DNA of 64,000 nt, taken from NCBI RefSeq assembly GCF_014203735.1, contig NZ_JACHJQ010000004.1:682001-746000 (forward strand). Direction: 5' to 3'. Shown here piece by piece: positions 1 through 64,000 of the stretch (position 1 is its first letter; every line of letters begins with the position of its first letter). A model generated the notes under the pieces. That model was not told the DNA's origin, did not search any database, and saw nothing but the letters and a program-made list of their open reading frames with translations. The translations under genes and the position numbers were made by a program. The stretch comes from Actinophytocola algeriensis. Lineage in GTDB: Bacteria > Actinomycetota > Actinomycetes > Mycobacteriales > Pseudonocardiaceae.

Positions 1-622
1 CGGTCGAGTTCACCAGGCCGGGGCAGGCGGCCTCCTCCCACGACAGGTGCGCGGGCTTGGGCATCAGCTGGTTCGACTTGACCAGCGCCAGCTCGGCGAG
101 CCCGCCGAAGTTCGTCTCGAAGCCCCAGATCCGCTGCTCGGGGTCGAGCATCGTGTCGTTGTGGCCGTCCGGGTGCTCCAGCTCGACGTTGAGGCAGTGC
201 GCGACGACCTCGTCGCCGGGCTGCCACGCGTTCACGCCGGGGCCGGTGCGCAGCACGACGCCCGCGAGGTCGGAGCCGACCACGTGGTAGGGCTGGTCGT
301 GGCGCTTGGCCAGGGGAGAGGTCTTGCCGTAGCGGCGGAGGAAGCCGAAGGTGTCCATCGGCTCGAAGATCGAGGTCCACACCGTGTTGTAGTTGATGGC
401 GCTCGCCATGACGGCGACCAGCGCCTCGCCGGGGCCCAGCTCCGGGGTGGGCACCTCGTCGACGTGCAGCGACTCGCGCGGGTCCTTGTCGGCGTGCGCG
501 CGGTCGGCGAACATCTCGACCTCGTCGGCGCGCACGGTCACGCCGCGATACGACTCAGGTACCGGCAGCGTGCCGAGAGAGGCCAGATCGCCTGCGAGGA
601 TGGCGTCGAGAATCTTCTGCAT
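1..622 (-). CDS. ccrA: Crotonyl-CoA carboxylase/reductase, N-terminal part
   Basis: The gene runs off the left edge of the window, so only about the first 207 residues are present. Ccr reductively carboxylates crotonyl-CoA to ethylmalonyl-CoA with NADPH, feeding the ethylmalonyl-CoA pathway and supplying polyketide extender units. The visible protein begins MQKILDAILAGDL and continues through the zinc-free MDR-type N-terminal fold, with the segments AINYNTVWTSIFEP, PYHVVGSDLAGVVLRTG and the WGFETNFGGLAELALV stretch typical of Ccr rather than of ordinary alcohol dehydrogenases. The Rossmann domain lies outside the window. The nearby epimerase, thiolase and meaB support the pathway assignment. 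Confidence 0.93.
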   Translation of the reverse strand, partial: MQKILDAILAGDLASLGTLPVPESYRGVTVRADEVEMFADRAHADKDPRESLHVDEVPTPELGPGEALVAVMASAINYNTVWTSIFEPMDTFGFLRRYGKTSPLAKRHDQPYHVVGSDLAGVVLRTGPGVNAWQPGDEVVAHCLNVELEHPDGHNDTMLDPEQRIWGFETNFGGLAELALVKSNQLMPKPAHLSWEEAACPGLVNST

Positions 623-744
623 GCCCGCCGACGCTACCGGCCAGTAACGTTTCAGAAGAAGCCTGGCGAGAGCTGGGTCACTCGGTGGTGTGGTCCCGGC
701 ACACCTCGATATGGAGCTGTGACACACGAGACGCCGGGGCTTGT

Positions 745-774
745 TTGACCGGGCGGCCAACCAAGGAGCACTAT
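745..774 (+). promoter_or_regulatory. Possible promoter of the SPW-repeat gene
   Basis: TTGACC (745-750) and CACTAT (769-774) are separated by 18 bp, and a GGAGG ribosome site follows near 800 before the ATG at 813. The 190-bp divergent gap between ccrA and this gene shows no other obvious element. This is a pattern match only. Confidence 0.35.
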
Positions 775-812
775 CGGATGCAGAGGCTCTCACTGACACG
801 GAGGTGGTCTCG

Positions 813-1187
813 ATGGCAGAAACCGCGGTCCGGCCGTGGACCCGCCCGCATGACTGGGCGGAGGTGGTCCTGGGTGTCGTGGCGCTGCTGTCCTTCCTGT
901 GGACGGACACCAACAACGCCGCGATGTGGACGATGATCGTGCTCGGCGCGCTCGTCGCACTCGACGGGCTCGCGTCCCTGGCGATGCCGGGGATGGTCTA
1001 CGGCGAGGGGATTCAGGTGCTCCTCGGCGTGCTCATGTTCATCTCCCCCTGGGTGATGGGTTACACCGAGTTCGGTGCGATCTCCTGGACGTCCTGGATC
1101 ATCGGTGCGCTGACGGTCATCGCAGGCGCCGCCGCACTGCCGGTCGCCCAGCAGGCGCACCGGTCCGGTGTCGCCGGGCAGCACTGA
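813..1187 (+). CDS. SPW-repeat family small membrane protein
   Basis: A 124-residue protein made almost entirely of four hydrophobic helices with short polar ends. It carries one clear SPW motif (ISPWVMGYTE, near residue 90) and an equivalent degenerate position in the first half (LLSFLWTDTN), the two-fold arrangement of the SPW-repeat family. The function of that family is unknown; the protein should be in the cytoplasmic membrane. I chose the ATG at 813 because GGAGG lies 8 nt upstream. An in-frame start about 70 bp earlier would add a polar segment without membrane character. It is divergent from ccrA and followed by a TetR gene on the same strand. Confidence 0.8.
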   Translation: MAETAVRPWTRPHDWAEVVLGVVALLSFLWTDTNNAAMWTMIVLGALVALDGLASLAMPGMVYGEGIQVLLGVLMFISPWVMGYTEFGAISWTSWIIGALTVIAGAAALPVAQQAHRSGVAGQH

Positions 1188-1272
1188 GGTCAGCACGCAC
1201 GCGCGGTCCGCACGTGGCCCCCGGGGTTACGTCGTGGGCCGCGCGCCGTCTTGTTCGTTCCGGAGGCACCCG

Positions 1273-1851
1273 ATGATGCGCAGAGGCAAGAAGGATGACG
1301 CGTCCGCTCGCGAGCGCATCCTGGCCGCGGCCGAGGAACTGTTCGCGGAGGCCGGCTTCGACGCGACGCCGACGTCGAGGATCGCGGTGCTCGCGCGGGT
1401 ACCCAAGGGTCTCGTGCACTACTACTTCTCCAAGAAGCAGGACCTGCTGACCGCGCTGGTGGCCCGGCTACCGGACCAGCACATCGAGCCGGGTGCGGTG
1501 GTGGTGCCGGGTGACGTGGCGGCGTCGCTGCGGCGGCTGGTCGCGGAGCTCGACGCGCGGAACCGGGCGTCGACGTTGCTGTCGCACCTGCTGTGGCGGG
1601 AGGCGGACACGCACCCGTCGGTGCGGGACGCGCTGCAGGCGCGGTTCTCGACCGTCGTCGAGCAGGTCCGCGCGGTGATCCAGGCGGCGAGCGCGGGGCC
1701 GCTGCCGGACACGCGGGTCGAGACGGCGTCGAGCCTGCTCGCGCTGGCGGTGAGCTACCGCCACTCGGTGGCCCGGCACGACGACCGGGCCGACGAGGCC
1801 ACCATCGACCGTGAAGTCGAATTCATCGCGAGCGCTCTTACCAGCCGCTAG
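1273..1851 (+). CDS. TetR/AcrR family transcriptional regulator
   Basis: A 192-residue DNA-binding regulator. The N-terminal helix-turn-helix is clear: [18 protein letters not shown], then [26 protein letters not shown] (about residues 10-55), including the conserved YYFxKKxxL end of the recognition helix. The C-terminal helical half is the ligand-binding part and gives no clue to the ligand. Two adjacent ATG codons (1273 and 1276) follow GGAGG at 1262-1266, so either can start the protein. Its stop lies only 7 bp from the stop of the convergent epimerase gene. It may control the neighbouring CoA-ester genes, but no operator is visible. Confidence 0.88.
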
Positions 1852-1858
1852 GCATCCT

Positions 1859-2311
1859 CTAAACCTGGGGGGCCGGACCAGCGGGTTGCACCAGTTCGAT
1901 CAGGACGCCGCCGGTGTCCTTCGGGTGCACGAAGTTGGCCTTGCTGTTCGCGGTGCCGGTGACGGCCTTGTCGTACAGGACCCGCATGCCCTTGGCACGC
2001 AGGATCTCCTCCGCGGCCTCGATGTCCGTCACGCGGTAGGCGACCTGCTGGACCCCGGGGCCCTTGCGGTCGATGAACTTGCCGATCGTCGAGTCGGGGG
2101 ACAGCGGGGCGAGCAGCTGCACCGCCGAACCCGTGCCGTCGTCGCCAGGGGCGCGCATCATCGCCTCGCGCGTGCCCTGGCCCTCGTTCACCTCGACGTG
2201 GTCCAGCTCCAGGCCGAGGGTGTCGCGGTAGAAGGCGATCGCCTCGTCCAGGTCGGGCACCGCTACGCCCACGTGGTCAATGGCCGTGACAAGGCCCGCC
2301 AATCCGTCCAT
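1859..2311 (-). CDS. mce: Methylmalonyl-CoA epimerase
   Basis: A 150-residue glyoxalase/VOC-fold enzyme that interconverts (2R)- and (2S)-methylmalonyl-CoA, linking propionyl-CoA carboxylase to methylmalonyl-CoA mutase. Diagnostic parts are [18 protein letters not shown] at the N-terminus (metal-ligand His), the middle [14 protein letters not shown], and the C-terminal [19 protein letters not shown], where the last Glu is a metal ligand. Length matches the family. It is divergent from the thiolase gene and shares a 126-bp gap with it. In Streptomyces the same epimerase-thiolase-meaB order is conserved. Confidence 0.93.
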
Positions 2312-2437
2312 CCGCCGACCATACGGCGCCTGATCGATCCCGTGACCTGGGGTTGTGCGAGTCCTCACACAGCAGAGGCCCCCTTTTGCTACCAACGGGT
2401 AAGGTCGAGAGCCGACCCGATTTCTTGGAGGCACGCT

Positions 2438-3616
2438 GTGGCTGGATCCGTCATCGTCGCCGGGGCCCGCACCCCCATCGGCAGGCTGCTCGGCTCCCTC
2501 AAGGACTTCACCGGAGCGCAGCTCGGCGGCGTCGCCATCAAGGCCGCGCTGGAACGGGCCGGGGTCGCGCCGAAGCAGGTCGAGTACACGATCATGGGCC
2601 AGGTGCTGACCGCGGGCGCGGGCCAGATCCCCGCCCGCCAGGCCGCCGTCGCGGCGGGCATCCCGATGGACGTGCCCGCGCTGACCATCAACAAGGTCTG
2701 CCTGTCCGGCCTCGACGCGATCGCGCTCGCCGACCAGCTGATCCGGGCGGGCGAGTTCGAGATCGTCGTCGCGGGCGGCCAGGAGTCGATGACGCAGGCG
2801 CCGCACCTGCTGCCGAAGTCGCGCTCGGGCTTCAAGTACGGCGACGTCACCATGCTCGACCACATGGCGCACGACGGCCTGTTCTGCGCGTTCGACCAGG
2901 TCGCGATGGGCGCCTCGACCGAGAAGTACAACTCCCGCTACGGCGTGACCCGCGAGGCGCAGGACGCGTTCTCCGCCCGCTCCCACCAGCGCGCGGCCGC
3001 CGCGATCGCCGAGGGTCGGTTCGCCGACGAGATCGCGCCGGTGACGATCCCGCAGCGCAAGGGCGACCCGGTCGTGTTCGACACCGACGAGGGCGTGCGC
3101 GCCGACACCACCGCTGACGGTCTCGGCAAGCTGCGTGCCGCGTTCGCGAGCGACGGCACGATCACCGCGGGGTCCGCGTCGCAGATCTCCGACGGCGCGG
3201 CCGCGGTCGTGGTCATGAGCAAGGCGAAGGCCGAGCAGCTGGGCCTGTCGTGGCTGGCCGAGATCGGCGCGCACGGCGTGGTCGCCGGCCCCGACGCGAG
3301 CCTGCACGAGCAGCCGTCCAACGCGATCAAGGCCGCGCTCGACAAGGCGAAGCTGTCCGCGTCCGACCTGGACCTGGTGGAGATCAACGAGGCGTTCGCC
3401 GCGGTCGGCCTGGTGTCCACCGAGAAGCTCGGCATCAGCGAGGACATCGTCAACGTCGACGGCGGCGCGATCGCGCTCGGCCACCCGATCGGTGCGTCCG
3501 GCGCGCGGCTGGTCGTGCACCTGGCGTACGAGCTGAAGCGGCGCGGCGGTGGCCTCGGCGCGGCCGCTCTGTGCGGCGGCGGCGGCCAGGGCGACGCACT
3601 GTTGTTGCGTGTCTGA
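2438..3616 (+). CDS. Acetyl-CoA acetyltransferase (thiolase)
   Basis: A 392-residue thiolase that condenses two acetyl-CoA to acetoacetyl-CoA or runs the reverse reaction. The nucleophilic cysteine is in [14 protein letters not shown] (Cys88 from the chosen start), the catalytic histidine in [14 protein letters not shown], and the second cysteine in [11 protein letters not shown]. The start is GTG at 2438, preceded by TTGGAGG with 6 nt spacing; the open frame continues upstream, but that part lies antisense to the epimerase gene. The TGA stop is embedded in the first copy of a 31-bp tandem repeat that separates it from meaB. Confidence 0.93.
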
Positions 3617-3760
3617 GCGGAGCTTGCGGAGCGAAAGTTATCTTCGGGCGGAGCTTGCGGAGCGAAAGTTATCTTCGGGCGGAGCTTGCGGAGCGAAAGT
3701 TATCTTCGGGCGGAGCTTGCGGAGCGAAAAGTTATCTCTGAGCGGAGTTTGCGGAGCGAT
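3614..3760 (+). repeat. 31-bp tandem repeat at the thiolase-meaB junction
   Basis: The unit CGGAGCTTGCGGAGCGAAAG plus TTATCTTCGGG starts at 3618, 3649, 3680 and 3711, followed by a diverged copy at about 3743. The period of 31 is not a multiple of three, so the frame changes in each unit, as expected for untranslated DNA. It begins at the thiolase TGA and ends with GCGGAGCGA immediately before the conserved part of MeaB. The core matches the repeats at 9969, 17277 and 42807 and, more loosely, those at 39246 and 56985. Confidence 0.92.
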
Positions 3761-4712
3761 CATCGATACAGGCGTCTTCGATCTCGTTGAACAGGCGCGC
3801 GACGGCCGGCCGAGGGCGGTCGCGCGCCTGATCTCGCTCGTCGAGGACGACAGCCCGCACCTGCGGTCGGTCGCGGCCGCCCTGTCGCCGCTGACCGGCC
3901 GGGCCAGGGTGCTGGGGCTGACCGGACCGCCCGGGGTCGGGAAGTCGACGTCCACGTCGATGCTCGTGTCGGCGTTCCGGGCCCGTGGCCTGCGGGTCGG
4001 CGTGCTGGCGATCGACCCGTCGTCGCCGTTCTCCGGGGGCGCGCTGCTGGGCGACCGTATCCGGATGCACAGCCACACCGTCGACCCCGGCGTGTACATC
4101 CGCTCCATGGCGACCCGCGGCGCGCTCGGCGGCCTGGCGACGGCCACCCCGCAGGCGGTGCGCGTGCTGGACGCGGCGGGCTTCGACGTGGTGCTGATCG
4201 AGACCGTCGGGGTCGGACAGTCCGAAGTAGACATCGTGGCGCTCGCGGACACGACGGTGGTGCTGCTCGCACCCGGCATGGGCGACGGGATCCAGGCCGC
4301 GAAGGCGGGCATCCTCGAGGTCGCGGACGTGTTCGTGGTCAACAAGGCCGACCGCGACGGCGCCGACGCCACCGTGCGGGACCTCAAGCACGCGATGTCG
4401 CTCGGCAGGCGGGAGCTTGGCCCGTCGTGGCGGCAGCCGATCGTGCGCACGGTCGCGTCGGCCGGTGAGGGCGTCGAGGAGCTGGTCGACGCGCTGGACG
4501 CCCACCGCGACTGGCTCGTTTCCCACGGTGAGCTGGAGGTCCGCCGGGTCCGCAGGGCGGAGCGGGAGATCGAGGCCATCGCGGTGACCGCGCTGCGGGC
4601 CCGCCTGGGCAGCGTCCACGGCGGCGAGGCGCTGTCGCGGCTCGCGAAGCAGGTCGCGGCGGGGGAGACCGACCCGTACGCGGCGGCCGACCAGCTCACC
4701 GAAACGCTCTGA
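3717..4712 (+). CDS. meaB: Methylmalonyl-CoA mutase-associated GTPase MeaB (ArgK family)
   Basis: A G3E P-loop GTPase that protects and reloads the B12-dependent methylmalonyl-CoA mutase. It shows Walker A GPPGVGKSTS, the family segment AIDPSSPFSGGALLGDRIRM, switch region IETVGVGQSEVD and the guanine-specificity motif NKAD. The conserved body begins at about 3762 (IDTGVFDLVEQARDG). The start is unresolved: no ATG, GTG or TTG falls between the end of the repeats and that point. I give the TTG at 3717; alternatives are GTG 3609, CTG 3738 or an ATC at 3759/3762 just after GGAGCGA. The 3' end and identity are secure. It follows the thiolase on the same strand. Confidence 0.88.
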   Translation: MRSEKLSLSGVCGAIIDTGVFDLVEQARDGRPRAVARLISLVEDDSPHLRSVAAALSPLTGRARVLGLTGPPGVGKSTSTSMLVSAFRARGLRVGVLAIDPSSPFSGGALLGDRIRMHSHTVDPGVYIRSMATRGALGGLATATPQAVRVLDAAGFDVVLIETVGVGQSEVDIVALADTTVVLLAPGMGDGIQAAKAGILEVADVFVVNKADRDGADATVRDLKHAMSLGRRELGPSWRQPIVRTVASAGEGVEELVDALDAHRDWLVSHGELEVRRVRRAEREIEAIAVTALRARLGSVHGGEALSRLAKQVAAGETDPYAAADQLTETL

Positions 4713-4731
4713 CTCTGTCGGTGTGCCCGGC

Positions 4732-4747
4732 TACCATCCCGCGCGTG
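4732..4747 (+). promoter_or_regulatory. Leaderless-type -10 box and GTG start
   Basis: TACCAT at 4732-4737 is followed by 7 nt and then GTG at 4745, the arrangement of a leaderless actinobacterial transcript. It lies just after the meaB stop, so the downstream gene may have its own promoter. Confidence 0.45.
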
Positions 4748-5701
4748 ACGATGCCGCCAGGGGGACCACACCACCAGCCGCCGTACGGGCCACCGCCCCC
4801 CGGCTATCCGGCGCCACCCGGCTATGGCCGGCCGCCGGGCCCGCCCATGACGCCCATGTCCCCGCCTATGTCGTCGCCTATGTCGTCGCCTATGTCGTCG
4901 TCGAACTACGGCCCGCCCGTGCCGGGGTACGCCCAGCCACCCGCCGGATACGGGCCACCGCCGCCCGGTGCCTACGGTCCGCCGCCCGTGGCGCCCGGCC
5001 CGTACGGGCCACCCCAGCCGCCTGGTGCGTTCGCCCAGCCCGGGCCGCCCGGGTTCGGGCCTGCCGGCGGGCCGGGTGGGCCGCCGGTCGTCGTCGATGT
5101 CGGGAAGACCAACGGGCGCAAGGCGATCGCCGGGTCGGTGGTGGCCGGGGCGCTCGGGCTCACGGCGGTGATCTCCGGGATCGCCGGTGCGGTCGACGGT
5201 GGCGCCGGTGTCGGCGCGGTCGTGATCATCATCGGGTTGCTGCTGCTCGCGCTCCCCGTCGCGATGATCGTGCGCAAGGACAAGATCTTCCGGCCGCACC
5301 GCCTGGTCTTCGAGGCGGTCGGGCTGCGGTGGGACGACCCGAAGGGCGCGCCGTGGGCGGTGCCGTGGTCCGAGCTGGCGGCCGTCGCCGTCTCCAAGCA
5401 CAGCCCGCAGCAGGTGGGGCCGGAGTCCATCCAGGACAAGCTGGTCGGCGCGGCCTCGGACAAGATGCTGGGGGAGCGGGCGCACGTGCGGCTCGACCTC
5501 TACCCCGCCGACCCGTCGTTCTCGATGCGGCACCCCGAGATGGCGCACCTGTGGGAACGGCAGGGCGTCAAGAACGGCTACCGGCTCCCGCTGGGCAGCA
5601 ACGTGAAGTTCATTCCGGTCATCGCGGGCGCCATGGGGCGTTTCGCACCAGGCTTATACCGTGGTGTGAACGCCACCGAGGGCTTTATGGGCCTGAGTTG
5701 A
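4745..5701 (+). CDS. Proline-rich membrane protein with C-terminal PH-like region
   Basis: A 318-residue protein of unknown function. Residues 1-120 are a Pro/Gly/Tyr-rich cytoplasmic tail containing four successive PMSS-type units produced by a short direct repeat in the DNA (about 4855-4905). Two hydrophobic segments follow (about residues 130-180, including VVIIIGLLLLALPVAMIV), then a soluble region starting RKDKIFRPHRLVFEAVGLRW that resembles the PH-like domains fused to such tails in actinobacteria. GTG 4745 is preferred over ATG 4751 because of the leaderless-type -10 box. It is probably anchored in the membrane with the C-terminal domain inside the cell. Confidence 0.7.
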   Translation: MTMPPGGPHHQPPYGPPPPGYPAPPGYGRPPGPPMTPMSPPMSSPMSSPMSSSNYGPPVPGYAQPPAGYGPPPPGAYGPPPVAPGPYGPPQPPGAFAQPGPPGFGPAGGPGGPPVVVDVGKTNGRKAIAGSVVAGALGLTAVISGIAGAVDGGAGVGAVVIIIGLLLLALPVAMIVRKDKIFRPHRLVFEAVGLRWDDPKGAPWAVPWSELAAVAVSKHSPQQVGPESIQDKLVGAASDKMLGERAHVRLDLYPADPSFSMRHPEMAHLWERQGVKNGYRLPLGSNVKFIPVIAGAMGRFAPGLYRGVNATEGFMGLS

Positions 5702-5792
5702 TCGTGACTCGCATCACTTCGTAGGCTCTCGATTCTTCGAAGTTCACCTTTGGCTGCGAGCATGTGCCCCGCCCCTCACCCGGAAGGATCAC

Positions 5793-7841
5793 ATGGTCAC
5801 GGGACTCGCAGGTCAGGACGCGAAAACACCGGTCTCCCAGCCGGTGGGCAGAGCCGCGTCCAGCCGCAAGTTCCGCCCTGAACTGCAGGGACTCCGGGCA
5901 CTCGCCGTTCTCCTGGTCGTCGTCTACCACGTGTGGCTCGACCGGGTTTCCGGCGGCGTCGACGTGTTCATCATGATCTCCGGGTTCCTGCTCACCGGGC
6001 AGTTGACGCGCGCCGTCTCGAAGGGACGGGTCGACTTCACGGCGCACTGGGGCCGGACGATCAAGCGGCTCTTCCCGGCCGCGCTGACGGTGCTCGTCGC
6101 CGTGATGGCGGTCAGCCTGATCGTGCTGCCCGAGCCGCGCTGGTTCCAGACGATCCGCGAGGTCGTCGCCGCCGCGCTGTACTTCGAGAACTGGCAGCTG
6201 GCCGCCGACTCGGTCGACTACTTCGCCCAGAACAACGGCAAGAGCCCCGTCCAGCACTTCTGGTCGCTGTCCATCCAGGGCCAGCTGTTCATCGCGTGGC
6301 CGCTGTTGATCGTGCTCGTCGGGGTGCTCGCCAAGCGCTTCGGTGGCGGGCTGCGCACGTGGGTCGCGGCGACGCTCGGTGTCATCGGCACGGCGTCGCT
6401 CACCTATTCGATCTACCTCACCACGGTGAACCAGCCGCTGGCGTACTTCCACTCGTTCACCCGCATCTGGGAGTTCGTGCTCGGCGGCCTGCTCGCCCTG
6501 TTCGTGGACTCGATCGCGCTACCACGCGTGGTGCGGGTGGTGCTGGGCTGGCTCGGGATCGCCGCGCTCGTCAGCTGCGGCCTGGTCCTGCAGGTCGGCA
6601 CCGTGTTCCCGGGCTACGTCGCGCTGTGGCCGACGCTCGCCGCCGCCATGGTGCTGCTCGCGGGCGCCACCGACAGCCGAGCCGGTGCGGACCGGTTCCT
6701 GAGCTCCCGCCCGCTGCGGTACCTCGGCGACATCAGCTACTCGCTGTACCTGTGGCACTGGCCGGTGCTGATCTTCTACCTCTCCTACCGCGACATGCCG
6801 AGGGTCGGCATCAAGGGCGGCGCGCTGATCATCGGGGTGTCGTTCCTGCTGGCCGTGCTCACGCACCGGTTCGTCGAGGAGCCCGCGCGGAAGTCCCCCT
6901 ACGGCGAGAAGGGCGGCTGGGGCGCGTACAAGTTCGGCATCGTGCTGCTGGTGCCGGTGCTCGCGCTCGCGGGCACGTGGCAGTTCGTCACCGCGAAGCG
7001 CGCCGAGTTCGCGTTCGCCGTCGACGACCCGGACCACCCCGGCGCCGCCGCGCGCTACCCGGGCTTCCGGTACCAGGGCGCCGAGGCGGTCGAAGCGGTG
7101 CCGCCGCCGGTCGCGATCCCCGACGACTGGGGCTCGTCCGACGGCATGGACTGCGACCCCGACCCCGGCTACGGCGGTTCCATCTGCACGAGCAGGGCCA
7201 CCGGCGCCCCGGCCAAGCGCGTGGTGGCGATCGGCGACTCGCACATGCAGCAGTTCCTGCCCGCGATGCGGCCGATCGCCGAGAAGCGGAACTGGGAGCT
7301 GACCTTCTTCCTCAAGGGCGCGTGCCCGTTCTCGACCGACGTGTACATCCCGGAGCCGCAGGACTGCACCGCCTGGAACGAGCAGGCCCACGACAAGATC
7401 CTCGACATGAAGCCGGACGCGGTCTTCACGCAGGCGACCAGGGACGCGCGGGTCGGGCTGACCGAGGAGACGCCGACGGGGTACGTGTCGGAGTGGCAGG
7501 CGCTGGCCGAGGCGCGGATCCCGGTGGTGGCGGTGCGGGACACGCCGAGGCACGGGTTCGACCCGCCCGCCTGCGCGCAGACACACGGGCCGGACGCGCC
7601 GGAGTGCGCGTCGCCGCGGCTGGAGATGTTCTCCCCGACGCCGCCGTGGGCCACGGTGGCGGGCATCCCGGCGAACGTGCGTTTCGTGGACTTCACGGAC
7701 TACCTGTGCACCCCGACGACCTGCCCGCCGATCATCGGCAACGTCTGGGTCTACCGCGACTTCAACCACCCGACGGCGACGTACATGCGCTCGCTGTCGC
7801 CGATCGTCGAGGATCAGGTGCTCGCCGCGCTGAAGTGGTGA
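5793..7841 (+). CDS. Acyltransferase-3 / SGNH fusion protein (OafA-like)
   Basis: A 682-residue membrane O-acyltransferase. Residues about 25-400 are an acyltransferase-3 domain of roughly ten helices, starting with FRPELQGLRALAVLLVVVYH and the GGVDVFIMISGFLLT segment. Residues about 420-682 form an extracytoplasmic SGNH domain with the block I motif VVAIGDSHMQQFLPA and the terminal catalytic pair in the DFNHPTATY segment. Such fusions transfer acyl groups from inside the cell to sugars or peptidoglycan outside; the acceptor here is unknown. A GGAAGGA site precedes the ATG. It is convergent with the sugar ABC operon. Confidence 0.88.
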   Translation: MVTGLAGQDAKTPVSQPVGRAASSRKFRPELQGLRALAVLLVVVYHVWLDRVSGGVDVFIMISGFLLTGQLTRAVSKGRVDFTAHWGRTIKRLFPAALTVLVAVMAVSLIVLPEPRWFQTIREVVAAALYFENWQLAADSVDYFAQNNGKSPVQHFWSLSIQGQLFIAWPLLIVLVGVLAKRFGGGLRTWVAATLGVIGTASLTYSIYLTTVNQPLAYFHSFTRIWEFVLGGLLALFVDSIALPRVVRVVLGWLGIAALVSCGLVLQVGTVFPGYVALWPTLAAAMVLLAGATDSRAGADRFLSSRPLRYLGDISYSLYLWHWPVLIFYLSYRDMPRVGIKGGALIIGVSFLLAVLTHRFVEEPARKSPYGEKGGWGAYKFGIVLLVPVLALAGTWQFVTAKRAEFAFAVDDPDHPGAAARYPGFRYQGAEAVEAVPPPVAIPDDWGSSDGMDCDPDPGYGGSICTSRATGAPAKRVVAIGDSHMQQFLPAMRPIAEKRNWELTFFLKGACPFSTDVYIPEPQDCTAWNEQAHDKILDMKPDAVFTQATRDARVGLTEETPTGYVSEWQALAEARIPVVAVRDTPRHGFDPPACAQTHGPDAPECASPRLEMFSPTPPWATVAGIPANVRFVDFTDYLCTPTTCPPIIGNVWVYRDFNHPTATYMRSLSPIVEDQVLAALKW

Positions 7842-7890
7842 CGAAGGCCCCCTTCGTCGCGGTGGGTGTGATGAAGGGCCCCTTCATCAC
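7840..7890. terminator. Two palindromes between convergent genes
   Basis: Two hairpins follow the acyltransferase stop: GACGAAGG/CCTTCGTC (7840-7858) and GTGATGAAGG/CCTTCATCAC (7868-7890). They separate it from the convergent binding-protein gene and belong to the same GATGAAGGNCCCCTTC family as the arrays at 18.5 and 36.5 kb. They are probably a bidirectional terminator or a REP-like element. Confidence 0.6.
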
Positions 7891-7911
7891 GCGTGGGCGC
7901 GGCCGATGGCG

Positions 7912-8895
7912 TCAGCAGGACGTCTTGTAGAAGTACTTCTCGTTCTGGTCCATGTTGTCCTTCGTGATGGCGACCAGCGGTGCCTCGATGTCGCGCTCGA
8001 CCGTCTCGCCCTTGAGGGCGGCCACGGCCTGCCGCACGCCTTCCTTGCCGATCGTGGCCGGGTCCTGGGCAATGAGTGCCTGGAACTCGCCGGCGCGCAG
8101 ACCGTCCACTTCGGACGGACTGGCGTCGAACCCGACGAGGGTCACCGCGCCGGTCCTGCCCGCGTTGCGCAGGCCGGTCGCCGCGCCCTCGCCGGTGTTG
8201 AGGTTCGTGGCGAAGATGCCGATCAGGTCGGGGGTGGCCGCGAGCGCGGCGGTCACCTTCGACGCGGCCTGGTCCGGTTCGTTCTGCGTGAACTGGGCCT
8301 CGCCCGCGGGCTTGAGGTTCGGGTGCTTGGCCAGCTCGTCGAGGAAGCCCTGCGCGCGGGCGTTCGTCGTGGACGTGCCCGCGATCGTGTCGAGGACGAG
8401 CACGGAGCCCTCCTTGTCCCCGGCCAGCTCCGCAAGCGTTTGCGCCGCGAGCCTGCCGCCCTCCTCGTTGTTCGACGTGATCGTCGAGACCGCCAGCGAG
8501 CGGTCCTGCAGCGCGGTGTCGACCTCGACGATCGTCACACCGAGGTCCTTGACCTGGCGGATCGGCTCGGTCATCGCGACGTCGTCGGTCGGTGCGATCA
8601 GCAGCGCGGCCGGCTTGTCCGCGCCGAGACCGGTGACGATCGGCTCCTGCAGGGTCGCGTCGAACTTCTGCGGCGCGTTGGTGTCCACCGTGTACCCCAG
8701 CGACTTCGCCTCGGCCTCGGCACCGCACTGCATGGAGATGTAGAACGGCTCGTTCTGCACGCCCGGCACGAGCGCGAGCCGCTTGTTGTCCGGGTCGGGC
8801 TGCCCGCCGTCGGACCCGTCCTCACCGACCTGCCCGGTCCCGCACGCACTGAGCACCAGCACGGCAGCAATCGCGACGAACTTCGTTGTCCTCAC
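7912..8895 (-). CDS. Sugar ABC transporter substrate-binding lipoprotein
   Basis: A 327-residue solute-binding protein of the ribose/galactose (periplasmic-binding-protein-like, CUT2) class. It has a lipoprotein signal peptide ending in the lipobox LSAC (Cys18), so it should be anchored outside the membrane. The first lobe begins LALVPGVQNEPFYISMQCGAE, and later segments such as GIFATNLNTGEGAATGLRNAG and TLVGFDASPSEVDGLRAGE are typical of RbsB/FrcB-like proteins. It is the last gene of the operon LacI - isomerase - ATPase - permease - binding protein. The sugar cannot be read from the sequence. Confidence 0.9.
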   Translation of the reverse strand: MRTTKFVAIAAVLVLSACGTGQVGEDGSDGGQPDPDNKRLALVPGVQNEPFYISMQCGAEAEAKSLGYTVDTNAPQKFDATLQEPIVTGLGADKPAALLIAPTDDVAMTEPIRQVKDLGVTIVEVDTALQDRSLAVSTITSNNEEGGRLAAQTLAELAGDKEGSVLVLDTIAGTSTTNARAQGFLDELAKHPNLKPAGEAQFTQNEPDQAASKVTAALAATPDLIGIFATNLNTGEGAATGLRNAGRTGAVTLVGFDASPSEVDGLRAGEFQALIAQDPATIGKEGVRQAVAALKGETVERDIEAPLVAITKDNMDQNEKYFYKTSC

Positions 8896-8929
8896 GTACC
8901 CGCACCTTTCCCTTGCTTATCACCGAGTC

Positions 8930-9967
8930 CTACAACCGGTCGCGCGCCCTCCTGCGCTGCTGGTCGAACCAGACCGCGGCCACCAGCACCGCCCCTACGG
9001 CGATCATCTGCCAGTAGTCCTGGACGTGGACGATGTTGAAGCCCTTCTTCAGCACGGCCGGGATGAACACCCCGATGACCGTGCCGAGCATGGTGCCGAC
9101 GCCCCCGAACAGGCTCGTGCCGCCCATCACGACCGCGGCGATCGCGTTGAGGTTGTCGGTCGAGTGCGCCGCGATGCCCGTGGTGCTGTAGTAGGCGAGC
9201 GACATGAACCCCGCGGCGCCCGCGAGGAGTCCGGCCAGCAGGTACACCTTCAGCAGGTGCGCGGTGACGCCGATACCGGCCCGTCGCGCCGCCTCCTGGC
9301 TGGAGCCGACGGCGAACGTGTAGCGGCCGAACCTGGTCGTGTGCAACAACCACGCGGCGATCAGCGTGATCACCGCGGCCGTGATCACCAGGTTCGGGAT
9401 GCCGCCGAACGACGTGCCCGACCCGAGTGCCCGCTTGAGCGTCGTGGGGATCGTCCGGATGTCCGAACCATCGCCCAGCAAGCTCGCCGCGCCCAGCGCC
9501 GCGCCGAACGAGCCGAGCGTGACGATCAGCGGCGGCACCTTCGCGTGCGCGATGAGAAACCCGTTGACGAAGCCCCACACCAGCCCGCCCAGCACGGCCG
9601 CGACCAGTCCGGCGATGATCACGCCCCAGCCCGCGTCGATCGCGCTCCCGTTCTCCGACAACGCGTTCATGGTCTTGGCCGACACCATGCCCGCGAAGAT
9701 CAGCACCGAGCCGACGGACAGGTCGATGCCGCCGGTGATGATCACGAACGTCATGCCGACCGCGAGCACCAGCAGCACGGCGGTCTCGATCGCGAGGCGC
9801 TGGAAGTTGAACACGGTGGGGAACGCGTTCGGTGCCAGCGCGCTGAACACGATGATCAGCGCGACCAGCACGAGCGCGATCCAGAACGTGTTGGCGGTGA
9901 CCAGCCGGGCGCCGAGGCTCCTGCGCTTGAGTTGCCCGCCGTTCTCGACGGATGTCGCGGCGGTCAT
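8930..9967 (-). CDS. Sugar ABC transporter permease (RbsC/FrcC type)
   Basis: A 345-residue integral membrane permease of the CUT2 class, with 8-10 hydrophobic helices and the family segments VGMTFVIITGGIDLSVGS and LGGLVWGFVNGFLIA. The Gly-rich EAARRAGI segment near the cytoplasmic loop matches the permease-ATPase coupling region. I chose ATG 9967 (GGAG 10 nt upstream). An ATG at 9985 lies inside the junction repeat, too close to any ribosome site. It is separated from the ATPase gene by one copy of the junction element. Confidence 0.9.
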   Translation of the reverse strand: MTAATSVENGGQLKRRSLGARLVTANTFWIALVLVALIIVFSALAPNAFPTVFNFQRLAIETAVLLVLAVGMTFVIITGGIDLSVGSVLIFAGMVSAKTMNALSENGSAIDAGWGVIIAGLVAAVLGGLVWGFVNGFLIAHAKVPPLIVTLGSFGAALGAASLLGDGSDIRTIPTTLKRALGSGTSFGGIPNLVITAAVITLIAAWLLHTTRFGRYTFAVGSSQEAARRAGIGVTAHLLKVYLLAGLLAGAAGFMSLAYYSTTGIAAHSTDNLNAIAAVVMGGTSLFGGVGTMLGTVIGVFIPAVLKKGFNIVHVQDYWQMIAVGAVLVAAVWFDQQRRRARDRL

Positions 9968-9968
9968 C

Positions 9969-9995
9969 GATGGTTCGCTCCGCATGCTCCGCTCA
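9969..9995 (-). repeat. Single junction element between ABC ATPase and permease
   Basis: On the minus strand this reads TGAGCGGAGCATGCGGAGCG followed by AACCATC. The first three bases are the stop codon of the ATPase gene, and GCGGAGCG can act as the ribosome site for the permease. It matches the repeat at 39312-39338 at all but four of 27 positions. Confidence 0.8.
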
Positions 9996-10754
9996 CGCCT
10001 CCTCCTGGTGCAGTGCACCGGTCATGGCGCCGACGAGGTCCTCGAGCGTCGCGTCCTTCGCGGTGAACCGCGCCACCCGCCTGCCGAGCCGCAGCACCTC
10101 GACCCGGTCGGACACCGACAGCACCTCAGGCATGTTGTGGCTGATCAGCACGACGGCCACGCCTTCGTCGCGGACGCGGCGGATCACGTCGAGCACGCGT
10201 TCCCGTTGCACCACACCGAGCGCGGCGGTCGGCTCGTCCATGAACACGACCTTGCTCGCCCACACCACCGACCGCGCGACCGCGACGCTCTGCCGCTGCC
10301 CGCCGGACAGCGACCCGATCGGCACGTCGATGCTCTGCAGCGCCACGCCGAGCCGCCCGAACTCCTCCGCCGCCCTGCGGCGCATGGCCTTCTTGTCCAG
10401 CATCCCGAGCGCGCCGAGCACACCCGGCCGCCGGATCTCCCTGCCCAGGAACAGGTTCGCGGCCGGGTCCAGCTCGGGTGCGACCGCGAGGTCCTGGTAG
10501 ACGGTCTCGATGCCGCGCCGGCGTGCGTCGGTGGGGGAGTCGAACCGGGTCTCCGCGCCCTCGAACCGGATCGTGCCCGACGTGGGTTGTTCGGCGCCCG
10601 CCATGCACTTGACCAGCGTGGACTTCCCCGCGCCGTTGTCGCCGATCAGCGCCACCACCTCGCCGGGGTGCACGGAGAACGACGCTCCGCGCAGCGCCTC
10701 GACCGACCCGTACGTCTTGGTCAGGTCGACGGCCTCGAGGGCAGGCGCGGTCAT
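9993..10754 (-). CDS. Sugar ABC transporter ATP-binding protein, single domain
   Basis: A 253-residue ATPase energising the adjacent CUT2 permease. Walker A is GDNGAGKST, the signature is LSGGQRQ, Walker B is VVFMDEPTAAL, and the switch histidine is in VVLISHNMPEV. Most CUT2 ATPases such as RbsA carry two fused domains of about 500 residues; this one has a single domain, like FrcA of the fructose/mannose/ribose importer. That, with the isomerase next door, hints at a fructose- or mannose-type substrate, but the assignment is inferential. The start overlaps the upstream isomerase stop by 4 bp (ATGA). Confidence 0.9.
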   Translation of the reverse strand: MTAPALEAVDLTKTYGSVEALRGASFSVHPGEVVALIGDNGAGKSTLVKCMAGAEQPTSGTIRFEGAETRFDSPTDARRRGIETVYQDLAVAPELDPAANLFLGREIRRPGVLGALGMLDKKAMRRRAAEEFGRLGVALQSIDVPIGSLSGGQRQSVAVARSVVWASKVVFMDEPTAALGVVQRERVLDVIRRVRDEGVAVVLISHNMPEVLSVSDRVEVLRLGRRVARFTAKDATLEDLVGAMTGALHQEEA

Positions 10755-11758
10755 GGCGTGGGCGGCAGGCAGCGGACGGCGATGACGTCACCGTCCAGTG
10801 TGGACTCGCCGACGGCGTGGGGGAGGACGAACGTCGCACCCTTTCTCAGTGGCACCTCGCCCGCCTTCTCGGTGCGCAGGACGCCGGTGCCGTCGAGCAC
10901 GACCAGCACGCCGAACGACGCGTCCAGTGCCGCGCCGGCACGCAGCCGTTCCGCGCGGAAGAACTCGGGCTGCCCGAACAGTTCCGTGACGGCGGCGGGC
11001 CTCTCGTCGCGGTGGACCAGCTCGTCGAGCCGGTCCGCCCAGCCCTGCCGGTCCACGCAGCCGAGCGCCGTGTCGAAGCCGATGCCGAGGTGGCCGCCTG
11101 CCTCGTCGTCGAGGAAGTTCCGCCATTCGAGGGTGACCGAGAGGTCCGTGGGCTGCTGCAGCTCCACGATGAACACGCCGGCGCCGATCGCGTGCGGGAC
11201 CCCGGCGGGCACGAACACCGTGTCACCGGCGCGGACCGTGACCGGGTTGAGCGCGCCGAGCATGGCGTCCGCGTCCTGGCGGGCGACCCAGTCGGCGACC
11301 GTGTCCGCGCTCTGTTCCCGCGCGAATCCGATGTGGACGGTCGAGGTCTCCGCCGCGCCGACGATGATCCACGCCTCGGTCTTGCCGTAGCGGGAGCCGT
11401 AGTGCGCCTTGGCGAACTCGTTGGACGGGTGGCAGTGCACCGGCAGTCGCTGGCCCGCGTCGAGGAGCTTCACGAGCAGCGCGGAGTCCGCGCCGAACGC
11501 CGCGACGTGCGCGTCGCCGAGCCAGTTCGCGGGGTGGGCGGCGACGGCATCACGGAGGAGGTCGCCTTCTGGCAGCGTGGTGAGGCCGTGGCCGGGGTCG
11601 CCGTGGAACGTGGTGCACGAGGCCACCCAGTCCTCGGGGCCGAACTCCTTCGGCGGCTCGTCGCCCCGCAACGCCGCGATCGCCGCGCCGCCGCGGTAGA
11701 ACCGGTCGGGCTGGTTGGCGGGCAGCTGGACGGGGCGCAGGCCCTCGGCGTCACTCAC
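10751..11758 (-). CDS. Class I mannose-6-phosphate isomerase-like protein
   Basis: A 335-residue zinc cupin related to type I phosphomannose isomerases. Metal-binding positions are visible in LPVHCHPSNEFAKAHYG and in the cupin segment GDTVFVPAGVPHAIGAGVFIVELQQ. It is shorter than the classical ManA (about 390 residues) and lacks a strong extra helical domain, so it may isomerise a different phosphorylated or free sugar. It overlaps the LacI gene upstream and the ATPase gene downstream by 4 bp each, indicating tight translational coupling. It probably handles the sugar imported by the transporter. Confidence 0.82.
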   Translation of the reverse strand: MSDAEGLRPVQLPANQPDRFYRGGAAIAALRGDEPPKEFGPEDWVASCTTFHGDPGHGLTTLPEGDLLRDAVAAHPANWLGDAHVAAFGADSALLVKLLDAGQRLPVHCHPSNEFAKAHYGSRYGKTEAWIIVGAAETSTVHIGFAREQSADTVADWVARQDADAMLGALNPVTVRAGDTVFVPAGVPHAIGAGVFIVELQQPTDLSVTLEWRNFLDDEAGGHLGIGFDTALGCVDRQGWADRLDELVHRDERPAAVTELFGQPEFFRAERLRAGAALDASFGVLVVLDGTGVLRTEKAGEVPLRKGATFVLPHAVGESTLDGDVIAVRCLPPTP

Positions 11759-12771
11759 GGACGTACCTCTCCTGATCCACGGGGGGTGAGCCGGACCGGC
11801 AGCACGATCCGGCGGGGCGGCTCGCGGTCGCCGTCCAGGCGGGCGAAGAGCAGCTCCGCGGCCGCCTTGCCGAGCTCGGCCGGGTCGAGCGAGACCACGC
11901 TGACGGGTGGGTCGAGCAGGTCGGCCAGCTCGAAGTCGTCGAACCCGACGAGCGCGGGCTTGCGCGCGGAACCCGCCAGCACGCGCAGGGTCTGCACGGT
12001 GATCCGGTTGTTGCCGGTGATCACGGCGGTCGCGTCGGTCCGGTCGAGCGCGGCGGCGACGGTCTCTGCGGTGTGCGGGCCCATGGCGACCATGCGCTGG
12101 TCGAACGGGATCCCGGCGCGGGCACAGCCTTCGCGGAAACCGGCGAGCCGCTCGGTGGCGGTGAAGATCGTCGGCGCGTCGCCGAGGAACGCGATGCGGC
12201 TGTGCCCGTGTGCGGCGAGGTGGGTGACCGCGGCGGCGGCCCCGGTGACGTTGTCGACCAGCACGGTATCCGCGATGACGTCGCCGGGCGGCCGGTCGAC
12301 GAACACGACGGGCGTACCGGACGCGATCTCGGGGACGAGGTAGCCGTGGCGGGTCCCGGCGGGGATGACGATGAGGCCGTCGACGCGGCGCGCGCAGAAC
12401 TCGAGGGACAGCTCGCGTTCGCGGTCGGGGTCCTCGTCGGACGAACCGGTCAGCACCTGGCGGCCGTGGCGGCGGGCCACCTCTTCCGCGGCGCGGGTGA
12501 TGCCGGAGTAGAAGGGGTTGGCGACGTCCTCGAGGACCAGGCCGATGGTGCCGGTCGAGGACCCCCGGCGCAGGTTCAGCGCCCCGATGTTGCGGCGGAA
12601 CCCGAGCCGCTCGATGGCGGCGAGCACCCGTTCCGCAGTCTCGGCGTGCACTCCGGGCTCGGCGTTCACGACCCGCGAGACGGTCTTGATGCTGACCCCG
12701 GCCAACCGCGCGACGTCACTCATCGTCGCACGCCGCGGCAGCCTGCCATGCGCATTGGACAACGTTGTCAT
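11755..12771 (-). CDS. LacI family transcriptional repressor
   Basis: A 338-residue repressor heading the sugar operon. The helix-turn-helix is TMSDVARLAGVSIKTVSRVV, followed by the hinge and a sugar-binding core starting GTIGLVLEDVANPFYSGI. Two possible starts remain: ATG 12771 (used here) and ATG 12723, directly before the helix-turn-helix. The palindrome GACAACGTTGTC at 12758-12769 overlaps the first codons if the longer form is correct and lies in the leader if the shorter form is. Either way it is a good candidate for autoregulation. The stop overlaps the isomerase start (ATGA). Confidence 0.9.
   Translation of the reverse strand: MTTLSNAHGRLPRRATMSDVARLAGVSIKTVSRVVNAEPGVHAETAERVLAAIERLGFRRNIGALNLRRGSSTGTIGLVLEDVANPFYSGITRAAEEVARRHGRQVLTGSSDEDPDRERELSLEFCARRVDGLIVIPAGTRHGYLVPEIASGTPVVFVDRPPGDVIADTVLVDNVTGAAAAVTHLAAHGHSRIAFLGDAPTIFTATERLAGFREGCARAGIPFDQRMVAMGPHTAETVAAALDRTDATAVITGNNRITVQTLRVLAGSARKPALVGFDDFELADLLDPPVSVVSLDPAELGKAAAELLFARLDGDREPPRRIVLPVRLTPRGSGEVRP
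12758..12769. promoter_or_regulatory. Candidate LacI operator 1
   Basis: GACAACGTTGTC is a perfect 12-bp palindrome with a central CG, the form typical of LacI-family operators. It sits at the start of the LacI gene, upstream of the whole sugar operon. Confidence 0.65.
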
Positions 12772-12813
12772 GGTGCCATCCATTCGACTACGCCACGACG
12801 GACCTGTCAACCC

Positions 12814-12825
12814 GACAAGGTTGTC
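12814..12825. promoter_or_regulatory. Candidate LacI operator 2
   Basis: GACAAGGTTGTC has the same half-sites as the downstream operator with one altered central base. The two centres are 56 bp apart, so repressor bound at both could block the promoter of the operon. Confidence 0.55.
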
Positions 12826-12867
12826 AAGGAGTCCTGACCAGGAGCGGGCTTGGGGTCTCTGAGACAA

Positions 12868-13452
12868 AGCCCGGAGGCAGTCAGCAGAGGCCCAGGGGAA
12901 CGTGCTGCTAATGCTGTGCGGGGTGGGTTCGTGGTGTGTTCTTGCCGGACGGGTGTCTCCGCCGGATGGGTTTGCCTCCGGCGGCTCCTCGCCGGAGGGG
13001 CAGGTCTCTGGGATGGCAGGCAGCCTCGGGTGTGGTGTGGGCTTGCGCCCCCCGGCGCCTGCGCACCCCTTACGGCGTCCGTTGTGCTGTGAAAGGCGCT
13101 TTCACAGCACCGGGCGCTTCACAGCACCGGTCATGTCCCGAACGCGCCTTTCACGGCATACCAAGCCCACCCCGGCACGGGCGATCACCGTCGGCATGGC
13201 CGGACCCGCCGGAGGACCCGGCAAACGTTGGTGGACACAGCGCTGGGCAACCACCCACGACGCGCCATACGAGACGTCGGGTCTGGACCAACACTTTGAA
13301 ATGCGGGGAGGTGGGCTGGGAGGGGGCCTGGTGCGCGTTGTTGCCGGGGGTGGCGTGAACGCGCACCAGGCTTTCCTCCCCCGGCCGGAGGTCACCGCCC
13401 GCCCGGGGCGGCGGGAGCGTCGGGCGGTGGTCCGGTCGGGTCCCTTCCCCGG
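12868..13452. repeat. Gene-free stretch with dispersed repeat fragments
   Basis: No convincing gene is present between the LacI promoter region and the frameshifted lipoprotein gene. It contains GGCTCCTCGCCGGAGGGGCA and the following AGGTCTCTGGGATGGCAGGCAG (about 12980-13022), found again inverted near 18900-19000 and, diverged, near 36655-36720. It also holds the palindrome TGCTGTGAAAG/CTTTCACAGCA (13085-13109) and a related CGCGCCTTTCACGGC. An open frame across the region consists largely of these repeats and is not supported as coding. Confidence 0.7.
13326..13371 (-). terminator. Hairpin downstream of the lipoprotein gene
   Basis: GCCTGGTGCGCGTT (13326-13339) pairs perfectly with AACGCGCACCAGGC (13358-13371) around an 18-nt loop. 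It lies about 80 bp past the stop of the frameshifted lipoprotein gene and has no clear T-run, so terminator function is likely but unproven. Confidence 0.5.
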
Positions 13453-14327
13453 TCAGTAGCCTGTGCTGCCGTCGGGTGCTTCTGTTGTCGGCGCGGTCGA
13501 CTTGCAGCCCGCCGGCTCGATCACGAACCAGACGCCGCGCGCGCCGTGGCCCGTGGTCTGCCCGGGGGACGTGTCCCCGGTGAACGTGTGGACCGGCCAG
13601 CCGCCGACGGTCACCTGCCGGGTGCCGTCGGCTCGTTCCACCTCACCGACCAGTGCGGGGTCCACCCCGGCCGTGTTCACCTCGCCGGTCGCCAGGAGTG
13701 GAGGCCAGGTCGCCGTGCACTCGCCGTCGCAGGTGGACCGCGACGGGTTGGTGCGGTCCGGGGTGAAGAGGTACAGCGTGCGCCCCTCCCGGTCGGTGAG
13801 CGCCGGACCGAAGCCGGGGATGTCCTCCGCCCGAACTCCACCGGGGCCGGGACGCCCGCCTTCTCCCCCTCGGGCGTCACCGCGAACCACGTGCCCAGCA
13901 CGCCTTGACCTTCGGCCTGGCCCGGCGTCGTGTCCTGCGCGAACGTGTACAGCGGCCAGCCGCCGACGGTGACCTGCGTGCCGCCTTCCGGCCGTATCAG
14001 GGTGCCCACGAGCCGCTGCTCGGCGCCGGTCACCCTGATGCCGCCGGTCGCCATCAGCGGCGGCCACTTCTGTGCGCACTCGTCGAGGCACGTCGTTGCG
14101 GACGGTGCCGTGCTGTCCTGTGTGAACAGGTACAGCGTGCGGCCGTCCTCAGTGGTCAGCACGTCGCCGAGACCGGGCACCTCCGCCACGGTCAGCGACA
14201 CCGGACGTGCCGGCACCGCGGGTGCGGCGGCGGCCTCGAGCCGCGCGGATGTCGCCGGTGCCGCGCCGCACCCGGCGAGCAGCGTGAGCCCGGCGACCAC
14301 CGGCAGCACGACGTGTGTCCGCGCCAC
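13453..14327 (-). pseudogene. Two-domain COG4315-type lipoprotein, interrupted by a frameshift
   Basis: The N-terminal frame begins at GTG 14327 (AGGAG 7 nt upstream) with a lipoprotein signal VLPVVAGLTLLAGCG, then one Yx(FWY)xxD-type domain: EDGRTLYLFTQD, LDECAQKWPPLMA, GGWPLYTFAQDTTPGQ. A second such domain (GRTLYLFTPD, DGECTATWPPLLA, GGWPVHTFTGDTSPGQ) follows in another frame and ends at 13453. The switch falls at about 13828-13836, where the reading needs one extra base. Both halves are well conserved, so this is either a recent mutation or a sequence error. The family is secreted and of unknown function. Confidence 0.8.
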
Positions 14328-14444
14328 GGCAACTCCTGTCCGGATCCAGGGGCGGTCGCCGTGCCGCCCGTGCCATGGACACGGACGCGGTCCCAAGTCG
14401 GTTCACTACCTTCCGTCCGGGGATCGTCCCCGCCGGTGACCGGC

Positions 14445-14460
14445 TAGGTTCCGCAACGTG
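14445..14460 (+). promoter_or_regulatory. Leaderless-type promoter of the ABC exporter
   Basis: TAGGTT (14445-14450) is followed by 7 nt and then GTG at 14458. No ribosome site precedes the start, consistent with leaderless translation. Confidence 0.5.
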
Positions 14461-15375
14461 ACCGATACCGAGAACCCGGCGGCGATCGTCGTCGAGGACG
14501 TGCGGAAGGCCTATGGGGATCTCAACGCCGTCGACGGCGTGTCGCTGACCGTCGCGGAGGGGGAGTTCTTCGGCATCCTGGGGCCGAACGGGGCAGGCAA
14601 GACCACCACGCTCGAGATCATCGAAGGGCTGCGCGAGCCCGACTCCGGCTCGGTGCGGCTGCTCGGCGAGTCGCCGTGGCCGCGCAATGTGGCGCTGCTG
14701 CCGAGGATCGGCGTGCAGCTGCAGGCGACCGCGTTCTTCGAGAAGCTCACGGCACGCGAGCAGCTGCGGACGTTCGCCGCCCTGTACCGGGTGAGCGCGG
14801 ACCGCGCCGACGAGATGCTCGAGCTGGTCGGGCTCACCGACAAGGCCGACACCCGCGAGGACAAGCTCTCCGGTGGGCAGCGGCAGCGGCTGTCGATCGC
14901 GTGCGCACTGATCCACGACCCGGACGTCGTGTTCCTCGACGAGCCGACCGCCGCGCTCGACCCGCAGGCGCGCCGCAACCTGTGGGACGTGCTGCGTGCC
15001 ATCCAGGAGCGCGGCAAGACGATCCTCTACACGACCCACTACCTCGACGAGGCCGAGATCCTCTGCGACCGGGTCGCGATCATGGACAGGGGGCGGATCC
15101 TCGCGATGGACGCGCCCGCCACACTCGTCCGCGGCCTCGACGCGCCGACCCGCGTCATCCTCGAACGCGGCTCACTGTCCACAGTGGACGCCGAGGAGCT
15201 GCCGGGCGCGGACGACGTCACCGACGACGAGCTGTCGCTCACCATCTCGACCCGCAAGCCCGCCGACGTCCTGTCCGCACTCGCCGAACGCCGCGCGCTC
15301 GCGGGTCTGCAGGTGCGGACGGCCACGCTCGAGGACGTCTTCCTCGACCTGACCGGACGGGAGTACCGGGCATGA
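14458..15375 (+). CDS. ABC-2 type exporter ATP-binding protein (DrrA-like)
   Basis: A 305-residue ATPase of the daunorubicin-resistance class. Walker A is GPNGAGKTT, the Q-loop region is RIGVQLQATAFFEKLT, the signature is LSGGQRQR, Walker B is VVFLDEPTAALD and the switch is TTHYLDEA. The C-terminal 80 residues form the extension usual for exporters of this type, ending LEDVFLDLTGREYRA. It overlaps the permease gene by 4 bp (ATGA), so the two form an exporter for an unidentified drug, lipid or polymer. Confidence 0.92.
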   Translation: MTDTENPAAIVVEDVRKAYGDLNAVDGVSLTVAEGEFFGILGPNGAGKTTTLEIIEGLREPDSGSVRLLGESPWPRNVALLPRIGVQLQATAFFEKLTAREQLRTFAALYRVSADRADEMLELVGLTDKADTREDKLSGGQRQRLSIACALIHDPDVVFLDEPTAALDPQARRNLWDVLRAIQERGKTILYTTHYLDEAEILCDRVAIMDRGRILAMDAPATLVRGLDAPTRVILERGSLSTVDAEELPGADDVTDDELSLTISTRKPADVLSALAERRALAGLQVRTATLEDVFLDLTGREYRA

Positions 15376-16418
15376 CCGCGTTCAAGAGCCTCGCCAGTGC
15401 GATGGTGAAGATCTTCTACCGGGACAAGGCCACCCTGTTCTTCACGTTCGTCTTCCCGCTGATGTTCCTCGTCGTGTTCGGGCTGCTGTTCCGCGACGCG
15501 GGCACGTCGAAGACCGAGATCGGCGTCGTCGGCGACGGCCCGGTGATCGTCGGCCTCGAGCAGACCGGCGCGCTGGACCTCAAGCGCTTCGACTCCGTCG
15601 ACGAGGCGGTCCAGCAGGTGCGTGACGGCGACCTGCCCGCGATGGTCGCGCAGGACGGCGACGACGTCACCTACCGGTTCGCGCAGAGCGACCAGACGCA
15701 GGCCGGTGTGCTCAGCGGGATCGTGACCGGCGTGGTCAGCCACGTGAACCAGGCGGCGACCGGCGAAGAGCCGCGCTACGTCCTGAACGCGGCGAACGTC
15801 GAGGACTCCTCGCTCAAGCCGATCCAGTACATCACCCCGGGCATCATGTCGTGGGGTGTCGCGGTCACGGCCGTGTTCGGCGCCGCGCTGACGCTGGTTT
15901 CCTGGCGCAAGAAGCAGGTGCTGCGCCGCATCCGGCTGGCTCCGGTGCCTGCGACGACCGTGCTGAGCGCGCGGGTCGTGGTCACCGTCGGCGTCGCGAT
16001 CGTGCAGGCGCTGGTGTTCATCGGGGTCGGGGTGCTGCCGCTGTTCGGGTTGCGGCTGACCGGCACGTGGTGGCTCGCGATCCCGGTGTTCCTGCTCGGC
16101 ATCCTCGCGTTCTTCGCGATCGGCATGCTGGTCGGCGCGTTCTGCAAGACCGAGGAGGCGGCGACCGGCGCGGCGAACATCGTGGTGCTGCCGATGGCGT
16201 TCCTGTCCGGCACGTTCTTCCCGATCGACCAGGCGCCGTCGTGGATGCAGTCGGTGTCGAACGTGTTCCCGCTGCGGCACATGAACGACGGGATCATGGA
16301 CTTCCTGGTCCGAGGGCAGGGGCCGAGCGCGCTGGTGGTCCCGTGCCTGGTGCTGACGGGCTTCGTGCTGGTGGTCGGCACGATCGCCGCGAAGGTCTTC
16401 CAGTGGGAGGACGATTAG
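15372..16418 (+). CDS. ABC-2 type exporter permease
   Basis: A 348-residue permease with one N-terminal helix (ATLFFTFVFPLMFLVVFGLLF), a large extracytoplasmic segment of about 130 residues, and five clustered C-terminal helices. The sequence LPMAFLSGTFFPIDQAPSWM is the signature of DrrB/YadH-type permeases. It pairs with the preceding ATPase. Its TAG stop overlaps the stop of the convergent MarR gene by 4 bp, and the MarR protein may regulate this exporter. Confidence 0.9.
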   Translation: MTAFKSLASAMVKIFYRDKATLFFTFVFPLMFLVVFGLLFRDAGTSKTEIGVVGDGPVIVGLEQTGALDLKRFDSVDEAVQQVRDGDLPAMVAQDGDDVTYRFAQSDQTQAGVLSGIVTGVVSHVNQAATGEEPRYVLNAANVEDSSLKPIQYITPGIMSWGVAVTAVFGAALTLVSWRKKQVLRRIRLAPVPATTVLSARVVVTVGVAIVQALVFIGVGVLPLFGLRLTGTWWLAIPVFLLGILAFFAIGMLVGAFCKTEEAATGAANIVVLPMAFLSGTFFPIDQAPSWMQSVSNVFPLRHMNDGIMDFLVRGQGPSALVVPCLVLTGFVLVVGTIAAKVFQWEDD

Positions 16419-16918
16419 TCCTCGAAGTCGCCCACTGCCTTGCGGACCTTGGCCAGCAGGTCGGTGAGCTGCGCGGTCTGGCGTTCGGTCAGGCCGCGCA
16501 GGCCGAAGTCGATGTCGGTGACGGCCTTCGTCGCGGCCTCGCGGCGTTCGCGGCCCGCGTCGGTGATCTCGGCGAGCGTGGTGCGGCGGTCGGTCGCGTG
16601 CGGGATGCGCTTGACCAGGCCGTCGGCCTCGAGGCGGTCGACGATGTTCGTCACGCTCGTCGGGTGCAGCTGCAGCCGCTCGCCCATCACGCGCATGGGC
16701 AGGCTGCCGCGCTTGGAGAACGTGAGCAGGACGAGCGCCTCGTAGCGGGCGAAGGTCAGTCCGTGCGGGCGTAGCGCGGAGTCCACTGCGGACTGCAGGA
16801 CCTGCTGGACACGCATGATGCTGGTGACCGCCGCCATCGTCCCGGACGGTCCGACCTGGTCGGCCCAGAGGTCCGCGGCACGGGCGATCGGGTCGAACGG
16901 CAGCGCGCGCTGGCTCAT
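16415..16918 (-). CDS. MarR family transcriptional regulator
   Basis: A 167-residue winged-helix regulator. The DNA-binding part is FARYEALVLLTFSKRGSLPM, then RLQLHPTSVTNIVDRLEADGLVKR and the wing IPHATDRRTTLAEIT (residues 55-120), flanked by dimerisation helices. It is convergent with the ABC-2 exporter genes and divergent from the MTH1187-family gene; either could be its target. No effector can be inferred. Confidence 0.9.
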   Translation of the reverse strand: MSQRALPFDPIARAADLWADQVGPSGTMAAVTSIMRVQQVLQSAVDSALRPHGLTFARYEALVLLTFSKRGSLPMRVMGERLQLHPTSVTNIVDRLEADGLVKRIPHATDRRTTLAEITDAGRERREAATKAVTDIDFGLRGLTERQTAQLTDLLAKVRKAVGDFED

Positions 16919-16988
16919 GGCGGTTGAAGTTACCAGCCGGTACCCGCCAGGGTGCTTCCGCACAGCAGGGACATCGAGAGGAGTCGGC

Positions 16989-17396
16989 GTGTTACTGGCG
17001 TTCAGCGTTGCCCCCGCGGGCGGTGAGTCGGACAGCGTGAGCGCGGCCGTCGCGGAAGCGGTCCGCGTGGTCCGCGAGTCCGGGCTGCCGTGCGAGACGA
17101 ACTCGATGTTCACCAACATCGAGGGGGAGTGGGACGAGGTCATGGCCGTGGTCAAGCAGGCCGTGGACGTGGTGGCGGCGAAGGCGCCGAGGGTGTCGCT
17201 GGTGCTCAAGGCCGACATCCGGCCAGGGCACACCGGCCAGCTGCGGGCCAAGGTGGAGCGGATCGAGGAGCATCTGACCGAGCGGAGCTTGCGGAGCGAG
17301 CATGAGACCGAGCGGAGCTTGCGGAGCGAGCATGAGACCGAGCGGAGCTTGCGGAGCGAGCATGAGACCGAGCGGAGCTCGCGGAGCGAACCTTGA
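16989..17396 (+). CDS. MTH1187/YkoF-type thiamine-binding-like protein with repeated C-terminal tail
   Basis: A 135-residue protein. Residues 1-97 match the small ferredoxin-fold MTH1187 family ([38 protein letters not shown]), whose members bind thiamine-like ligands or act as accessory proteins. The last 38 residues are not part of the fold: they are three copies of the decapeptide [10 protein letters not shown] plus TERSSRSEP, encoded by a 30-bp tandem repeat. The tail is highly charged and probably disordered. GTG 16989 is chosen for the GAGAGGAG site upstream. Normal family length is about 95-105 residues. Confidence 0.82.
17277..17393 (+). repeat. 30-bp tandem junction repeat (coding tail)
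   Basis: Four units of ACCGAGCGGAGCTTGCGGAG plus CGAGCATGAG start at 17277, 17307, 17337 and 17367; the last is diverged. The period is a multiple of three, so the upstream gene reads through it as [10 protein letters not shown]. The core equals that at 3618. Confidence 0.92.
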
Positions 17397-17433
17397 TGCG
17401 GACTGGTTTCACGCGACGTGCCAGGATGGATGT

Positions 17434-18402
17434 GTGACAAGGCCAGATCCACGTCAAACCGCAGCTATGTCAGCCGCTCTGTCCGGGGCGGTGGACCTGT
17501 CCGCGCTGAAGGCACGCGCCGAGGCCACCACCAGGGCGCCCGCGCCTGCCGCGCCCGGCTCGGCTGGTGCCCCGGCCCCGTCCGGCGGACCGTTCGTGAT
17601 CGACGTCACCGAGGAGACGTTCCAGGCCGAGGTGGTCGAGCGATCACTGCAGGTGCCGGTGATCGTCGACCTGTGGGCCGAGTGGTGCGGACCGTGCAAG
17701 CAGCTGTCGCCGCTGCTGGAGCGCCTGGCCCAGGCCGCCAACGGCGCATGGGTCCTCGCGAAGGTCGACGTCGACGCCAACCCGCGCATCGCGCAGATCT
17801 TCGGCGTCCAGTCCATTCCGACGGTGGTCGCCATCGCCGGTGGGCAGCCGGTCGAGGCGTTCGCCGGGGCGCAGCCGGAGCCGCAGATCAAGCAGTGGCT
17901 CGCCAGCCTCCTGGACGCGTTGCGAGACCAGCTACCGGGGATTCGCGCGGCCGAGGCCGGTGGCGGCGCCGCCGAACCCGAGCCGGAGCCCGAGGACGTT
18001 CGGTTCGTGACCGCGGAGTCGGCCTTCGAGAACGGCGACTTCGACGGCGCCATCTCCGCCTACCAGAAGATCCTGGACGAGGAGCCCGCCAACGAGCAGG
18101 CCAGGGCGGCGCTGGCCCAGGTCCGGTTCATGGCCCGCGCCGAGGCCGCCGATCCTTCCGTGGTGGTGCGGGCCGACACCTCGCCGGAGGACATCGACGC
18201 CCAGCTGGCCGCCGCGGATGTGGAGCTGGCCGGGCAGTTGATCGAGAAGGCGTTCGGGCGGTTGCTCGGCGTGATCCGGCGGACTTCCGGTGCGGACCGG
18301 GATCGGGCCAGGACGCACCTCGTGGAGTTGTTCGGGCTGTTCTCCCCGGATGACCCGATGGTCGCCAAGGCACGGCGAGACCTGGCTGCGGCGTTGTACT
18401 GA
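17434..18402 (+). CDS. Thioredoxin-fold co-chaperone with TPR domain (YbbN/CnoX-like)
   Basis: A 322-residue protein. Residues about 45-160 form a thioredoxin domain with an intact WCGPCK active site ([16 protein letters not shown]) and the cis-proline region [11 protein letters not shown]. Residues about 185-320 are a tetratricopeptide-like helical region ([23 protein letters not shown], then [11 protein letters not shown]). This is the CnoX/YbbN layout, a holdase and thioredoxin-like protein. The GTG at 17434 follows a CAGGAT -10-like box by 6 nt; ATG 17467 is a later alternative. The upstream repeat ends 40 bp before. Confidence 0.88.
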
Positions 18403-18463
18403 CCGGCCGCCTGTGCGGCCTGCGTTGTCCTGAAAGACGCTGTCGAGACAGCCGCGATGCCAC

Positions 18464-18507
18464 GAAAGGCCCCTTCGGGACACTCAACGTCCCGAAGGGG
18501 CCTTTTC
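18464..18507. terminator. Bidirectional rho-independent terminator
   Basis: GAAAGGCCCCTTCGGGAC pairs with GTCCCGAAGGGGCCTTTTC around ACTCAAC. The TTTT run on each strand fits termination of both convergent transcripts. An identical copy lies at 36429-36472. Confidence 0.85.
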
Positions 18508-18519
18508 GCTGCGCCCGGC

Positions 18520-18697
18520 GTGATGAAGGACCCCTTCGTAACACCCGCTGCGATGAAGGGCCCCTTCGTTGCGCTCACCGTGATGAAGGACCCCTTCGTC
18601 ACGCGCGGTGTGATGAAGGACCCCTTCGTTGCGCTCACCGTGATGAAGGACCCCTTCGTCACGCGCGGTGTGATGAAGGACCCCTTCATCACACCGG
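18520..18697. repeat. Six-unit array of 30-bp palindromic repeats
   Basis: Units of TGATGAAGGACCCCTTCGTC plus about 10 bp of alternating spacer (ACGCGCGGTG or GCGCTCACCG) start at 18521, 18551, 18581, 18611, 18641 and 18671. Each unit contains the near-palindrome GATGAAGGNCCCCTTCNTC. Both strands stay open because the period is divisible by three. Confidence 0.92.
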
Positions 18698-18774
18698 GCC
18701 ACGTCCTGAAAGCGCCTTTCACGGCACGAAGGCCAACCGAGCGAAGGGCGGGAAGCCCGCCACGAAGGGGCTCC

Positions 18775-18910
18775 CTGCCATCCCGTCGACCTGGCGAAGC
18801 CCGATCACACCGGATCAAGGGGGCACCAACAACCCAAACCGGCGGCCAAACGCTGGGACCGCCCCCTTGAGCCGGTGTGATAGCCCGTAGGGAGGTCGAC
18901 GGGATGGCAG
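18775..18910. repeat. Long imperfect inverted repeat
   Basis: Two 50-nt arms (18775-18824 and 18861-18910) match at 42 positions around a 36-nt loop. The outer 18 bp are perfect (CTGCCATCCCGTCGACCT). The arm ends match the GGGATGGCAG motif in the dispersed repeat near 13010. It looks like a MITE-like or structured element without an encoded protein. Confidence 0.8.
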
Positions 18911-19124
18911 GCAGACCCGCACCCAACCGCAGCCAAACAACGAAACCCCAAGCCATCCCAGAGACCTGCCCCTCCGGCGAGGAGCCCCCGGAGGGCACAC
19001 CCGCCCACCGAGAAGCCCCCGGAGAGCAGCACGCCCGTCCCGCGACGACATCCCCAAAGCACCCGCCGAACAGATCCAGGTTGAGTGCCCCGAAACGTCT
19101 TGGGGCACGTCAGCCGTCGTCAGA

Positions 19125-20615
19125 TCAGGCGAACTGTTCCGTGCACTCGCCGGAGCCGTCGATGTAGCCGATGCGGAAGGCCGCGACCCGCGCGAAACCC
19201 GACTGGACCTGCTTGCCGTTGACGTCGGCCGCGATCAGGCTGTTGTCCTGCAGCAGTTCGGCCACCGCCTCGTCCAGGTCGCCCACCGCCAGGTGCAGCT
19301 TGTCGTCGGGCGTGTTCGGGTCCTTGTCGATCGTCGTGGCGGTCCACGCGCCGGTCAGGCACGCGGTGCGCAGGCCCGCGCTGTCGCCCTCGAGGTCCGC
19401 GCCGATCTGCTTCTGGATCGCCAGGGTGTACCTCGACGCGATTTCCGCGAAGGCCGCGAAGTCGCCGATGCCGGCGCCGTCCTCGTTGGGCTGGCTGCCC
19501 TCCGTCGGGGGCTCCGCGATCTGCTTCAGCTTCTCGAGGTCGATGCCCACGATGTTCTCGTCAGCGCAGTACGTCGCCGGGGACGTGCCTTCGCCCTTGT
19601 CGCACTCGGCGCCGTTCTCGGTGATCTTCGGCTGTTCCGCGCCGTTGTCCTTGAACGCCTCGTCGAGGCTGTCCTGCAGCAGGCCCAGCGTCTTCTCGTT
19701 GAGTTCCGCCTCGCCGCCGGCCTCTTCGTCCTTGGCGCTGCGTTCCTTCTCCTCGATGCGCTCGTTGATCTCCTTGACGTTCATGTCGGCGCAGCGGTTC
19801 GGGTCCCTGGTGGTGAAGCCCTCCTGGAACGCGTAGACCCGGTCGAACGCGAGGCCGTGTGCGCCTTCGGTCATGTGGTCGTAGCCCGCCGGGTCGCGGA
19901 TGAAGAACAGCGTCGCGAGGATCTGGTTCAGGCCCTCACCGGTGTTGAGCTCGAAGTGCTTGGCCTTCCCCTCGGCCACGTACCGCATGAAGTTGCCCAT
20001 GTAGCAGTCCGCCTGCTGTTCCCGGACGATCGTCGGGGTGGACTGGTCCATGTTGCTCTTCTCGCCGAGGCGGAACTGCACGGCGTGCCCCATCTCGTGG
20101 GCCAGCACGCCGACCACCGAGATCGGGTCGAAGTTCTTCGCCAGCATCGGCAGCAGCACGCCGCGGTCCCACGCGATCAGGTCCTCGCCGCCGCCACCGC
20201 AGTAGAAGGCGTTCTGGAACTTCTCCGTGCTCGCACCGCACAGCGTCATCGGCTCGCCCTCGGAGTCGTACGACACCAGGCGCTCGATGTGGGCGAACTT
20301 GTCGCCGTCGAAGTTGGCGGGCAGCTCGGCGTCCCAGTAGTCGTACAGGTCCGCGACCGCGTTGGTCGCGAGCCGGTCCATCTCGCCGCCGTCGGTGTTC
20401 TCCACCTCGAGCTTGGCGTCCTCGACGTCCTGCCGAGGACCGGTCGGCCCGTCGGTCACCTCGAGCCCTCCGGCGTCGGTGGTGTCGATGCCGCCCTCGA
20501 CGGTCGGCGTGCCCGCGACCGTCTGACCGCATCCCCCGATCTGCGCCACCATCACGGCGACCGCGGAGAGGGCGAGTCCCACTCGCACCCACGACCGCGA
20601 ACCCTGCACTCGCAC
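19125..20615 (-). CDS. Neutral zinc metallopeptidase, secreted (YpfJ-like), paralogue 1
   Basis: A 496-residue exported protein related to YpfJ/Rv2575-type neutral zinc metallopeptidases. The active site is LAHEMGHAVQ (HExxH) and the downstream segment REQQADCYMGNF supplies the third ligand region. The N-terminus SWVRVGLALSAVAVMVAQIG is a signal or membrane-anchor sequence ending in GGCGQTVAGTP, possibly a lipobox. A charged insertion (RIEEKERSAKDEEAGGEAEL) distinguishes it from its neighbour. Start GTG 20615 follows GGGGAG. The next gene upstream is a clear paralogue. Confidence 0.88.
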   Translation of the reverse strand: MRVQGSRSWVRVGLALSAVAVMVAQIGGCGQTVAGTPTVEGGIDTTDAGGLEVTDGPTGPRQDVEDAKLEVENTDGGEMDRLATNAVADLYDYWDAELPANFDGDKFAHIERLVSYDSEGEPMTLCGASTEKFQNAFYCGGGGEDLIAWDRGVLLPMLAKNFDPISVVGVLAHEMGHAVQFRLGEKSNMDQSTPTIVREQQADCYMGNFMRYVAEGKAKHFELNTGEGLNQILATLFFIRDPAGYDHMTEGAHGLAFDRVYAFQEGFTTRDPNRCADMNVKEINERIEEKERSAKDEEAGGEAELNEKTLGLLQDSLDEAFKDNGAEQPKITENGAECDKGEGTSPATYCADENIVGIDLEKLKQIAEPPTEGSQPNEDGAGIGDFAAFAEIASRYTLAIQKQIGADLEGDSAGLRTACLTGAWTATTIDKDPNTPDDKLHLAVGDLDEAVAELLQDNSLIAADVNGKQVQSGFARVAAFRIGYIDGSGECTEQFA

Positions 20616-20715
20616 AGCTGCTCCCCGTTCACTAACCGTCCTGGCTGACCGGAACCCTACTGGGCCGATCGGGGGCATGTACGGGGAACCGGCCACTGGA
20701 CAAAACGGGCAGGCG

Positions 20716-22104
20716 TCACACCTTGCAGGCGGTGACTCCCTGCAACGCACCGGTGCGGAACAGCGACACCCGGTCGAAACCCGTCGGCACCGCGTCACCC
20801 GCGATGTCGCGGCCCGGGTAGTCGAAGCGCAGCAGCACCTGGATCGCCTCGTCCAGGTCGCCGGGCGACAGCGCGAAGCCGTCCTGGGGGGTGATCAGCG
20901 AGCCGGTGTACGCGCCGGTCAGGCACAGCACCGCCCGCTGCGCCTCCGCACCCTCGAGCGGCTTCCCCAGCGCGGCGAGCGTCGCCATGCTGAACCGGGA
21001 CGCGAGGATCGTGCCGGTCGCGAAGTCGCCGATCTCGGTGTGCAGCTCGGGTAACTCGTCGCCGGTCGCCACGTCGATCTCGCGGGAGTCCGGGCAGTAC
21101 GCGATGGGGCCCTGGTCGTCGTCGACGCACTCCGGCGCCTCGTCCGACGTCTTCACCGACGGCGTCGCCCACTCCTTGCCCAGCCCGGTGACCGTGGCCT
21201 TGTAGAAGGCGTCCAGGTTGGGCGTGATGGTCGTCAGCAGCGAGTCGAACTCCAGGTTGCCGCCGCGTTCCTGGTCGTCGGCCGACAGGAAGCCGCGCTG
21301 CGTGAACGTCCGGTTGTCGACGCTCATGTCCTTGCACAGGTCGACGCCCTTGTCGTAGCCGTCCTGGAAGGCGGACACCCGGTCGAACGCGTCGCCGTGC
21401 GCGTCCTGGTCGGACTGCTCGGTGCCGACCGGGTCGCGGAACATCACGAGCGCTTCCATGGCGGTGTCCAGGCGGTCCTTGGAGATCTTGAGGTGCCCGG
21501 CGTTGCCGTCGGCGACCCAGCGCACGAACGCGCCCGCGTAGCAGTCGGCCTGCGCCTCGATGAGGATCGTCGGGTACTTCTCGGGGTTGCCGCGCTGCTC
21601 CTCGAGCGTCAGCCCGGTCCGCCGCTGCACGGCGTGGCCCATCTCGTGCGCCAGCACGAACATCACGGCGGCCTCGCCGAACTTCTCCTTCAGCACGGGC
21701 AGCAGTGCGGCCCGGTCCCACGCGATGACGTCCTCGGTCGGGCAGTAGAAGGCGTTGCCCTCGACGTCGGAGGCGCGCCGCGCGCACGGCGGCGCCTTCG
21801 CGTCGTCGTCCGCGGTGTCGACCGAGTAGTAGCCGCCCTCGAGGTCCTCCCACTGGTCGTCGAACGCGCTGGGGAACGTCTCCTCCCAGTACTGCTTGAC
21901 GTCCGTGATGACGGTCGCGGCCAGCCGGTCGATCGAGCCGCCATCGGTGTTCTTCACGAAGGAGGGGTCGACGCCGCCCTGGCCGTCGGGGTCCTTCGTC
22001 ACGACCGTGTCGCCGTTGGTCGGGGTGCCGGCCACCGTGGTGGTGCACGCCGTCACCACGAGCAGCATCGGCACGATCAGGGCGAGAACGGGTCGCAGGC
22101 GCAC
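20716..22104 (-). CDS. Neutral zinc metallopeptidase lipoprotein, paralogue 2
   Basis: A 462-residue lipoprotein with signal LIVPMLLVVTAC and the same catalytic signature as its downstream neighbour, FVLAHEMGHAVQRRTGL and IEAQADCYAGAFVRW. Mature N-termini of both paralogues contain TVAGTPT. Sequence similarity along the whole length (GGSIDRLAATVITDVKQYW versus DGGEMDRLATNAVADLYDYW) shows a tandem duplication. Start GTG 22104 lies 6 nt after CACACT, a possible -10 box, suggesting leaderless expression. The substrate is unknown. Confidence 0.88.
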   Translation of the reverse strand: MRLRPVLALIVPMLLVVTACTTTVAGTPTNGDTVVTKDPDGQGGVDPSFVKNTDGGSIDRLAATVITDVKQYWEETFPSAFDDQWEDLEGGYYSVDTADDDAKAPPCARRASDVEGNAFYCPTEDVIAWDRAALLPVLKEKFGEAAVMFVLAHEMGHAVQRRTGLTLEEQRGNPEKYPTILIEAQADCYAGAFVRWVADGNAGHLKISKDRLDTAMEALVMFRDPVGTEQSDQDAHGDAFDRVSAFQDGYDKGVDLCKDMSVDNRTFTQRGFLSADDQERGGNLEFDSLLTTITPNLDAFYKATVTGLGKEWATPSVKTSDEAPECVDDDQGPIAYCPDSREIDVATGDELPELHTEIGDFATGTILASRFSMATLAALGKPLEGAEAQRAVLCLTGAYTGSLITPQDGFALSPGDLDEAIQVLLRFDYPGRDIAGDAVPTGFDRVSLFRTGALQGVTACKV

Positions 22105-22123
22105 GCGTCCAGTGTGCCGCGCG

Positions 22124-23302
22124 TCAGGTGTCCCTGTCGTGAGGACGGCGCATTCCGGCCAACGCGACCAGCACCACCAGCACCTGGGCGGCCGCGGCCG
22201 CGTACAGGGCACCTGCCGGTTCGCCGTCGTCGACCAGCCTCCCCGCGACGGTCGTGCCGATGCCGAAGCCCGCCCACATCACGCTGAACACCCACGCGAA
22301 CGCCTCGATCCGCTGGCCGTCGGGTGTCGCGTCGCCGACCAGCACCTGCTGCAGGGTTTCGACGGGCCCGTTGACCAGGCCGTACACCACGTACGCGACC
22401 ACGACCAGCACGATCAGCACCGCCCCGGCGAGGCCCGCGCCCACGAGGACCACCGCGCCACCCGCGTGCAGCACCACCAGCTGCGTCCTGGGCAGACCCG
22501 GCCAGGTGCGGGCGCCGTAGCCGATGCCGCTGACCACCGCGCCGAGCGCCATCGCGCTGGTGAACACCCCGGCGGTGCCCTGTCCGGACGCGGCGGCCAC
22601 GGCCGCCACCTCGAGGCAGCCGAACGCGAACGTGTCGAGCACGATCATGCCGAGCAGCAGCCGCACCCGCCCGTGCCGGAGCGGCCCGAAGAACCCGCGT
22701 GCCGGCGGGTGGCCGCCCCGCCTGCCGCGCAGCGCCGGGGCGATCGCCACCAGCAGGTCGCCGAGGAGCTTGATCCCGCCGGTCACACCGACCACGGCCG
22801 GTGCCGGCATGAGGAGCAGCAGGCCGCCCGCGATCATCGGCCCGGCGAGGAACGTCGAGGTGTTGAGGGCGGCGTCGAACGCGTAGGCCGTCGGCAGCTG
22901 CTCCTCCGGCACGATCGTCGGCCACAGCCCGCGCACCACCGGTCCCGCGGGCGGCACGGAGATCCCGAGCGCGGCGGCGGCCAGGCACAGCACGAGGAGC
23001 GGCGCGCCTGCCACCAGCCCGGCGAACAGCCCGGCCCACGCGACCGTGTGCCCGGCGAGCAGGACGAGCAGGACCCGCCGGGGTTCGTGCTTGTCGGCGA
23101 GCCGCCCGCGCACGGGCCCGGCGACCGCGGTGGCCAGCGCGAACACCATGAGGATCACGCCCGCGGCGGCGTAGCCGTAGCGCTGGGTCGTGGCGACCAG
23201 CAGCGCCAGGTTCAGCATGGACGTCGAGACACGGGACAGCAGCACGGACGCCGTCAGCCTGCCGACCCCCGGGATCGTGAGGAGCTCGCGATATCGGCGC
23301 AC
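22124..23302 (-). CDS. MFS transporter, paralogue 2
   Basis: A 392-residue major facilitator with about 12 hydrophobic helices. Motif A-like GPVRGRLADKHEPRRVL lies between helices 2 and 3, and the second half has GLVNGPVETLQQVLVGD. The N-terminus RRYRELLTIPGVGRLTAS closely matches the upstream gene, so the pair arose by duplication. GTG 23302 is 8 nt beyond the upstream stop. Single-component exporters of this type often move drugs or metabolites; no substrate can be named. Confidence 0.88.
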   Translation of the reverse strand: MRRYRELLTIPGVGRLTASVLLSRVSTSMLNLALLVATTQRYGYAAAGVILMVFALATAVAGPVRGRLADKHEPRRVLLVLLAGHTVAWAGLFAGLVAGAPLLVLCLAAAALGISVPPAGPVVRGLWPTIVPEEQLPTAYAFDAALNTSTFLAGPMIAGGLLLLMPAPAVVGVTGGIKLLGDLLVAIAPALRGRRGGHPPARGFFGPLRHGRVRLLLGMIVLDTFAFGCLEVAAVAAASGQGTAGVFTSAMALGAVVSGIGYGARTWPGLPRTQLVVLHAGGAVVLVGAGLAGAVLIVLVVVAYVVYGLVNGPVETLQQVLVGDATPDGQRIEAFAWVFSVMWAGFGIGTTVAGRLVDDGEPAGALYAAAAAQVLVVLVALAGMRRPHDRDT

Positions 23303-24470
23303 ACGTCAGGCTACTGAGCCACGACCTTCGCGTGGCGCAGTCGTGCGGCGGTGAGGGTCACCGCGATCAGTTGGGCGCCGGTCGCGATCACCAGGGCGGG
23401 GGTGGTCTCGCCGGACGACGACACCTGGCCCGCGACCGTCGTGCCGACGCCGAAACCCAGCCACATCACGCTGAACACCCACGAGAACACCTCGACCCGT
23501 TGGTGCGCCTGGCTTCCCTCGCCGATGAGGACCTGCTTCACCGTCTCCACCGGACCGTTCACCAACCCGTACGCGGCGAACACCGCACCGGCGAGCACCA
23601 TCCCGCTCGACCCGGCGCCCGCCGCCAGCACCACCACACCCGCGCCGGTCAGCACCACCAGCTGCGACCCCGCGATGCCGGGCCACGTCCGCGCCCCGTA
23701 CGCGAGCCCGCTGACCACCGACCCGAGGGCGAGGAGTCCCGTCAGCACCCCCGCCGACCCGCGCCCGGACGCCGCGGCGACGGCCGCGACCTCCAGGCAG
23801 CCGTAGGTGAACGTGTCGAGCGCCATCAGCGTCAGCAGCAGCCGTATCCGCCCGTGCACCAGCGGTCCCAGCAGGTGCGTCGGCCGTTGGTGCACCGGCA
23901 TGTCCCGCACCTCGGGTGCCGTCGCCACCAGCGCGTCGCCGGTCACCTTCACCACACCGGTCACCGCAACGGCGACCTGGGCGGGCAGCACCAGCAGCAG
24001 CACCCCGGCCAGCACCGGGCCCGCGACGAACGTGGCGTTGTTGAGCGCGCCGTCGAACGCGTACGCCGTGGCCAGGCGCTCCTTCGGGATCAGCACCGGC
24101 CACAGGCCCCGCACCACCGGGCCGGTGGGCGGCACGCTCGCGCCGAGCAGCAGGCACGCCACGACGAGTACCGCCATGGGAGCCGCCAGTGCGACACAGA
24201 GCAGCACGAACGCCACCACGTGCACGGCCAGCAACGACAGCAGCACGACCCTCGGCCGGAACCGGTCGGCGAGACGGCCGCGGACCGGGCCCGCCGCCGC
24301 GTTCGTGATCGCGTACACCAGCACCAGGAGGCCCGCCGCGGCGTAGCCGTGCACCTGTGTGACCGCGACCAGCAGCGACAGGCTCAGCATCGAGACCGAC
24401 AGGCGCGCGAGGTTGTTGGCGGCCGTCAGCCTGCTCACCCCCGGGGTGGTGAGCAGTTCGCGGTAGCGGC

Positions 24471-26666
<2,196 letters not shown>

Positions 26667-26730
26667 CGCCCCTCATTCTGCCGTTGCCCGGGCCAGGCTG
26701 CTCAACAGGTCGCGCGCGGTACCGGCCGGG

Positions 26731-27162
26731 TCAACCCCGCGCGATGTAGGACTCCAGCTGGTCCCGGTCCGACTCGAGCTGCTGGATGCGGCTTTTCACC
26801 ACGTCACCGATGCTGACGATGCCGATCAGCCTGCCGTCCTCGAGGACCGGCATGTGCCGGATCCGGCGCTCGGTCATGATGGCGGCGAGGCTGTCGACGC
26901 CCTCGTTCGGGCCGCACGTGACCACCTGGGTGGTCATGATCTCCTCGACCGGGGCGGTGAGGAGCTCCGCGCCCCGGTCGTGCAACTGCCGCACGACATC
27001 CCGTTCTGACACGATCCCGATGACGCCGCCGGTCTCGTCCGCGACGACCATTGCACCGATGTTGTGCCGGGCGAGGTCTTCCAACAGCCCGCTGACCGAC
27101 ACCCTGGGTGGCACCGTGGCCACCTCGGAACCCTTGCTACGCAACAAGTCCGCGACCCGCAT
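26731..27162 (-). CDS. CBS-domain pair protein
   Basis: A 143-residue protein consisting of two CBS domains: MRVADLLRSKGSEVATVPPR to EIMTTQ, then the second from CGPNEGVDSLAAIMTERRIRH to DVVKSRI. Such pairs bind adenosine nucleotides and regulate partners. The ATG at 27162 fits the family start; another ATG five codons earlier is also possible. It lies between the maltokinase and glgB genes on the same strand and could sense energy state for glycogen metabolism, but this is only positional inference. Confidence 0.82.
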   Translation of the reverse strand: MRVADLLRSKGSEVATVPPRVSVSGLLEDLARHNIGAMVVADETGGVIGIVSERDVVRQLHDRGAELLTAPVEEIMTTQVVTCGPNEGVDSLAAIMTERRIRHMPVLEDGRLIGIVSIGDVVKSRIQQLESDRDQLESYIARG

Positions 27163-27266
27163 GTGGACACCCCGCATCTCCGGCGTGTTGGCCGTCGGCG
27201 TTGACGGCCCTTTGATTCAGGCTAACGACGGGGCCCTGCGGACGCTAGACGGCGCCGGTGCCTGAT

Positions 27267-27318
27267 GCCCTGAAAGACGCTTTTGAGGCGTGAGTGCCTC
27301 GAAAGCGTCTTTCAGGGC
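27267..27318. terminator. Long perfect hairpin downstream of maltokinase
   Basis: GCCCTGAAAGACGCTTT (27267-27283) pairs with AAAGCGTCTTTCAGGGC (27302-27318), extended by inner GAGGC/GCCTC. It lies just past the maltokinase stop at 27329. The sequence belongs to the TGAAAGACGC palindrome family also seen at 13.09, 18.43 and 36.40 kb. Confidence 0.75.
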
Positions 27319-27328
27319 GTTCTGGCGG

Positions 27329-28674
27329 TCAGGTGCGGCGCTGGATCGCCGCCAGTGGGATCGCCGCCCAGTCGGGGCGGTTGTGGTGTTCGTAGCGGAC
27401 CTCGTAGACCGCCTTGTCCAGTTCCAGGGCCCGCAGCAACACGGCGTGTTCGCGGGGGTCGTCGCCCACCTCGGCGTAGCCCTCGCAGAAGGCCGTCCGG
27501 TTGCGGTCGGACCACTCCGTCGCCCTGGTCAGGCGCTGGCGGTCGTCCTGGGGGTCGTCGTTGCCGGGGAGCAGGTGGAAGGCCGCGTAGTCGAACGAGC
27601 GCAGCATGCCCGCCACGTCGCGCAGCGGGGAGCGGGGGACCGCTCGCTGCTGGGGCGTGGCGCCTGGTTCGCCCTCGAAGTCGATCAGGACCCAGCCTGC
27701 TGTGGTGCGCAGGACCTGTCCCAGGTGCAGGTCGCCGTGGATCTGGTGGATGCGCACCGGGGTGGTCAGGGTGCGGACCGCGTCGAAGGCCGTCCGCAAC
27801 GTCTGTTCTTCCGAGGCCAGTGACGGCACCTCGGACAGCACCACGTCGAGCCTCGCGTGCATGGCGTCCGCTTCCGCGGCCAGTTCCTCCTGGCCGACCT
27901 CGCGCACGCCCGTCGCTTCCGCCAGTGCGTTGTGGACTTCCGCCACCGCCGTGCCCAGCCTGCCGGACTCGCCGGCGAAGTCGCCGCCCACCTCGTCCGC
28001 GTGCAGGTCGCCTTCCGCCAGCAGGTCGCGGACGCTGGCCGTCGCCGTGGCCCAGCCCTCCACCGCGTCCGGCAGGAAGCGTTGCATGAAGCCCAGTACC
28101 ACCGGCTCTTGTGGACGGTGGTCGGTCAGCACGCCGAGCGGGGCCGCGATGTGCGGGTTGCCCGCCAGGGCCCGGTGCAGGTCCACGTCCCGGTTGCGGC
28201 CCTGTTCCGGCTGCCGGTACAGCTTCAGGATCGCGTTCCCGTAGATCAGTGACGTGTTGCTCTGCTCGACGCCGATCTGCCTCGGACGGGTCCCGGCCGC
28301 CACCGACGGGTCGGCATCGAACCGCAGACCCGCCACGTCTTCCTGTCCCAGCAACAGGTCCAGCAGCGCACCCATCAGCTCCGGGTCCTGCGGGGCGTCG
28401 TACACGGCCCGCCCGTCCAGCTCGCCGATCACCGCGTGCGCCAGCACGTCCGGCACGTTCTCGCGCACGCCGAACAGCAGCTGGTACGGGGCGCCGTCGT
28501 CCACCGACACCATCGCGTGGACCAGCGCCGGGTCACCCTCGATGAGGATGGACGACCTGAGCGTTCGCGCCGAGGTGACCGCGTGGCCCTTCGTGCGGAA
28601 GAAGCGCTGGCCGACCAGCCACCGTAACAACTCCTCGCCGAGGTCCTCTGCCAGTTCGGTGGGTCGGAGCACCG

Positions 28675-28678
<4 letters not shown>
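27329..28678 (-). CDS. mak: Maltokinase
   Basis: A 449-residue kinase that uses ATP to make maltose-1-phosphate, the substrate of GlgE. The kinase core has the catalytic segment [13 protein letters not shown] and the metal-binding [10 protein letters not shown], of the aminoglycoside-phosphotransferase-like fold. The N-terminal lid region begins [16 protein letters not shown]. The GTG start overlaps the TGA stop of treS (GTGA), so the two are translationally coupled; in some actinobacteria they are fused. Length and motifs match Pep2/Mak. Confidence 0.94.
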
Positions 28679-30510
<1,832 letters not shown>

Positions 30511-30633
30511 CCCCGCACCTTTACATGGTCAGCATTCCCCGCAACAGCCTTTGTAGGGGGTTGCGGATCATGGTGCCAGGTCGCCCGCTGCCCCTCTCTC
30601 CATGGTCACGCCTGTGACCGCATCGTGCATGAC

Positions 30634-30677
30634 GCGGGCGCCGTCCCCGCTGCGTCTCACAGTGGGACGGCGCCCGC
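30634..30677 (-). terminator. Hairpin downstream of the M43-like protease gene
   Basis: GCGGGCGCCGTCCC (30634-30647) pairs perfectly with GGGACGGCGCCCGC (30664-30677). It lies 14 bp past the protease stop on the minus strand, in the 180-bp gap before treS, so treS probably has its own promoter. Confidence 0.65.
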
Positions 30678-30690
30678 GCTGGTCGTCACG

Positions 30691-31641
30691 TCATGCGCGG
30701 TATGCCGCCCACTGGTTCTTCATGCGGGTCTTCTGGCCCTGGGTGAACTGGTTGTAGCAGCTGTCGTAGGAGTAGTCCATGTAGTTGTGGATCGGGTCGA
30801 CGCCCGCCGCGGGGCAGGTGTCCTTGCCCGCCGGGCAGCCCGAGGTCGACGTGCGCTGCGCCGGGGTGTCGGAGACCTGGTCGTTGCTGGCGCTGCAGCC
30901 GCCCTGGAAGGTGTGGTACAGCCCCAGCCAGTGGCCGGTCTCGTGCGACGCGGTCTTGCCGAGGTTGAAGTTGGCGATGTTGCCGCCCGGCACGGAGCCG
31001 TACTGGATCACGACGCCGTCCAGCTCCGGGTCCGCGGCGTACCAGGACGGGAAGGTCGCGAAGCCGAGGTAGCTCGTGTTCGTGGACCAGATGTTCAGCA
31101 CGCCCGCGTCGCCCTCGCGGGTGGCGCTCTTCATGGCGGCCTCGACCGACGGGCTGTCGACGTTGTTGAACCAGTTGGTGTTGGTCCACCGGCGGGTCGC
31201 CTGGAGGGTGAACTGGAACTCGGTGTTCGCCGCGGCCGATGACTCGCCGCCCGCGAAGTTCTGGTTCATCTCGGTGATCTGCTGGTTGATCTGCGTGTTG
31301 GTGACGTTGCCAGCGCCGCCGGAGGCGGTGACGACGTGGAACACGACCGGGACCGTGGTGACGGCCTGGATCTCGATACCGCGCCTGCTTGCCAGGCGGG
31401 CCGTCATCTCCTTCTCGGCGGCGGCGACCTCCGCGTGGGACATCTCGTTGCGCTCGTGCTTGTGCTCGCCGGGGCGAACGCGCGCGGCCGAGCCCTCGTC
31501 GGTCGCGCATTCGACGCCGCTGACGTCGGAGTGGGCAGTGGTCGCGGCCGCTCCGGCGTCAGCGGCCGCGGGCAGCACGGCGAACGCGGACGCGGACATG
31601 GCGAACGCCGCCAGCAGGACGGCGGTTCTTCTCGGGGACAT
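30691..31641 (-). CDS. Secreted zinc metalloprotease, M43 (pappalysin-like) family
   Basis: A 316-residue exported protease. A Sec signal peptide (RTAVLLAAFAMSASAFAVLPAAADA) is followed by a propeptide-like stretch with HKHERNEMSHAEVAAAEKEM. The catalytic motif is ASHETGHWLGLYHTF, an HExxHxxGxxH metzincin site, and the Met-turn is HNYMDYSYDSC. Cysteines are concentrated around GGCSASNDQ and CPAGKDTCP, as in the family. It lies between glgE and treS, both cytoplasmic glycogen enzymes, to which it has no evident functional link. Confidence 0.92.
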   Translation of the reverse strand: MSPRRTAVLLAAFAMSASAFAVLPAAADAGAAATTAHSDVSGVECATDEGSAARVRPGEHKHERNEMSHAEVAAAEKEMTARLASRRGIEIQAVTTVPVVFHVVTASGGAGNVTNTQINQQITEMNQNFAGGESSAAANTEFQFTLQATRRWTNTNWFNNVDSPSVEAAMKSATREGDAGVLNIWSTNTSYLGFATFPSWYAADPELDGVVIQYGSVPGGNIANFNLGKTASHETGHWLGLYHTFQGGCSASNDQVSDTPAQRTSTSGCPAGKDTCPAAGVDPIHNYMDYSYDSCYNQFTQGQKTRMKNQWAAYRA

Positions 31642-31753
31642 ACGGGTACCTCTCAGCAGGGGGCGTGACCCCTGTGCACGTCACGCCATGCTTCGGACCG
31701 TACGTCCTACCCCACTTCCGTCAAAGGTGTTGCCATTTACCGGTTTCCGGGTT

Positions 31754-33721
31754 TCAGCGCGTCACGGACAAGATGTGCGAAACCGCCTGAACCGGGTCGA
31801 GACGGACGTAGTTCGCCTGGCTCCACTCGAACGTCGAGCCGGTGACCTCGTCGTGGACGACGATGGTGTCCGACCAGTCGCGGCCGATGGCGGGCAGGTC
31901 GAGGTAGACCATGCCCTCCTGCGGGTGCTCGGGGTCCAGGTTCACGACCACGATCACGGTGTCACCGGTCGCCGGGTCGCGCTTCGAGTACGCGAGCAGG
32001 GCGTCGTTCTGCGTGTCGTGGAAGTGCAGCGTCCGCAGCTGCTGCAGCGCGGGGTGCGCGGCGCGGATCGCGTTGAGCCGCGTCAGCCACGGCTCCAGCG
32101 ACCGGCCCTCGGCCAGCGCCTGGTCGAAGTCACGCGGCCGCAGCTCGTACTTCTCCGAGTTCAGGTACTCCTCGGACCCCTCGCGCACGGCCTCGTGCTC
32201 GAACAGCTCGAAGCCGGAGTACACGCCCCAGCTCGGCGAGTACGTTGCCGCGAGCACCGCGCGGATCGAGAACATCGCCGTGCCGCCGTACTGCAGCGAC
32301 GCGTGCAGGATGTCCGGCGTGTTCACGAACAGGTTCGGCCTGCCCTCGTCCGCCCGCGCCACGATCTCCTGACCGAACTCGATCAGCTCGGACTTGAAGG
32401 TGCGCCACGTGAAGTAGGTGTAGGACTGGGTGAACCCGAGCCGCGCGAGACCGTACAGCCGGGCGCGCCGCGTGAACGCCTCCGACAGGAACAGCACGTC
32501 CGGTTCGAGCGCCTTGACCTGGTGGATCAGCCAGTGCCAGAAGTTCGGCGGCTTGGTGTGCGGGTTGTCCACCCGGAAGATCCGCACTCCGTGGTTGACC
32601 CAGTGCATGACCACGCGGAGCACCTCCGCGTAGATGCCCTCGGGGTCGTTGTCGAAGTTCAGCGGGTAGATGTCCTGGTACTTCTTCGGCGGGTTCTCCG
32701 CGTACGCGATCGACCCGTCCGGCCGCGTGGTGAACCACTCCGGGTGCGAGGTGACCCACGGGTGGTCCGGCGCGCACTGCAGCGCCAGGTCGAGCGCGAC
32801 CTCCATGCCCAGCTCGTTGCACCGCGCCACGAACCGGTCGAAGTCCTCGATCGTGCCCAGCTCGGGGTGGATCGCGTCGTGGCCGCCCTCGGCGGAGCCG
32901 ATGGCCCACGTCGACCCGACGTCCTCCGGCACGGAGATGACGCTGTTGTTAGGGCCCTTGCGGTTGACGGCCCCGATGGGGTGGATCGGCGGCAGGTACA
33001 CGACGTCGAAACCCATGCGGGCCACGCGGTCCAGCTGCTTGATCGCGGTGTCGAACGTGCCGTGCACCGGCTTGCCGGACTCGTCGAGCCCGCCGGTGGA
33101 GCGCGGGAAGAACTCGTACCAGGAGCCGTACAGCGCCTTCGGGCGGTCGACCCACACCTGGTACTTGCGGCCGCGGGTGACGAGGTCACGCAGCGGGTGG
33201 GCGTGCATGTACCGCTGGATCGGCTCGGCCAGCGCCTCCGCGATGCGGCCGGGCAGCGGGCGGTCGGTGTCGCGCAGCGCGGCCGCGGCGGACACGAGCA
33301 TCGCGCGCTCGCCGTTGTGCGGGAAGCGGCGGGCGGCGCGGTCGAGCAGCAGCGCGCCGTTCTCGAGGTCGTTGGCCAGCTCCTCCGCGGTCTGCGCGGC
33401 GCCGACCTTCACCTCGACGGCGTGGCGCCACGTCGCCCACGGATCGCTCCACGCGTCGATGCGGTAGGTCCACATGCCGGTCGCGTCGGGACAGATGTGC
33501 GCGACCCAGGTGTCGTCGTTGGGGTCGTCCACCGCCATGCGGGTGAGGCGTTCACCCTTGTCGTGTGGCCCTCGCCACACCACGGTGGCGGCCACGGCGT
33601 CGTGGCCTTCCCGCCACACGGTGGCGTGCACGGGGATGTGCTCGCCGACCACCGCCTTCGATGGATAGCGGCCACAGCTGATAACCGGGGAAACGTCGTC
33701 GATGCCTAGGCGGCCACTCAC
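31754..33721 (-). CDS. glgE: Alpha-1,4-glucan:maltose-1-phosphate maltosyltransferase
   Basis: A 655-residue GH13_3 enzyme that adds maltosyl units from maltose-1-phosphate to linear glucans. Diagnostic segments are [18 protein letters not shown] in the N-terminal domain, [13 protein letters not shown], the nucleophile region [17 protein letters not shown], acid/base [11 protein letters not shown] and the later RNHP-equivalent [18 protein letters not shown] 33721 is chosen because GGAGGGG lies upstream; a further upstream extension would run through the divergent promoter. It is divergent from glgP with a 123-bp gap. Confidence 0.96.
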
Positions 33722-33830
33722 CGGGCAAGCCCCTCCCGCACGGTCCTTCGGTTGATATTGAGAAGTGTGCCCGGTCCCACGTTCGACCACACCCCCGCCC
33801 CGCACCTGATTTTCCGTCGGGGGTGCCCGC

Positions 33831-33847
33831 TAGGGTCGGTCGGCGTG
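33831..33847 (+). promoter_or_regulatory. Leaderless-type -10 box of glgP
   Basis: TAGGGT (33831-33836) is followed by 8 nt and GTG 33845. No ribosome site is visible between them. This lies in the divergent glgE-glgP control region. Confidence 0.5.
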
Positions 33848-36349
33848 AAAGCTGTACGCCGCTTTACCGTGCGCGCCGGTCTGCCCGAGTCGCTCGCCGA
33901 GCTGGAAACGCTCGCGACCAACCTCCGGTGGACCTGGCACCCGCACACGCAGGATCTGTTCGCCACCATCGACCAGGGCATATGGGACCGTCTCGGCGAC
34001 CCGCTGCGCCTGCTCGCCGAGGTGCCCGCGAGCCGTCTCGAGCAACTGGCGGACGACGAGTCGTTCCGCCACCGCCTCGGCGAGGCGTCCGGCGACCTGC
34101 GCCGCTACCTCTCCGAGCCGAGGTGGTACCAACAGCGCCGTTCGGAGCTGTCGGGCAGGGGCCGGATGGCGGAGTCGATCGCGTACTTCTCGATGGAGTT
34201 CGGGGTCACCGAGGCGCTGCCGAACTACTCCGGCGGTCTCGGGGTGCTCGCGGGTGACCACCTGAAGGCGGCGTCCGACCTTGGCGTTCCCCTGATCGGT
34301 GTCGGGCTCCTGTATCGGTCGGGGTACTTCCGGCAGTCGCTGTCACTCGACGGGTGGCAAATCGAGCACTATCCGGTACTCGATCCGAACGGGCTGCCGC
34401 TGTCGCCGCTCGTGGAGCCGTCCGGCGCGCCGATCCTCGTGCACGTCGCGATGCCGGGTGGCCGGGTGCTGCGGGCCAGGATCTGGAAGGCGCAGGTCGG
34501 CCGCGTGCCGTTGTTGCTGCTCGACTCCGACGTGGACGGCAACGACGACGACCTGCGCGGTGTCACCGACCGCCTGTACGGCGGCGACCAGAACCACCGC
34601 ATCCGCCAGGAGATCCTGGCCGGCGTCGGTGGCGTGCGCGCCGTGCGCACCTACTGCGAGCTGACCGGGCACCCGCAGCCCGAGGTGTTCCACATGAACG
34701 AGGGCCACGCCGGCTTCCTCGGCCTGGAGCGCCTGCGTGAGCTGATGTCGGCGCACCAGCTGTCGTTCGACGAGGCGCTGTCCGCGGTCCGCTCCGGCAC
34801 GGTCTTCACCACGCACACCCCGGTCCCGGCCGGCATCGACCGGTTCCCGGTGGACCTGGTGCAGCACTACTTCGGCGACGGCGCGCTGCTGCCGGACGTC
34901 GACCTGCGCCGCGTCCTCGCGCTCGGCGCGGAGGACAACCCCGGCATGTTCAACATGGCGCACATGGGCCTGCGGCTCGGGCAGCGCGCCAACGGCGTGT
35001 CGAAGCTGCACGGGCAGGTCAGCCGCGAGATGTTCGGCGGGCTGTGGCCGGGCTTCGACACCGAGGAGGTGCCGATCACGTCGGTCACCAACGGCGTGCA
35101 CGGGCCGACGTGGACCGCGCGGGAGATGGCCAGGGTCGGCACGGACCTCGACGACCACGGCCTGTGGCAGCTGCGCTGCGACCTGCGCAAGCTGCTGGTC
35201 ACCGAGGTTCGGCGGCGGGTGCGGGAGGCGTGGCTGCAGCGCGGCGCGTCGCCGCTGGAGCTGGCGTGGACCGACACGGTGTTCGACCCGGACGTGCTGA
35301 CCGTCGGGTTCGCGCGGCGCGTGCCGACGTACAAGCGCCTCACGCTGATGCTGCGCGACCACGACCGCCTGCGTGCGCTGTTGCTCGACCCGGACCGGCC
35401 CGCGCAGCTGGTGGTGGCCGGCAAGTCGCACCCGGCCGACGACGGCGGCAAGGCGCTGATCCAGCAGATCGTCCGGTTCGCTGACGAGCACGACGTGCGG
35501 CACCGGATCGTGTTCCTGCCCGACTACGACATGTCGATGGCGCGGTACCTGTACTGGGGCTGCGACGTGTGGCTGAACAACCCGACCCGCCCGCTCGAGG
35601 CGTGCGGCACCTCCGGCATGAAGTCGGCGCTGAACGGCGGGCTGAACCTGTCGATCCGCGACGGCTGGTGGGACGAGTTCTACGACGGCTCCAACGGCTG
35701 GGCGATCCCGACCGCCGACGGCGTGTCCGACCCGCTGCGCCGCGACGACCTGGAGGCGGCGGCGCTGTACGAGCTGCTGGGCTCGCAGGTGGCGCCGCTG
35801 TTCTACGACCGGACCGACGGCGTGCCGAAGCAGTGGCTCGCGATGGTGCGGCACACGCTGTCGTCGCTCGGCCCGCAGGTCCAGGCGTCGCGGATGGTCG
35901 AGGAGTACGTCGAGCGGCAGTACACCCCTGCGGCGACCGCCGTGGAGCTGGCCGACGCGGAGGGTTTCCGCGCGGCACGGGAGCTGGCGGCCTACCGCGA
36001 GCGGCTGTCGGGTTCGTGGCCGCACGTGCGGGTCACGTCGTGCGACCTGTCGCTGAACGGTTCGGACACGCCGGTGCTCGGTGAGCGGGTGGCGGTGCGG
36101 GCGTCGGTCGACCTGGCCGGGTTGTCCACTTCGGACGTCCAGGTGCAGGCGGTGATCGGCCGCGTCTCCGACAGCGACGAGCTGTTCGACGTGGTGACCG
36201 TACCGATGACCCCGGACGGCGACGGCCGGTACGCGGCGGAGGTGTCACTGCCACACGCGGGCGCACTGGGCGTCACGGCCCGCGTCCTGCCGAACCACGA
36301 ACTGCTGGCAAGCCCCGTCGAGCTGGGCCGGGTAGTCCTGGCGAACTGA
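33845..36349 (+). CDS. glgP: Alpha-glucan phosphorylase (GT35, DUF3417-containing)
   Basis: An 834-residue phosphorylase that releases glucose-1-phosphate from alpha-1,4-glucan. The N-terminal DUF3417 part (FTVRAGLPESLAELETLATN, LRWTWHPHTQDLF) identifies the compact actinobacterial type. Catalytic parts include YFSMEFGVTEALPNYSGGLG, FHMNEGHAGFLGLERL, and the pyridoxal phosphate lysine in EACGTSGMKSALNGGLNLSI. The C-terminal 90 residues form a beta-rich extension. It is transcribed away from glgE, so synthesis and breakdown share a control region. Confidence 0.95.
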   Translation: MKAVRRFTVRAGLPESLAELETLATNLRWTWHPHTQDLFATIDQGIWDRLGDPLRLLAEVPASRLEQLADDESFRHRLGEASGDLRRYLSEPRWYQQRRSELSGRGRMAESIAYFSMEFGVTEALPNYSGGLGVLAGDHLKAASDLGVPLIGVGLLYRSGYFRQSLSLDGWQIEHYPVLDPNGLPLSPLVEPSGAPILVHVAMPGGRVLRARIWKAQVGRVPLLLLDSDVDGNDDDLRGVTDRLYGGDQNHRIRQEILAGVGGVRAVRTYCELTGHPQPEVFHMNEGHAGFLGLERLRELMSAHQLSFDEALSAVRSGTVFTTHTPVPAGIDRFPVDLVQHYFGDGALLPDVDLRRVLALGAEDNPGMFNMAHMGLRLGQRANGVSKLHGQVSREMFGGLWPGFDTEEVPITSVTNGVHGPTWTAREMARVGTDLDDHGLWQLRCDLRKLLVTEVRRRVREAWLQRGASPLELAWTDTVFDPDVLTVGFARRVPTYKRLTLMLRDHDRLRALLLDPDRPAQLVVAGKSHPADDGGKALIQQIVRFADEHDVRHRIVFLPDYDMSMARYLYWGCDVWLNNPTRPLEACGTSGMKSALNGGLNLSIRDGWWDEFYDGSNGWAIPTADGVSDPLRRDDLEAAALYELLGSQVAPLFYDRTDGVPKQWLAMVRHTLSSLGPQVQASRMVEEYVERQYTPAATAVELADAEGFRAARELAAYRERLSGSWPHVRVTSCDLSLNGSDTPVLGERVAVRASVDLAGLSTSDVQVQAVIGRVSDSDELFDVVTVPMTPDGDGRYAAEVSLPHAGALGVTARVLPNHELLASPVELGRVVLAN

Positions 36350-36428
36350 CCCGGCCCGGTTGCGCGCAGCGCCCGCACTCATGCGCGGGATGCCCCGAAA
36401 GACGCTGTCGAGACAGCCGCGATGCCAC

Positions 36429-36472
36429 GAAAGGCCCCTTCGGGACACTCAACGTCCCGAAGGGGCCTTTTC
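36429..36472. terminator. Bidirectional rho-independent terminator, second copy
   Basis: Identical in stem and loop to the terminator at 18464-18507. It ends glgP transcription and possibly the convergent transcript. Confidence 0.85.
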
Positions 36473-36485
36473 GCTGCGCCCGGTG

Positions 36486-36652
36486 CGATGAAGGGCCCCT
36501 TCGTAACGTCCGGCGTGATGAAGGACCCCTTCGTTGCGCTCACCGTGATGAAGGGCCCCTTCGTTGCGTCCGGTGATGAAGGGCCCCTTCGTTGCGCTCA
36601 CCGTGATGAAGGACCCCTTCGTTACGCCCGGTGTGATGAAGGGCCCCTTCAT
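36486..36652. repeat. Six-unit palindromic repeat array, second copy
   Basis: Units beginning at 36486, 36516, 36546, 36574, 36604 and 36634 have the same GATGAAGGNCCCCTTC core as the 18.5-kb array; one interval is 28 rather than 30 bp. The order of spacer variants differs from the first array, so the units have diverged or expanded separately. Confidence 0.9.
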
Positions 36653-36759
36653 GGCAGGCAGACCCGCCCAAACGTAACCAAACAACCCCGCCACCCCGGA
36701 GACCTGCCCGTCCGGCGAGGACGAACCACACCACCGAAGCGAACACAACGAGGAGAGCG

Positions 36760-37866
36760 TCAGCCGGCCACCTCGAGGCGAGTCCGGGTGGTGGCCACCC
36801 GAGGCCACCACCCCGCCAGTTTCTCCGCCTCGGTCAGCACCTGCCTGGCCATGCGGTTGTCGCCGGCCGCCATGTGAGCCCGAGCCAGCGTGGCGAGGTC
36901 GTCAGCACGGCCGAGGGCGTCGTCGGCGGTGCTCGCGGACAGCTGCGCCAGCGTGATCGCGTCCTTCGCGTCCCCGCGCAACAGCGCGACCATCGCCCGG
37001 GCGCCGTTGAGCCGGTGGCTGGGATAACCGAGCGCGGCCGCGTTCTCGATGGCCCGGCTCGCCGTGGTCAGGCCGGTCTCGCTGTCCAGCTGCCCGGACT
37101 CGACCGTCGCGCACGTGAGGCCCGCCAGCACGGCGTACGCACCCGGATCGGGGTCGGTGGTCAGCCGCACCGCGAGCACCACGGCCTCGGCGTACCGGCC
37201 CTGCGCGGCCAGCACCCGGATCCGCGCGGCCAGCGCGGACCGCAGCCCTGGGTGCCGCACCCGCAGCTGCGCCGCCGCCGTCTCCGCGGCCGCGATGTCA
37301 CCGGCCTGCGCCGCGCGCACGGCCCGGTCCACCAGCGGCGCCGCCTTCCCGGCACCCGAGTACGGCAGCCGGAACAACAGCCAGCCGGTGGACGTGGTGG
37401 TGGCGGTCCGCTTCGGGACGAGCGACACCGCGAGCGACGCGACGGCCGCCGCCGCGAAACCTGTGGTGAACGGCCCGTCCGCGAGCGCGACCGCGCAGAC
37501 CGCGGGCACCGCCTCGGCCGCCAGCCCGCACAGTGCGACCGCCCGGATCCGGCCCGCCGTCGTGGCCCGCACCGACACCGACAGGATGATCGGCACCGCA
37601 CGCAGCGTCACGATCCGGTGCGGGGTCGGCCAGTCCGCGACCCGGGGCCCGGTGCCGATCACGAGCCGGCGCAGCGTCACCCCGGGCACCAGCACGCTCG
37701 CCAGCAGCCCGGCCTGGCTCGCGACGACCGCGACGAGCCCGCCGGTCAGCGCGCCGACCAGCCCGGTGACCACGTCGGGGCGCGTCAGCACGACGACGGC
37801 GGCGACGGTCGCCACCGTCGCGAGGCCGCCGGGCCGGAGCAGAACGTGAGCAACCCGCACGTCCAC
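36760..37866 (-). CDS. Membrane protein with C-terminal TPR-like region
   Basis: A 368-residue protein I do not recognise. Residues 1-155 hold about four to five hydrophobic segments (LATVATVAAVVVLT, GGLVAVVASQAGLLASVLV, AVCAVALADGPFTTGFAAAAV). Residues about 175-365 are Ala-rich helical pairs resembling tetratricopeptide repeats (AAQAGDIAAAETAAAQLRVR, QGRYAEAVVLAVRLTTDPD). The layout resembles membrane-anchored scaffold proteins of actinobacteria. The start appears to be GTG 37866. It is convergent with glgP and divergent from the reductase gene. Confidence 0.72.
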   Translation of the reverse strand: MDVRVAHVLLRPGGLATVATVAAVVVLTRPDVVTGLVGALTGGLVAVVASQAGLLASVLVPGVTLRRLVIGTGPRVADWPTPHRIVTLRAVPIILSVSVRATTAGRIRAVALCGLAAEAVPAVCAVALADGPFTTGFAAAAVASLAVSLVPKRTATTTSTGWLLFRLPYSGAGKAAPLVDRAVRAAQAGDIAAAETAAAQLRVRHPGLRSALAARIRVLAAQGRYAEAVVLAVRLTTDPDPGAYAVLAGLTCATVESGQLDSETGLTTASRAIENAAALGYPSHRLNGARAMVALLRGDAKDAITLAQLSASTADDALGRADDLATLARAHMAAGDNRMARQVLTEAEKLAGWWPRVATTRTRLEVAG

Positions 37867-37982
37867 AGACGCTACGCGGCGGACGCACCACGCCCACTGT
37901 CTTCATGGACAGCCGAAAGGGCAGCCGCGATGAGTTCCGCCACTCCGGGTGGTCTACCTGGCAGGACTCGAAGGAGGAAACG

Positions 37983-38525
37983 ATGGCCAAGGTTCTCGTC
38001 TACGCCAGCATGTCGCTCGACGGTTACATCGCGGGCCCGGACGTGTCCCACGATCACCCGATGGGTGTCGGCGGCGAGCAGCTGCACACCTGGATGTTCA
38101 CCGACACGACCCCGGCCGACCACGCGGTCGCCGAGCGTATCCGCGCCGAGGCGGGTGCGGTGGTCGTGGGCAGGCGGACGTTCGACATCGGGCTCGACCA
38201 CTGGCACGACACCCCGTACCCGGCGCCGGCCTTCGTGCTCACGCACCGGCCGCTCCCGGACCTGCCCCAGCGCAGCGGCACGTTCTCGTTCGTGACCGAC
38301 CTGGCGGAGGCCGTCGAACGCGCGAAGGTGGCGGCGGGGGACCGGACGGTGCTGCTCATGGGTGCCGACGTGAAGCGGCAGGCGCTGGCGGCAGGCCTGG
38401 TGGACGAGGTGATGATCAGCCTGGTGCCGGTCCTGCTCGGCGGCGGCGCGAAGCTGTTCGACGGCCTGCCCGCGATGACGTTCACCGGCACGGTGACCCA
38501 CCCCCGTTTCTCCGTGAAGCACTGA
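37983..38525 (+). CDS. Dihydrofolate reductase family protein (RibD C-terminal-like)
   Basis: A 180-residue protein with the DHFR/RibD-C fold: MAKVLVYASMSLDGYIAGPD at the N-terminus, VVVGRRTFDIGLDHW in the middle, the nucleotide-binding LLMGADVKRQALAAGLVDEV, and the conserved end LVPVLLGGGAKLFDGL. It is not a true dihydrofolate reductase but one of the YwjB/YyaP-like reductases of unknown substrate that use NADPH. GGAGG lies 6 nt before the ATG. It stands alone between two unrelated genes. Confidence 0.85.
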   Translation: MAKVLVYASMSLDGYIAGPDVSHDHPMGVGGEQLHTWMFTDTTPADHAVAERIRAEAGAVVVGRRTFDIGLDHWHDTPYPAPAFVLTHRPLPDLPQRSGTFSFVTDLAEAVERAKVAAGDRTVLLMGADVKRQALAAGLVDEVMISLVPVLLGGGAKLFDGLPAMTFTGTVTHPRFSVKH

Positions 38526-38555
38526 CAGAAAGCGGTCGCCGCGACGCTGACACCG

Positions 38556-38855
38556 GTGCTCCAGCAGTTCGGCGAGAACGGGCGGCGGGCGGTCCTCGAC
38601 TACCAGCGAACCGACGCGGAGGCCGCGAACGAGCTCAGGAAGGGACAACGCGTCCCGGTTCGCGGCCTCGGTCGCCGACACGAAGACCGTGACTACGTGA
38701 TGCACGGCCACACGGAGCCCGCCGACGACGTGGCGGTCCGGATCGGGATCGAGCTGCGGGAGCCGTACGACCCTGGCGAACTGCGGCCCGAGCACATCGA
38801 GCAGGCCATCGAACGGCACCGCGCCGAGCTGGAGCAGACCGGGATGATCAGGTGA
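38556..38855 (+). CDS. Small hypothetical protein
   Basis: A 99-residue open frame from GTG 38556. The translation is hydrophilic, rich in Arg, Glu and Asp (AEAANELRKGQRVPVRGLGR, then HIEQAIERHRAELEQTGMIR). Codon third positions are G/C rich, as in real genes nearby. It begins 30 bp after the reductase stop and ends overlapping the convergent rhodanese stop by 8 bp. No family is recognised and no ribosome site is clear, so it may be a fragment. Confidence 0.45.
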   Translation: MLQQFGENGRRAVLDYQRTDAEAANELRKGQRVPVRGLGRRHEDRDYVMHGHTEPADDVAVRIGIELREPYDPGELRPEHIEQAIERHRAELEQTGMIR

Positions 38856-39339
38856 CCGCCTGCGTGCCGCCCGCCCGGACGGGCAGGCCGGCGTCGCGGT
38901 AGCCGCGGAAGCCGTCCACCAGGTCGGTGGCCTTCGCGAGACCGAGCGCCTGCAGGTCGCGGGCGGCGAGGCTCGACGCGTAGCCCTCGTTGCAGAAGAC
39001 CACGACCGTGGTGTCCTCGGTGAAGCCGTCGATGCGGTGCTCGCCCGCCGGGTCGAGGCGCCACTCGAGCACGATGCGCTCGATCGGGACCGCGCCCGGG
39101 ATCTCGCCGTCGGCGACCCGGTTGTGCAGCGGGCGGATGTCCACCAGCAGGTGGTCGTCCGGCAGCCGGGCGACGTCGCCGGGCGCGACCCGGTTCAGCC
39201 CGGCGCGAGCCTTCGTCAGCACCTCGTCGACAGCACTGCGCGTCCGATGGTTCGTTCCGCCAGCTCCACCCTGTGCCTGATGGTTCGTTCCGCCAGCTCC
39301 ACCCTGTGCCTGATGGTTCGTTCCGCCAGCTCCACTCAC
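38848..39339 (-). CDS. Rhodanese-like sulfurtransferase with repeated N-terminus
   Basis: A 163-residue protein. The rhodanese domain occupies residues about 50-160 (DDHLLVDIRPLHNRVADGEI), with the active cysteine in VVVFCNEGYASSLAARDL, whose loop CNEGYAS differs from the usual CRxGxR. GTG 39339 overlaps the TGA of the cysteine dioxygenase gene (GTGA). From that start the first 36 residues are three glycine-rich repeats of GGAGGTNHQAQ type encoded by the 33-bp repeat. A start at GTG 39222 would omit them. Both genes act on sulfur: the dioxygenase makes cysteine sulfinate, the rhodanese moves sulfane sulfur. Confidence 0.85.
   Translation of the reverse strand: MSGAGGTNHQAQGGAGGTNHQAQGGAGGTNHRTRSAVDEVLTKARAGLNRVAPGDVARLPDDHLLVDIRPLHNRVADGEIPGAVPIERIVLEWRLDPAGEHRIDGFTEDTTVVVFCNEGYASSLAARDLQALGLAKATDLVDGFRGYRDAGLPVRAGGTQAVT
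39246..39338 (-). repeat. 33-bp tandem junction repeat between cysteine dioxygenase and rhodanese
   Basis: Three units with core GTGGAGCTGGCGGAACGAAC plus CATC occupy 39246-39269, 39279-39302 and 39312-39335. The period is divisible by three. The first base triplet of the element is the dioxygenase TGA. The core is related to the single copy at 9969-9995. Confidence 0.9.
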
Positions 39340-39881
39340 GGTTCCACCGGCTCCTTCCGCAGTTCCTCCAGTGACCGCCGCGGCGGCAGCGGAGGGATGA
39401 CCGCCGGGATGTCCCACAGCGAGGCGTACTCCCTGGTCGGGACGAGCGGCGGCGAGTACGCGTGCACGGTAGCCGCCTTCTCCTTCGTGGTGTTCCACAC
39501 CTGGTGCGCGCGGCCCGCGCCGAACCCGATCGCGTCGCCGGTGCTGTGCGACCGGGTGCCGATCCCGGCGCCCGGGTAGCGGTAGGTCTCCGACAGCGTG
39601 CCGAGCACGACCGAGAACGAGCCGGACGCACCCCCGTGGTCGTGCGGGGCGGTGTGCTGGCCCGGCAGCCACGACAGCAGCCAGACCTCGACCTCCTCGG
39701 TCAGCTCCAGGCGGGACCACCAGCGCTGCGGGCTCGAGAACCGCACCCGCGCGAGCAACTCGTCGCGGAAGGTGGTCCCGATGGTGGACACGAGGTCGCG
39801 CAGCTCGGTCGGGGTCCACAGCGGACCTCGGGGGCGGACCAGGTGTGAGATGGACAGGTCATCCGACAGTGCGGTCGACAC
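39336..39881 (-). CDS. Cysteine dioxygenase (type I)
   Basis: A 181-residue cupin that oxidises cysteine to cysteine sulfinate with non-haem iron. The metal-binding motif is PGQHTAPHDHGGASGSFSVV, with the Glu-equivalent region VLGTLSETYRYPG, and the second cupin motif holds the histidine in GAGRAHQVWN. GTG 39881 follows CGGAG with 8 nt spacing. A 26-codon leader ORF with two cysteine codons ends 40 bp upstream. It is followed without gap by the rhodanese gene. Confidence 0.9.
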   Translation of the reverse strand: MSTALSDDLSISHLVRPRGPLWTPTELRDLVSTIGTTFRDELLARVRFSSPQRWWSRLELTEEVEVWLLSWLPGQHTAPHDHGGASGSFSVVLGTLSETYRYPGAGIGTRSHSTGDAIGFGAGRAHQVWNTTKEKAATVHAYSPPLVPTREYASLWDIPAVIPPLPPRRSLEELRKEPVEP

Positions 39882-39921
39882 GAGGGTGCTCCGGAAGGGT
39901 CGTGTGATCGGGACGCGGGGA

Positions 39922-40002
39922 TCACACGGCGCTACAGCCGCACGAGGCGACCAGCAGGAGGTCGACCGTGCGGTCGCGCCAGAACACGAGCGACCGGAAC
40001 AT
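39922..40002 (-). CDS. Cysteine-containing leader peptide upstream of cysteine dioxygenase
   Basis: A 26-residue ORF, MFRSLVFWRDRTVDLLLVAS then CGCSAV, too short for normal gene calling. The RxVDLxxVAxxC arrangement with clustered cysteines near the end matches the short leader peptides found upstream of sulfur genes in actinobacteria, where translation is thought to sense cysteine. ATG 40002 lies 7 nt after CACGAT, a possible -10 box, so it may be the leaderless first cistron of the dioxygenase transcript. The stop is 40 nt before the dioxygenase start. Confidence 0.68.
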   Translation of the reverse strand: MFRSLVFWRDRTVDLLLVASCGCSAV

Positions 40003-40044
40003 GCGACCGATCGTGACACGCTTGCCACATAGTGGCCAGCTATC

Positions 40045-42159
40045 TCACGCAGTGGTACGTGGGGTGCGGTAGACCAGCAGACTTCGAGCGGGGACTGCTA
40101 CGCGTTTGCCCGCCTCGAGCGGGCTCGCGTCGGCGGGCTCGCCCCGCGGGGTGCCGCTGTCCAGCACGGGGATGAAAGCGTCGCCGAACGCGGGGCCCGG
40201 CAGTGTCACCTCGGCCGGTTCGTCGCCCGCGTGCACCAGCACGAGCCAGCTGTCGTCGGCGATCAGCTCGCCGGTGCGGTCGCGGGACAGGCTCGTCGAC
40301 CCGTCGATCCACATGCCGAGCGTGCGGCGCGCGTCGTCGAACCAGTCGTGGTCGCTCATCGGCTCGCCGTCCGGGGAGAACCACACGAGGTCCGGGCGGC
40401 CGGAGTGCGTGGGGCGGCCGTCGAAGAACTGCGGCTGGCGCAGCGCGGGCGAGGTGGCGCGCAGCGCGATCAGCTTGCGGGTGAACGCGAGCAGGTCGTC
40501 GCCGCGCTCGTCCGGCTCCCACGACACCCACGAGACCTCGTTGTCGAGGCAGTACGGGTTGTTGTTGCCGCCCTGCGTGCGCCACCGCTCGTCGCCCGCG
40601 GTGAACATGGGCGTGCCGGTCGACAGGATGAGCGTGGCGAGCAGGTTGCGTGCCTGCCGGTCCCGCAGGGCCAGCACCGCGGGATCGCTCGTCTCGCCCT
40701 CGGCGCCGCAGTTCCACGACCGGTTGAAATCGGCGCCGTCGCGGCCGCCCTCGCCGTTCTCCTCGTTGTGCTTCTCGTTGTAGGACACCAGGTCCCGCAG
40801 TGTGAACCCGTCGTGCGCGGTGACGAAGTTGATCGACGCCCACGGCCGCCGCGTGTTGGCCGCGTACAGGTCCTCCGACCCGGACAGCCGGTAGGCGAGG
40901 TCGCGCACGTTCACCCCGCCGCGCCAGAAGTCCCGGACCCCGTCCCGGAAGCGGTCGTTCCACTCCGTCCACTGTGGTGCGAACCCGCCGACCCGGTAGC
41001 CGTCGGCGGTCGCGTCCCACGGCTCGGCGATCAGCTTGCGGCGCGCGAGTGACGGGTCGACGGTGATCGCGGTCATCAGCGCCGAGTCCGGGTCGAACCA
41101 GCCGCCGCGCGGGCGGCCGAGTGCGCTCGCGAGGTCGAAGCGGAACCCGTCGACGCCCAGCTCGTTCGCGAAGTACCGCAGGGAGTCGGTGACGAGCCGC
41201 ACCACCTCGCGGGAGCCGGGGTTGAGCGTGTTGCCGCAGCCCGTGAGGTCCACTGTGGACCCGTGCCGGTCGTGCAGGTAGTAGGCGGGCGCGTCGAACC
41301 CGCGCAGCGACAGCGTCGGCCCGTCCACGCCGCCCTCGCAGGTGTGGTTGAACACCACGTCGAGGATCACCTCGATGCCCGCCGCGTGCAGCGCGGCGAC
41401 CATCGTGCGGAACTCGGTGACCTCGTTGCCCGGCTCGCTCGCGTACGCCTCGTGCGGTGCGTGGAAACCGAGCGTGGAGTAACCCCAGTAGTTGGGCATG
41501 CCGCGGCGCCGCAGCGACGGCTCGTCGGCGATCGTGTGCACCGGCAGCAGCTCGACCGCGGTGACACCGAGCCGGACCAGGTAGTCGATCACGGCCGGGT
41601 GCGCGAGCCCGAGGTACGTGCCGCGCTGGTGCTCGGGGACCTCGGGGTGGAGCTTGGTGAACCCGCGGACGTGCAGCTCGTAGATCACCGTCTCCTCGAA
41701 CGGCGTCTCCGGTTTCACACCGGTGTCCACGCCGCCGGGCGGGGTGACGACCGACAGCGGCACGTGCCCGAGCGAGTCCCTGGTGGACGCCTTGCCGGTC
41801 ATCGGGTCGCCCTCGTAACCAAGGACCGCGCGCGGGTCGCCGACCGTGCCGGTGATCTGCCGCGCGTACGGGTCGACCAGCAGTTTCGCCGGGTTGCAGC
41901 GCAGGCCGCGACCGGGCTCGTACGGGCCGTGCACGCGGTAGCCGTAGCGCTGGCCGGGGGTGACGCCGGGGAGGATGGCGTGCCAGATGCCGAAGGTGCG
42001 CTCGGTCAGCTCGATGCGCCGCTCGGCGCCGTCCTCACCGATCAGGCACAGCTCGACGGCCTCGGCCACCGCCGACGCGACCGCGAACCGGACTCCGCCG
42101 GCCTCCGGATGCGCGCCCAGCGGGAACGGTGATCCGGGCAGCACGTGGTCGGCGGGCAT
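40045..42159 (-). CDS. glgX: Glycogen debranching enzyme
   Basis: A 704-residue GH13_11 isoamylase-type enzyme that hydrolyses alpha-1,6 branches of glycogen after phosphorylase action. The N-terminal CBM48 begins VLPGSPFPLGAHPEAGGVRF. The barrel shows LLPVHTIADEPSL, ILDVVFNHTCEGG, nucleophile GVDGFRFDLASALGR, acid/base LIAEPWDATADGY and NFVTAHDGFTLRDL. It is full length. It works with GlgP, encoded 4 kb away on the opposite strand. It is transcribed toward the leader peptide and dioxygenase genes. Confidence 0.95.
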   Translation of the reverse strand: MPADHVLPGSPFPLGAHPEAGGVRFAVASAVAEAVELCLIGEDGAERRIELTERTFGIWHAILPGVTPGQRYGYRVHGPYEPGRGLRCNPAKLLVDPYARQITGTVGDPRAVLGYEGDPMTGKASTRDSLGHVPLSVVTPPGGVDTGVKPETPFEETVIYELHVRGFTKLHPEVPEHQRGTYLGLAHPAVIDYLVRLGVTAVELLPVHTIADEPSLRRRGMPNYWGYSTLGFHAPHEAYASEPGNEVTEFRTMVAALHAAGIEVILDVVFNHTCEGGVDGPTLSLRGFDAPAYYLHDRHGSTVDLTGCGNTLNPGSREVVRLVTDSLRYFANELGVDGFRFDLASALGRPRGGWFDPDSALMTAITVDPSLARRKLIAEPWDATADGYRVGGFAPQWTEWNDRFRDGVRDFWRGGVNVRDLAYRLSGSEDLYAANTRRPWASINFVTAHDGFTLRDLVSYNEKHNEENGEGGRDGADFNRSWNCGAEGETSDPAVLALRDRQARNLLATLILSTGTPMFTAGDERWRTQGGNNNPYCLDNEVSWVSWEPDERGDDLLAFTRKLIALRATSPALRQPQFFDGRPTHSGRPDLVWFSPDGEPMSDHDWFDDARRTLGMWIDGSTSLSRDRTGELIADDSWLVLVHAGDEPAEVTLPGPAFGDAFIPVLDSGTPRGEPADASPLEAGKRVAVPARSLLVYRTPRTTA

Positions 42160-42191
42160 TCCTCCATCTTGCCTGCTGACCGGCCCGATGA

Positions 42192-42806
42192 TCAGAGCTG
42201 ATAGGTGTGATTCTCGTACGAGTCGTCGTCGTGGCCGGTGCGGACCGTGACGTCCTCGCGGTGATCACCCCTGGCCGACGCCACGACCTGCCCGAACAGG
42301 AGCTGGTGGGTTGCCCACCCGTGCGCGGACGTGCAGGCGAGGGTGAGCAGCAGCAGGTGTTCGCCCTCCGCGATGAACGCCTGGAGCTGCAGTGCGAGCG
42401 GCCGCCGCGCCCGCACCTGCTCGACGCCCGGCACCCGCTGCGCGACGACCGCGGGCCCGAGCGCGGTGCCGATGACCAGCGTCTCCCGCACGTCCGGTCC
42501 GCCGACGTCCTCGAGCGCGTCCCGCAGCGCCGCGGCCGTGCCGTCGTCCCAGCCGGACGGCCGGTCGAGCACGACACCGGTGAGCACGGCGGGCGCCGCG
42601 CCGGGCGGCGCGACGATCGCCATCAGCTCCGCGCCCTCCCGCACGGCCGTCTCGACCGCCTCGGTCGCCAGCGCCTCCAGGTCCGCGCGCCCGGTCGACA
42701 GGCCCCGCAGCTCGCCGACGATCTCCGCGTACTCCTGGATGGCGAGCTGGGGGTGGTCGAGCGGCAGCCGCCACACGGTGTCGGGCAGGTCGATGATCAG
42801 GTTCAC
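42192..42806 (-). CDS. Hypothetical protein downstream of the WXG100-like pair
   Basis: A 204-residue protein starting at GTG 42806 with MNLIIDLPDTVWRLPLDHPQ. It is predicted to be mostly cytosolic, with alternating hydrophobic stretches (AELMAIVAPPGAAPAVLTGVV and LALQLQAFIAEGEHLLLLTLA) that suggest an alpha/beta fold. No family is recognised. It follows the large WXG100-like gene by 40 bp, with one copy of the junction element between them providing GCGGAGCG as a possible ribosome site. It could be a partner or immunity-type protein for that gene, on position alone. Confidence 0.6.
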   Translation of the reverse strand: MNLIIDLPDTVWRLPLDHPQLAIQEYAEIVGELRGLSTGRADLEALATEAVETAVREGAELMAIVAPPGAAPAVLTGVVLDRPSGWDDGTAAALRDALEDVGGPDVRETLVIGTALGPAVVAQRVPGVEQVRARRPLALQLQAFIAEGEHLLLLTLACTSAHGWATHQLLFGQVVASARGDHREDVTVRTGHDDDSYENHTYQL

Positions 42807-42849
42807 GGCTCGCTCCGCAAGCTCTGCTCGATGTCCTTCGACCCGCTCA
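42807..42849 (-). repeat. Single junction element before the hypothetical gene
   Basis: On the minus strand, the TGA of the large WXG100-like gene (42849-42847) is followed after about 17 bp by GAGCAGAGCTTGCGGAGCGA and GCC, then GTG 42806. The core differs from that at 3618 at one position. Confidence 0.75.
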
Positions 42850-44079
42850 CTTCAGGGCTTCCTTGCCGAAGTCCTCGATCGCCTTCTCCAGCTGCTTCGG
42901 TGTCGGGTTGATGCCCTGCTGCAGGAACTTCAGCTCGGCCTTCTGCTGCGGGGTCAGGTCGACGCCGGCCTTCTCCGCGATCGCCGAGCCCTTGTCGACG
43001 AGGTCCGCGTACGCCTGGTGCTGCTTGGCCTCCAGCCCGAGCCGCTGCAGCTCCGCCTTGCGGTCGGCGAGGTTCGCGGGCAGCTCGACGCCCTCCCGCT
43101 TGGCGACCTCGCGGCCGGCGGCGGTCAGGTCGCGGGACACCTTGCCGTCGAGCCCGTGCTGCCGCATCATGCCGACGTTGTCGATCAGCCCGGGCAGCGC
43201 GCCACCGCGGGCCGCGGCCTCGATGTCCTTGCGCGCGGCCCGGATCGCGGCCTTCGAACCACGCTTGGCGATGACCCGGCCACCGCTGCGGACCGCCGCC
43301 GCGGCCGTGCCGCCGCCGGGGATGACGCTGGTGCCGAGCCCGATGGCGACCGCGCCCCAGCCGGGGGCGTTGCGGGAACCGGACAGCTGCTGGCCCAGCG
43401 CGGCCAGCGAGCCGACCGCGCCGGAGCCGGTGGACGCGGCCCCGAGCACCGCGGCGGCGGGCAGCCCGACACCGGTGGCGGCGAGCCCGGCCGCCGCGGT
43501 CGCGGTGGCGAGCGACACACCGTCGGCCGCGACCGCGAGACCGTCGAGCCCCTGCACGTACCAGGTGTCGTTCTCCGGTTTGAACGGGTCGCCGTCCTTG
43601 CCTTGGCGGATCGCGTCCGCGGTGGCGTTCGCCTCGCGCAGGTGCCTGGTCTCCAGGCGTTTCGCGTCGTCGATGATCCTGGCCAGCTGCGTGCTGACGG
43701 CGGTCGACTCCGGGGTGCACGTGTCGAATGTGGACAGCTTCGCCTTGAGCTTCTTGGCGGCCGCCTCGAGCACGTCCGCGCGGGCCTGGTTGGTGGTCAG
43801 CCTGCCGAACCAGGACGACAGGGCGGTGGTGACGGCGTTGATGGCCTCACCACCCTTGCCGAGGCCCTGCGGCAGGTCGTCGCCGTGGTCGCTGAACTCC
43901 TCGGCCGCGCTGCCGCCCCACTCGGAGTCGTCGGTGATCTTCGTCGCCTCCGTCAGCCGGGGGAGCGTGGTGCTGATCGTCTCGGCGGCGGTGGCGAGCT
44001 GGAGCATCAGCGTCTTGACCGCGTCCGCCTCGCCGGGCGTGGGGTCGAACCCGAGGGCGGGGAAGGAGCGTGTCGTCAC
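42847..44079 (-). CDS. WXG100/LXG-like large protein, candidate type VII substrate
   Basis: A 410-residue protein. Residues 1-130 are helical with the central motif SEWGGSAAEEFSDHG, a WxG turn like those of WXG100-type substrates. Residues about 165-240 are hydrophobic and Ala/Gly-rich (LATATAAAGLAATGVGLPAA), possibly membrane-active. Residues 270-410 are charged and helical (RAARKDIEAAARGG, AELQRLGLEAKQHQAYADL). The layout resembles polymorphic secreted proteins, but I see no known toxin motif at the C-terminus. The GTG start overlaps the small upstream gene's TGA (GTGA). Confidence 0.7.
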   Translation of the reverse strand: MTTRSFPALGFDPTPGEADAVKTLMLQLATAAETISTTLPRLTEATKITDDSEWGGSAAEEFSDHGDDLPQGLGKGGEAINAVTTALSSWFGRLTTNQARADVLEAAAKKLKAKLSTFDTCTPESTAVSTQLARIIDDAKRLETRHLREANATADAIRQGKDGDPFKPENDTWYVQGLDGLAVAADGVSLATATAAAGLAATGVGLPAAAVLGAASTGSGAVGSLAALGQQLSGSRNAPGWGAVAIGLGTSVIPGGGTAAAAVRSGGRVIAKRGSKAAIRAARKDIEAAARGGALPGLIDNVGMMRQHGLDGKVSRDLTAAGREVAKREGVELPANLADRKAELQRLGLEAKQHQAYADLVDKGSAIAEKAGVDLTPQQKAELKFLQQGINPTPKQLEKAIEDFGKEALK

Positions 44080-44420
44080 GGCTGGGGCCTCGCGTTCTTC
44101 AGCGCTTCGAAGACCTGGTCGCGGACCGTGCCCGTGGCCAGCGCCCGCATGCGGTCCTCGCCGCCCTGCTCGACCAGCTCGTAGTTGGCGACCGCGCCGC
44201 GCACGTTGTCCGCGATCGTGGCGATCTTGTCCCGCATGTCGCCCAGGTTGTCGCGCCACTCGCCGGCCACCTCGGCGACGGCCGAGGCGATGTCGCCGGG
44301 GCCCAGGTCGCCGCCGGTGAGGTCGAGTGCGCCGATGATCTCGCCGACCTGGTCGGCGACGGCGTTGAGCTCGCCGACCCGGATCGCGAGGCTCGTGGTG
44401 TTCACGGTGTAGCCGGTCAT
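44076..44420 (-). CDS. WXG100-like small protein
   Basis: A 114-residue helical protein, MTGYTVNTTSLAIRVGELNA to the end ARPQP. A central AGEWRDNLGDMRDKI resembles the WxG hairpin of ESX substrates, with GEW in place of WxG. It is about the length of EsxA/EsxB-type proteins and is translationally coupled to the larger WXG-type gene, as in paired type VII substrates. No secretion machinery gene is in the window. Function is inferred from layout only. Confidence 0.65.
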   Translation of the reverse strand: MTGYTVNTTSLAIRVGELNAVADQVGEIIGALDLTGGDLGPGDIASAVAEVAGEWRDNLGDMRDKIATIADNVRGAVANYELVEQGGEDRMRALATGTVRDQVFEALKNARPQP

Positions 44421-44523
44421 GGGCGTCAGTCAACGTGCCCGTCACCCGCCGCGACCACCGCCGTTGCGCACGGAGGCAAACCGAGGGCACGCGCGTGCAA
44501 ACCCTCCTGTTGAATAGGGCACC

Positions 44524-45327
44524 GTGACGGGAGTGGACCTCGAAGACCTGGTCGTGCACATGGCCGACGTCGGTGTGCGGCGCGCCAAGAACAACCTGCT
44601 CTCGGAGGTGAACTGGAGCGTCGAACTCGACGAGCGCTGGGTGATCCTCGGCCCGAACGGCGCCGGGAAGACGACGCTGCTCAAGCTGGCCGCCGCCGAG
44701 CTGCACCCCACCACGGGTGAGGTGCACGTGCTCGGCGAGAAGCTCGGCCGGGTCGACGTGTTCGAGCTGCGGCCGCGCATCGGCTTCTGCTCGGCCGCGC
44801 TGATCGCGCGCATCCCACCGGAGGAGACGGTCCTCGACGTGGTGGTGAGCGCGGGCTACGCGGTGCTCGGCCGCTGGCGCGAGGCCTACGACCAGCTCGA
44901 CACCGGCCGCGCGCTCGACCTGTGCAAGGCCCTCGGCATCGGGCACCTCGCCGACCGGCTGTTCGGCACCCTGTCCGAGGGCGAGCGCAAGCGGACGGTG
45001 ATCGCCCGTGCGCTGATGACCGACCCGGAGATGCTGCTGCTCGACGAGCCGGCCGCGGGCCTCGACCTCGGCGGCCGCGAGGACCTCGTGGCGCGGCTGT
45101 CGGACCTGGCCCGCGACCCGGACGCGCCGGCGACGGTCCTCGTCACGCACCACGTCGAGGAGGTCCCGCCCGGGTTCACCCACCTGCTGCTGATCGCCGA
45201 CGGCGGCATCGTCGCGCAGGGGCTCCTCGAAGACGTCCTGACCAGCGAGAACCTGTCGAAGACGTTCGGCCAGGACCTGGAGCTGGACAAGCTCGGCGAC
45301 CGGTACTTCGCGCGCCGTCGCGCGTGA
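44524..45327 (+). CDS. ABC transporter ATP-binding protein (YlmA-like)
   Basis: A 267-residue ATPase starting at GTG 44524. Walker A is GPNGAGKTT, the signature region is TLSEGERKR with a non-canonical LSEGE, Walker B is MLLLDEPAAGLD and the switch histidine is in VTHHVEEVPPG. No permease gene is adjacent, so it is either an orphan ATPase or a soluble ABC protein such as the ModF/YlmA type. It lies before the enoyl-CoA hydratase gene on the same strand but has no evident link to it. Confidence 0.87.
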   Translation: MTGVDLEDLVVHMADVGVRRAKNNLLSEVNWSVELDERWVILGPNGAGKTTLLKLAAAELHPTTGEVHVLGEKLGRVDVFELRPRIGFCSAALIARIPPEETVLDVVVSAGYAVLGRWREAYDQLDTGRALDLCKALGIGHLADRLFGTLSEGERKRTVIARALMTDPEMLLLDEPAAGLDLGGREDLVARLSDLARDPDAPATVLVTHHVEEVPPGFTHLLLIADGGIVAQGLLEDVLTSENLSKTFGQDLELDKLGDRYFARRRA

Positions 45328-45375
45328 GGCTAGGTTGGGTCCACCTTGGTTACTTCTGGGTAGGGAGGCAGTCGC

Positions 45376-46144
<769 letters not shown>

Positions 46145-46155
<11 letters not shown>

Positions 46156-47107
46156 CCCCACCGACCCGGCCCCGCACCCGCACGCCACCGAGGCGGAGGT
46201 CGAGGCGGCGCGCACGGACCCCAAGCTCGCGAACGTGCTGTACCACGACTGGGAAGCGGACACGTACGACGAGAAGTGGTCGATCTCCTACGACGAGCGC
46301 TGCATCGACTACGCCACCGGCCGCTTCCGCGCGGTCGCCGGTGACGAGGACTGGCCGTACGAGCACGCGATGGAACTGGGCAGTGGCACCGGTTTCTTCC
46401 TGCTGAACCTCATGCAGGGCGGCGTGATCAAGAAGGGCTCGGTCACCGACCTGTCGCCCGGCATGGTCCAGGTCGCGCTGCGCAACGCGTCGAACCTCGG
46501 GTTGGACGTCGACGGCCGCGTCGCCGACGCGGAGACGATCCCGTACGAGGACAACAGCTTCGACCTCGTCATCGGGCACGCGGTGCTGCACCACATCCCG
46601 GACGTGCCGACCGCGTTCCGCGAGGTGCTGCGCGTGCTCAAGCCGGGCGGCCGGTTCGTGTTCGCGGGTGAGCCGACCAAGATCGGCGACACCTACGCCC
46701 GCAAGCTCGGCCAGCTCACCTGGTGGCTGACGACGAACGTGACGAAGCTGGGGCCGCTGTCCGGCTGGCGCCGCCCGCAGTCCGAACTGGACGAGTCGTC
46801 CCGCGCCGCCGCGCTGGAGGCGGTCGTCGACCTGCACACGTTCGACCCGACCGACCTGGAGAGGGTCGCACGCGAGGCGGGCGCGGCCAACGTGCACGCG
46901 CACACCGAGGAGCTGGCGGCCGCGCTGTTCGGCTGGCCGGTGCGCACGTTCGAGGCGGCGGTGCCGCAGGAGAAGCTGACGCTGGGCTGGCGGCTGTTCG
47001 CGTACAAGTCGTGGCTGCGGCTGTCGTGGCTGGACGAGAACGTGCTGCGCAAGATCGCCCCGCGCGACCTCTTCTACAACGTGCTGGTCACAGGGACGAA
47101 GCCGTAA
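46145..47107 (+). CDS. SAM-dependent methyltransferase
   Basis: A 320-residue class I methyltransferase. SAM-binding motif I is MELGSGTGFFLLNLMQGG, motif II contains SFDLVIGHAVLHHIPD and motif III VLKPGGRFVFAG. The region after residue 190 is helical and family specific (LGQLTWWLTTNVTKL), likely binding a hydrophobic or large substrate. GTG 46145 lies within the end of the enoyl-CoA hydratase gene, suggesting coupled translation. The substrate is unknown; it may be a lipid or polyketide. Confidence 0.87.
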
Positions 47108-47110
47108 CAT

Positions 47111-48283
47111 GTGTCGCTCCGCGAGCTCCGCGACGTGACTTACGAGTTCACCCCGGCCGACGTGCGCTTCCTGCGCTCGTCGGCCGGGGTTTCCGCTGTC
47201 GCGGCGGTTTCCGAGCTGCCGCTGACGTCGGCCAGTCTTCTCGCGGATGTCGCCACTGCTCGCCGACTGGTCGGGGAGCACGCGGGGCCCGTGCTGGAGA
47301 CCGTGCTGCTGCGCCGGCGTGCCGCGGCCAAGGTGGACTCGCCGGCTGACTGGCTGTTCACCGACACCGCGTTGCAGCAGGCGACCGCGATGCCGGTCGC
47401 GCGCCACCGCGCCGCCCGGTTCGCGGGTCACGCCGTTCATGACGTGACGTGCTCGGTCGGCGTGGACCTGGCGGCACTCGCGGAGGTCGCGGACCGGTGC
47501 GCCGGCTCGGACCTCGACGAGGTGCGTCTCGCGATGGCGGCGCACAACGTGTCCGCGCCGCTGGTCCGGGCCGACGCGCTCCGGCCGGTCACGCGGGACA
47601 TCGCGGTCTTCGTCGACCCGGCACGCCGGGACTCGGCAGGCCGCCGCCGCTGGCACGCCTCGGACTTCGTGCCGCCGCTCGACGCACTCGCCGACGCGTA
47701 CCGCGGCCGGGACCTGGCCGTGAAGTGCGCGCCGGGCATGGACTTCGCCGAGCTGCCGTGGACCGGCGAGGTGGAACTGGTGTCGCTGGACGGGCAGGTG
47801 CGGGAGGCGTGCCTGTGGACGGGTGCCTTCGCGGGCCCGGCCCGCAGGGCAACGGTCCTGCGCACGGGCAGTACGGCGTGGACGGTCACGTCCGACGACC
47901 CCGGCGACTGCCCGGTCGGCGAAGCGGGGGAGTGGCTCGTCGACCCGGACGGTGCGGTCGTGCGCGCGGGCCTGGTCCGCCAGTACGCGGCCCGGCTCGG
48001 TTTCTGGCAGCTGGACGAACGCATCGCCTACCTGACCGGCGACGCGAAACCACCCGGCGTCCGGGCGTTCCGGGTGCTCGAACAGGGCCACTACTCGGAG
48101 AAGTCGCTGCGCCAGGCGCTGCGCCGCCGCGCGGTCGGCCGCGTCGAGATCCTGGTCCGCGGCCTGGACGTCGACCCGAACACGTTGCGTCCCAGGCTGA
48201 AGCTGTCCGGCACGGAAGCGGCGACCGTCGTGCTGACCAGGGTGGGCCGGACCCCGAAGGCGTACGTGTGTACCGAGTCGTGA
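47111..48283 (+). CDS. Class I methyltransferase with THUMP-like domain
   Basis: A 390-residue protein. The SAM-binding part is VHDVTCSVGVDLAALAEVAD, then DIAVFVDPARRDSAGRR with a DPAR motif reminiscent of RNA or DNA base methyltransferases. The C-terminal part (ARLGFWQLDERIAYLTGD, then RAFRVLEQGHYSEKSLRQAL) matches the THUMP-like domain found in actinobacterial members. The start is GTG 47111, with the first codons SLRELRD. It overlaps the next gene by 16 bp. The substrate is probably RNA, by family knowledge. Confidence 0.85.
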   Translation: MSLRELRDVTYEFTPADVRFLRSSAGVSAVAAVSELPLTSASLLADVATARRLVGEHAGPVLETVLLRRRAAAKVDSPADWLFTDTALQQATAMPVARHRAARFAGHAVHDVTCSVGVDLAALAEVADRCAGSDLDEVRLAMAAHNVSAPLVRADALRPVTRDIAVFVDPARRDSAGRRRWHASDFVPPLDALADAYRGRDLAVKCAPGMDFAELPWTGEVELVSLDGQVREACLWTGAFAGPARRATVLRTGSTAWTVTSDDPGDCPVGEAGEWLVDPDGAVVRAGLVRQYAARLGFWQLDERIAYLTGDAKPPGVRAFRVLEQGHYSEKSLRQALRRRAVGRVEILVRGLDVDPNTLRPRLKLSGTEAATVVLTRVGRTPKAYVCTES

Positions 48284-48777
48284 CCGGCGGCCCTGGTGCG
48301 GGCAAGACGACGCTGCTGAACGCGTTGGCGGCACGGGGTTTCCCGGTGCAGCCGGAAGCGGGCCGCGCGATCATCCAGGCGCAGCAGGCGATCGGCGGCA
48401 CCGCGCTCCACACGGGCGACACGGCGCTGTTCGCCGAGCTCATGCTGATGTGGGACATCCGCAACCACCAGGAGGCCCCGGCCGGCACGGTGTTCTTCGA
48501 CCGCGGGGTCACCGACCTGGTCGGCTACCACCTGCTGCTGGGCCGCGAGGTGCCGCCGCACGTGGCCCGTGCGGCGGAGGTGTTCCGCTACGACACCGTG
48601 TTCGTCGCCCCGCCGTGGCCGGAGATCTACACGACCGACGCCGAACGCGGCCAGGACTTCGCGGAGGCCGTCCGCACCCACGACGCGATCGTGGCCGGCT
48701 ACCGCCGCCACGGCTACGACCCGGTCCCGCTGCCACTGGCGAGCGTCGAGGACCGGGTCGCGTTCGTGCTGTCATGA
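48268..48777 (+). CDS. AAA-type P-loop ATPase/kinase-like protein
   Basis: A 169-residue P-loop protein of the AAA_28 type. Walker A is VTGGPGAGKTTLLNAL; FFDRGVTDLVGYHLLLG is the kinase-like segment and VFVAPPWPEIYTTDAERGQD the lid region. Such proteins are predicted nucleotide-dependent kinases of unknown substrate. GTG 48268 is inside the end of the methyltransferase gene. Its stop TGA overlaps the convergent gene's stop in the palindrome TCATGA. Confidence 0.82.
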   Translation: MYRVVTGGPGAGKTTLLNALAARGFPVQPEAGRAIIQAQQAIGGTALHTGDTALFAELMLMWDIRNHQEAPAGTVFFDRGVTDLVGYHLLLGREVPPHVARAAEVFRYDTVFVAPPWPEIYTTDAERGQDFAEAVRTHDAIVAGYRRHGYDPVPLPLASVEDRVAFVLS

Positions 48778-51171
48778 CGCCCGTTCGATCAGCATCGTGG
48801 CCGTCTTCCTCGCGAGCTCGCAGAGGTCGAGCGTGCTCGTCGTCCCGTAGCCGCCCGTGTACTGGATGCTGGCGCCGATGTTCTGCGCGTCCCACGCGTC
48901 GGGCGACGTCTCCGGCAGGAACACCAGCGACAGCCCGCACTGGCCCTCGTACCGGTTGAACCACACGCCCGTCAGCCCGCCCACGTTCGCGGGCTCGTCG
49001 CCGGTCTGCTCGGCGTCCCGGTCGAAGTGCACGTCGAACGCGTAGCTCTCGTCGCCCTGCGTCATCGTGAACCGGCACTGGGCCGACTGGTACCGGCCGA
49101 CCGGGCCGAGCCGCCAGCCCGGCAGCGTGGCCGCCACCTCGTCGGCGACGCACGGGTCCTTGCCGACGAGGGTCGGCTCCGGCGCGGGTGCCGACCGGGC
49201 GGGCAGCTCGGTGAGCCCCGGCGCCACGTGCGCGGTGTACTCACCCGCCACCTCACATGCGTCCGGCCACGGCGCCTGGTCCTCCGCGCCCGGGACGTAC
49301 CTCCTCACCGACACCTCGGCGCCGAACCCCGTGTTGCCGTACGGCACGTTGTACGTGCAGCCGTTCGCCGCCGGATCGGGCTCGCCGTGGAAGACCTCCT
49401 GCCCGTCGAACTCCGCACTGACCAGGTCGGCACGTTCCTCCTCGGTCAGGTACTCGTTGAGCCGGATCCCGAACCCGATCCGGCTCCCGTCGGCGCCGAC
49501 GGCCATGAGCCGGCACTCGGCGAGCCCGAGAGCCTGGTGCGGTTCGACCGCCACCCTGCCGAAGGTGCTCGCGACCTCGCGGTCGTGCAGCTCGCACGGG
49601 TCGGCGGTTCGGATGCGGTCCATCAGGTCCGCCGTGGACGGCAAGGTGACCGCCTCGTGCACCGCCTTCGGCACCGCGGCGTTCTCGGTGTCCCTGTCCT
49701 GCTTGCCGTTCTTCTCGGGCCGCGTGCGCAGCTTCTCCATCGCGCCCCTGGCCTGCGTGCGGGCGGCGTCCGCGAGGGCCGAGACGGTGACCCCCGTGCC
49801 GTCGGACTGGTCGGCGTCCGAACCGAACTTGAGGAAGAACGCGAGGTTGTCGTCCCGCAGGCGCAGCACGTAGTCGGTGCGGGTGTGGTCGCCGTAGGCC
49901 GAGATGGCCTGCTCGAACTCGGCCGACTCGCCGAGGCCGGCCACCGTGCCCCGCTCCCGCACGTCACCGCTCGCGACCCACAGCCCCCGCTCCTCCTGCT
50001 CGGCGTGGAAGTCACGCGCGGCACCGGCGTCCTCGGCCACGGCGACCACCATGTAGAGGTTCGTCACCCGGCCCACCAGGAACTCGCTGTCGCTGTGGGC
50101 GCCGCAGCGCAGCGAGTCGTAGTCGGGATGGGTGTCCCGGCTCGGCTCGGTGACGATCTCCGGCACGGTCGACCACCGCTTCAGCACGTACACGTCGATC
50201 AGGTCGCAGGGCTCCTCGACGTTCGCGGCGCTGTACCGCGGCCCGCGCTCCGCTTCGGCCGCGCCTGCCTTTCCTGGCTCGTCGTCCCCGGAAAGGACGA
50301 CCGCGGTCACCACCCCGGCGACCAGCACGGCGGCCAGGGCGAGCGCCCCGCCGATGACCCACCCACGCCGGCGCCCCGGCGTGGGTGGCGGCAGCTCCGC
50401 GACGGGCGGAGCAGCGGGAAACGGTGCAGCGGGAAACGGTGCCGCCGGTGGCAGTTCTCCCCGCGGTGGCGGCGCGTCGCCTGCCTGCTCGCGCACCACG
50501 ACCGGGATGGCCGGGTCGCCGAACTCACCCACCGCCCACCTGACCCGGTCGGCGTGCACCGCCGCGGCCGGGACGACCGTGCAGACCGGCAGGTCGGTCA
50601 GCACCGTCCCCGGCACCGGGGAACCGCTCACCACCTGCCCCGGCACGAGCTGCACCCCGAGCTCCACCGCACCCGGCGCCGCGCGGGCGAGGTCGAGACG
50701 CGCCACCGCGGGCCACGGCACCGCGGCCCGTCCCAGTTTCAGCCCGGTGGCGTCGACCTGGAACAGCGTCCACCGCGCCGCGTGCGTGTTCACCACCGCA
50801 CCCAGCGCCCCGACCACCACCAGCACGATCACCGTGCGCGGCAGTGACGGCGCGTCGACGGCCGACGCGATCGCGACGGCACCGGCGAGGCCCGCGAGCA
50901 GTGCCGCGACCTTCCCCGCCAGCCACGCCGTGGAGTACGGCCGGTCGATGCGGTACCGCACCGTCCGCCGCAGCCGTCGCGCCACCAGCGACGCCGCCAC
51001 CAGCACCGCGAGCCCACCGACCGCCGCCAGCAGCGCACCGGGCCCGAACTCGTCGAACAGGGCGGTACCCGCGATCAGCGCCGTGATCGCGCCGGCGGCC
51101 GCCACCACCTCCGCCAACCGCACCTGCCGCGGCCTGCGTTCCCGTCCTGCGGGCGCGGGAGCCGAAAACAC
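48772..51171 (-). CDS. Large membrane protein with three DPC/DUF3558-like modules
   Basis: A 799-residue protein. Residues 1-130 hold four helices and residues about 140-220 a PH-like domain. A Pro-rich linker with tandem FPAAPFPAAPP precedes a transmembrane helix at about residues 270-290 (GALALAAVLVAGVVTAVVL). The extracytoplasmic remainder contains three modules each starting with a DPC-type motif: EEPCDLIDVYVL, ADPCELHDREVASTFG and KDPCVADEVAATLPGW, each followed by a second Cys. These resemble DUF3558 modules of actinobacterial surface lipoproteins. GTG 51171 follows GGAAGGGG. The function is unknown. Confidence 0.75.
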   Translation of the reverse strand: MFSAPAPAGRERRPRQVRLAEVVAAAGAITALIAGTALFDEFGPGALLAAVGGLAVLVAASLVARRLRRTVRYRIDRPYSTAWLAGKVAALLAGLAGAVAIASAVDAPSLPRTVIVLVVVGALGAVVNTHAARWTLFQVDATGLKLGRAAVPWPAVARLDLARAAPGAVELGVQLVPGQVVSGSPVPGTVLTDLPVCTVVPAAAVHADRVRWAVGEFGDPAIPVVVREQAGDAPPPRGELPPAAPFPAAPFPAAPPVAELPPPTPGRRRGWVIGGALALAAVLVAGVVTAVVLSGDDEPGKAGAAEAERGPRYSAANVEEPCDLIDVYVLKRWSTVPEIVTEPSRDTHPDYDSLRCGAHSDSEFLVGRVTNLYMVVAVAEDAGAARDFHAEQEERGLWVASGDVRERGTVAGLGESAEFEQAISAYGDHTRTDYVLRLRDDNLAFFLKFGSDADQSDGTGVTVSALADAARTQARGAMEKLRTRPEKNGKQDRDTENAAVPKAVHEAVTLPSTADLMDRIRTADPCELHDREVASTFGRVAVEPHQALGLAECRLMAVGADGSRIGFGIRLNEYLTEEERADLVSAEFDGQEVFHGEPDPAANGCTYNVPYGNTGFGAEVSVRRYVPGAEDQAPWPDACEVAGEYTAHVAPGLTELPARSAPAPEPTLVGKDPCVADEVAATLPGWRLGPVGRYQSAQCRFTMTQGDESYAFDVHFDRDAEQTGDEPANVGGLTGVWFNRYEGQCGLSLVFLPETSPDAWDAQNIGASIQYTGGYGTTSTLDLCELARKTATMLIERAS

Positions 51172-51264
51172 CCCTGTTCCCCTTCCGTCGACCAACGTCA
51201 GGGGTCATCACAGGCCACTCGCGGCACCACCGGCCAGGCCACCGCCCGGCCATTTTGTGGCCGG

Positions 51265-52203
51265 TCAGCCGGCCAGGTGGGACAGCAGGAAGGACCGCAC
51301 CTGGTCCAGGTCCGCGGACAGCGCCACGTCGACCTCGCGGCCCTCCCCGGGGTTCCGCGTGGCCCGCTGGTCCGCGATCACGTTCCCGCGCCCCGGTCCG
51401 TACCCGCAGTCCACCTCGACCGGCATCGCGGTCGTGTGCAACAGGCCCGGCTTGATCGCCTCCGCCACCGCGACCGCGTCGTGGACGACCATGCCGTCGC
51501 GGCCCAGCGACCGGCTGTAGTGCTCGCGGTAGGTGGCCGTCAGCGACACCAGCGTGGCGCCGCGCGGCCCCGCCGCGGCCAGCGAGTCCAGCCACGGCCC
51601 GTCCACCGCGCACCGCGTCGTCAGGTCCATCGGCACCAGCGTGACCGGCACCGGCTCCTCGACCAGCACCCGCCGCGCCGCCTCCGGGTCGCTCCAGATG
51701 TTGAACTCGGCCGCCGCCGTCACGTTGCCGCCACCCAGCGCGCCCCCCATCACCACCAGCCGCGCGATCTTGCTCCGCACCCCGGGGTGTGCGGCCAGCA
51801 GCAGCGCGATGTTCGTCAGCGGGCCGATCGGCACGATCGTCACCGGCGCCGGTGCCGACTCCAGCAGCGACACGAGCAGCGACACCGCGTCGACCCCGGC
51901 CACCCCGGTGGCGCGCTCCGGCAGCGTCTCCGCCTGGCCGGACAGCCCGTCGGCGCCGTGGACGTGGCGCGCGCGGTGCGGGTGCGGGTGCACGAGCGGC
52001 TGCTCCGCGCCCGCCGCCACCGGCACGTCGTCCCGGCCGTACAGCGCGAGCACGCGCAGCGCGTTCCGCGTGGTCAGCGCGAGGCCGACGTTGCCGAACA
52101 CCGTCGTCACGCCGATCAGGTCCACCTCGGGTGCCGCACACGCCAGAGCCAGCGCGAACGCGTCGTCGACGCCGGGGTCCGTGTCGATGATGAGGGGAGT
52201 CAT
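51265..52203 (-). CDS. Nucleoside hydrolase (inosine-uridine preferring family)
   Basis: A 312-residue hydrolase that cleaves the N-glycosidic bond of nucleosides. The calcium-binding signature LIIDTDPGVDDAFALALA is at the N-terminus, with VPIGPLTNIALLL, VVMGGALGGGNVTAAAEFNI and the catalytic histidine segment VVHDAVAVAEAI following. Length matches the family. It is divergent from the hexapeptide acyltransferase gene. It likely serves purine/pyrimidine salvage or nucleoside scavenging. Confidence 0.93.
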   Translation of the reverse strand: MTPLIIDTDPGVDDAFALALACAAPEVDLIGVTTVFGNVGLALTTRNALRVLALYGRDDVPVAAGAEQPLVHPHPHRARHVHGADGLSGQAETLPERATGVAGVDAVSLLVSLLESAPAPVTIVPIGPLTNIALLLAAHPGVRSKIARLVVMGGALGGGNVTAAAEFNIWSDPEAARRVLVEEPVPVTLVPMDLTTRCAVDGPWLDSLAAAGPRGATLVSLTATYREHYSRSLGRDGMVVHDAVAVAEAIKPGLLHTTAMPVEVDCGYGPGRGNVIADQRATRNPGEGREVDVALSADLDQVRSFLLSHLAG

Positions 52204-52307
52204 GTGTCAGACGGTATCGGCCTGCTCGCTCGCAGCGACCACAGCGGGCCGCCTCCTGCCACGGTGACCACGGCTCGGTCATGTGGGGGAGGCAGGCGGC
52301 CGTCGGA

Positions 52308-52324
52308 TACGGTCACCTGCCATG
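52308..52324 (+). promoter_or_regulatory. Leaderless-type -10 box before the acyltransferase gene
   Basis: TACGGT (52308-52313) lies 8 nt before ATG 52322. Confidence 0.45.
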
Positions 52325-53080
52325 ACATCCATGTGGGGATCGCCTGTGGTCGAGCGGGTCCGTGGCTGGCAGCGAGCTCGCAGGGACCCGAACCAGGCGC
52401 GGTTCCTGACCGTCGACTCGCTGCGCTGGGTGGTCCGCAACCGGGCGTGGACGCCGTGGTACCTGGTGCGCTACTGGCGGCTGCTGAAGTTCCGCGTCGC
52501 CAACCCGCACATCGTGTTGCGCGGCATGGTGTTCCTCGGCAAGGACCTCGACGTCCACTGCCGACCCGGCTACGGCCGCATGGAGATCGGCCGCTGGGTG
52601 CACATCGGCGACGGCAACGCGATCCGCTGTCACGAGGGGTCGTTGCGCATCGGCGACAAGTCCGTGTTCGGCAGGCAGAACGTGATCAACTGCTACCTGG
52701 ACATCGAGCTGGGCGAGGCCGCGCTGGTCGCCGACTGGGTGTACATCTGCGACTTCGACCACGTGACGTCGGACATCAACCTGCCGATCAAGGACCAGGG
52801 CATCGTGAAGGCGCCGGTGCGCATCGGCCCGGACACGTGGACGTGCACGAAGGTCACGATCACCAAGGGCACCCGCATCGGGCGGGGGGCCGTGCTTGGC
52901 GCGCACGCGGTCGTGAAGGGCGACATCCCGGACTACGCGGTGGCGGCGGGCATCCCGGCGAAGGTGGTCCGCGACCGCCGCGCCACCTACGAGGCGGAGG
53001 CGCAGCGCCGCGCCGCGGTGGCCGACATGTCCCGCAAGGCGGCGGCCGCGCTGAAGAAGACCCTCGAGACCTACAGCTGA
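52322..53080 (+). CDS. Hexapeptide-repeat acyltransferase
   Basis: A 252-residue left-handed beta-helix acyltransferase. Hexapeptide turns run from IGRWVHIGDGNAIRCHEG to IGRGAVLGAHAVVKGDIPDY, ending in the family signature VAAGIPAKVVRDR. The catalytic-loop histidine is in ICDFDHVTSDINLPIKDQGI. The N-terminal 60 residues are basic (RVRGWQRARRDPNQ) and may bind membrane or substrate. Similar enzymes O-acetylate sugars or glycolipids. It is followed immediately by a small membrane protein gene with a one-base overlap. Confidence 0.88.
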   Translation: MTSMWGSPVVERVRGWQRARRDPNQARFLTVDSLRWVVRNRAWTPWYLVRYWRLLKFRVANPHIVLRGMVFLGKDLDVHCRPGYGRMEIGRWVHIGDGNAIRCHEGSLRIGDKSVFGRQNVINCYLDIELGEAALVADWVYICDFDHVTSDINLPIKDQGIVKAPVRIGPDTWTCTKVTITKGTRIGRGAVLGAHAVVKGDIPDYAVAAGIPAKVVRDRRATYEAEAQRRAAVADMSRKAAAALKKTLETYS

Positions 53081-53463
53081 TGCCGCGCAAGATCGGTCTC
53101 ACGCTGGCCGGTGTCGTGCTCGGCGTGCTCCTGGCCGTCGGCTGGTGGTGGCTCGACGACGCGCGGGTGCTCGTGCGCCTCGAGCTCTACCAGGCACCGT
53201 CCGGCCAGGAGTACGAGGGCGAGCGGGGCCACAAGGTGGTGCTGGCCCGCATCGACAACCACCTCGGCGGCGTCCAGGGCTACGAGGTGTGGCTGGGAGA
53301 CGGCGTGGACAGCGACACCCCGTACGGGCACGTCGTGGACATACCGAGCGGCTGGGTGACCGAGGGCCTGCGGGTCGAGTGGCGCGCGGACGGCGTGGCG
53401 CTGGTCTTCACCGACGGCGGTGAGATCTTCGTGCCCGCCGAGCACTTCACCGGCGGCCGGTGA
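53080..53463 (+). CDS. Small membrane-anchored protein
   Basis: A 127-residue protein with an N-terminal hydrophobic anchor (IGLTLAGVVLGVLLAVGWWWL) and an extracytoplasmic beta-rich domain (GHKVVLARIDNHLGGVQGYE, VALVFTDGGEIFVPAEHF). The ATG at 53080 shares its A with the acyltransferase TGA stop (TGATG), so the two are translationally coupled. No family is recognised. It could anchor or assist the acyltransferase, but nothing in the sequence proves this. Confidence 0.75.
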   Translation: MPRKIGLTLAGVVLGVLLAVGWWWLDDARVLVRLELYQAPSGQEYEGERGHKVVLARIDNHLGGVQGYEVWLGDGVDSDTPYGHVVDIPSGWVTEGLRVEWRADGVALVFTDGGEIFVPAEHFTGGR

Positions 53464-53517
53464 CGCTTTCCTCGCGGTGAAAGCGGGTCGAAAGAGGGCT
53501 CGCCAGGATCGCGGTCC

Positions 53518-54198
53518 ATGACATACCCACCGCAGCAGGGGCAGCCGTACGGCGGCTACCCGGGGCAGGCAGGCCCCTATGGCCAGCCGCCGAAGAACAG
53601 GGCACCGGTCATCGCGACCATGATCTTCCTCGTCGCGGTACTGGCCGGGGTCGGCGTCCTGGGGTTCGTGGCGCCCGGCTTCTTCCTCGGTGACGACGAC
53701 AAGAGCAGCGGGGGCGGCTCCGCGAGCGACGACAGCGGGGGCAGCGGCCCCGGTGGTGGCCCCGGCGGTCTCCCCGGCGGCGACTCTGGTGGTGGAGTTT
53801 CAGACGGGCCCGATACGCCCGGTGAGTCCGACGACTCCGGTGGTGACGGCCCCGGCGCGGACTCCGACGGTCCGGCCGACGGCCCCGGATCGGGTTCCTC
53901 GTCAGGAGACGGGGACTCCGAAGCCGCGGCGTTCGCCGAGGAGTTCGTGAGCGCGGTCAACGCCAAGGACGCCGCCACAGCGAACGGCATGTACTGCCCG
54001 GGCGCGGCCAAGGGCATCGTGGACTACGCGGTCGCCAAGGACCCGAAGCTGGCGATCGACTCCACCGAAACCAGCAGCGTCTTCTACACGGTGATGCTGA
54101 CCGGCACGCTGGAAGGCAGGCCACTGCGGCGCGGCAAGATCACAGTGGAGCTCAAGGGCAGCAACGCGCCCTGTGTCTTCACGTTCAGCGCGGGCTGA
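53518..54198 (+). CDS. Membrane-anchored protein with Gly/Asp-rich linker and DUF4878-like domain
   Basis: A 226-residue protein in four parts: a Pro/Gly/Tyr cytoplasmic tail (residues 1-28), one transmembrane helix (APVIATMIFLVAVLAGVGVLG), a long low-complexity linker of Gly, Ser, Asp and Pro (residues 62-135), and a C-terminal NTF2-like domain (FAEEFVSAVNAKDAATANGM, ending APCVFTFSAG). This is the common architecture of secreted DUF4878-type proteins in actinobacteria. ATG 53518 follows CAGGAT by 8 nt. The function is unknown. Confidence 0.8.
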   Translation: MTYPPQQGQPYGGYPGQAGPYGQPPKNRAPVIATMIFLVAVLAGVGVLGFVAPGFFLGDDDKSSGGGSASDDSGGSGPGGGPGGLPGGDSGGGVSDGPDTPGESDDSGGDGPGADSDGPADGPGSGSSSGDGDSEAAAFAEEFVSAVNAKDAATANGMYCPGAAKGIVDYAVAKDPKLAIDSTETSSVFYTVMLTGTLEGRPLRRGKITVELKGSNAPCVFTFSAG

Positions 54199-54250
54199 AG
54201 GGTCGGATCCCAGGCAGCAGTGCCGGGCCGGTCGCGCGTCGCCGTGTGGG

Positions 54251-55498
54251 TCAGGACGCGAACGCGTTGCCCGACGCGATCTTCGGGCGGCCGAGTGGCT
54301 GGTGGTCGCGGACGGTGGCCGACGCGTAGACGGCGGCCGTCTCCTCCGCGATGCGCTGCCACGAGAACTCGGTCGCCAGGCGGGCCTTCGCGGCCCTGGC
54401 CCGCCGGGCGGCCGCGGCCGGGTCGACGAGCACCGCGCGCACCGCACCCGCGATCGCGTCGACGTCGCCGGGCGTCACCGACAGCCCGGTTTCCCCGTCC
54501 ACCACCAGTTCCGCCAGTCCGCCCGCGGTCGACGCCACCAGGGGGGCGCCCGCCGCGGCGGCTTCCAGCGCCACGATGCCGAACGGTTCGTACCGCGACG
54601 GCAGCACCACCACGTCCGCCGCCACGAGCAGCGCCTTCAACGCGCGGTCCGGCAGGTGCCCCGCGAAGTCCACCGACCGGCGCACCCGCAGCTTCCGCGA
54701 CTGCTCGACCAGCGCAGCCGCCTGCCTGCCCTGGCCGGCGACCACGAGCCGCGTGCCCGGGAAGGCGCGCCGCACGCGCGGCAGCGCGGCCAACAGGTCG
54801 TGGACACCCTTCTCCCACTCCAGCCGTCCGAAGTACACGATCACCGGCGCGCCGTCCGGCGCGTACCTGGCCCGCGTCTTCCGCACCGACGCCGCGGTCG
54901 GCCGCCAGCCCTGCGGGTGGATGCCGTTGTGGATCACCGCCATGTCGGTCACCTCGAACAGGTGCGACACCTCGGCCCGCATCGCGGACGAACAGGTGAT
55001 CAACGCGTCGGCGCGGTTGGCCAGCCACCACTCGACCGAGTGAATCTGCTGGTTCAGCGACTGCGACAGCCATCCGCTGTGCCTGCCCGCCTCGGTGGCG
55101 TGGATGGTCGCCACCAGCGGCACGGCGAAGTAGTCGGCGAGCGCGATGGCCGGGTGCGTCACCAGCCAGTCGTGGGCGTGCACGACGTCCGGTCGCCATC
55201 CGTCCAGCTGGGACAGTCCGGCCCGCACGAGCCCGTGGCCCATGGCGAGCGTCCACGCCACGAGGTCCTTCTCGAACGTCAGGTGCGTCGGGTCCTCCGC
55301 GACCCGCACCACCCGCACGCCCTCAGCGACGACGTCGGTGGTCGGGTGGGTCAGCGCGTCCGTGCCCGCCTCGTGCCTGCACAGCACGACGACCTCGTGG
55401 CCCAGCGCCGTCAGCTCGGTCGCGAGCGCGTGCACGTGCCTGCCCAGCCCGCCGACGACCACCGGCGGGTACTCCCACGACAACATCAGCACGCGCAT
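54251..55498 (-). CDS. GT4 glycosyltransferase (Rv3032/GlgA-like)
   Basis: A 415-residue GT-B glycosyltransferase. The N-terminal segment VLMLSWEYPPVVVGGLGRHV is the signature of Rv3032 and bacterial GlgA-like enzymes. The C-terminal donor site has VVLPSRYEPFGIVALEAAAAG with the conserved EPFG...E pattern. In Mycobacterium tuberculosis the homologue Rv3032 extends alpha-1,4-glucan for methylglucose lipopolysaccharide and contributes to glycogen. ATG 55498 shares a base with the GH57 stop (TGATG). It is the last gene of the methyltransferase-GH57-GT4 unit. Confidence 0.9.
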   Translation of the reverse strand: MRVLMLSWEYPPVVVGGLGRHVHALATELTALGHEVVVLCRHEAGTDALTHPTTDVVAEGVRVVRVAEDPTHLTFEKDLVAWTLAMGHGLVRAGLSQLDGWRPDVVHAHDWLVTHPAIALADYFAVPLVATIHATEAGRHSGWLSQSLNQQIHSVEWWLANRADALITCSSAMRAEVSHLFEVTDMAVIHNGIHPQGWRPTAASVRKTRARYAPDGAPVIVYFGRLEWEKGVHDLLAALPRVRRAFPGTRLVVAGQGRQAAALVEQSRKLRVRRSVDFAGHLPDRALKALLVAADVVVLPSRYEPFGIVALEAAAAGAPLVASTAGGLAELVVDGETGLSVTPGDVDAIAGAVRAVLVDPAAAARRARAAKARLATEFSWQRIAEETAAVYASATVRDHQPLGRPKIASGNAFAS

Positions 55499-56988
55499 CA
55501 GACCAACAACCCCCGTGCGTCCAACCGCCCGAACACGCCGTCCTCCGCCCGCAGTGCCTCGGCCCGCGAGAACCGCGACCGGTGGTCCGCCCGCAGCAGC
55601 GCCGCCAGCTCCGCGAACCGGTCGCCGTGGACCTTCGCGCGCCGCCGCGCGTAGTCCGCGGCCGAGTCCTTCGTGACCATGAACGCCCAGTCGCTCGACA
55701 GCGTAAGCAGCGCCTCGCGCACCAGCTGGTCCCGCACCGGGTCCCGGTACGGCACCGGCGGCACGGCGAGGAGTTCGTCCTGCAGTGCCGCGCCCGCGTT
55801 CACCAGGTCCGACACCTGCTCGCCGTCCCAGACGCGCCAGTCCTTGCCGGAACCCCACGACGACGCGGGCAGGTCCACCGGGTCGCCGACGTGCCCGGCC
55901 TCGATCGCACCGCGCAGCGTCGTCACCCGCACCCCGGCCTCGGGCAGCGCACGCAGCACCGCCTCCAGCCACGCCGGGCCTTCGTGCCACCAGTGCCCGA
56001 ACAGCTCGGTGTCGTACGCCGCCACCACGAGCCCCGGCCGCCCGTGCCGCTCGCGCAGCGACCGCAACCGCGCGACGACCGTGTCGGTGAAGTCGCGTGC
56101 GTGCCGCCGCACCGCGATGGCCGCGAGCGCCGGGTCGTACGGCTTCTTCTCGTGCGGTGGCACGTGTTTGCCCGTCACCCGGGACGGCTTCAGCCCACTC
56201 GGGTGGTCGAACGTGTGGAAGTCGCGGTAGGCCGCGTCGCCGGGGTAGCCCGCCTTCGGGGACCACACGCGGTAGGTCACCTCGAGGTCGCGCCCGAAGC
56301 ACAGCACGTCCGACGACCCGACCGGCCGCGCCGCGTGCGTGTCGCCGTGCAGCGCCGGTCCGTCCACGAGGAACCGCCGCACACCCTCGGCCTGGTAGTC
56401 CGCTTCCATGCCCGGCGCGTACCCGCATTCGGGCGCCCAGATCCCGTCCGGCGCGCGGCCAAGCCGCAGTGCCGTGTCGTCGAGGCCGGTGCGCAGCGCG
56501 AACCGCCGCACCTCGGGCCGCAGCAGGGGCTGGAAGGGGTGGGTCGCCGGCCCGCCCAACAGCTCGATCACGCCGGAGTCCGTCATGGACCGCAGCACCG
56601 GCGAGAACCCGTGGCGCCAGCGGGTGTCGAACCGCTCCAGCGCGTGCCCGGCGGCGCGGAACTCGGCGGCCGCGAGGTCACGCAGCACCGGCTCCTCCCA
56701 CTGCCCTGCCGCGAACTGCGCGCGCAGCTGCCAGTTGCCGAGCCAGTCGTGGCAGGCGCGCAGGGCGTACGGGTCGTCGAGCTGCGCGGCCAGCACCGGG
56801 GTCACGCCGAGCGTGAGGACGTCGCGGCGGCCCTCCTCGGCGAAGCGGTGCAGCAGCTCGATCACCGGCAGGTAGGAGTGCGCCCACGCCTGGTAGAGCC
56901 ATTCCTCGCCGACCGGCCACGTGCCGTGGTGGGGGAGCCAGGGCAGGTGGCTGTGCAGCACCAGGCAGAACGAGCCCTCATCACTCAT
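55498..56988 (-). CDS. GH57 alpha-glucan branching enzyme-like protein (Rv3031-like)
   Basis: A 496-residue GH57 enzyme with N-terminal segment FCLVLHSHLPWLPHHGTWPV and catalytic regions GIWAPECGYAPGMEADY (nucleophile Glu) and VVAAYDTELFGHWWHEGP (acid/base Asp). DUF1957-type helices close the C-terminal half. Rv3031 of M. tuberculosis, of the same length, is assigned as the branching enzyme of methylglucose lipopolysaccharide. The start ATG 56988 is preceded by GAGGAG and overlaps the TGA of a 21-codon ORF. Confidence 0.92.
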   Translation of the reverse strand: MSDEGSFCLVLHSHLPWLPHHGTWPVGEEWLYQAWAHSYLPVIELLHRFAEEGRRDVLTLGVTPVLAAQLDDPYALRACHDWLGNWQLRAQFAAGQWEEPVLRDLAAAEFRAAGHALERFDTRWRHGFSPVLRSMTDSGVIELLGGPATHPFQPLLRPEVRRFALRTGLDDTALRLGRAPDGIWAPECGYAPGMEADYQAEGVRRFLVDGPALHGDTHAARPVGSSDVLCFGRDLEVTYRVWSPKAGYPGDAAYRDFHTFDHPSGLKPSRVTGKHVPPHEKKPYDPALAAIAVRRHARDFTDTVVARLRSLRERHGRPGLVVAAYDTELFGHWWHEGPAWLEAVLRALPEAGVRVTTLRGAIEAGHVGDPVDLPASSWGSGKDWRVWDGEQVSDLVNAGAALQDELLAVPPVPYRDPVRDQLVREALLTLSSDWAFMVTKDSAADYARRRAKVHGDRFAELAALLRADHRSRFSRAEALRAEDGVFGRLDARGLLV

Positions 56989-57050
56989 GGACGCTCCTCG
57001 CAGGCTCCGAGCGTCCACGGTGTCGACGATTCGCTCGCAAGCTCGCTCAT
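56985..57050 (-). CDS. Mini-ORF 2 in the methyltransferase-GH57 junction
   Basis: The second copy of a 21-codon ORF, MSELASESSTPWTLGACEER then P. Its ATG (57050) overlaps the TGA of mini-ORF 1, and its TGA overlaps the ATG of the GH57 gene (ATGA). GAGGAG lies before the next ATG within each copy. Whether the peptide is stable is unknown; the arrangement suggests a re-initiation chain. Confidence 0.5.
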   Translation of the reverse strand: MSELASESSTPWTLGACEERP

Positions 57051-57112
57051 GGACGCTCCTCGCAGGCTCCGAGCGTCCACGGTGTCGACGATTCGCTCGC
57101 AAGCTCGCTCAT
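57047..57112 (-). CDS. Mini-ORF 1 in the methyltransferase-GH57 junction
   Basis: The first copy of the same 21-codon ORF as at 56985-57050. Its ATG overlaps the TGA stop of the methyltransferase gene (57111-57109), and its own TGA overlaps the ATG of the second copy. Confidence 0.5.
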   Translation of the reverse strand: MSELASESSTPWTLGACEERP

Positions 57113-57867
57113 GGACGGACCGCCACAGCCACGATGTCGAGGCTCGAGTCGAGGTCGTCGGTGGTGATCGCGAAGTCCGCCGCGGTGACCGACGCGACCG
57201 CGTCGCGCAGCGCGTCGGGCCAGGGGTCGCCGGAGACCGCCACCGCGACCTGCGCGTCGATGAGCGAGCCGCCGAACTCGGCGTCCAGCACACCCAGGCG
57301 CGGCCCGTGGCGCAGCCCGGCGAGGTACTCCACGTCGAATCCCGCGCCCGTGAGCAGTGTGTCCATTTCGGACGGCGCGAGTTCCCTGGTGTGGAAGGGA
57401 TTGAGCGGGGTGTCCCGGCCGGGGGAGAAGGTGATCCGGTTCGGGGTGGTGATCAGCAGGCGGCTGCCGGGCCGCAGCACGCGCAGGCACTCGCGCAGGA
57501 AACCTTCCTGGTCCCACAGGTGCTCGATCACCTGGAAGTTCGCCACGACGTCCACAGTGGACGTCCGGACGGGCAGTGCGGCGAGGTTCGCGCGTGCGGT
57601 GTGGACCCTCGGGTAGGCCTTGGCCACGTGGCTGAGCGTCAGTGCGTCGTAGTCGAGCCCGAGCACCCCGGCCGCGCCGAGCGCGAGGAGGTCCGCGCCG
57701 TAACCTTCGCCACACCCGGCCTCGAGCACGAACGCGTCCACACAGTACGGCCGCAATGCCAGGTAGGCGGCCTCATGCCGCCGGAACCAGTAGTTCTCCT
57801 CGACTATCCCGGGCACGGTCCGCTCACCGGTCAACGGAAGCTGTGGCACTGCGGACTCGTACTCCAT
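57109..57867 (-). CDS. SAM-dependent methyltransferase (Rv3030-like)
   Basis: A 252-residue class I methyltransferase with motif I FVLEAGCGEGYGADLL, acidic LGLDYDALTLSH, VVANFQVIEHLWDQEGFL and RVLRPGSRLLITTPNR. The N-terminal GERTVPGIVEENYWFRRHEA is typical of the Rv3030 group, which methylates glucose units of methylglucose lipopolysaccharide in mycobacteria. Position next to GH57 and GT4 homologues gives strong support. The C-terminal end VAVRP is followed by ATGA, the start of the mini-ORF chain. Confidence 0.88.
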   Translation of the reverse strand: MEYESAVPQLPLTGERTVPGIVEENYWFRRHEAAYLALRPYCVDAFVLEAGCGEGYGADLLALGAAGVLGLDYDALTLSHVAKAYPRVHTARANLAALPVRTSTVDVVANFQVIEHLWDQEGFLRECLRVLRPGSRLLITTPNRITFSPGRDTPLNPFHTRELAPSEMDTLLTGAGFDVEYLAGLRHGPRLGVLDAEFGGSLIDAQVAVAVSGDPWPDALRDAVASVTAADFAITTDDLDSSLDIVAVAVRP

Positions 57868-57896
57868 CGCGGCAGGCTACTACGGGGTAGGAAAGG

Positions 57897-58739
57897 TCAC
57901 GTCGGTGAAACCGTGATGCCGACGGCACCCGGACCGAGGTGGACCCCGATGGTGGAGCTGACCTCGGTGAACGTGATCTCACGGGCCTCCGGCAGCCGTG
58001 CCTTGACCCGCGAGGCGAGCTTGCCGGCCCTGGCTTCCGCGCCGAAGTGCTCGATCGCGATGTCCACGGTCCTGCCGTTCGCCCTCTGGACGGCGGTGTC
58101 GACGAGCTTGCGCAGTGCCCGTTCGGTGCCGAGTGCCCTGGCGAGCGGCGCGACCTGGCCGTTGATCATCGTGAGCAGCGGCTTGAGCGACAGCGCACTG
58201 CCGAGCATCGCGGTGGCGGCGCCGATCCGGCCGCCCTTGCGGAGGTACTCGAGGGTGTCCACGTAGATCAGCTCGGCGCTGCCCTCCAGGCGCTTGGCGA
58301 GCGCGTCCATCACGCGCCGCGCTCCGCCGCCCGCCCCGGCGACCCGGGCGGCGGCGAGCACGGCGTAGCCGAGGCTCATGCCGGTGGTGCCGGAGTCGAC
58401 GACGTGCACCGGCACGCGGCTCTGCGCGGCGGCCTTGCGGGCGATCTCGTAGGTCTCGGACTGCCTGCTCGAGATGTGCACCGAGATGACCTCGTCGGCG
58501 CCTCGCGCTGCCAGGTCCTCGTAGGCCCACCGGAAGCCCGCGGGGTCGGGGGCGGACGTGGCCACGTCCATGTTCCCCTCCAGCGCCCTGACCAGGACCT
58601 CCGTCGGGACGTTGTGCTCGGCCCGCACGTGGTCCCCGATCCTGATCTGCGTCGGCACGACCGTGATTCCCCACTGCGCGGCCAGCGACGCCGGGATGCT
58701 CGAGGTGGAGTCCGTCACAAGTCCCACTCGTCCAGGCAT
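57897..58739 (-). CDS. DegV family fatty-acid-binding protein
   Basis: A 280-residue protein of the DegV/FakB family, which binds a fatty acid and presents it to the kinase FakA. Key segments are VGLVTDSTSSIPASLAAQ, the serine/threonine site in SAPDPAGFRWAYE, VHVVDSGTTGMSLGY and YLRKGGRIGAATAMLGS. I chose ATG 58739 because TAACAT lies 6 nt upstream, a leaderless pattern; an ATG two codons earlier is the alternative. It is divergent from etfB. Its bound fatty acid could be an acyl donor for the neighbouring glycolipid genes, but that is speculation. Confidence 0.9.
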   Translation of the reverse strand: MPGRVGLVTDSTSSIPASLAAQWGITVVPTQIRIGDHVRAEHNVPTEVLVRALEGNMDVATSAPDPAGFRWAYEDLAARGADEVISVHISSRQSETYEIARKAAAQSRVPVHVVDSGTTGMSLGYAVLAAARVAGAGGGARRVMDALAKRLEGSAELIYVDTLEYLRKGGRIGAATAMLGSALSLKPLLTMINGQVAPLARALGTERALRKLVDTAVQRANGRTVDIAIEHFGAEARAGKLASRVKARLPEAREITFTEVSSTIGVHLGPGAVGITVSPT

Positions 58740-58801
58740 GTGCATATGTTAACTAAGGCTGCCCTGTGGGCACCGTCACGCAGACTTGGGGCGCACTCGG
58801 T

Positions 58802-58829
58802 TTGCCCCTGAGCTACTGCTTAGTAACAT
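58802..58829 (+). promoter_or_regulatory. Candidate etfB promoter
   Basis: TTGCCC (58802-58807) and TAACAT (58824-58829) are 16 bp apart. The sequence GCTTAGTAACATG here and GCCTTAGTTAACATATG in the opposite orientation at 58740-58757 form matching divergent -10 regions for degV and etfB. The 175-bp gap holds nothing else obvious. Confidence 0.5.
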
Positions 58830-58913
58830 GTGGCTAGCCGGACAGGCGCAGGCAGACCTCGTATTGTTTGCCTCGCGCTAGCCGCTCGTAACCCAGGAGG
58901 TCGGAGCAGACCC

Positions 58914-59693
58914 ATGCCAAACATCGTCGTGCTGGTGAAACAAGTCCCGGACACCTACTCGGAGCGCAAACTCTCCGACTCCGACTTCACGTTGGACCGG
59001 GAGTCGGCCGACGCGGTGCTCGACGAGATCAACGAGCGCGCCATCGAGGAGGCGCTCGTGATCAAGGAAGCCCATGGCGGCGAGGTCACCGTCCTCTCCG
59101 TCGGCCCCGAGCGGGCGACCGAGGCGATCCGCAAGGGTCTGTCGATGGGCGCCGACAAGGCGGTGCACGTGGTCGACGACTCGCTGCACGGGTCGGACCT
59201 GCTGCAGACCGCGAAGGTCCTGGCCGCCGCGGTGGGCAAGGTCGAGGGCGCCGAGCTCGTCATCGCCGGTAACGAGGCCTCCGACGGCCAGGGCGGTGCG
59301 GTGCCCGCGGTGCTGGCCGAGCTGCTGGGCTACCCGCAGCTCACGCACGCCCGCAAGGTGGAGATCGACGGCTCCTCGGTGAAGGTGACCCGGGAGACCG
59401 ACGAGGGCCTGACGCACCTCGAGGCGTCGCTGCCCGCCGTGATCAGCGTGGGCGAGAAGATCAACGAGCCGCGCTACCCGTCCTTCAAGGGCATCATGGC
59501 GGCCAAGAAGAAGCCGGTCGAGACGCTCTCCGTCGCCGACCTGGGTGTCGACGAGGTCGGCCTGGACGCCGCGTGGTCGACGGTCACCGAAGCGGCCCCG
59601 AAGCCCCCGCGCGAGGCGGGCCAGCGCGTCGAGGACGAGGGTGACGGCGGCGTGAAGGTCGCCGAGTACCTGGTCTCGCAGAAGCTGATCTGA
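58914..59693 (+). CDS. etfB: Electron transfer flavoprotein beta subunit
   Basis: A 259-residue beta subunit that carries AMP and passes electrons from acyl-CoA dehydrogenases. The signature region is the N-terminal IVVLVKQVPDTYSERKLSD and the nucleotide loop VIAGNEASDGQGGAVPAVLAE. ATG 58914 is preceded by CGGAG. It is cotranscribed with etfA 13 bp downstream. The position matches Rv3029c (fixA) next to Rv3030 in M. tuberculosis. Confidence 0.95.
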   Translation: MPNIVVLVKQVPDTYSERKLSDSDFTLDRESADAVLDEINERAIEEALVIKEAHGGEVTVLSVGPERATEAIRKGLSMGADKAVHVVDDSLHGSDLLQTAKVLAAAVGKVEGAELVIAGNEASDGQGGAVPAVLAELLGYPQLTHARKVEIDGSSVKVTRETDEGLTHLEASLPAVISVGEKINEPRYPSFKGIMAAKKKPVETLSVADLGVDEVGLDAAWSTVTEAAPKPPREAGQRVEDEGDGGVKVAEYLVSQKLI

Positions 59694-59706
59694 GGAGGAT
59701 TCACCA

Positions 59707-60663
59707 ATGGCTGAGGTTCTGGTCCTCGTCGATCATCTGGACGGCGAGGTAAAGAAGGTCACGTTCGAGTTGCTCACCGCCGCGCGGGAGATCGGGTCGC
59801 CGTCCGCGGTCGTCGTGGGCGCCCCCGGCACCGCGTCGAAGCTGACCGAGCAGCTGGGCGCGTACGGCGCGGAGAAGGTCTACGTCGCGGAGTCCGACGA
59901 CGCCGCCTCCTATCTCGTGACGCCGCAGGTGGACGTGCTTGAGTCGCTCGTCTCCTCGGTGTCGCCCGCCGCCGTCCTGGTGTCGGCGTCCGCGGACGGC
60001 AAGGAGATCTCGGGCCGCCTGGCGGCGCGGGTCTCCGGCGGTCTGCTGATCGACGCCATCGGCGTCGACGGTGACCTGACGGTCACCAAGTCCGTCTTCG
60101 GTGGCGCGTTCGTGGTCAAGACGAAGGCGACGAAGGGCGTGCCGGTCATCTCGGTGCGGCCCGGCGGCCTGGAGGCAGTCGCGGCGCAGGGCGCGGCCGC
60201 GGAGACCGCCGTCGAGGTGCCCGCGGTGGACGCCGCCACGGCCACGAAGATCACCGGCCGCGAGCCGATCGTCGGTGGCGACCGGCCGGAGCTGACCGAG
60301 GCCTCGGTGGTCGTGTCCGGTGGGCGAGGGGTCGGTTCCGCCGAGAGCTTCTCCGTGGTGGAGCAGCTGGCTGACGCCCTCGGCGCGGCCGTCGGCGCCT
60401 CGCGCGCCGCGGTCGACTCGGGGTACTACCCGGCACAGTTCCAGGTGGGGCAGACCGGCAAGACCGTGTCGCCGCAGCTGTACATCGCGCTGGGCATCTC
60501 CGGGGCCATCCAGCACCGGGCCGGCATGCAGACCTCGAAGACGATCGTCGCGGTGAACAAGGACGCCGAGGCGCCGATCTTCGAGATCGCCGACTACGGC
60601 ATCGTCGGGGACCTGTTCAAGGTCGCTCCGCAGCTGACCGAAGAGATTCAGAAGCGCAAGTAG
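59707..60663 (+). CDS. etfA: Electron transfer flavoprotein alpha subunit
   Basis: A 318-residue subunit that binds FAD in its C-terminal half: [20 protein letters not shown], the segment [19 protein letters not shown] and [15 protein letters not shown], the standard FAD-binding signature. GGAGGA lies before the ATG. It pairs with EtfB to deliver electrons to the respiratory chain, and its M. tuberculosis counterpart is Rv3028c (fixB). A hairpin terminator follows. Confidence 0.96.
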
Positions 60664-60672
60664 CTGTGGTTC

Positions 60673-60708
60673 GAAGAGGCCGTCGCGGTTGGTCGCGGCG
60701 GCCTTTTC
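60673..60708 (+). terminator. Terminator of etfBA
   Basis: AGGCCGTCGCG and CGCGGCGGCCT pair around a short loop and are followed by TTTTCGT, just after the etfA stop. Confidence 0.75.
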
Positions 60709-60876
60709 GTATGGGTGGACCGTTGGTTCGGTCGCTCGCCGGTTTCTGCCGGTGGTCCTCGTGACGCAGGACTTCGGAGGGCCGACGGCCGCGGTTGATC
60801 TTGGGGCGGGGTTGTCGTGGTGGGTGGGCTTTGCCCGGGCTGTGCGCGATTGCGCCGCCACCCGCCGAGAGCAGCG

Positions 60877-60906
60877 GTTCTCAGGGAGTTCTCAGGAAAG
60901 TTCACC
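60877..60906 (+). promoter_or_regulatory. Possible PHO-box (PhoP-like direct repeats)
   Basis: GTTCTCAGGGA (60877-60887), GTTCTCAGGAA (60888-60898) and AGTTCACC (60899-60906) are arranged at 11-bp steps, the organisation of PhoP direct-repeat units in streptomycetes (GTTCACC-type). They lie about 70 bp before the acyltransferase gene. Confidence 0.4.
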
Positions 60907-60973
60907 CCGCCGCCACGCATGTGTCATCGGAACGGTCACGTGCTGGTTGCCCGGCGGCGCGTACACCTGAGGC

Positions 60974-61744
60974 ATGACGCAGGCACAGCTTCTCGTCAGC
61001 ACCAACGATGAGGGCGCCACCGCGCCCCGCTACTCGCTGCTCGTTGCCAGAGAAGGTGCGGAAGTCGTTGCCGCGCAACGGCTTCGCTACCGGGTGTTCG
61101 CCGAGGAGATGGGGGCGACCCTCCGCACCCCGGCCCCCGGGCTGGATGTCGACGCCTTCGACGAGCACTGTGACCACCTCGTGGTGCGGGAGGACGGCAC
61201 CGGCGAGATCGTCGGCTGTTACCGGATGCTCCCGCCGGAGCGGGCGTCCGAAGCCGGGATGCTCTACTCCGAGACCGAGTTCGACCTCCGGAACCTCACC
61301 CCGTTGCGGGCCGCGCTCGTCGAGACCGGGCGGTCGTGCGTGCATCCCGACCACCGGACCGGTGCGGTCGTCAGCCTGGTCTGGGCCGGGATCGCGCGCT
61401 ACATGTTCCTCTCCGGCCACAACTGGCTCGCCGGGTGCGCCTCCGTGCCGCTGCGGGACGGCGGCACCCTCGCCGCCGGGGTGTGGGACACCGTGCGGCG
61501 CAAGCACCTCGCACCGCGTGAGTACCAGGTGCGGCCGCTGCGGCCGTGGGACCCGGCAGGCATCGAGGTGCCCCAGCGGACCGTCATTCCTCCGCTGCTC
61601 AAGGGATACCTCCGGCTCGGCGCCTGGGTGTGCGGGCAGCCCGCCGTCGACGCCGACTTCGGGGTCGCCGACCTGTTCGTCCTCTTGGGACTGGACCGGA
61701 TCGACCGGCGGTACCTCGACTACTTCCTCGGTGCGCGGCGATGA
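60974..61744 (+). CDS. OlsB-like N-acyltransferase (GNAT family)
   Basis: A 256-residue GNAT of the Acetyltransf_5/hemolysin-like group to which ornithine N-acyltransferase OlsB belongs. Characteristic segments are QRLRYRVFAEEMGA, DAFDEHCDHLVVREDG, EIVGCYRMLPPE and ETGRSCVHPDHRTGAVVSLV. The C-terminal 60 residues are hydrophobic and typical of acyl-ACP users. The M. tuberculosis homologue in the same position is Rv3027c. Leaderless start ATG 60974 follows TACACC. It overlaps the PlsC-like gene by 4 bp (ATGA). Confidence 0.82.
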   Translation: MTQAQLLVSTNDEGATAPRYSLLVAREGAEVVAAQRLRYRVFAEEMGATLRTPAPGLDVDAFDEHCDHLVVREDGTGEIVGCYRMLPPERASEAGMLYSETEFDLRNLTPLRAALVETGRSCVHPDHRTGAVVSLVWAGIARYMFLSGHNWLAGCASVPLRDGGTLAAGVWDTVRRKHLAPREYQVRPLRPWDPAGIEVPQRTVIPPLLKGYLRLGAWVCGQPAVDADFGVADLFVLLGLDRIDRRYLDYFLGARR

Positions 61745-62598
61745 GGCACGCCTGGATGCCCGCCTCGCCGTGCGGGCCCGGATGTCTCGGCGGGCAGGAA
61801 CCCACTGTCGGCACAGCGATCCGCGCGCTGCGCCTCGCGGCCGTGGTCACCGTCGTCCTGCTCAGCCTGGTCAGCCTCCTGTTCCTGCCCCTGATCGGGC
61901 GCACGGGGCGGAACCGGCTCACCAGAGCCATTTTCCGCGGCGTCCTCCTCGCCATGGGAGTCAGGCTCGTCGTGCACGGTGAGATTCCCGGGCCGGGTCG
62001 TGGGGCGCTCGTCGTCAACAACCACACCTCCTGGCTCGACATCGTCGCCGTCAACGCCGTGCGGCCCATGCGTGCCGTGGCCAAGAAGGACATCGCGGGC
62101 TGGCCGGTACTGGGGTGGCTCGTCACCGCCGCCGGGTCCGTGTACGTCGACCGGGAGAACATCCGGACGCTCCCCGGCACCGTCACCACCCTCGCCGACA
62201 ACCTCCGCGACGGCGCGATGGTCAACGTCACCCCCGAGGGCACCACCTGGTGCGGGCTCACCCACGGGCGGTTCCGGCCCGCGCTGTTCCAGGCCGCGAT
62301 CGACGGTGGCGTGCCGGTGCTGCCCGTGGCGCTCACGTTCCGGCTGCGGAACGGTGCCGCCACCACCGCGCCCGCGTTCATCGGTGCCGAGACGATCATC
62401 GACTCCGTGCGCCGCACCGCCGCGGTGCGGGGGCTCGTGCTCGAGGTGCACGTCCTCGACGAGATCGCGCCAGGGCGGGCGGCCGACCGGGGCGAGCTGG
62501 CGCGGCTTGCCGAGCGGGCCGTCGACGACGTCCTGATGCCCGCCCCGCTGCCCGCCGAAAACCACTGGACCTCCAGCGTGGTCGAGGTTGCACCATGA
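61741..62598 (+). CDS. PlsC-like 1-acylglycerol-3-phosphate-type acyltransferase
   Basis: A 285-residue membrane acyltransferase with an N-terminal helix (LRLAAVVTVVLLSLVSLLFL), the catalytic NHTSWLD (HX4D) in LVVNNHTSWLDIVAVNA and the acceptor motif NVTPEGTTWCG. It pairs with the preceding OlsB-like gene, as OlsA pairs with OlsB in ornithine lipid synthesis; the M. tuberculosis counterpart is Rv3026c. The ATG overlaps the upstream TGA. Which lipid is made here is not proven. Confidence 0.88.
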   Translation: MRHAWMPASPCGPGCLGGQEPTVGTAIRALRLAAVVTVVLLSLVSLLFLPLIGRTGRNRLTRAIFRGVLLAMGVRLVVHGEIPGPGRGALVVNNHTSWLDIVAVNAVRPMRAVAKKDIAGWPVLGWLVTAAGSVYVDRENIRTLPGTVTTLADNLRDGAMVNVTPEGTTWCGLTHGRFRPALFQAAIDGGVPVLPVALTFRLRNGAATTAPAFIGAETIIDSVRRTAAVRGLVLEVHVLDEIAPGRAADRGELARLAERAVDDVLMPAPLPAENHWTSSVVEVAP

Positions 62599-62602
62599 TC
62601 CG

Positions 62603-63982
62603 GTGAGCCTGGACGCGGTCGAGCCGCACCACGAGGAGAAAGCGCCGTCCGTCTGGTCGGCGAGCTACCGCGCCACCACCATCGGGATGCTGACGCTGGT
62701 CACGATCGCCGCGTTCGAGCACCTCGGGGTCAGCACCGCGATGCCGATGATGGTGGCCGACCTGCGCGGCGAGGCGCTCTACTCCTGGCCGTTCACCGCG
62801 TTCCTCGCCGCCAGCGTCATGGCGACCGTCCTGTCCGGACGCTTCTGTGACCGCTTCGGCCCAGGACCCGCGCTGCTGGCCGGGCCAGGGTTGTTCCTCG
62901 CCGGGCTGATCACCTCCGGGGCCGCCACCGGCATGCCGGTGCTGCTCGCCGGGCGGGTCCTGCAGGGGCTCGGGCTCGGCACGCAGATCGTCGCGATCTA
63001 CGTGCTCGTCGCGCTCGTGTTCCCGCAGCGCAGCAGGCCCGCCGTGTTCGGGCTGCTCGCGGCGGCGTGGGTGGTGCCGTCGCTCGTCGGGCCCACCGCG
63101 GCGGGGCTGATCACCGAGCACGTCGGCTGGCGGTGGGTGTTCCTCGGGATCGCGCCGTTCGCGCTGCTCGGCGTCCTGCTGCTGACACCCGTCATCCGCC
63201 AGCTGCCCGAGATCGACCGGGACGCGCCCGAGTCGACCGCGCGCCGAGGAGTCGCGGCCGCCGCCGTGGCCACCGCCTTCGGGATCGCCGCGCTGACGTG
63301 GGCCGCGCAGCACCCCTCGCTCACGACCCTGTGGCTCGGGCTCGCCGGGCTGGCCGCCCTCGTGCCGGCCATGCGGGTGCTGCTGCCGCGCGGCACGTTC
63401 GCCGCCCGGCCGGGGTTGCCCGCGACCGTGCTGGTCAGGGGCATCTTCGCGGGGGCGTTCTTCGGCGTCGAGGCGTTCGTGCCGCTCACGCTGGCCTCGG
63501 TGCACGGGTTCTCGCCCGCCATGTCCGGGGTGCCGCTGACCGTCGGCGCCTGCGGGTGGGCGGCCGCGTCGCACTGGCAGGGCCGCAACCCCGACCTCGA
63601 CCGGCCGAAGCTCATCCGGGCCGGGCTGCTCGCGCTGGCGGCCACCCTCGCCGCGATGGCCCTGGTCGGTGCGGACTGGGGGCTCGCGTGGCTCGTCGTG
63701 CCGTTGTGGCTGGTCGCAGGCGCCGCCATGGGCCTCGCTTACCCGTCGATCAGCGTGCTCGGACTGGACTACGCAGCACCCCGCGACCGAGGGTTCGTCT
63801 CCTCCGCCCTCCAGGTCAACGACATGACCTTCGCGGCGATCACGGTGGGGCTGGGGGGCGTGATGCTCGCCACGTTGGCGTCGACCACGGCGCCGTCCGC
63901 GGCGATCGTGCCGCTCAACCTGCTGCTCGCGGGCCTGGCGTTGTTGGGCGCCCTCGTCTTCAGGCCTGCTAGGCAAGCCTGA
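62603..63982 (+). CDS. MFS transporter
   Basis: A 459-residue major facilitator, probably with 12-14 hydrophobic helices. A 24-residue hydrophilic N-terminus precedes SYRATTIGMLTLVTIAAFEH. Motif A-like SGRFCDRFGPGPALL lies between helices 2 and 3, and motif C-like AAWVVPSLVGPTAAGLITE near helix 5 marks drug/H+ antiporters. GTG 62603 is chosen, 4 bp after the PlsC-like stop; TTG 62588 is an alternative overlapping that gene. The gene is complete and ends 18 bp before the window edge. The substrate is unknown. Confidence 0.87.
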   Translation: MSLDAVEPHHEEKAPSVWSASYRATTIGMLTLVTIAAFEHLGVSTAMPMMVADLRGEALYSWPFTAFLAASVMATVLSGRFCDRFGPGPALLAGPGLFLAGLITSGAATGMPVLLAGRVLQGLGLGTQIVAIYVLVALVFPQRSRPAVFGLLAAAWVVPSLVGPTAAGLITEHVGWRWVFLGIAPFALLGVLLLTPVIRQLPEIDRDAPESTARRGVAAAAVATAFGIAALTWAAQHPSLTTLWLGLAGLAALVPAMRVLLPRGTFAARPGLPATVLVRGIFAGAFFGVEAFVPLTLASVHGFSPAMSGVPLTVGACGWAAASHWQGRNPDLDRPKLIRAGLLALAATLAAMALVGADWGLAWLVVPLWLVAGAAMGLAYPSISVLGLDYAAPRDRGFVSSALQVNDMTFAAITVGLGGVMLATLASTTAPSAAIVPLNLLLAGLALLGALVFRPARQA

Positions 63983-64000
63983 TGACCGATTTTCACCGAA

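Follow-up and report, generated by a model that had tools for sequence, protein, structure and literature searches.

The junction repeats of the window, the 64,000-nt stretch of Actinophytocola algeriensis DNA analysed here, belong to a longer element that is very likely a non-autonomous mobile repeat of the MIRU type, settling in DTGA sites. MIRU stands for mycobacterial interspersed repetitive units, reportedly described by Supply et al. in 1997. These units are known from mycobacteria, have a DTGA target and come in sizes of 53 and 77 bp. For the present element, the target would be a DTGA in which the start of the downstream gene overlaps the stop of the upstream gene by 4 nt. The full element would supply the stop of the upstream gene, begin a relay mini-ORF in the same DTGA, carry a hairpin with an SD-like site, and supply a DTGA start to the downstream gene. 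Ribosomes finishing the upstream gene could reinitiate on the mini-ORF, open the hairpin, terminate at the second DTGA and initiate once more on the downstream gene, which would keep the cost of insertion and tandem growth low. Since the element holds a mini-ORF linking stop to start, it could spread without breaking genes. We observed the architecture, a length rule, covariation in the stem, empty sites and differences in copy number between species; translation of the mini-ORF, reinitiation and enzyme-driven movement are what we infer.

A 21-base core defines the 5' half of the element. At up to 3 mismatches it matched 12 times in the window and never in 100 shuffles, and in the whole genome (9.73 Mb, 23 contigs) it matched 312 times, while the reversed pattern matched once. 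At up to 2 mismatches there were 242 matches in this genome; 10 of 80 genomes had any match (this one included), and five genomes of the same genus had 76, 32, 6, 2 and 0. The position of the core was analysed in 51 stretches of this genome (1.06 Mb), most of them picked because a near-exact core or a strong hit lies in them; the genes in these stretches were those called by our own script. The results showed that 61 of the 82 core clusters (at up to 3 mismatches) lay in sense between co-directional genes, 11 were antisense, 7 divergent and 3 convergent, and none was inside a gene, whereas 75% of random positions fell inside genes and 7.6% were sense co-directional. The enrichment at same-strand junctions claimed in the preliminary description thus holds in these stretches, and the copies there are not scattered at random relative to genes. 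The TGA at the core was the exact called upstream stop in 43 of the 82 clusters. In two sister genomes, cores were also seen at a spacing of 119 bp (L169, that is G005:C163:4657-4915; G002:C4:246058; G002:C8:328054), perhaps representing a longer compound unit.

In many single copies the core is followed by a CGGAGCCTGCGAGG motif, and the copy ends where the next gene starts. The full element is mostly 65 or 77 bp long and spans from the upstream stop (DTGA) to the start of the next gene (RTGA), and the mini-ORF inside it overlaps both neighbouring genes by 4 nt. When the 1.06 Mb were searched with nothing but the loop motif, so that no ends were assumed, there were 39 hits, of which 35 had a hairpin of at least 6 of 8 pairs. 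A DTGA began within 2 nt of the stem foot in 29 of these 35 (background, 3.5%), and the stem-foot position was the exact called start in 20 of 35. When the search range was widened, both ends were present in 32 of 35, and in 30 of these 32 a complete mini-ORF connected the two DTGA sites. As background for gene starts, NTGA was present at 362 of 906 called starts and a 4-nt overlap at 128 of 672 co-directional junctions. Full copies in tandem have a DTGA in common (56985-57112 of the window, and G001:C16:328152-328525 with a 74-bp period).

For whole-genome searches we built the model R1 from a seed alignment of 22 of 25 elements, excluding one identical copy from the window and two elements whose 3' end lacks DTGA. 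Because the DTGA ends are part of R1, hits with such ends are favoured, while the length rule lies outside the model and the loop-motif counts above (29/35 and 30/32) are independent of it. The 68 strongest hits in this genome ranged in length from 53 to 89 bp, and 46 had one of the two main lengths, 65 or 77 bp. Overlaps of 4 nt at both ends require a length of 2 mod 3, and 62 of the 68 obeyed this rule, although the copies share ancestry and the counts are therefore not independent. In these two length classes the mini-ORF measures 22 and 26 codons. Outside the stem, diversity at codon positions 1, 2 and 3 was 0.216, 0.260 and 0.215 in the 77-bp class (13 sequences) and 0.193, 0.242 and 0.227 in the 65-bp class (9 sequences), with no excess at the third position in either, indicating that the frame is kept and the peptide is not. 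A comparison of frame openness was uninformative for the mini-ORF, because one alternative frame starts with TGA.

The full element ends in a hairpin with an 8-bp stem and a nearly fixed loop, as seen in 22 aligned elements. The stem was 93.2% paired and contained 32 double-changed cells; shuffles gave a mean of 9.3 and none of 500 reached 32, and slid controls gave 1 to 4. An SD-like GGAG, GAGG or AGGA lay 4-15 nt ahead of the 3' start in 29 of 29 elements, compared with 362 of 896 for called starts overall and 97 of 185 for those lying in 4-nt overlaps, a count that is partly built in since the search motif itself ends in GAGG, and that shows position rather than independent enrichment. The GGAGCGA end of the core had been proposed as a general ribosome site; this did not hold up, since full elements have the SD-like site in the 3' hairpin instead and the downstream start lies upstream of the array at two places of the window. 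Rfam at gathering score returned no family over the element, one tRNA being the sole match (window, L149, L129). Complementarity of the stem might also be maintained by template-switch repair of quasi-palindromes, without selection and with no role for the hairpin, which we consider possible though rather unlikely. The stem is the most variable part of the element while remaining paired, and the folding energy of five single elements was ordinary (z -1.44 to 0.76), as such repair would allow; the position of the hairpin directly ahead of the start in all sizes and genomes read argues for a role. The tandem copy in the window had an unusual folding energy (z -2.75). Template-switch repair concerns the hairpin only and leaves the relay untouched.

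The model R1 gave at least 149 hits in this genome at E <= 0.01, a lower bound with 150 candidates scored. In the same genus, hits at E <= 0.001 numbered 121 in G005, 87 in G002, 15 in G001, 14 in G003 and 1 in G004. Among the best 82 hits of four sister genomes, 73 had a length of 2 mod 3, and a complete mini-ORF element was found at 28 of 29 loci read (30 fetched). In a sample of the order, 76 of 200 genomes (this one included) had a hit at E <= 0.01, compared with an expectation of about 2, provided that the rough E-values are valid; 17 of 20 fetched hits from other genomes were complete, and 24 of 30 strong hits had the 2 mod 3 length. Of 39 named genomes, 14 had a hit: Kutzneria sp. CA-103260 had 58, Actinokineospora iranica 38, Labedaea rhizosphaerae 22, Mycolicibacterium frederiksbergense 9 and Micromonospora musae 4, and nine other bearers had 1 or 2 each, several of them weak. 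Seven genomes of Nocardioides, Kribbella, Cellulomonas and Cryobacterium gave one weak hit (L230), without DTGA at either end. In four named bearers, 8/8, 27/27, 20/26 and 13/16 strong hits followed the length rule, and the design is the same in Mycolicibacterium, Kutzneria, Labedaea and Actinokineospora. A wider proposal, to which we give somewhat less than an even chance, is that of an order-wide superfamily of tiny mobile elements, with classical MIRUs maybe one branch, which would be kept by the 2 mod 3 frame rule and a relay gene with a freely drifting peptide and would move by an enzyme that duplicates the DTGA target.

The preliminary description had suggested comparing the same junctions in related species. 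The results showed that copy number differs and that, at 5 of the 7 full-length sites compared, relatives of the same genus have a bare ATGA or GTGA overlap. The GH57 junction of the window is a bare ATGA in all 3 same-genus genomes covered, the site of L149:8129 is ATGA or GTGA in 5 of 5 relatives, and that of L149:6029 is one or the other in four. At L129:8124 and L129:8650, G002 has GTGA and the other four genomes have short spacers, and at L149:9373 and L149:10607 the relatives mostly have 1-nt overlaps (TGATG, TAGTG); both of these observations count against the MIRU-type reading. A 32-bp half element at L149:4651 corresponds to ATGA in 4 of 5 relatives. At L149:6029, where this genome has a 65-bp element, G002 (L251) carries a different insert of 96 bp, as if the site had been used twice.

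These comparisons bear on the alternative of a selected regulatory device, in which hairpin and mini-ORF tune downstream translation in the manner of an attenuator and copies persist through a benefit to the host. A covarying stem placed on the start region and the same design maintained in several families would suit such a device. However, within a single genus the copy number spans 1 to at least 149, relatives have no element at the compared sites, the flanking genes are unrelated and the peptide has no codon-position signal, and we therefore regard a selected device as improbable. Given this range of copy number and these relatives without the element, a selfish element shaped to be harmless is the simplest reading, and some copies may benefit the host. 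The earlier idea of a mobile sequence tolerated because translation signals are preserved fits well, as does the tandem growth; the selected coupling device offered as its alternative is incompletely separated from it.

An inert repeat could also insert anywhere between genes and survive where it is harmless, so that the junction and frame rules reflect survivorship without any site preference. In agreement with this, arrays of the 5' module also occur in antisense, divergent and convergent positions. Full elements behave differently: 27 of 30 are in sense between co-directional genes, 3 are divergent and none is antisense. The DTGA at the foot, the 2 mod 3 lengths and the empty DTGA overlaps suggest a site rule, to which purging of harmful insertions may add, making an inert repeat quite improbable.

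Half copies, which consist of the 5' module alone, are less strict in orientation than full elements. The 3' part is missing in 52 of the 82 core clusters, and this, like the 11 antisense clusters, counts against the MIRU-type reading. Of these 52 half copies, 22 have a DTGA able to start translation, while 19 have CTGA and 11 have no TGA, so that no relay from the first TGA is possible in the latter two classes. Among the 22, a relay through 4-nt overlaps reaches an ORF of 80 codons or more in 11 cases (with a single step in 7, by way of several mini-ORFs in 4), in-frame reading leads into a long ORF in 8, and 3 are broken. The half copies with CTGA or no TGA and the broken ones also count against the MIRU-type reading. 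At 1500 other gene ends with DTGA, used as control, we found 181 one-step relays, 632 readings into a long ORF, 498 broken and 189 other cases, indicating that relays are enriched in the half copies and in-frame reading is not. Shortened copies are often arrays of 30-33 bp, and many preserve the relay or can be read through in frame.

No transposition event was observed, which counts against the MIRU-type reading. In other genomes, 48 of 57 elements had the same D base at their two ends (p 6e-7), which hints at a duplicated DTGA target. In the elements of this genome the agreement was 17 of 28 and not significant (p 0.26), which also counts against that reading. No longer autonomous copy was present in the 1.06 Mb sampled, where a 5' end lies no farther than 75 nt from each of the 35 hairpins. 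A REP/RAYT-type element moved by a Y1 (IS200-like) transposase with the hairpin as its recognition site would likewise be small, hairpin-bearing, dispersed in many copies and directed to a tetranucleotide target, but the mini-ORF relay and the placement between start and stop codons differ, Y1 enzymes are not known to make a target duplication, which the D-base agreement suggests, and the Y1 transposase domain PF01797 has no match at E <= 0.001 in this genome and none in 12 of 13 other bearers searched (M. peregrinum being the only one with a match), so that we rejected this mobiliser and hold the explanation to be extremely improbable. The absence of Y1 from this genome counts against the MIRU-type reading as well. 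Carriage on plasmids or phages was also considered; neither collection gave a match at E 0.01 with one 77-bp copy as the query, a short query that makes this weak evidence.

A review describes MIRUs as mobile-looking units that insert at start codons and have an internal ORF coupled at -4 nt (PMC12548453). Set against that account, the present element resembles them in its DTGA at the stem foot (29/35) with empty overlaps at 5 of 7 sites, and in an internal ORF that overlaps the neighbours by 4 nt (30/32 elements of this genome, 28/29 of sister genomes). The orientation matching the flanking genes (27/30 full elements) and the tandem copies at some loci, as in the window and in G001, are further likenesses. 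A MIRU motif was present in 89 of 297 genomes of the genus of M. frederiksbergense, and the loci inspected by eye contained ATGA-to-ATGA units 53 bp in length, along with a single 77-bp unit. Unlike the MIRUs, the present family is found in families outside mycobacteria, carries a 3' hairpin whose stem covaries around a fixed loop, and has many half copies forming arrays of 30-33 bp. The sequence differs as well: on 27 MIRU loci, R1 gave E of about 1-10 at the MIRU positions and its best match, E 0.25, elsewhere. The element thus appears to work like the mycobacterial MIRU while apparently forming a sequence family of its own, with R1 giving no sequence link between the two.

Direct repeats of TAACTGA in marine Beggiatoaceae are similarly numerous and intergenic, with a proposed post-transcriptional role, but their unit has seven bases and the opening of the abstract mentions no relay ORF (PMC4679880). 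A literature search, mostly at listing level and with thin coverage of subscription journals, found no report of elements like the present ones outside mycobacteria. Here a MIRU-like design is abundant, variable between close species and spread over several families, which makes filled and empty sites, target duplication and the frame rule directly readable. Culturable bearers exist outside pathogens, and the copies form a natural library of relay ORFs for reinitiation tests.

In the window, the core or a diverged form of it was found at all six junctions of the preliminary description, and the tandem periods of 31, 30, 33 and 62 bp were reproduced at four of them. Its claim that the element occurs nowhere else stands for close copies; a copy with 4 mismatches lies at 47113-47133 (minus strand), antisense to both neighbours. 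The TGA is the upstream stop, as had been stated, at four of the six places (3614, 9995, 39338 and 57111), but not at 42807-42849, where the upstream stop is 17 nt ahead of the core, nor at the 17277 array, which has no TGA. Pfam agreed on thiolase, MeaB, ABC ATPase, permease, cysteine dioxygenase, rhodanese, methyltransferase and GH57; the gene called MTH1187 matches the thiamine-binding PF01910, and the gene called WXG-like gave a T7SS_signal match below the cutoff and nothing else. For one protein encoded in the window, the nearest named relatives mostly belong, by their names, to Pseudonocardiaceae. The junction arrays themselves were described correctly, while the relay mini-ORF and the in-frame fusions had been overlooked. 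By reading, translation is kept open at all six places: 9996, 42850 and 57112 are relays, 39339 and 3609 give N-terminal extensions, and 17277 gives a C-terminal tail.

The only full-length element of the window is at 56985-57112, in two 62-bp copies on the minus strand; the other five places have the 5' module only. Copy 1 (57047..57112) has the relay mini-ORF MSELASESSTPWTLGACEERP*, from ATGA to ATGA, and a hairpin stem in which 57071-57078 pairs with 57051-57058. Copy 2 (56985..57050) follows in tandem, the ATGA between them being common to both, and the stop of its mini-ORF overlaps the GH57 start ATG at 56988. The 29-bp element at 9964..9996 (minus strand, GTGA to ATGA) has the mini-ORF VSGACGANHR*, which bridges the ABC ATPase stop and the permease start, and the 44-bp element at 42803..42850 (minus strand, GTGA to GTGA) has the mini-ORF VSGSKDIEQSLRSEP*; the orthologous junction of either was absent among the fetched stretches of relatives.

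The remaining three places are arrays read in frame. The 33-bp array at 39241..39339 (minus strand) forms an N-terminal extension of the rhodanese-like protein, beginning at a GTGA that overlaps the cysteine dioxygenase stop; compared with G002, which has a bare GTGA at this junction, the gene contains exactly 99 additional nt in frame. The 30-bp array at 17277..17396 (plus strand) forms a C-terminal tail of the thiamine-binding (MTH1187-like) protein; this tail is shorter in G002. Such extensions at both termini are a warning for annotation. The 31-bp array of the 5' module at 3609..3760 (plus strand) includes the thiolase stop TGA (3614-3616), and the GTG at 3609 reads in frame through it into meaB. 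One copy is kept at this junction in G002 and none in four other genomes of the genus. In the region 3609-3780, meaB can thereby start at a GTG (3609) overlapping the thiolase stop by 8 nt; the G002 copy (L151) is, by eye, out of that frame, with no ATG, GTG or TTG start nearby.

Other repeats were also observed in the window. A second family, with 30-bp units around GTGATGAAGGACCCCTTCGT, forms arrays at 7838-7897, 18505-18692 and 36463-36650. An inverted repeat at 18767-18824 and 18861-18918 has 58-nt arms that are 83% complementary and 36 nt apart, and long direct repeats about 1.18 kb apart and 72-73% alike at 22441-24136 are probably adjacent paralogous genes.
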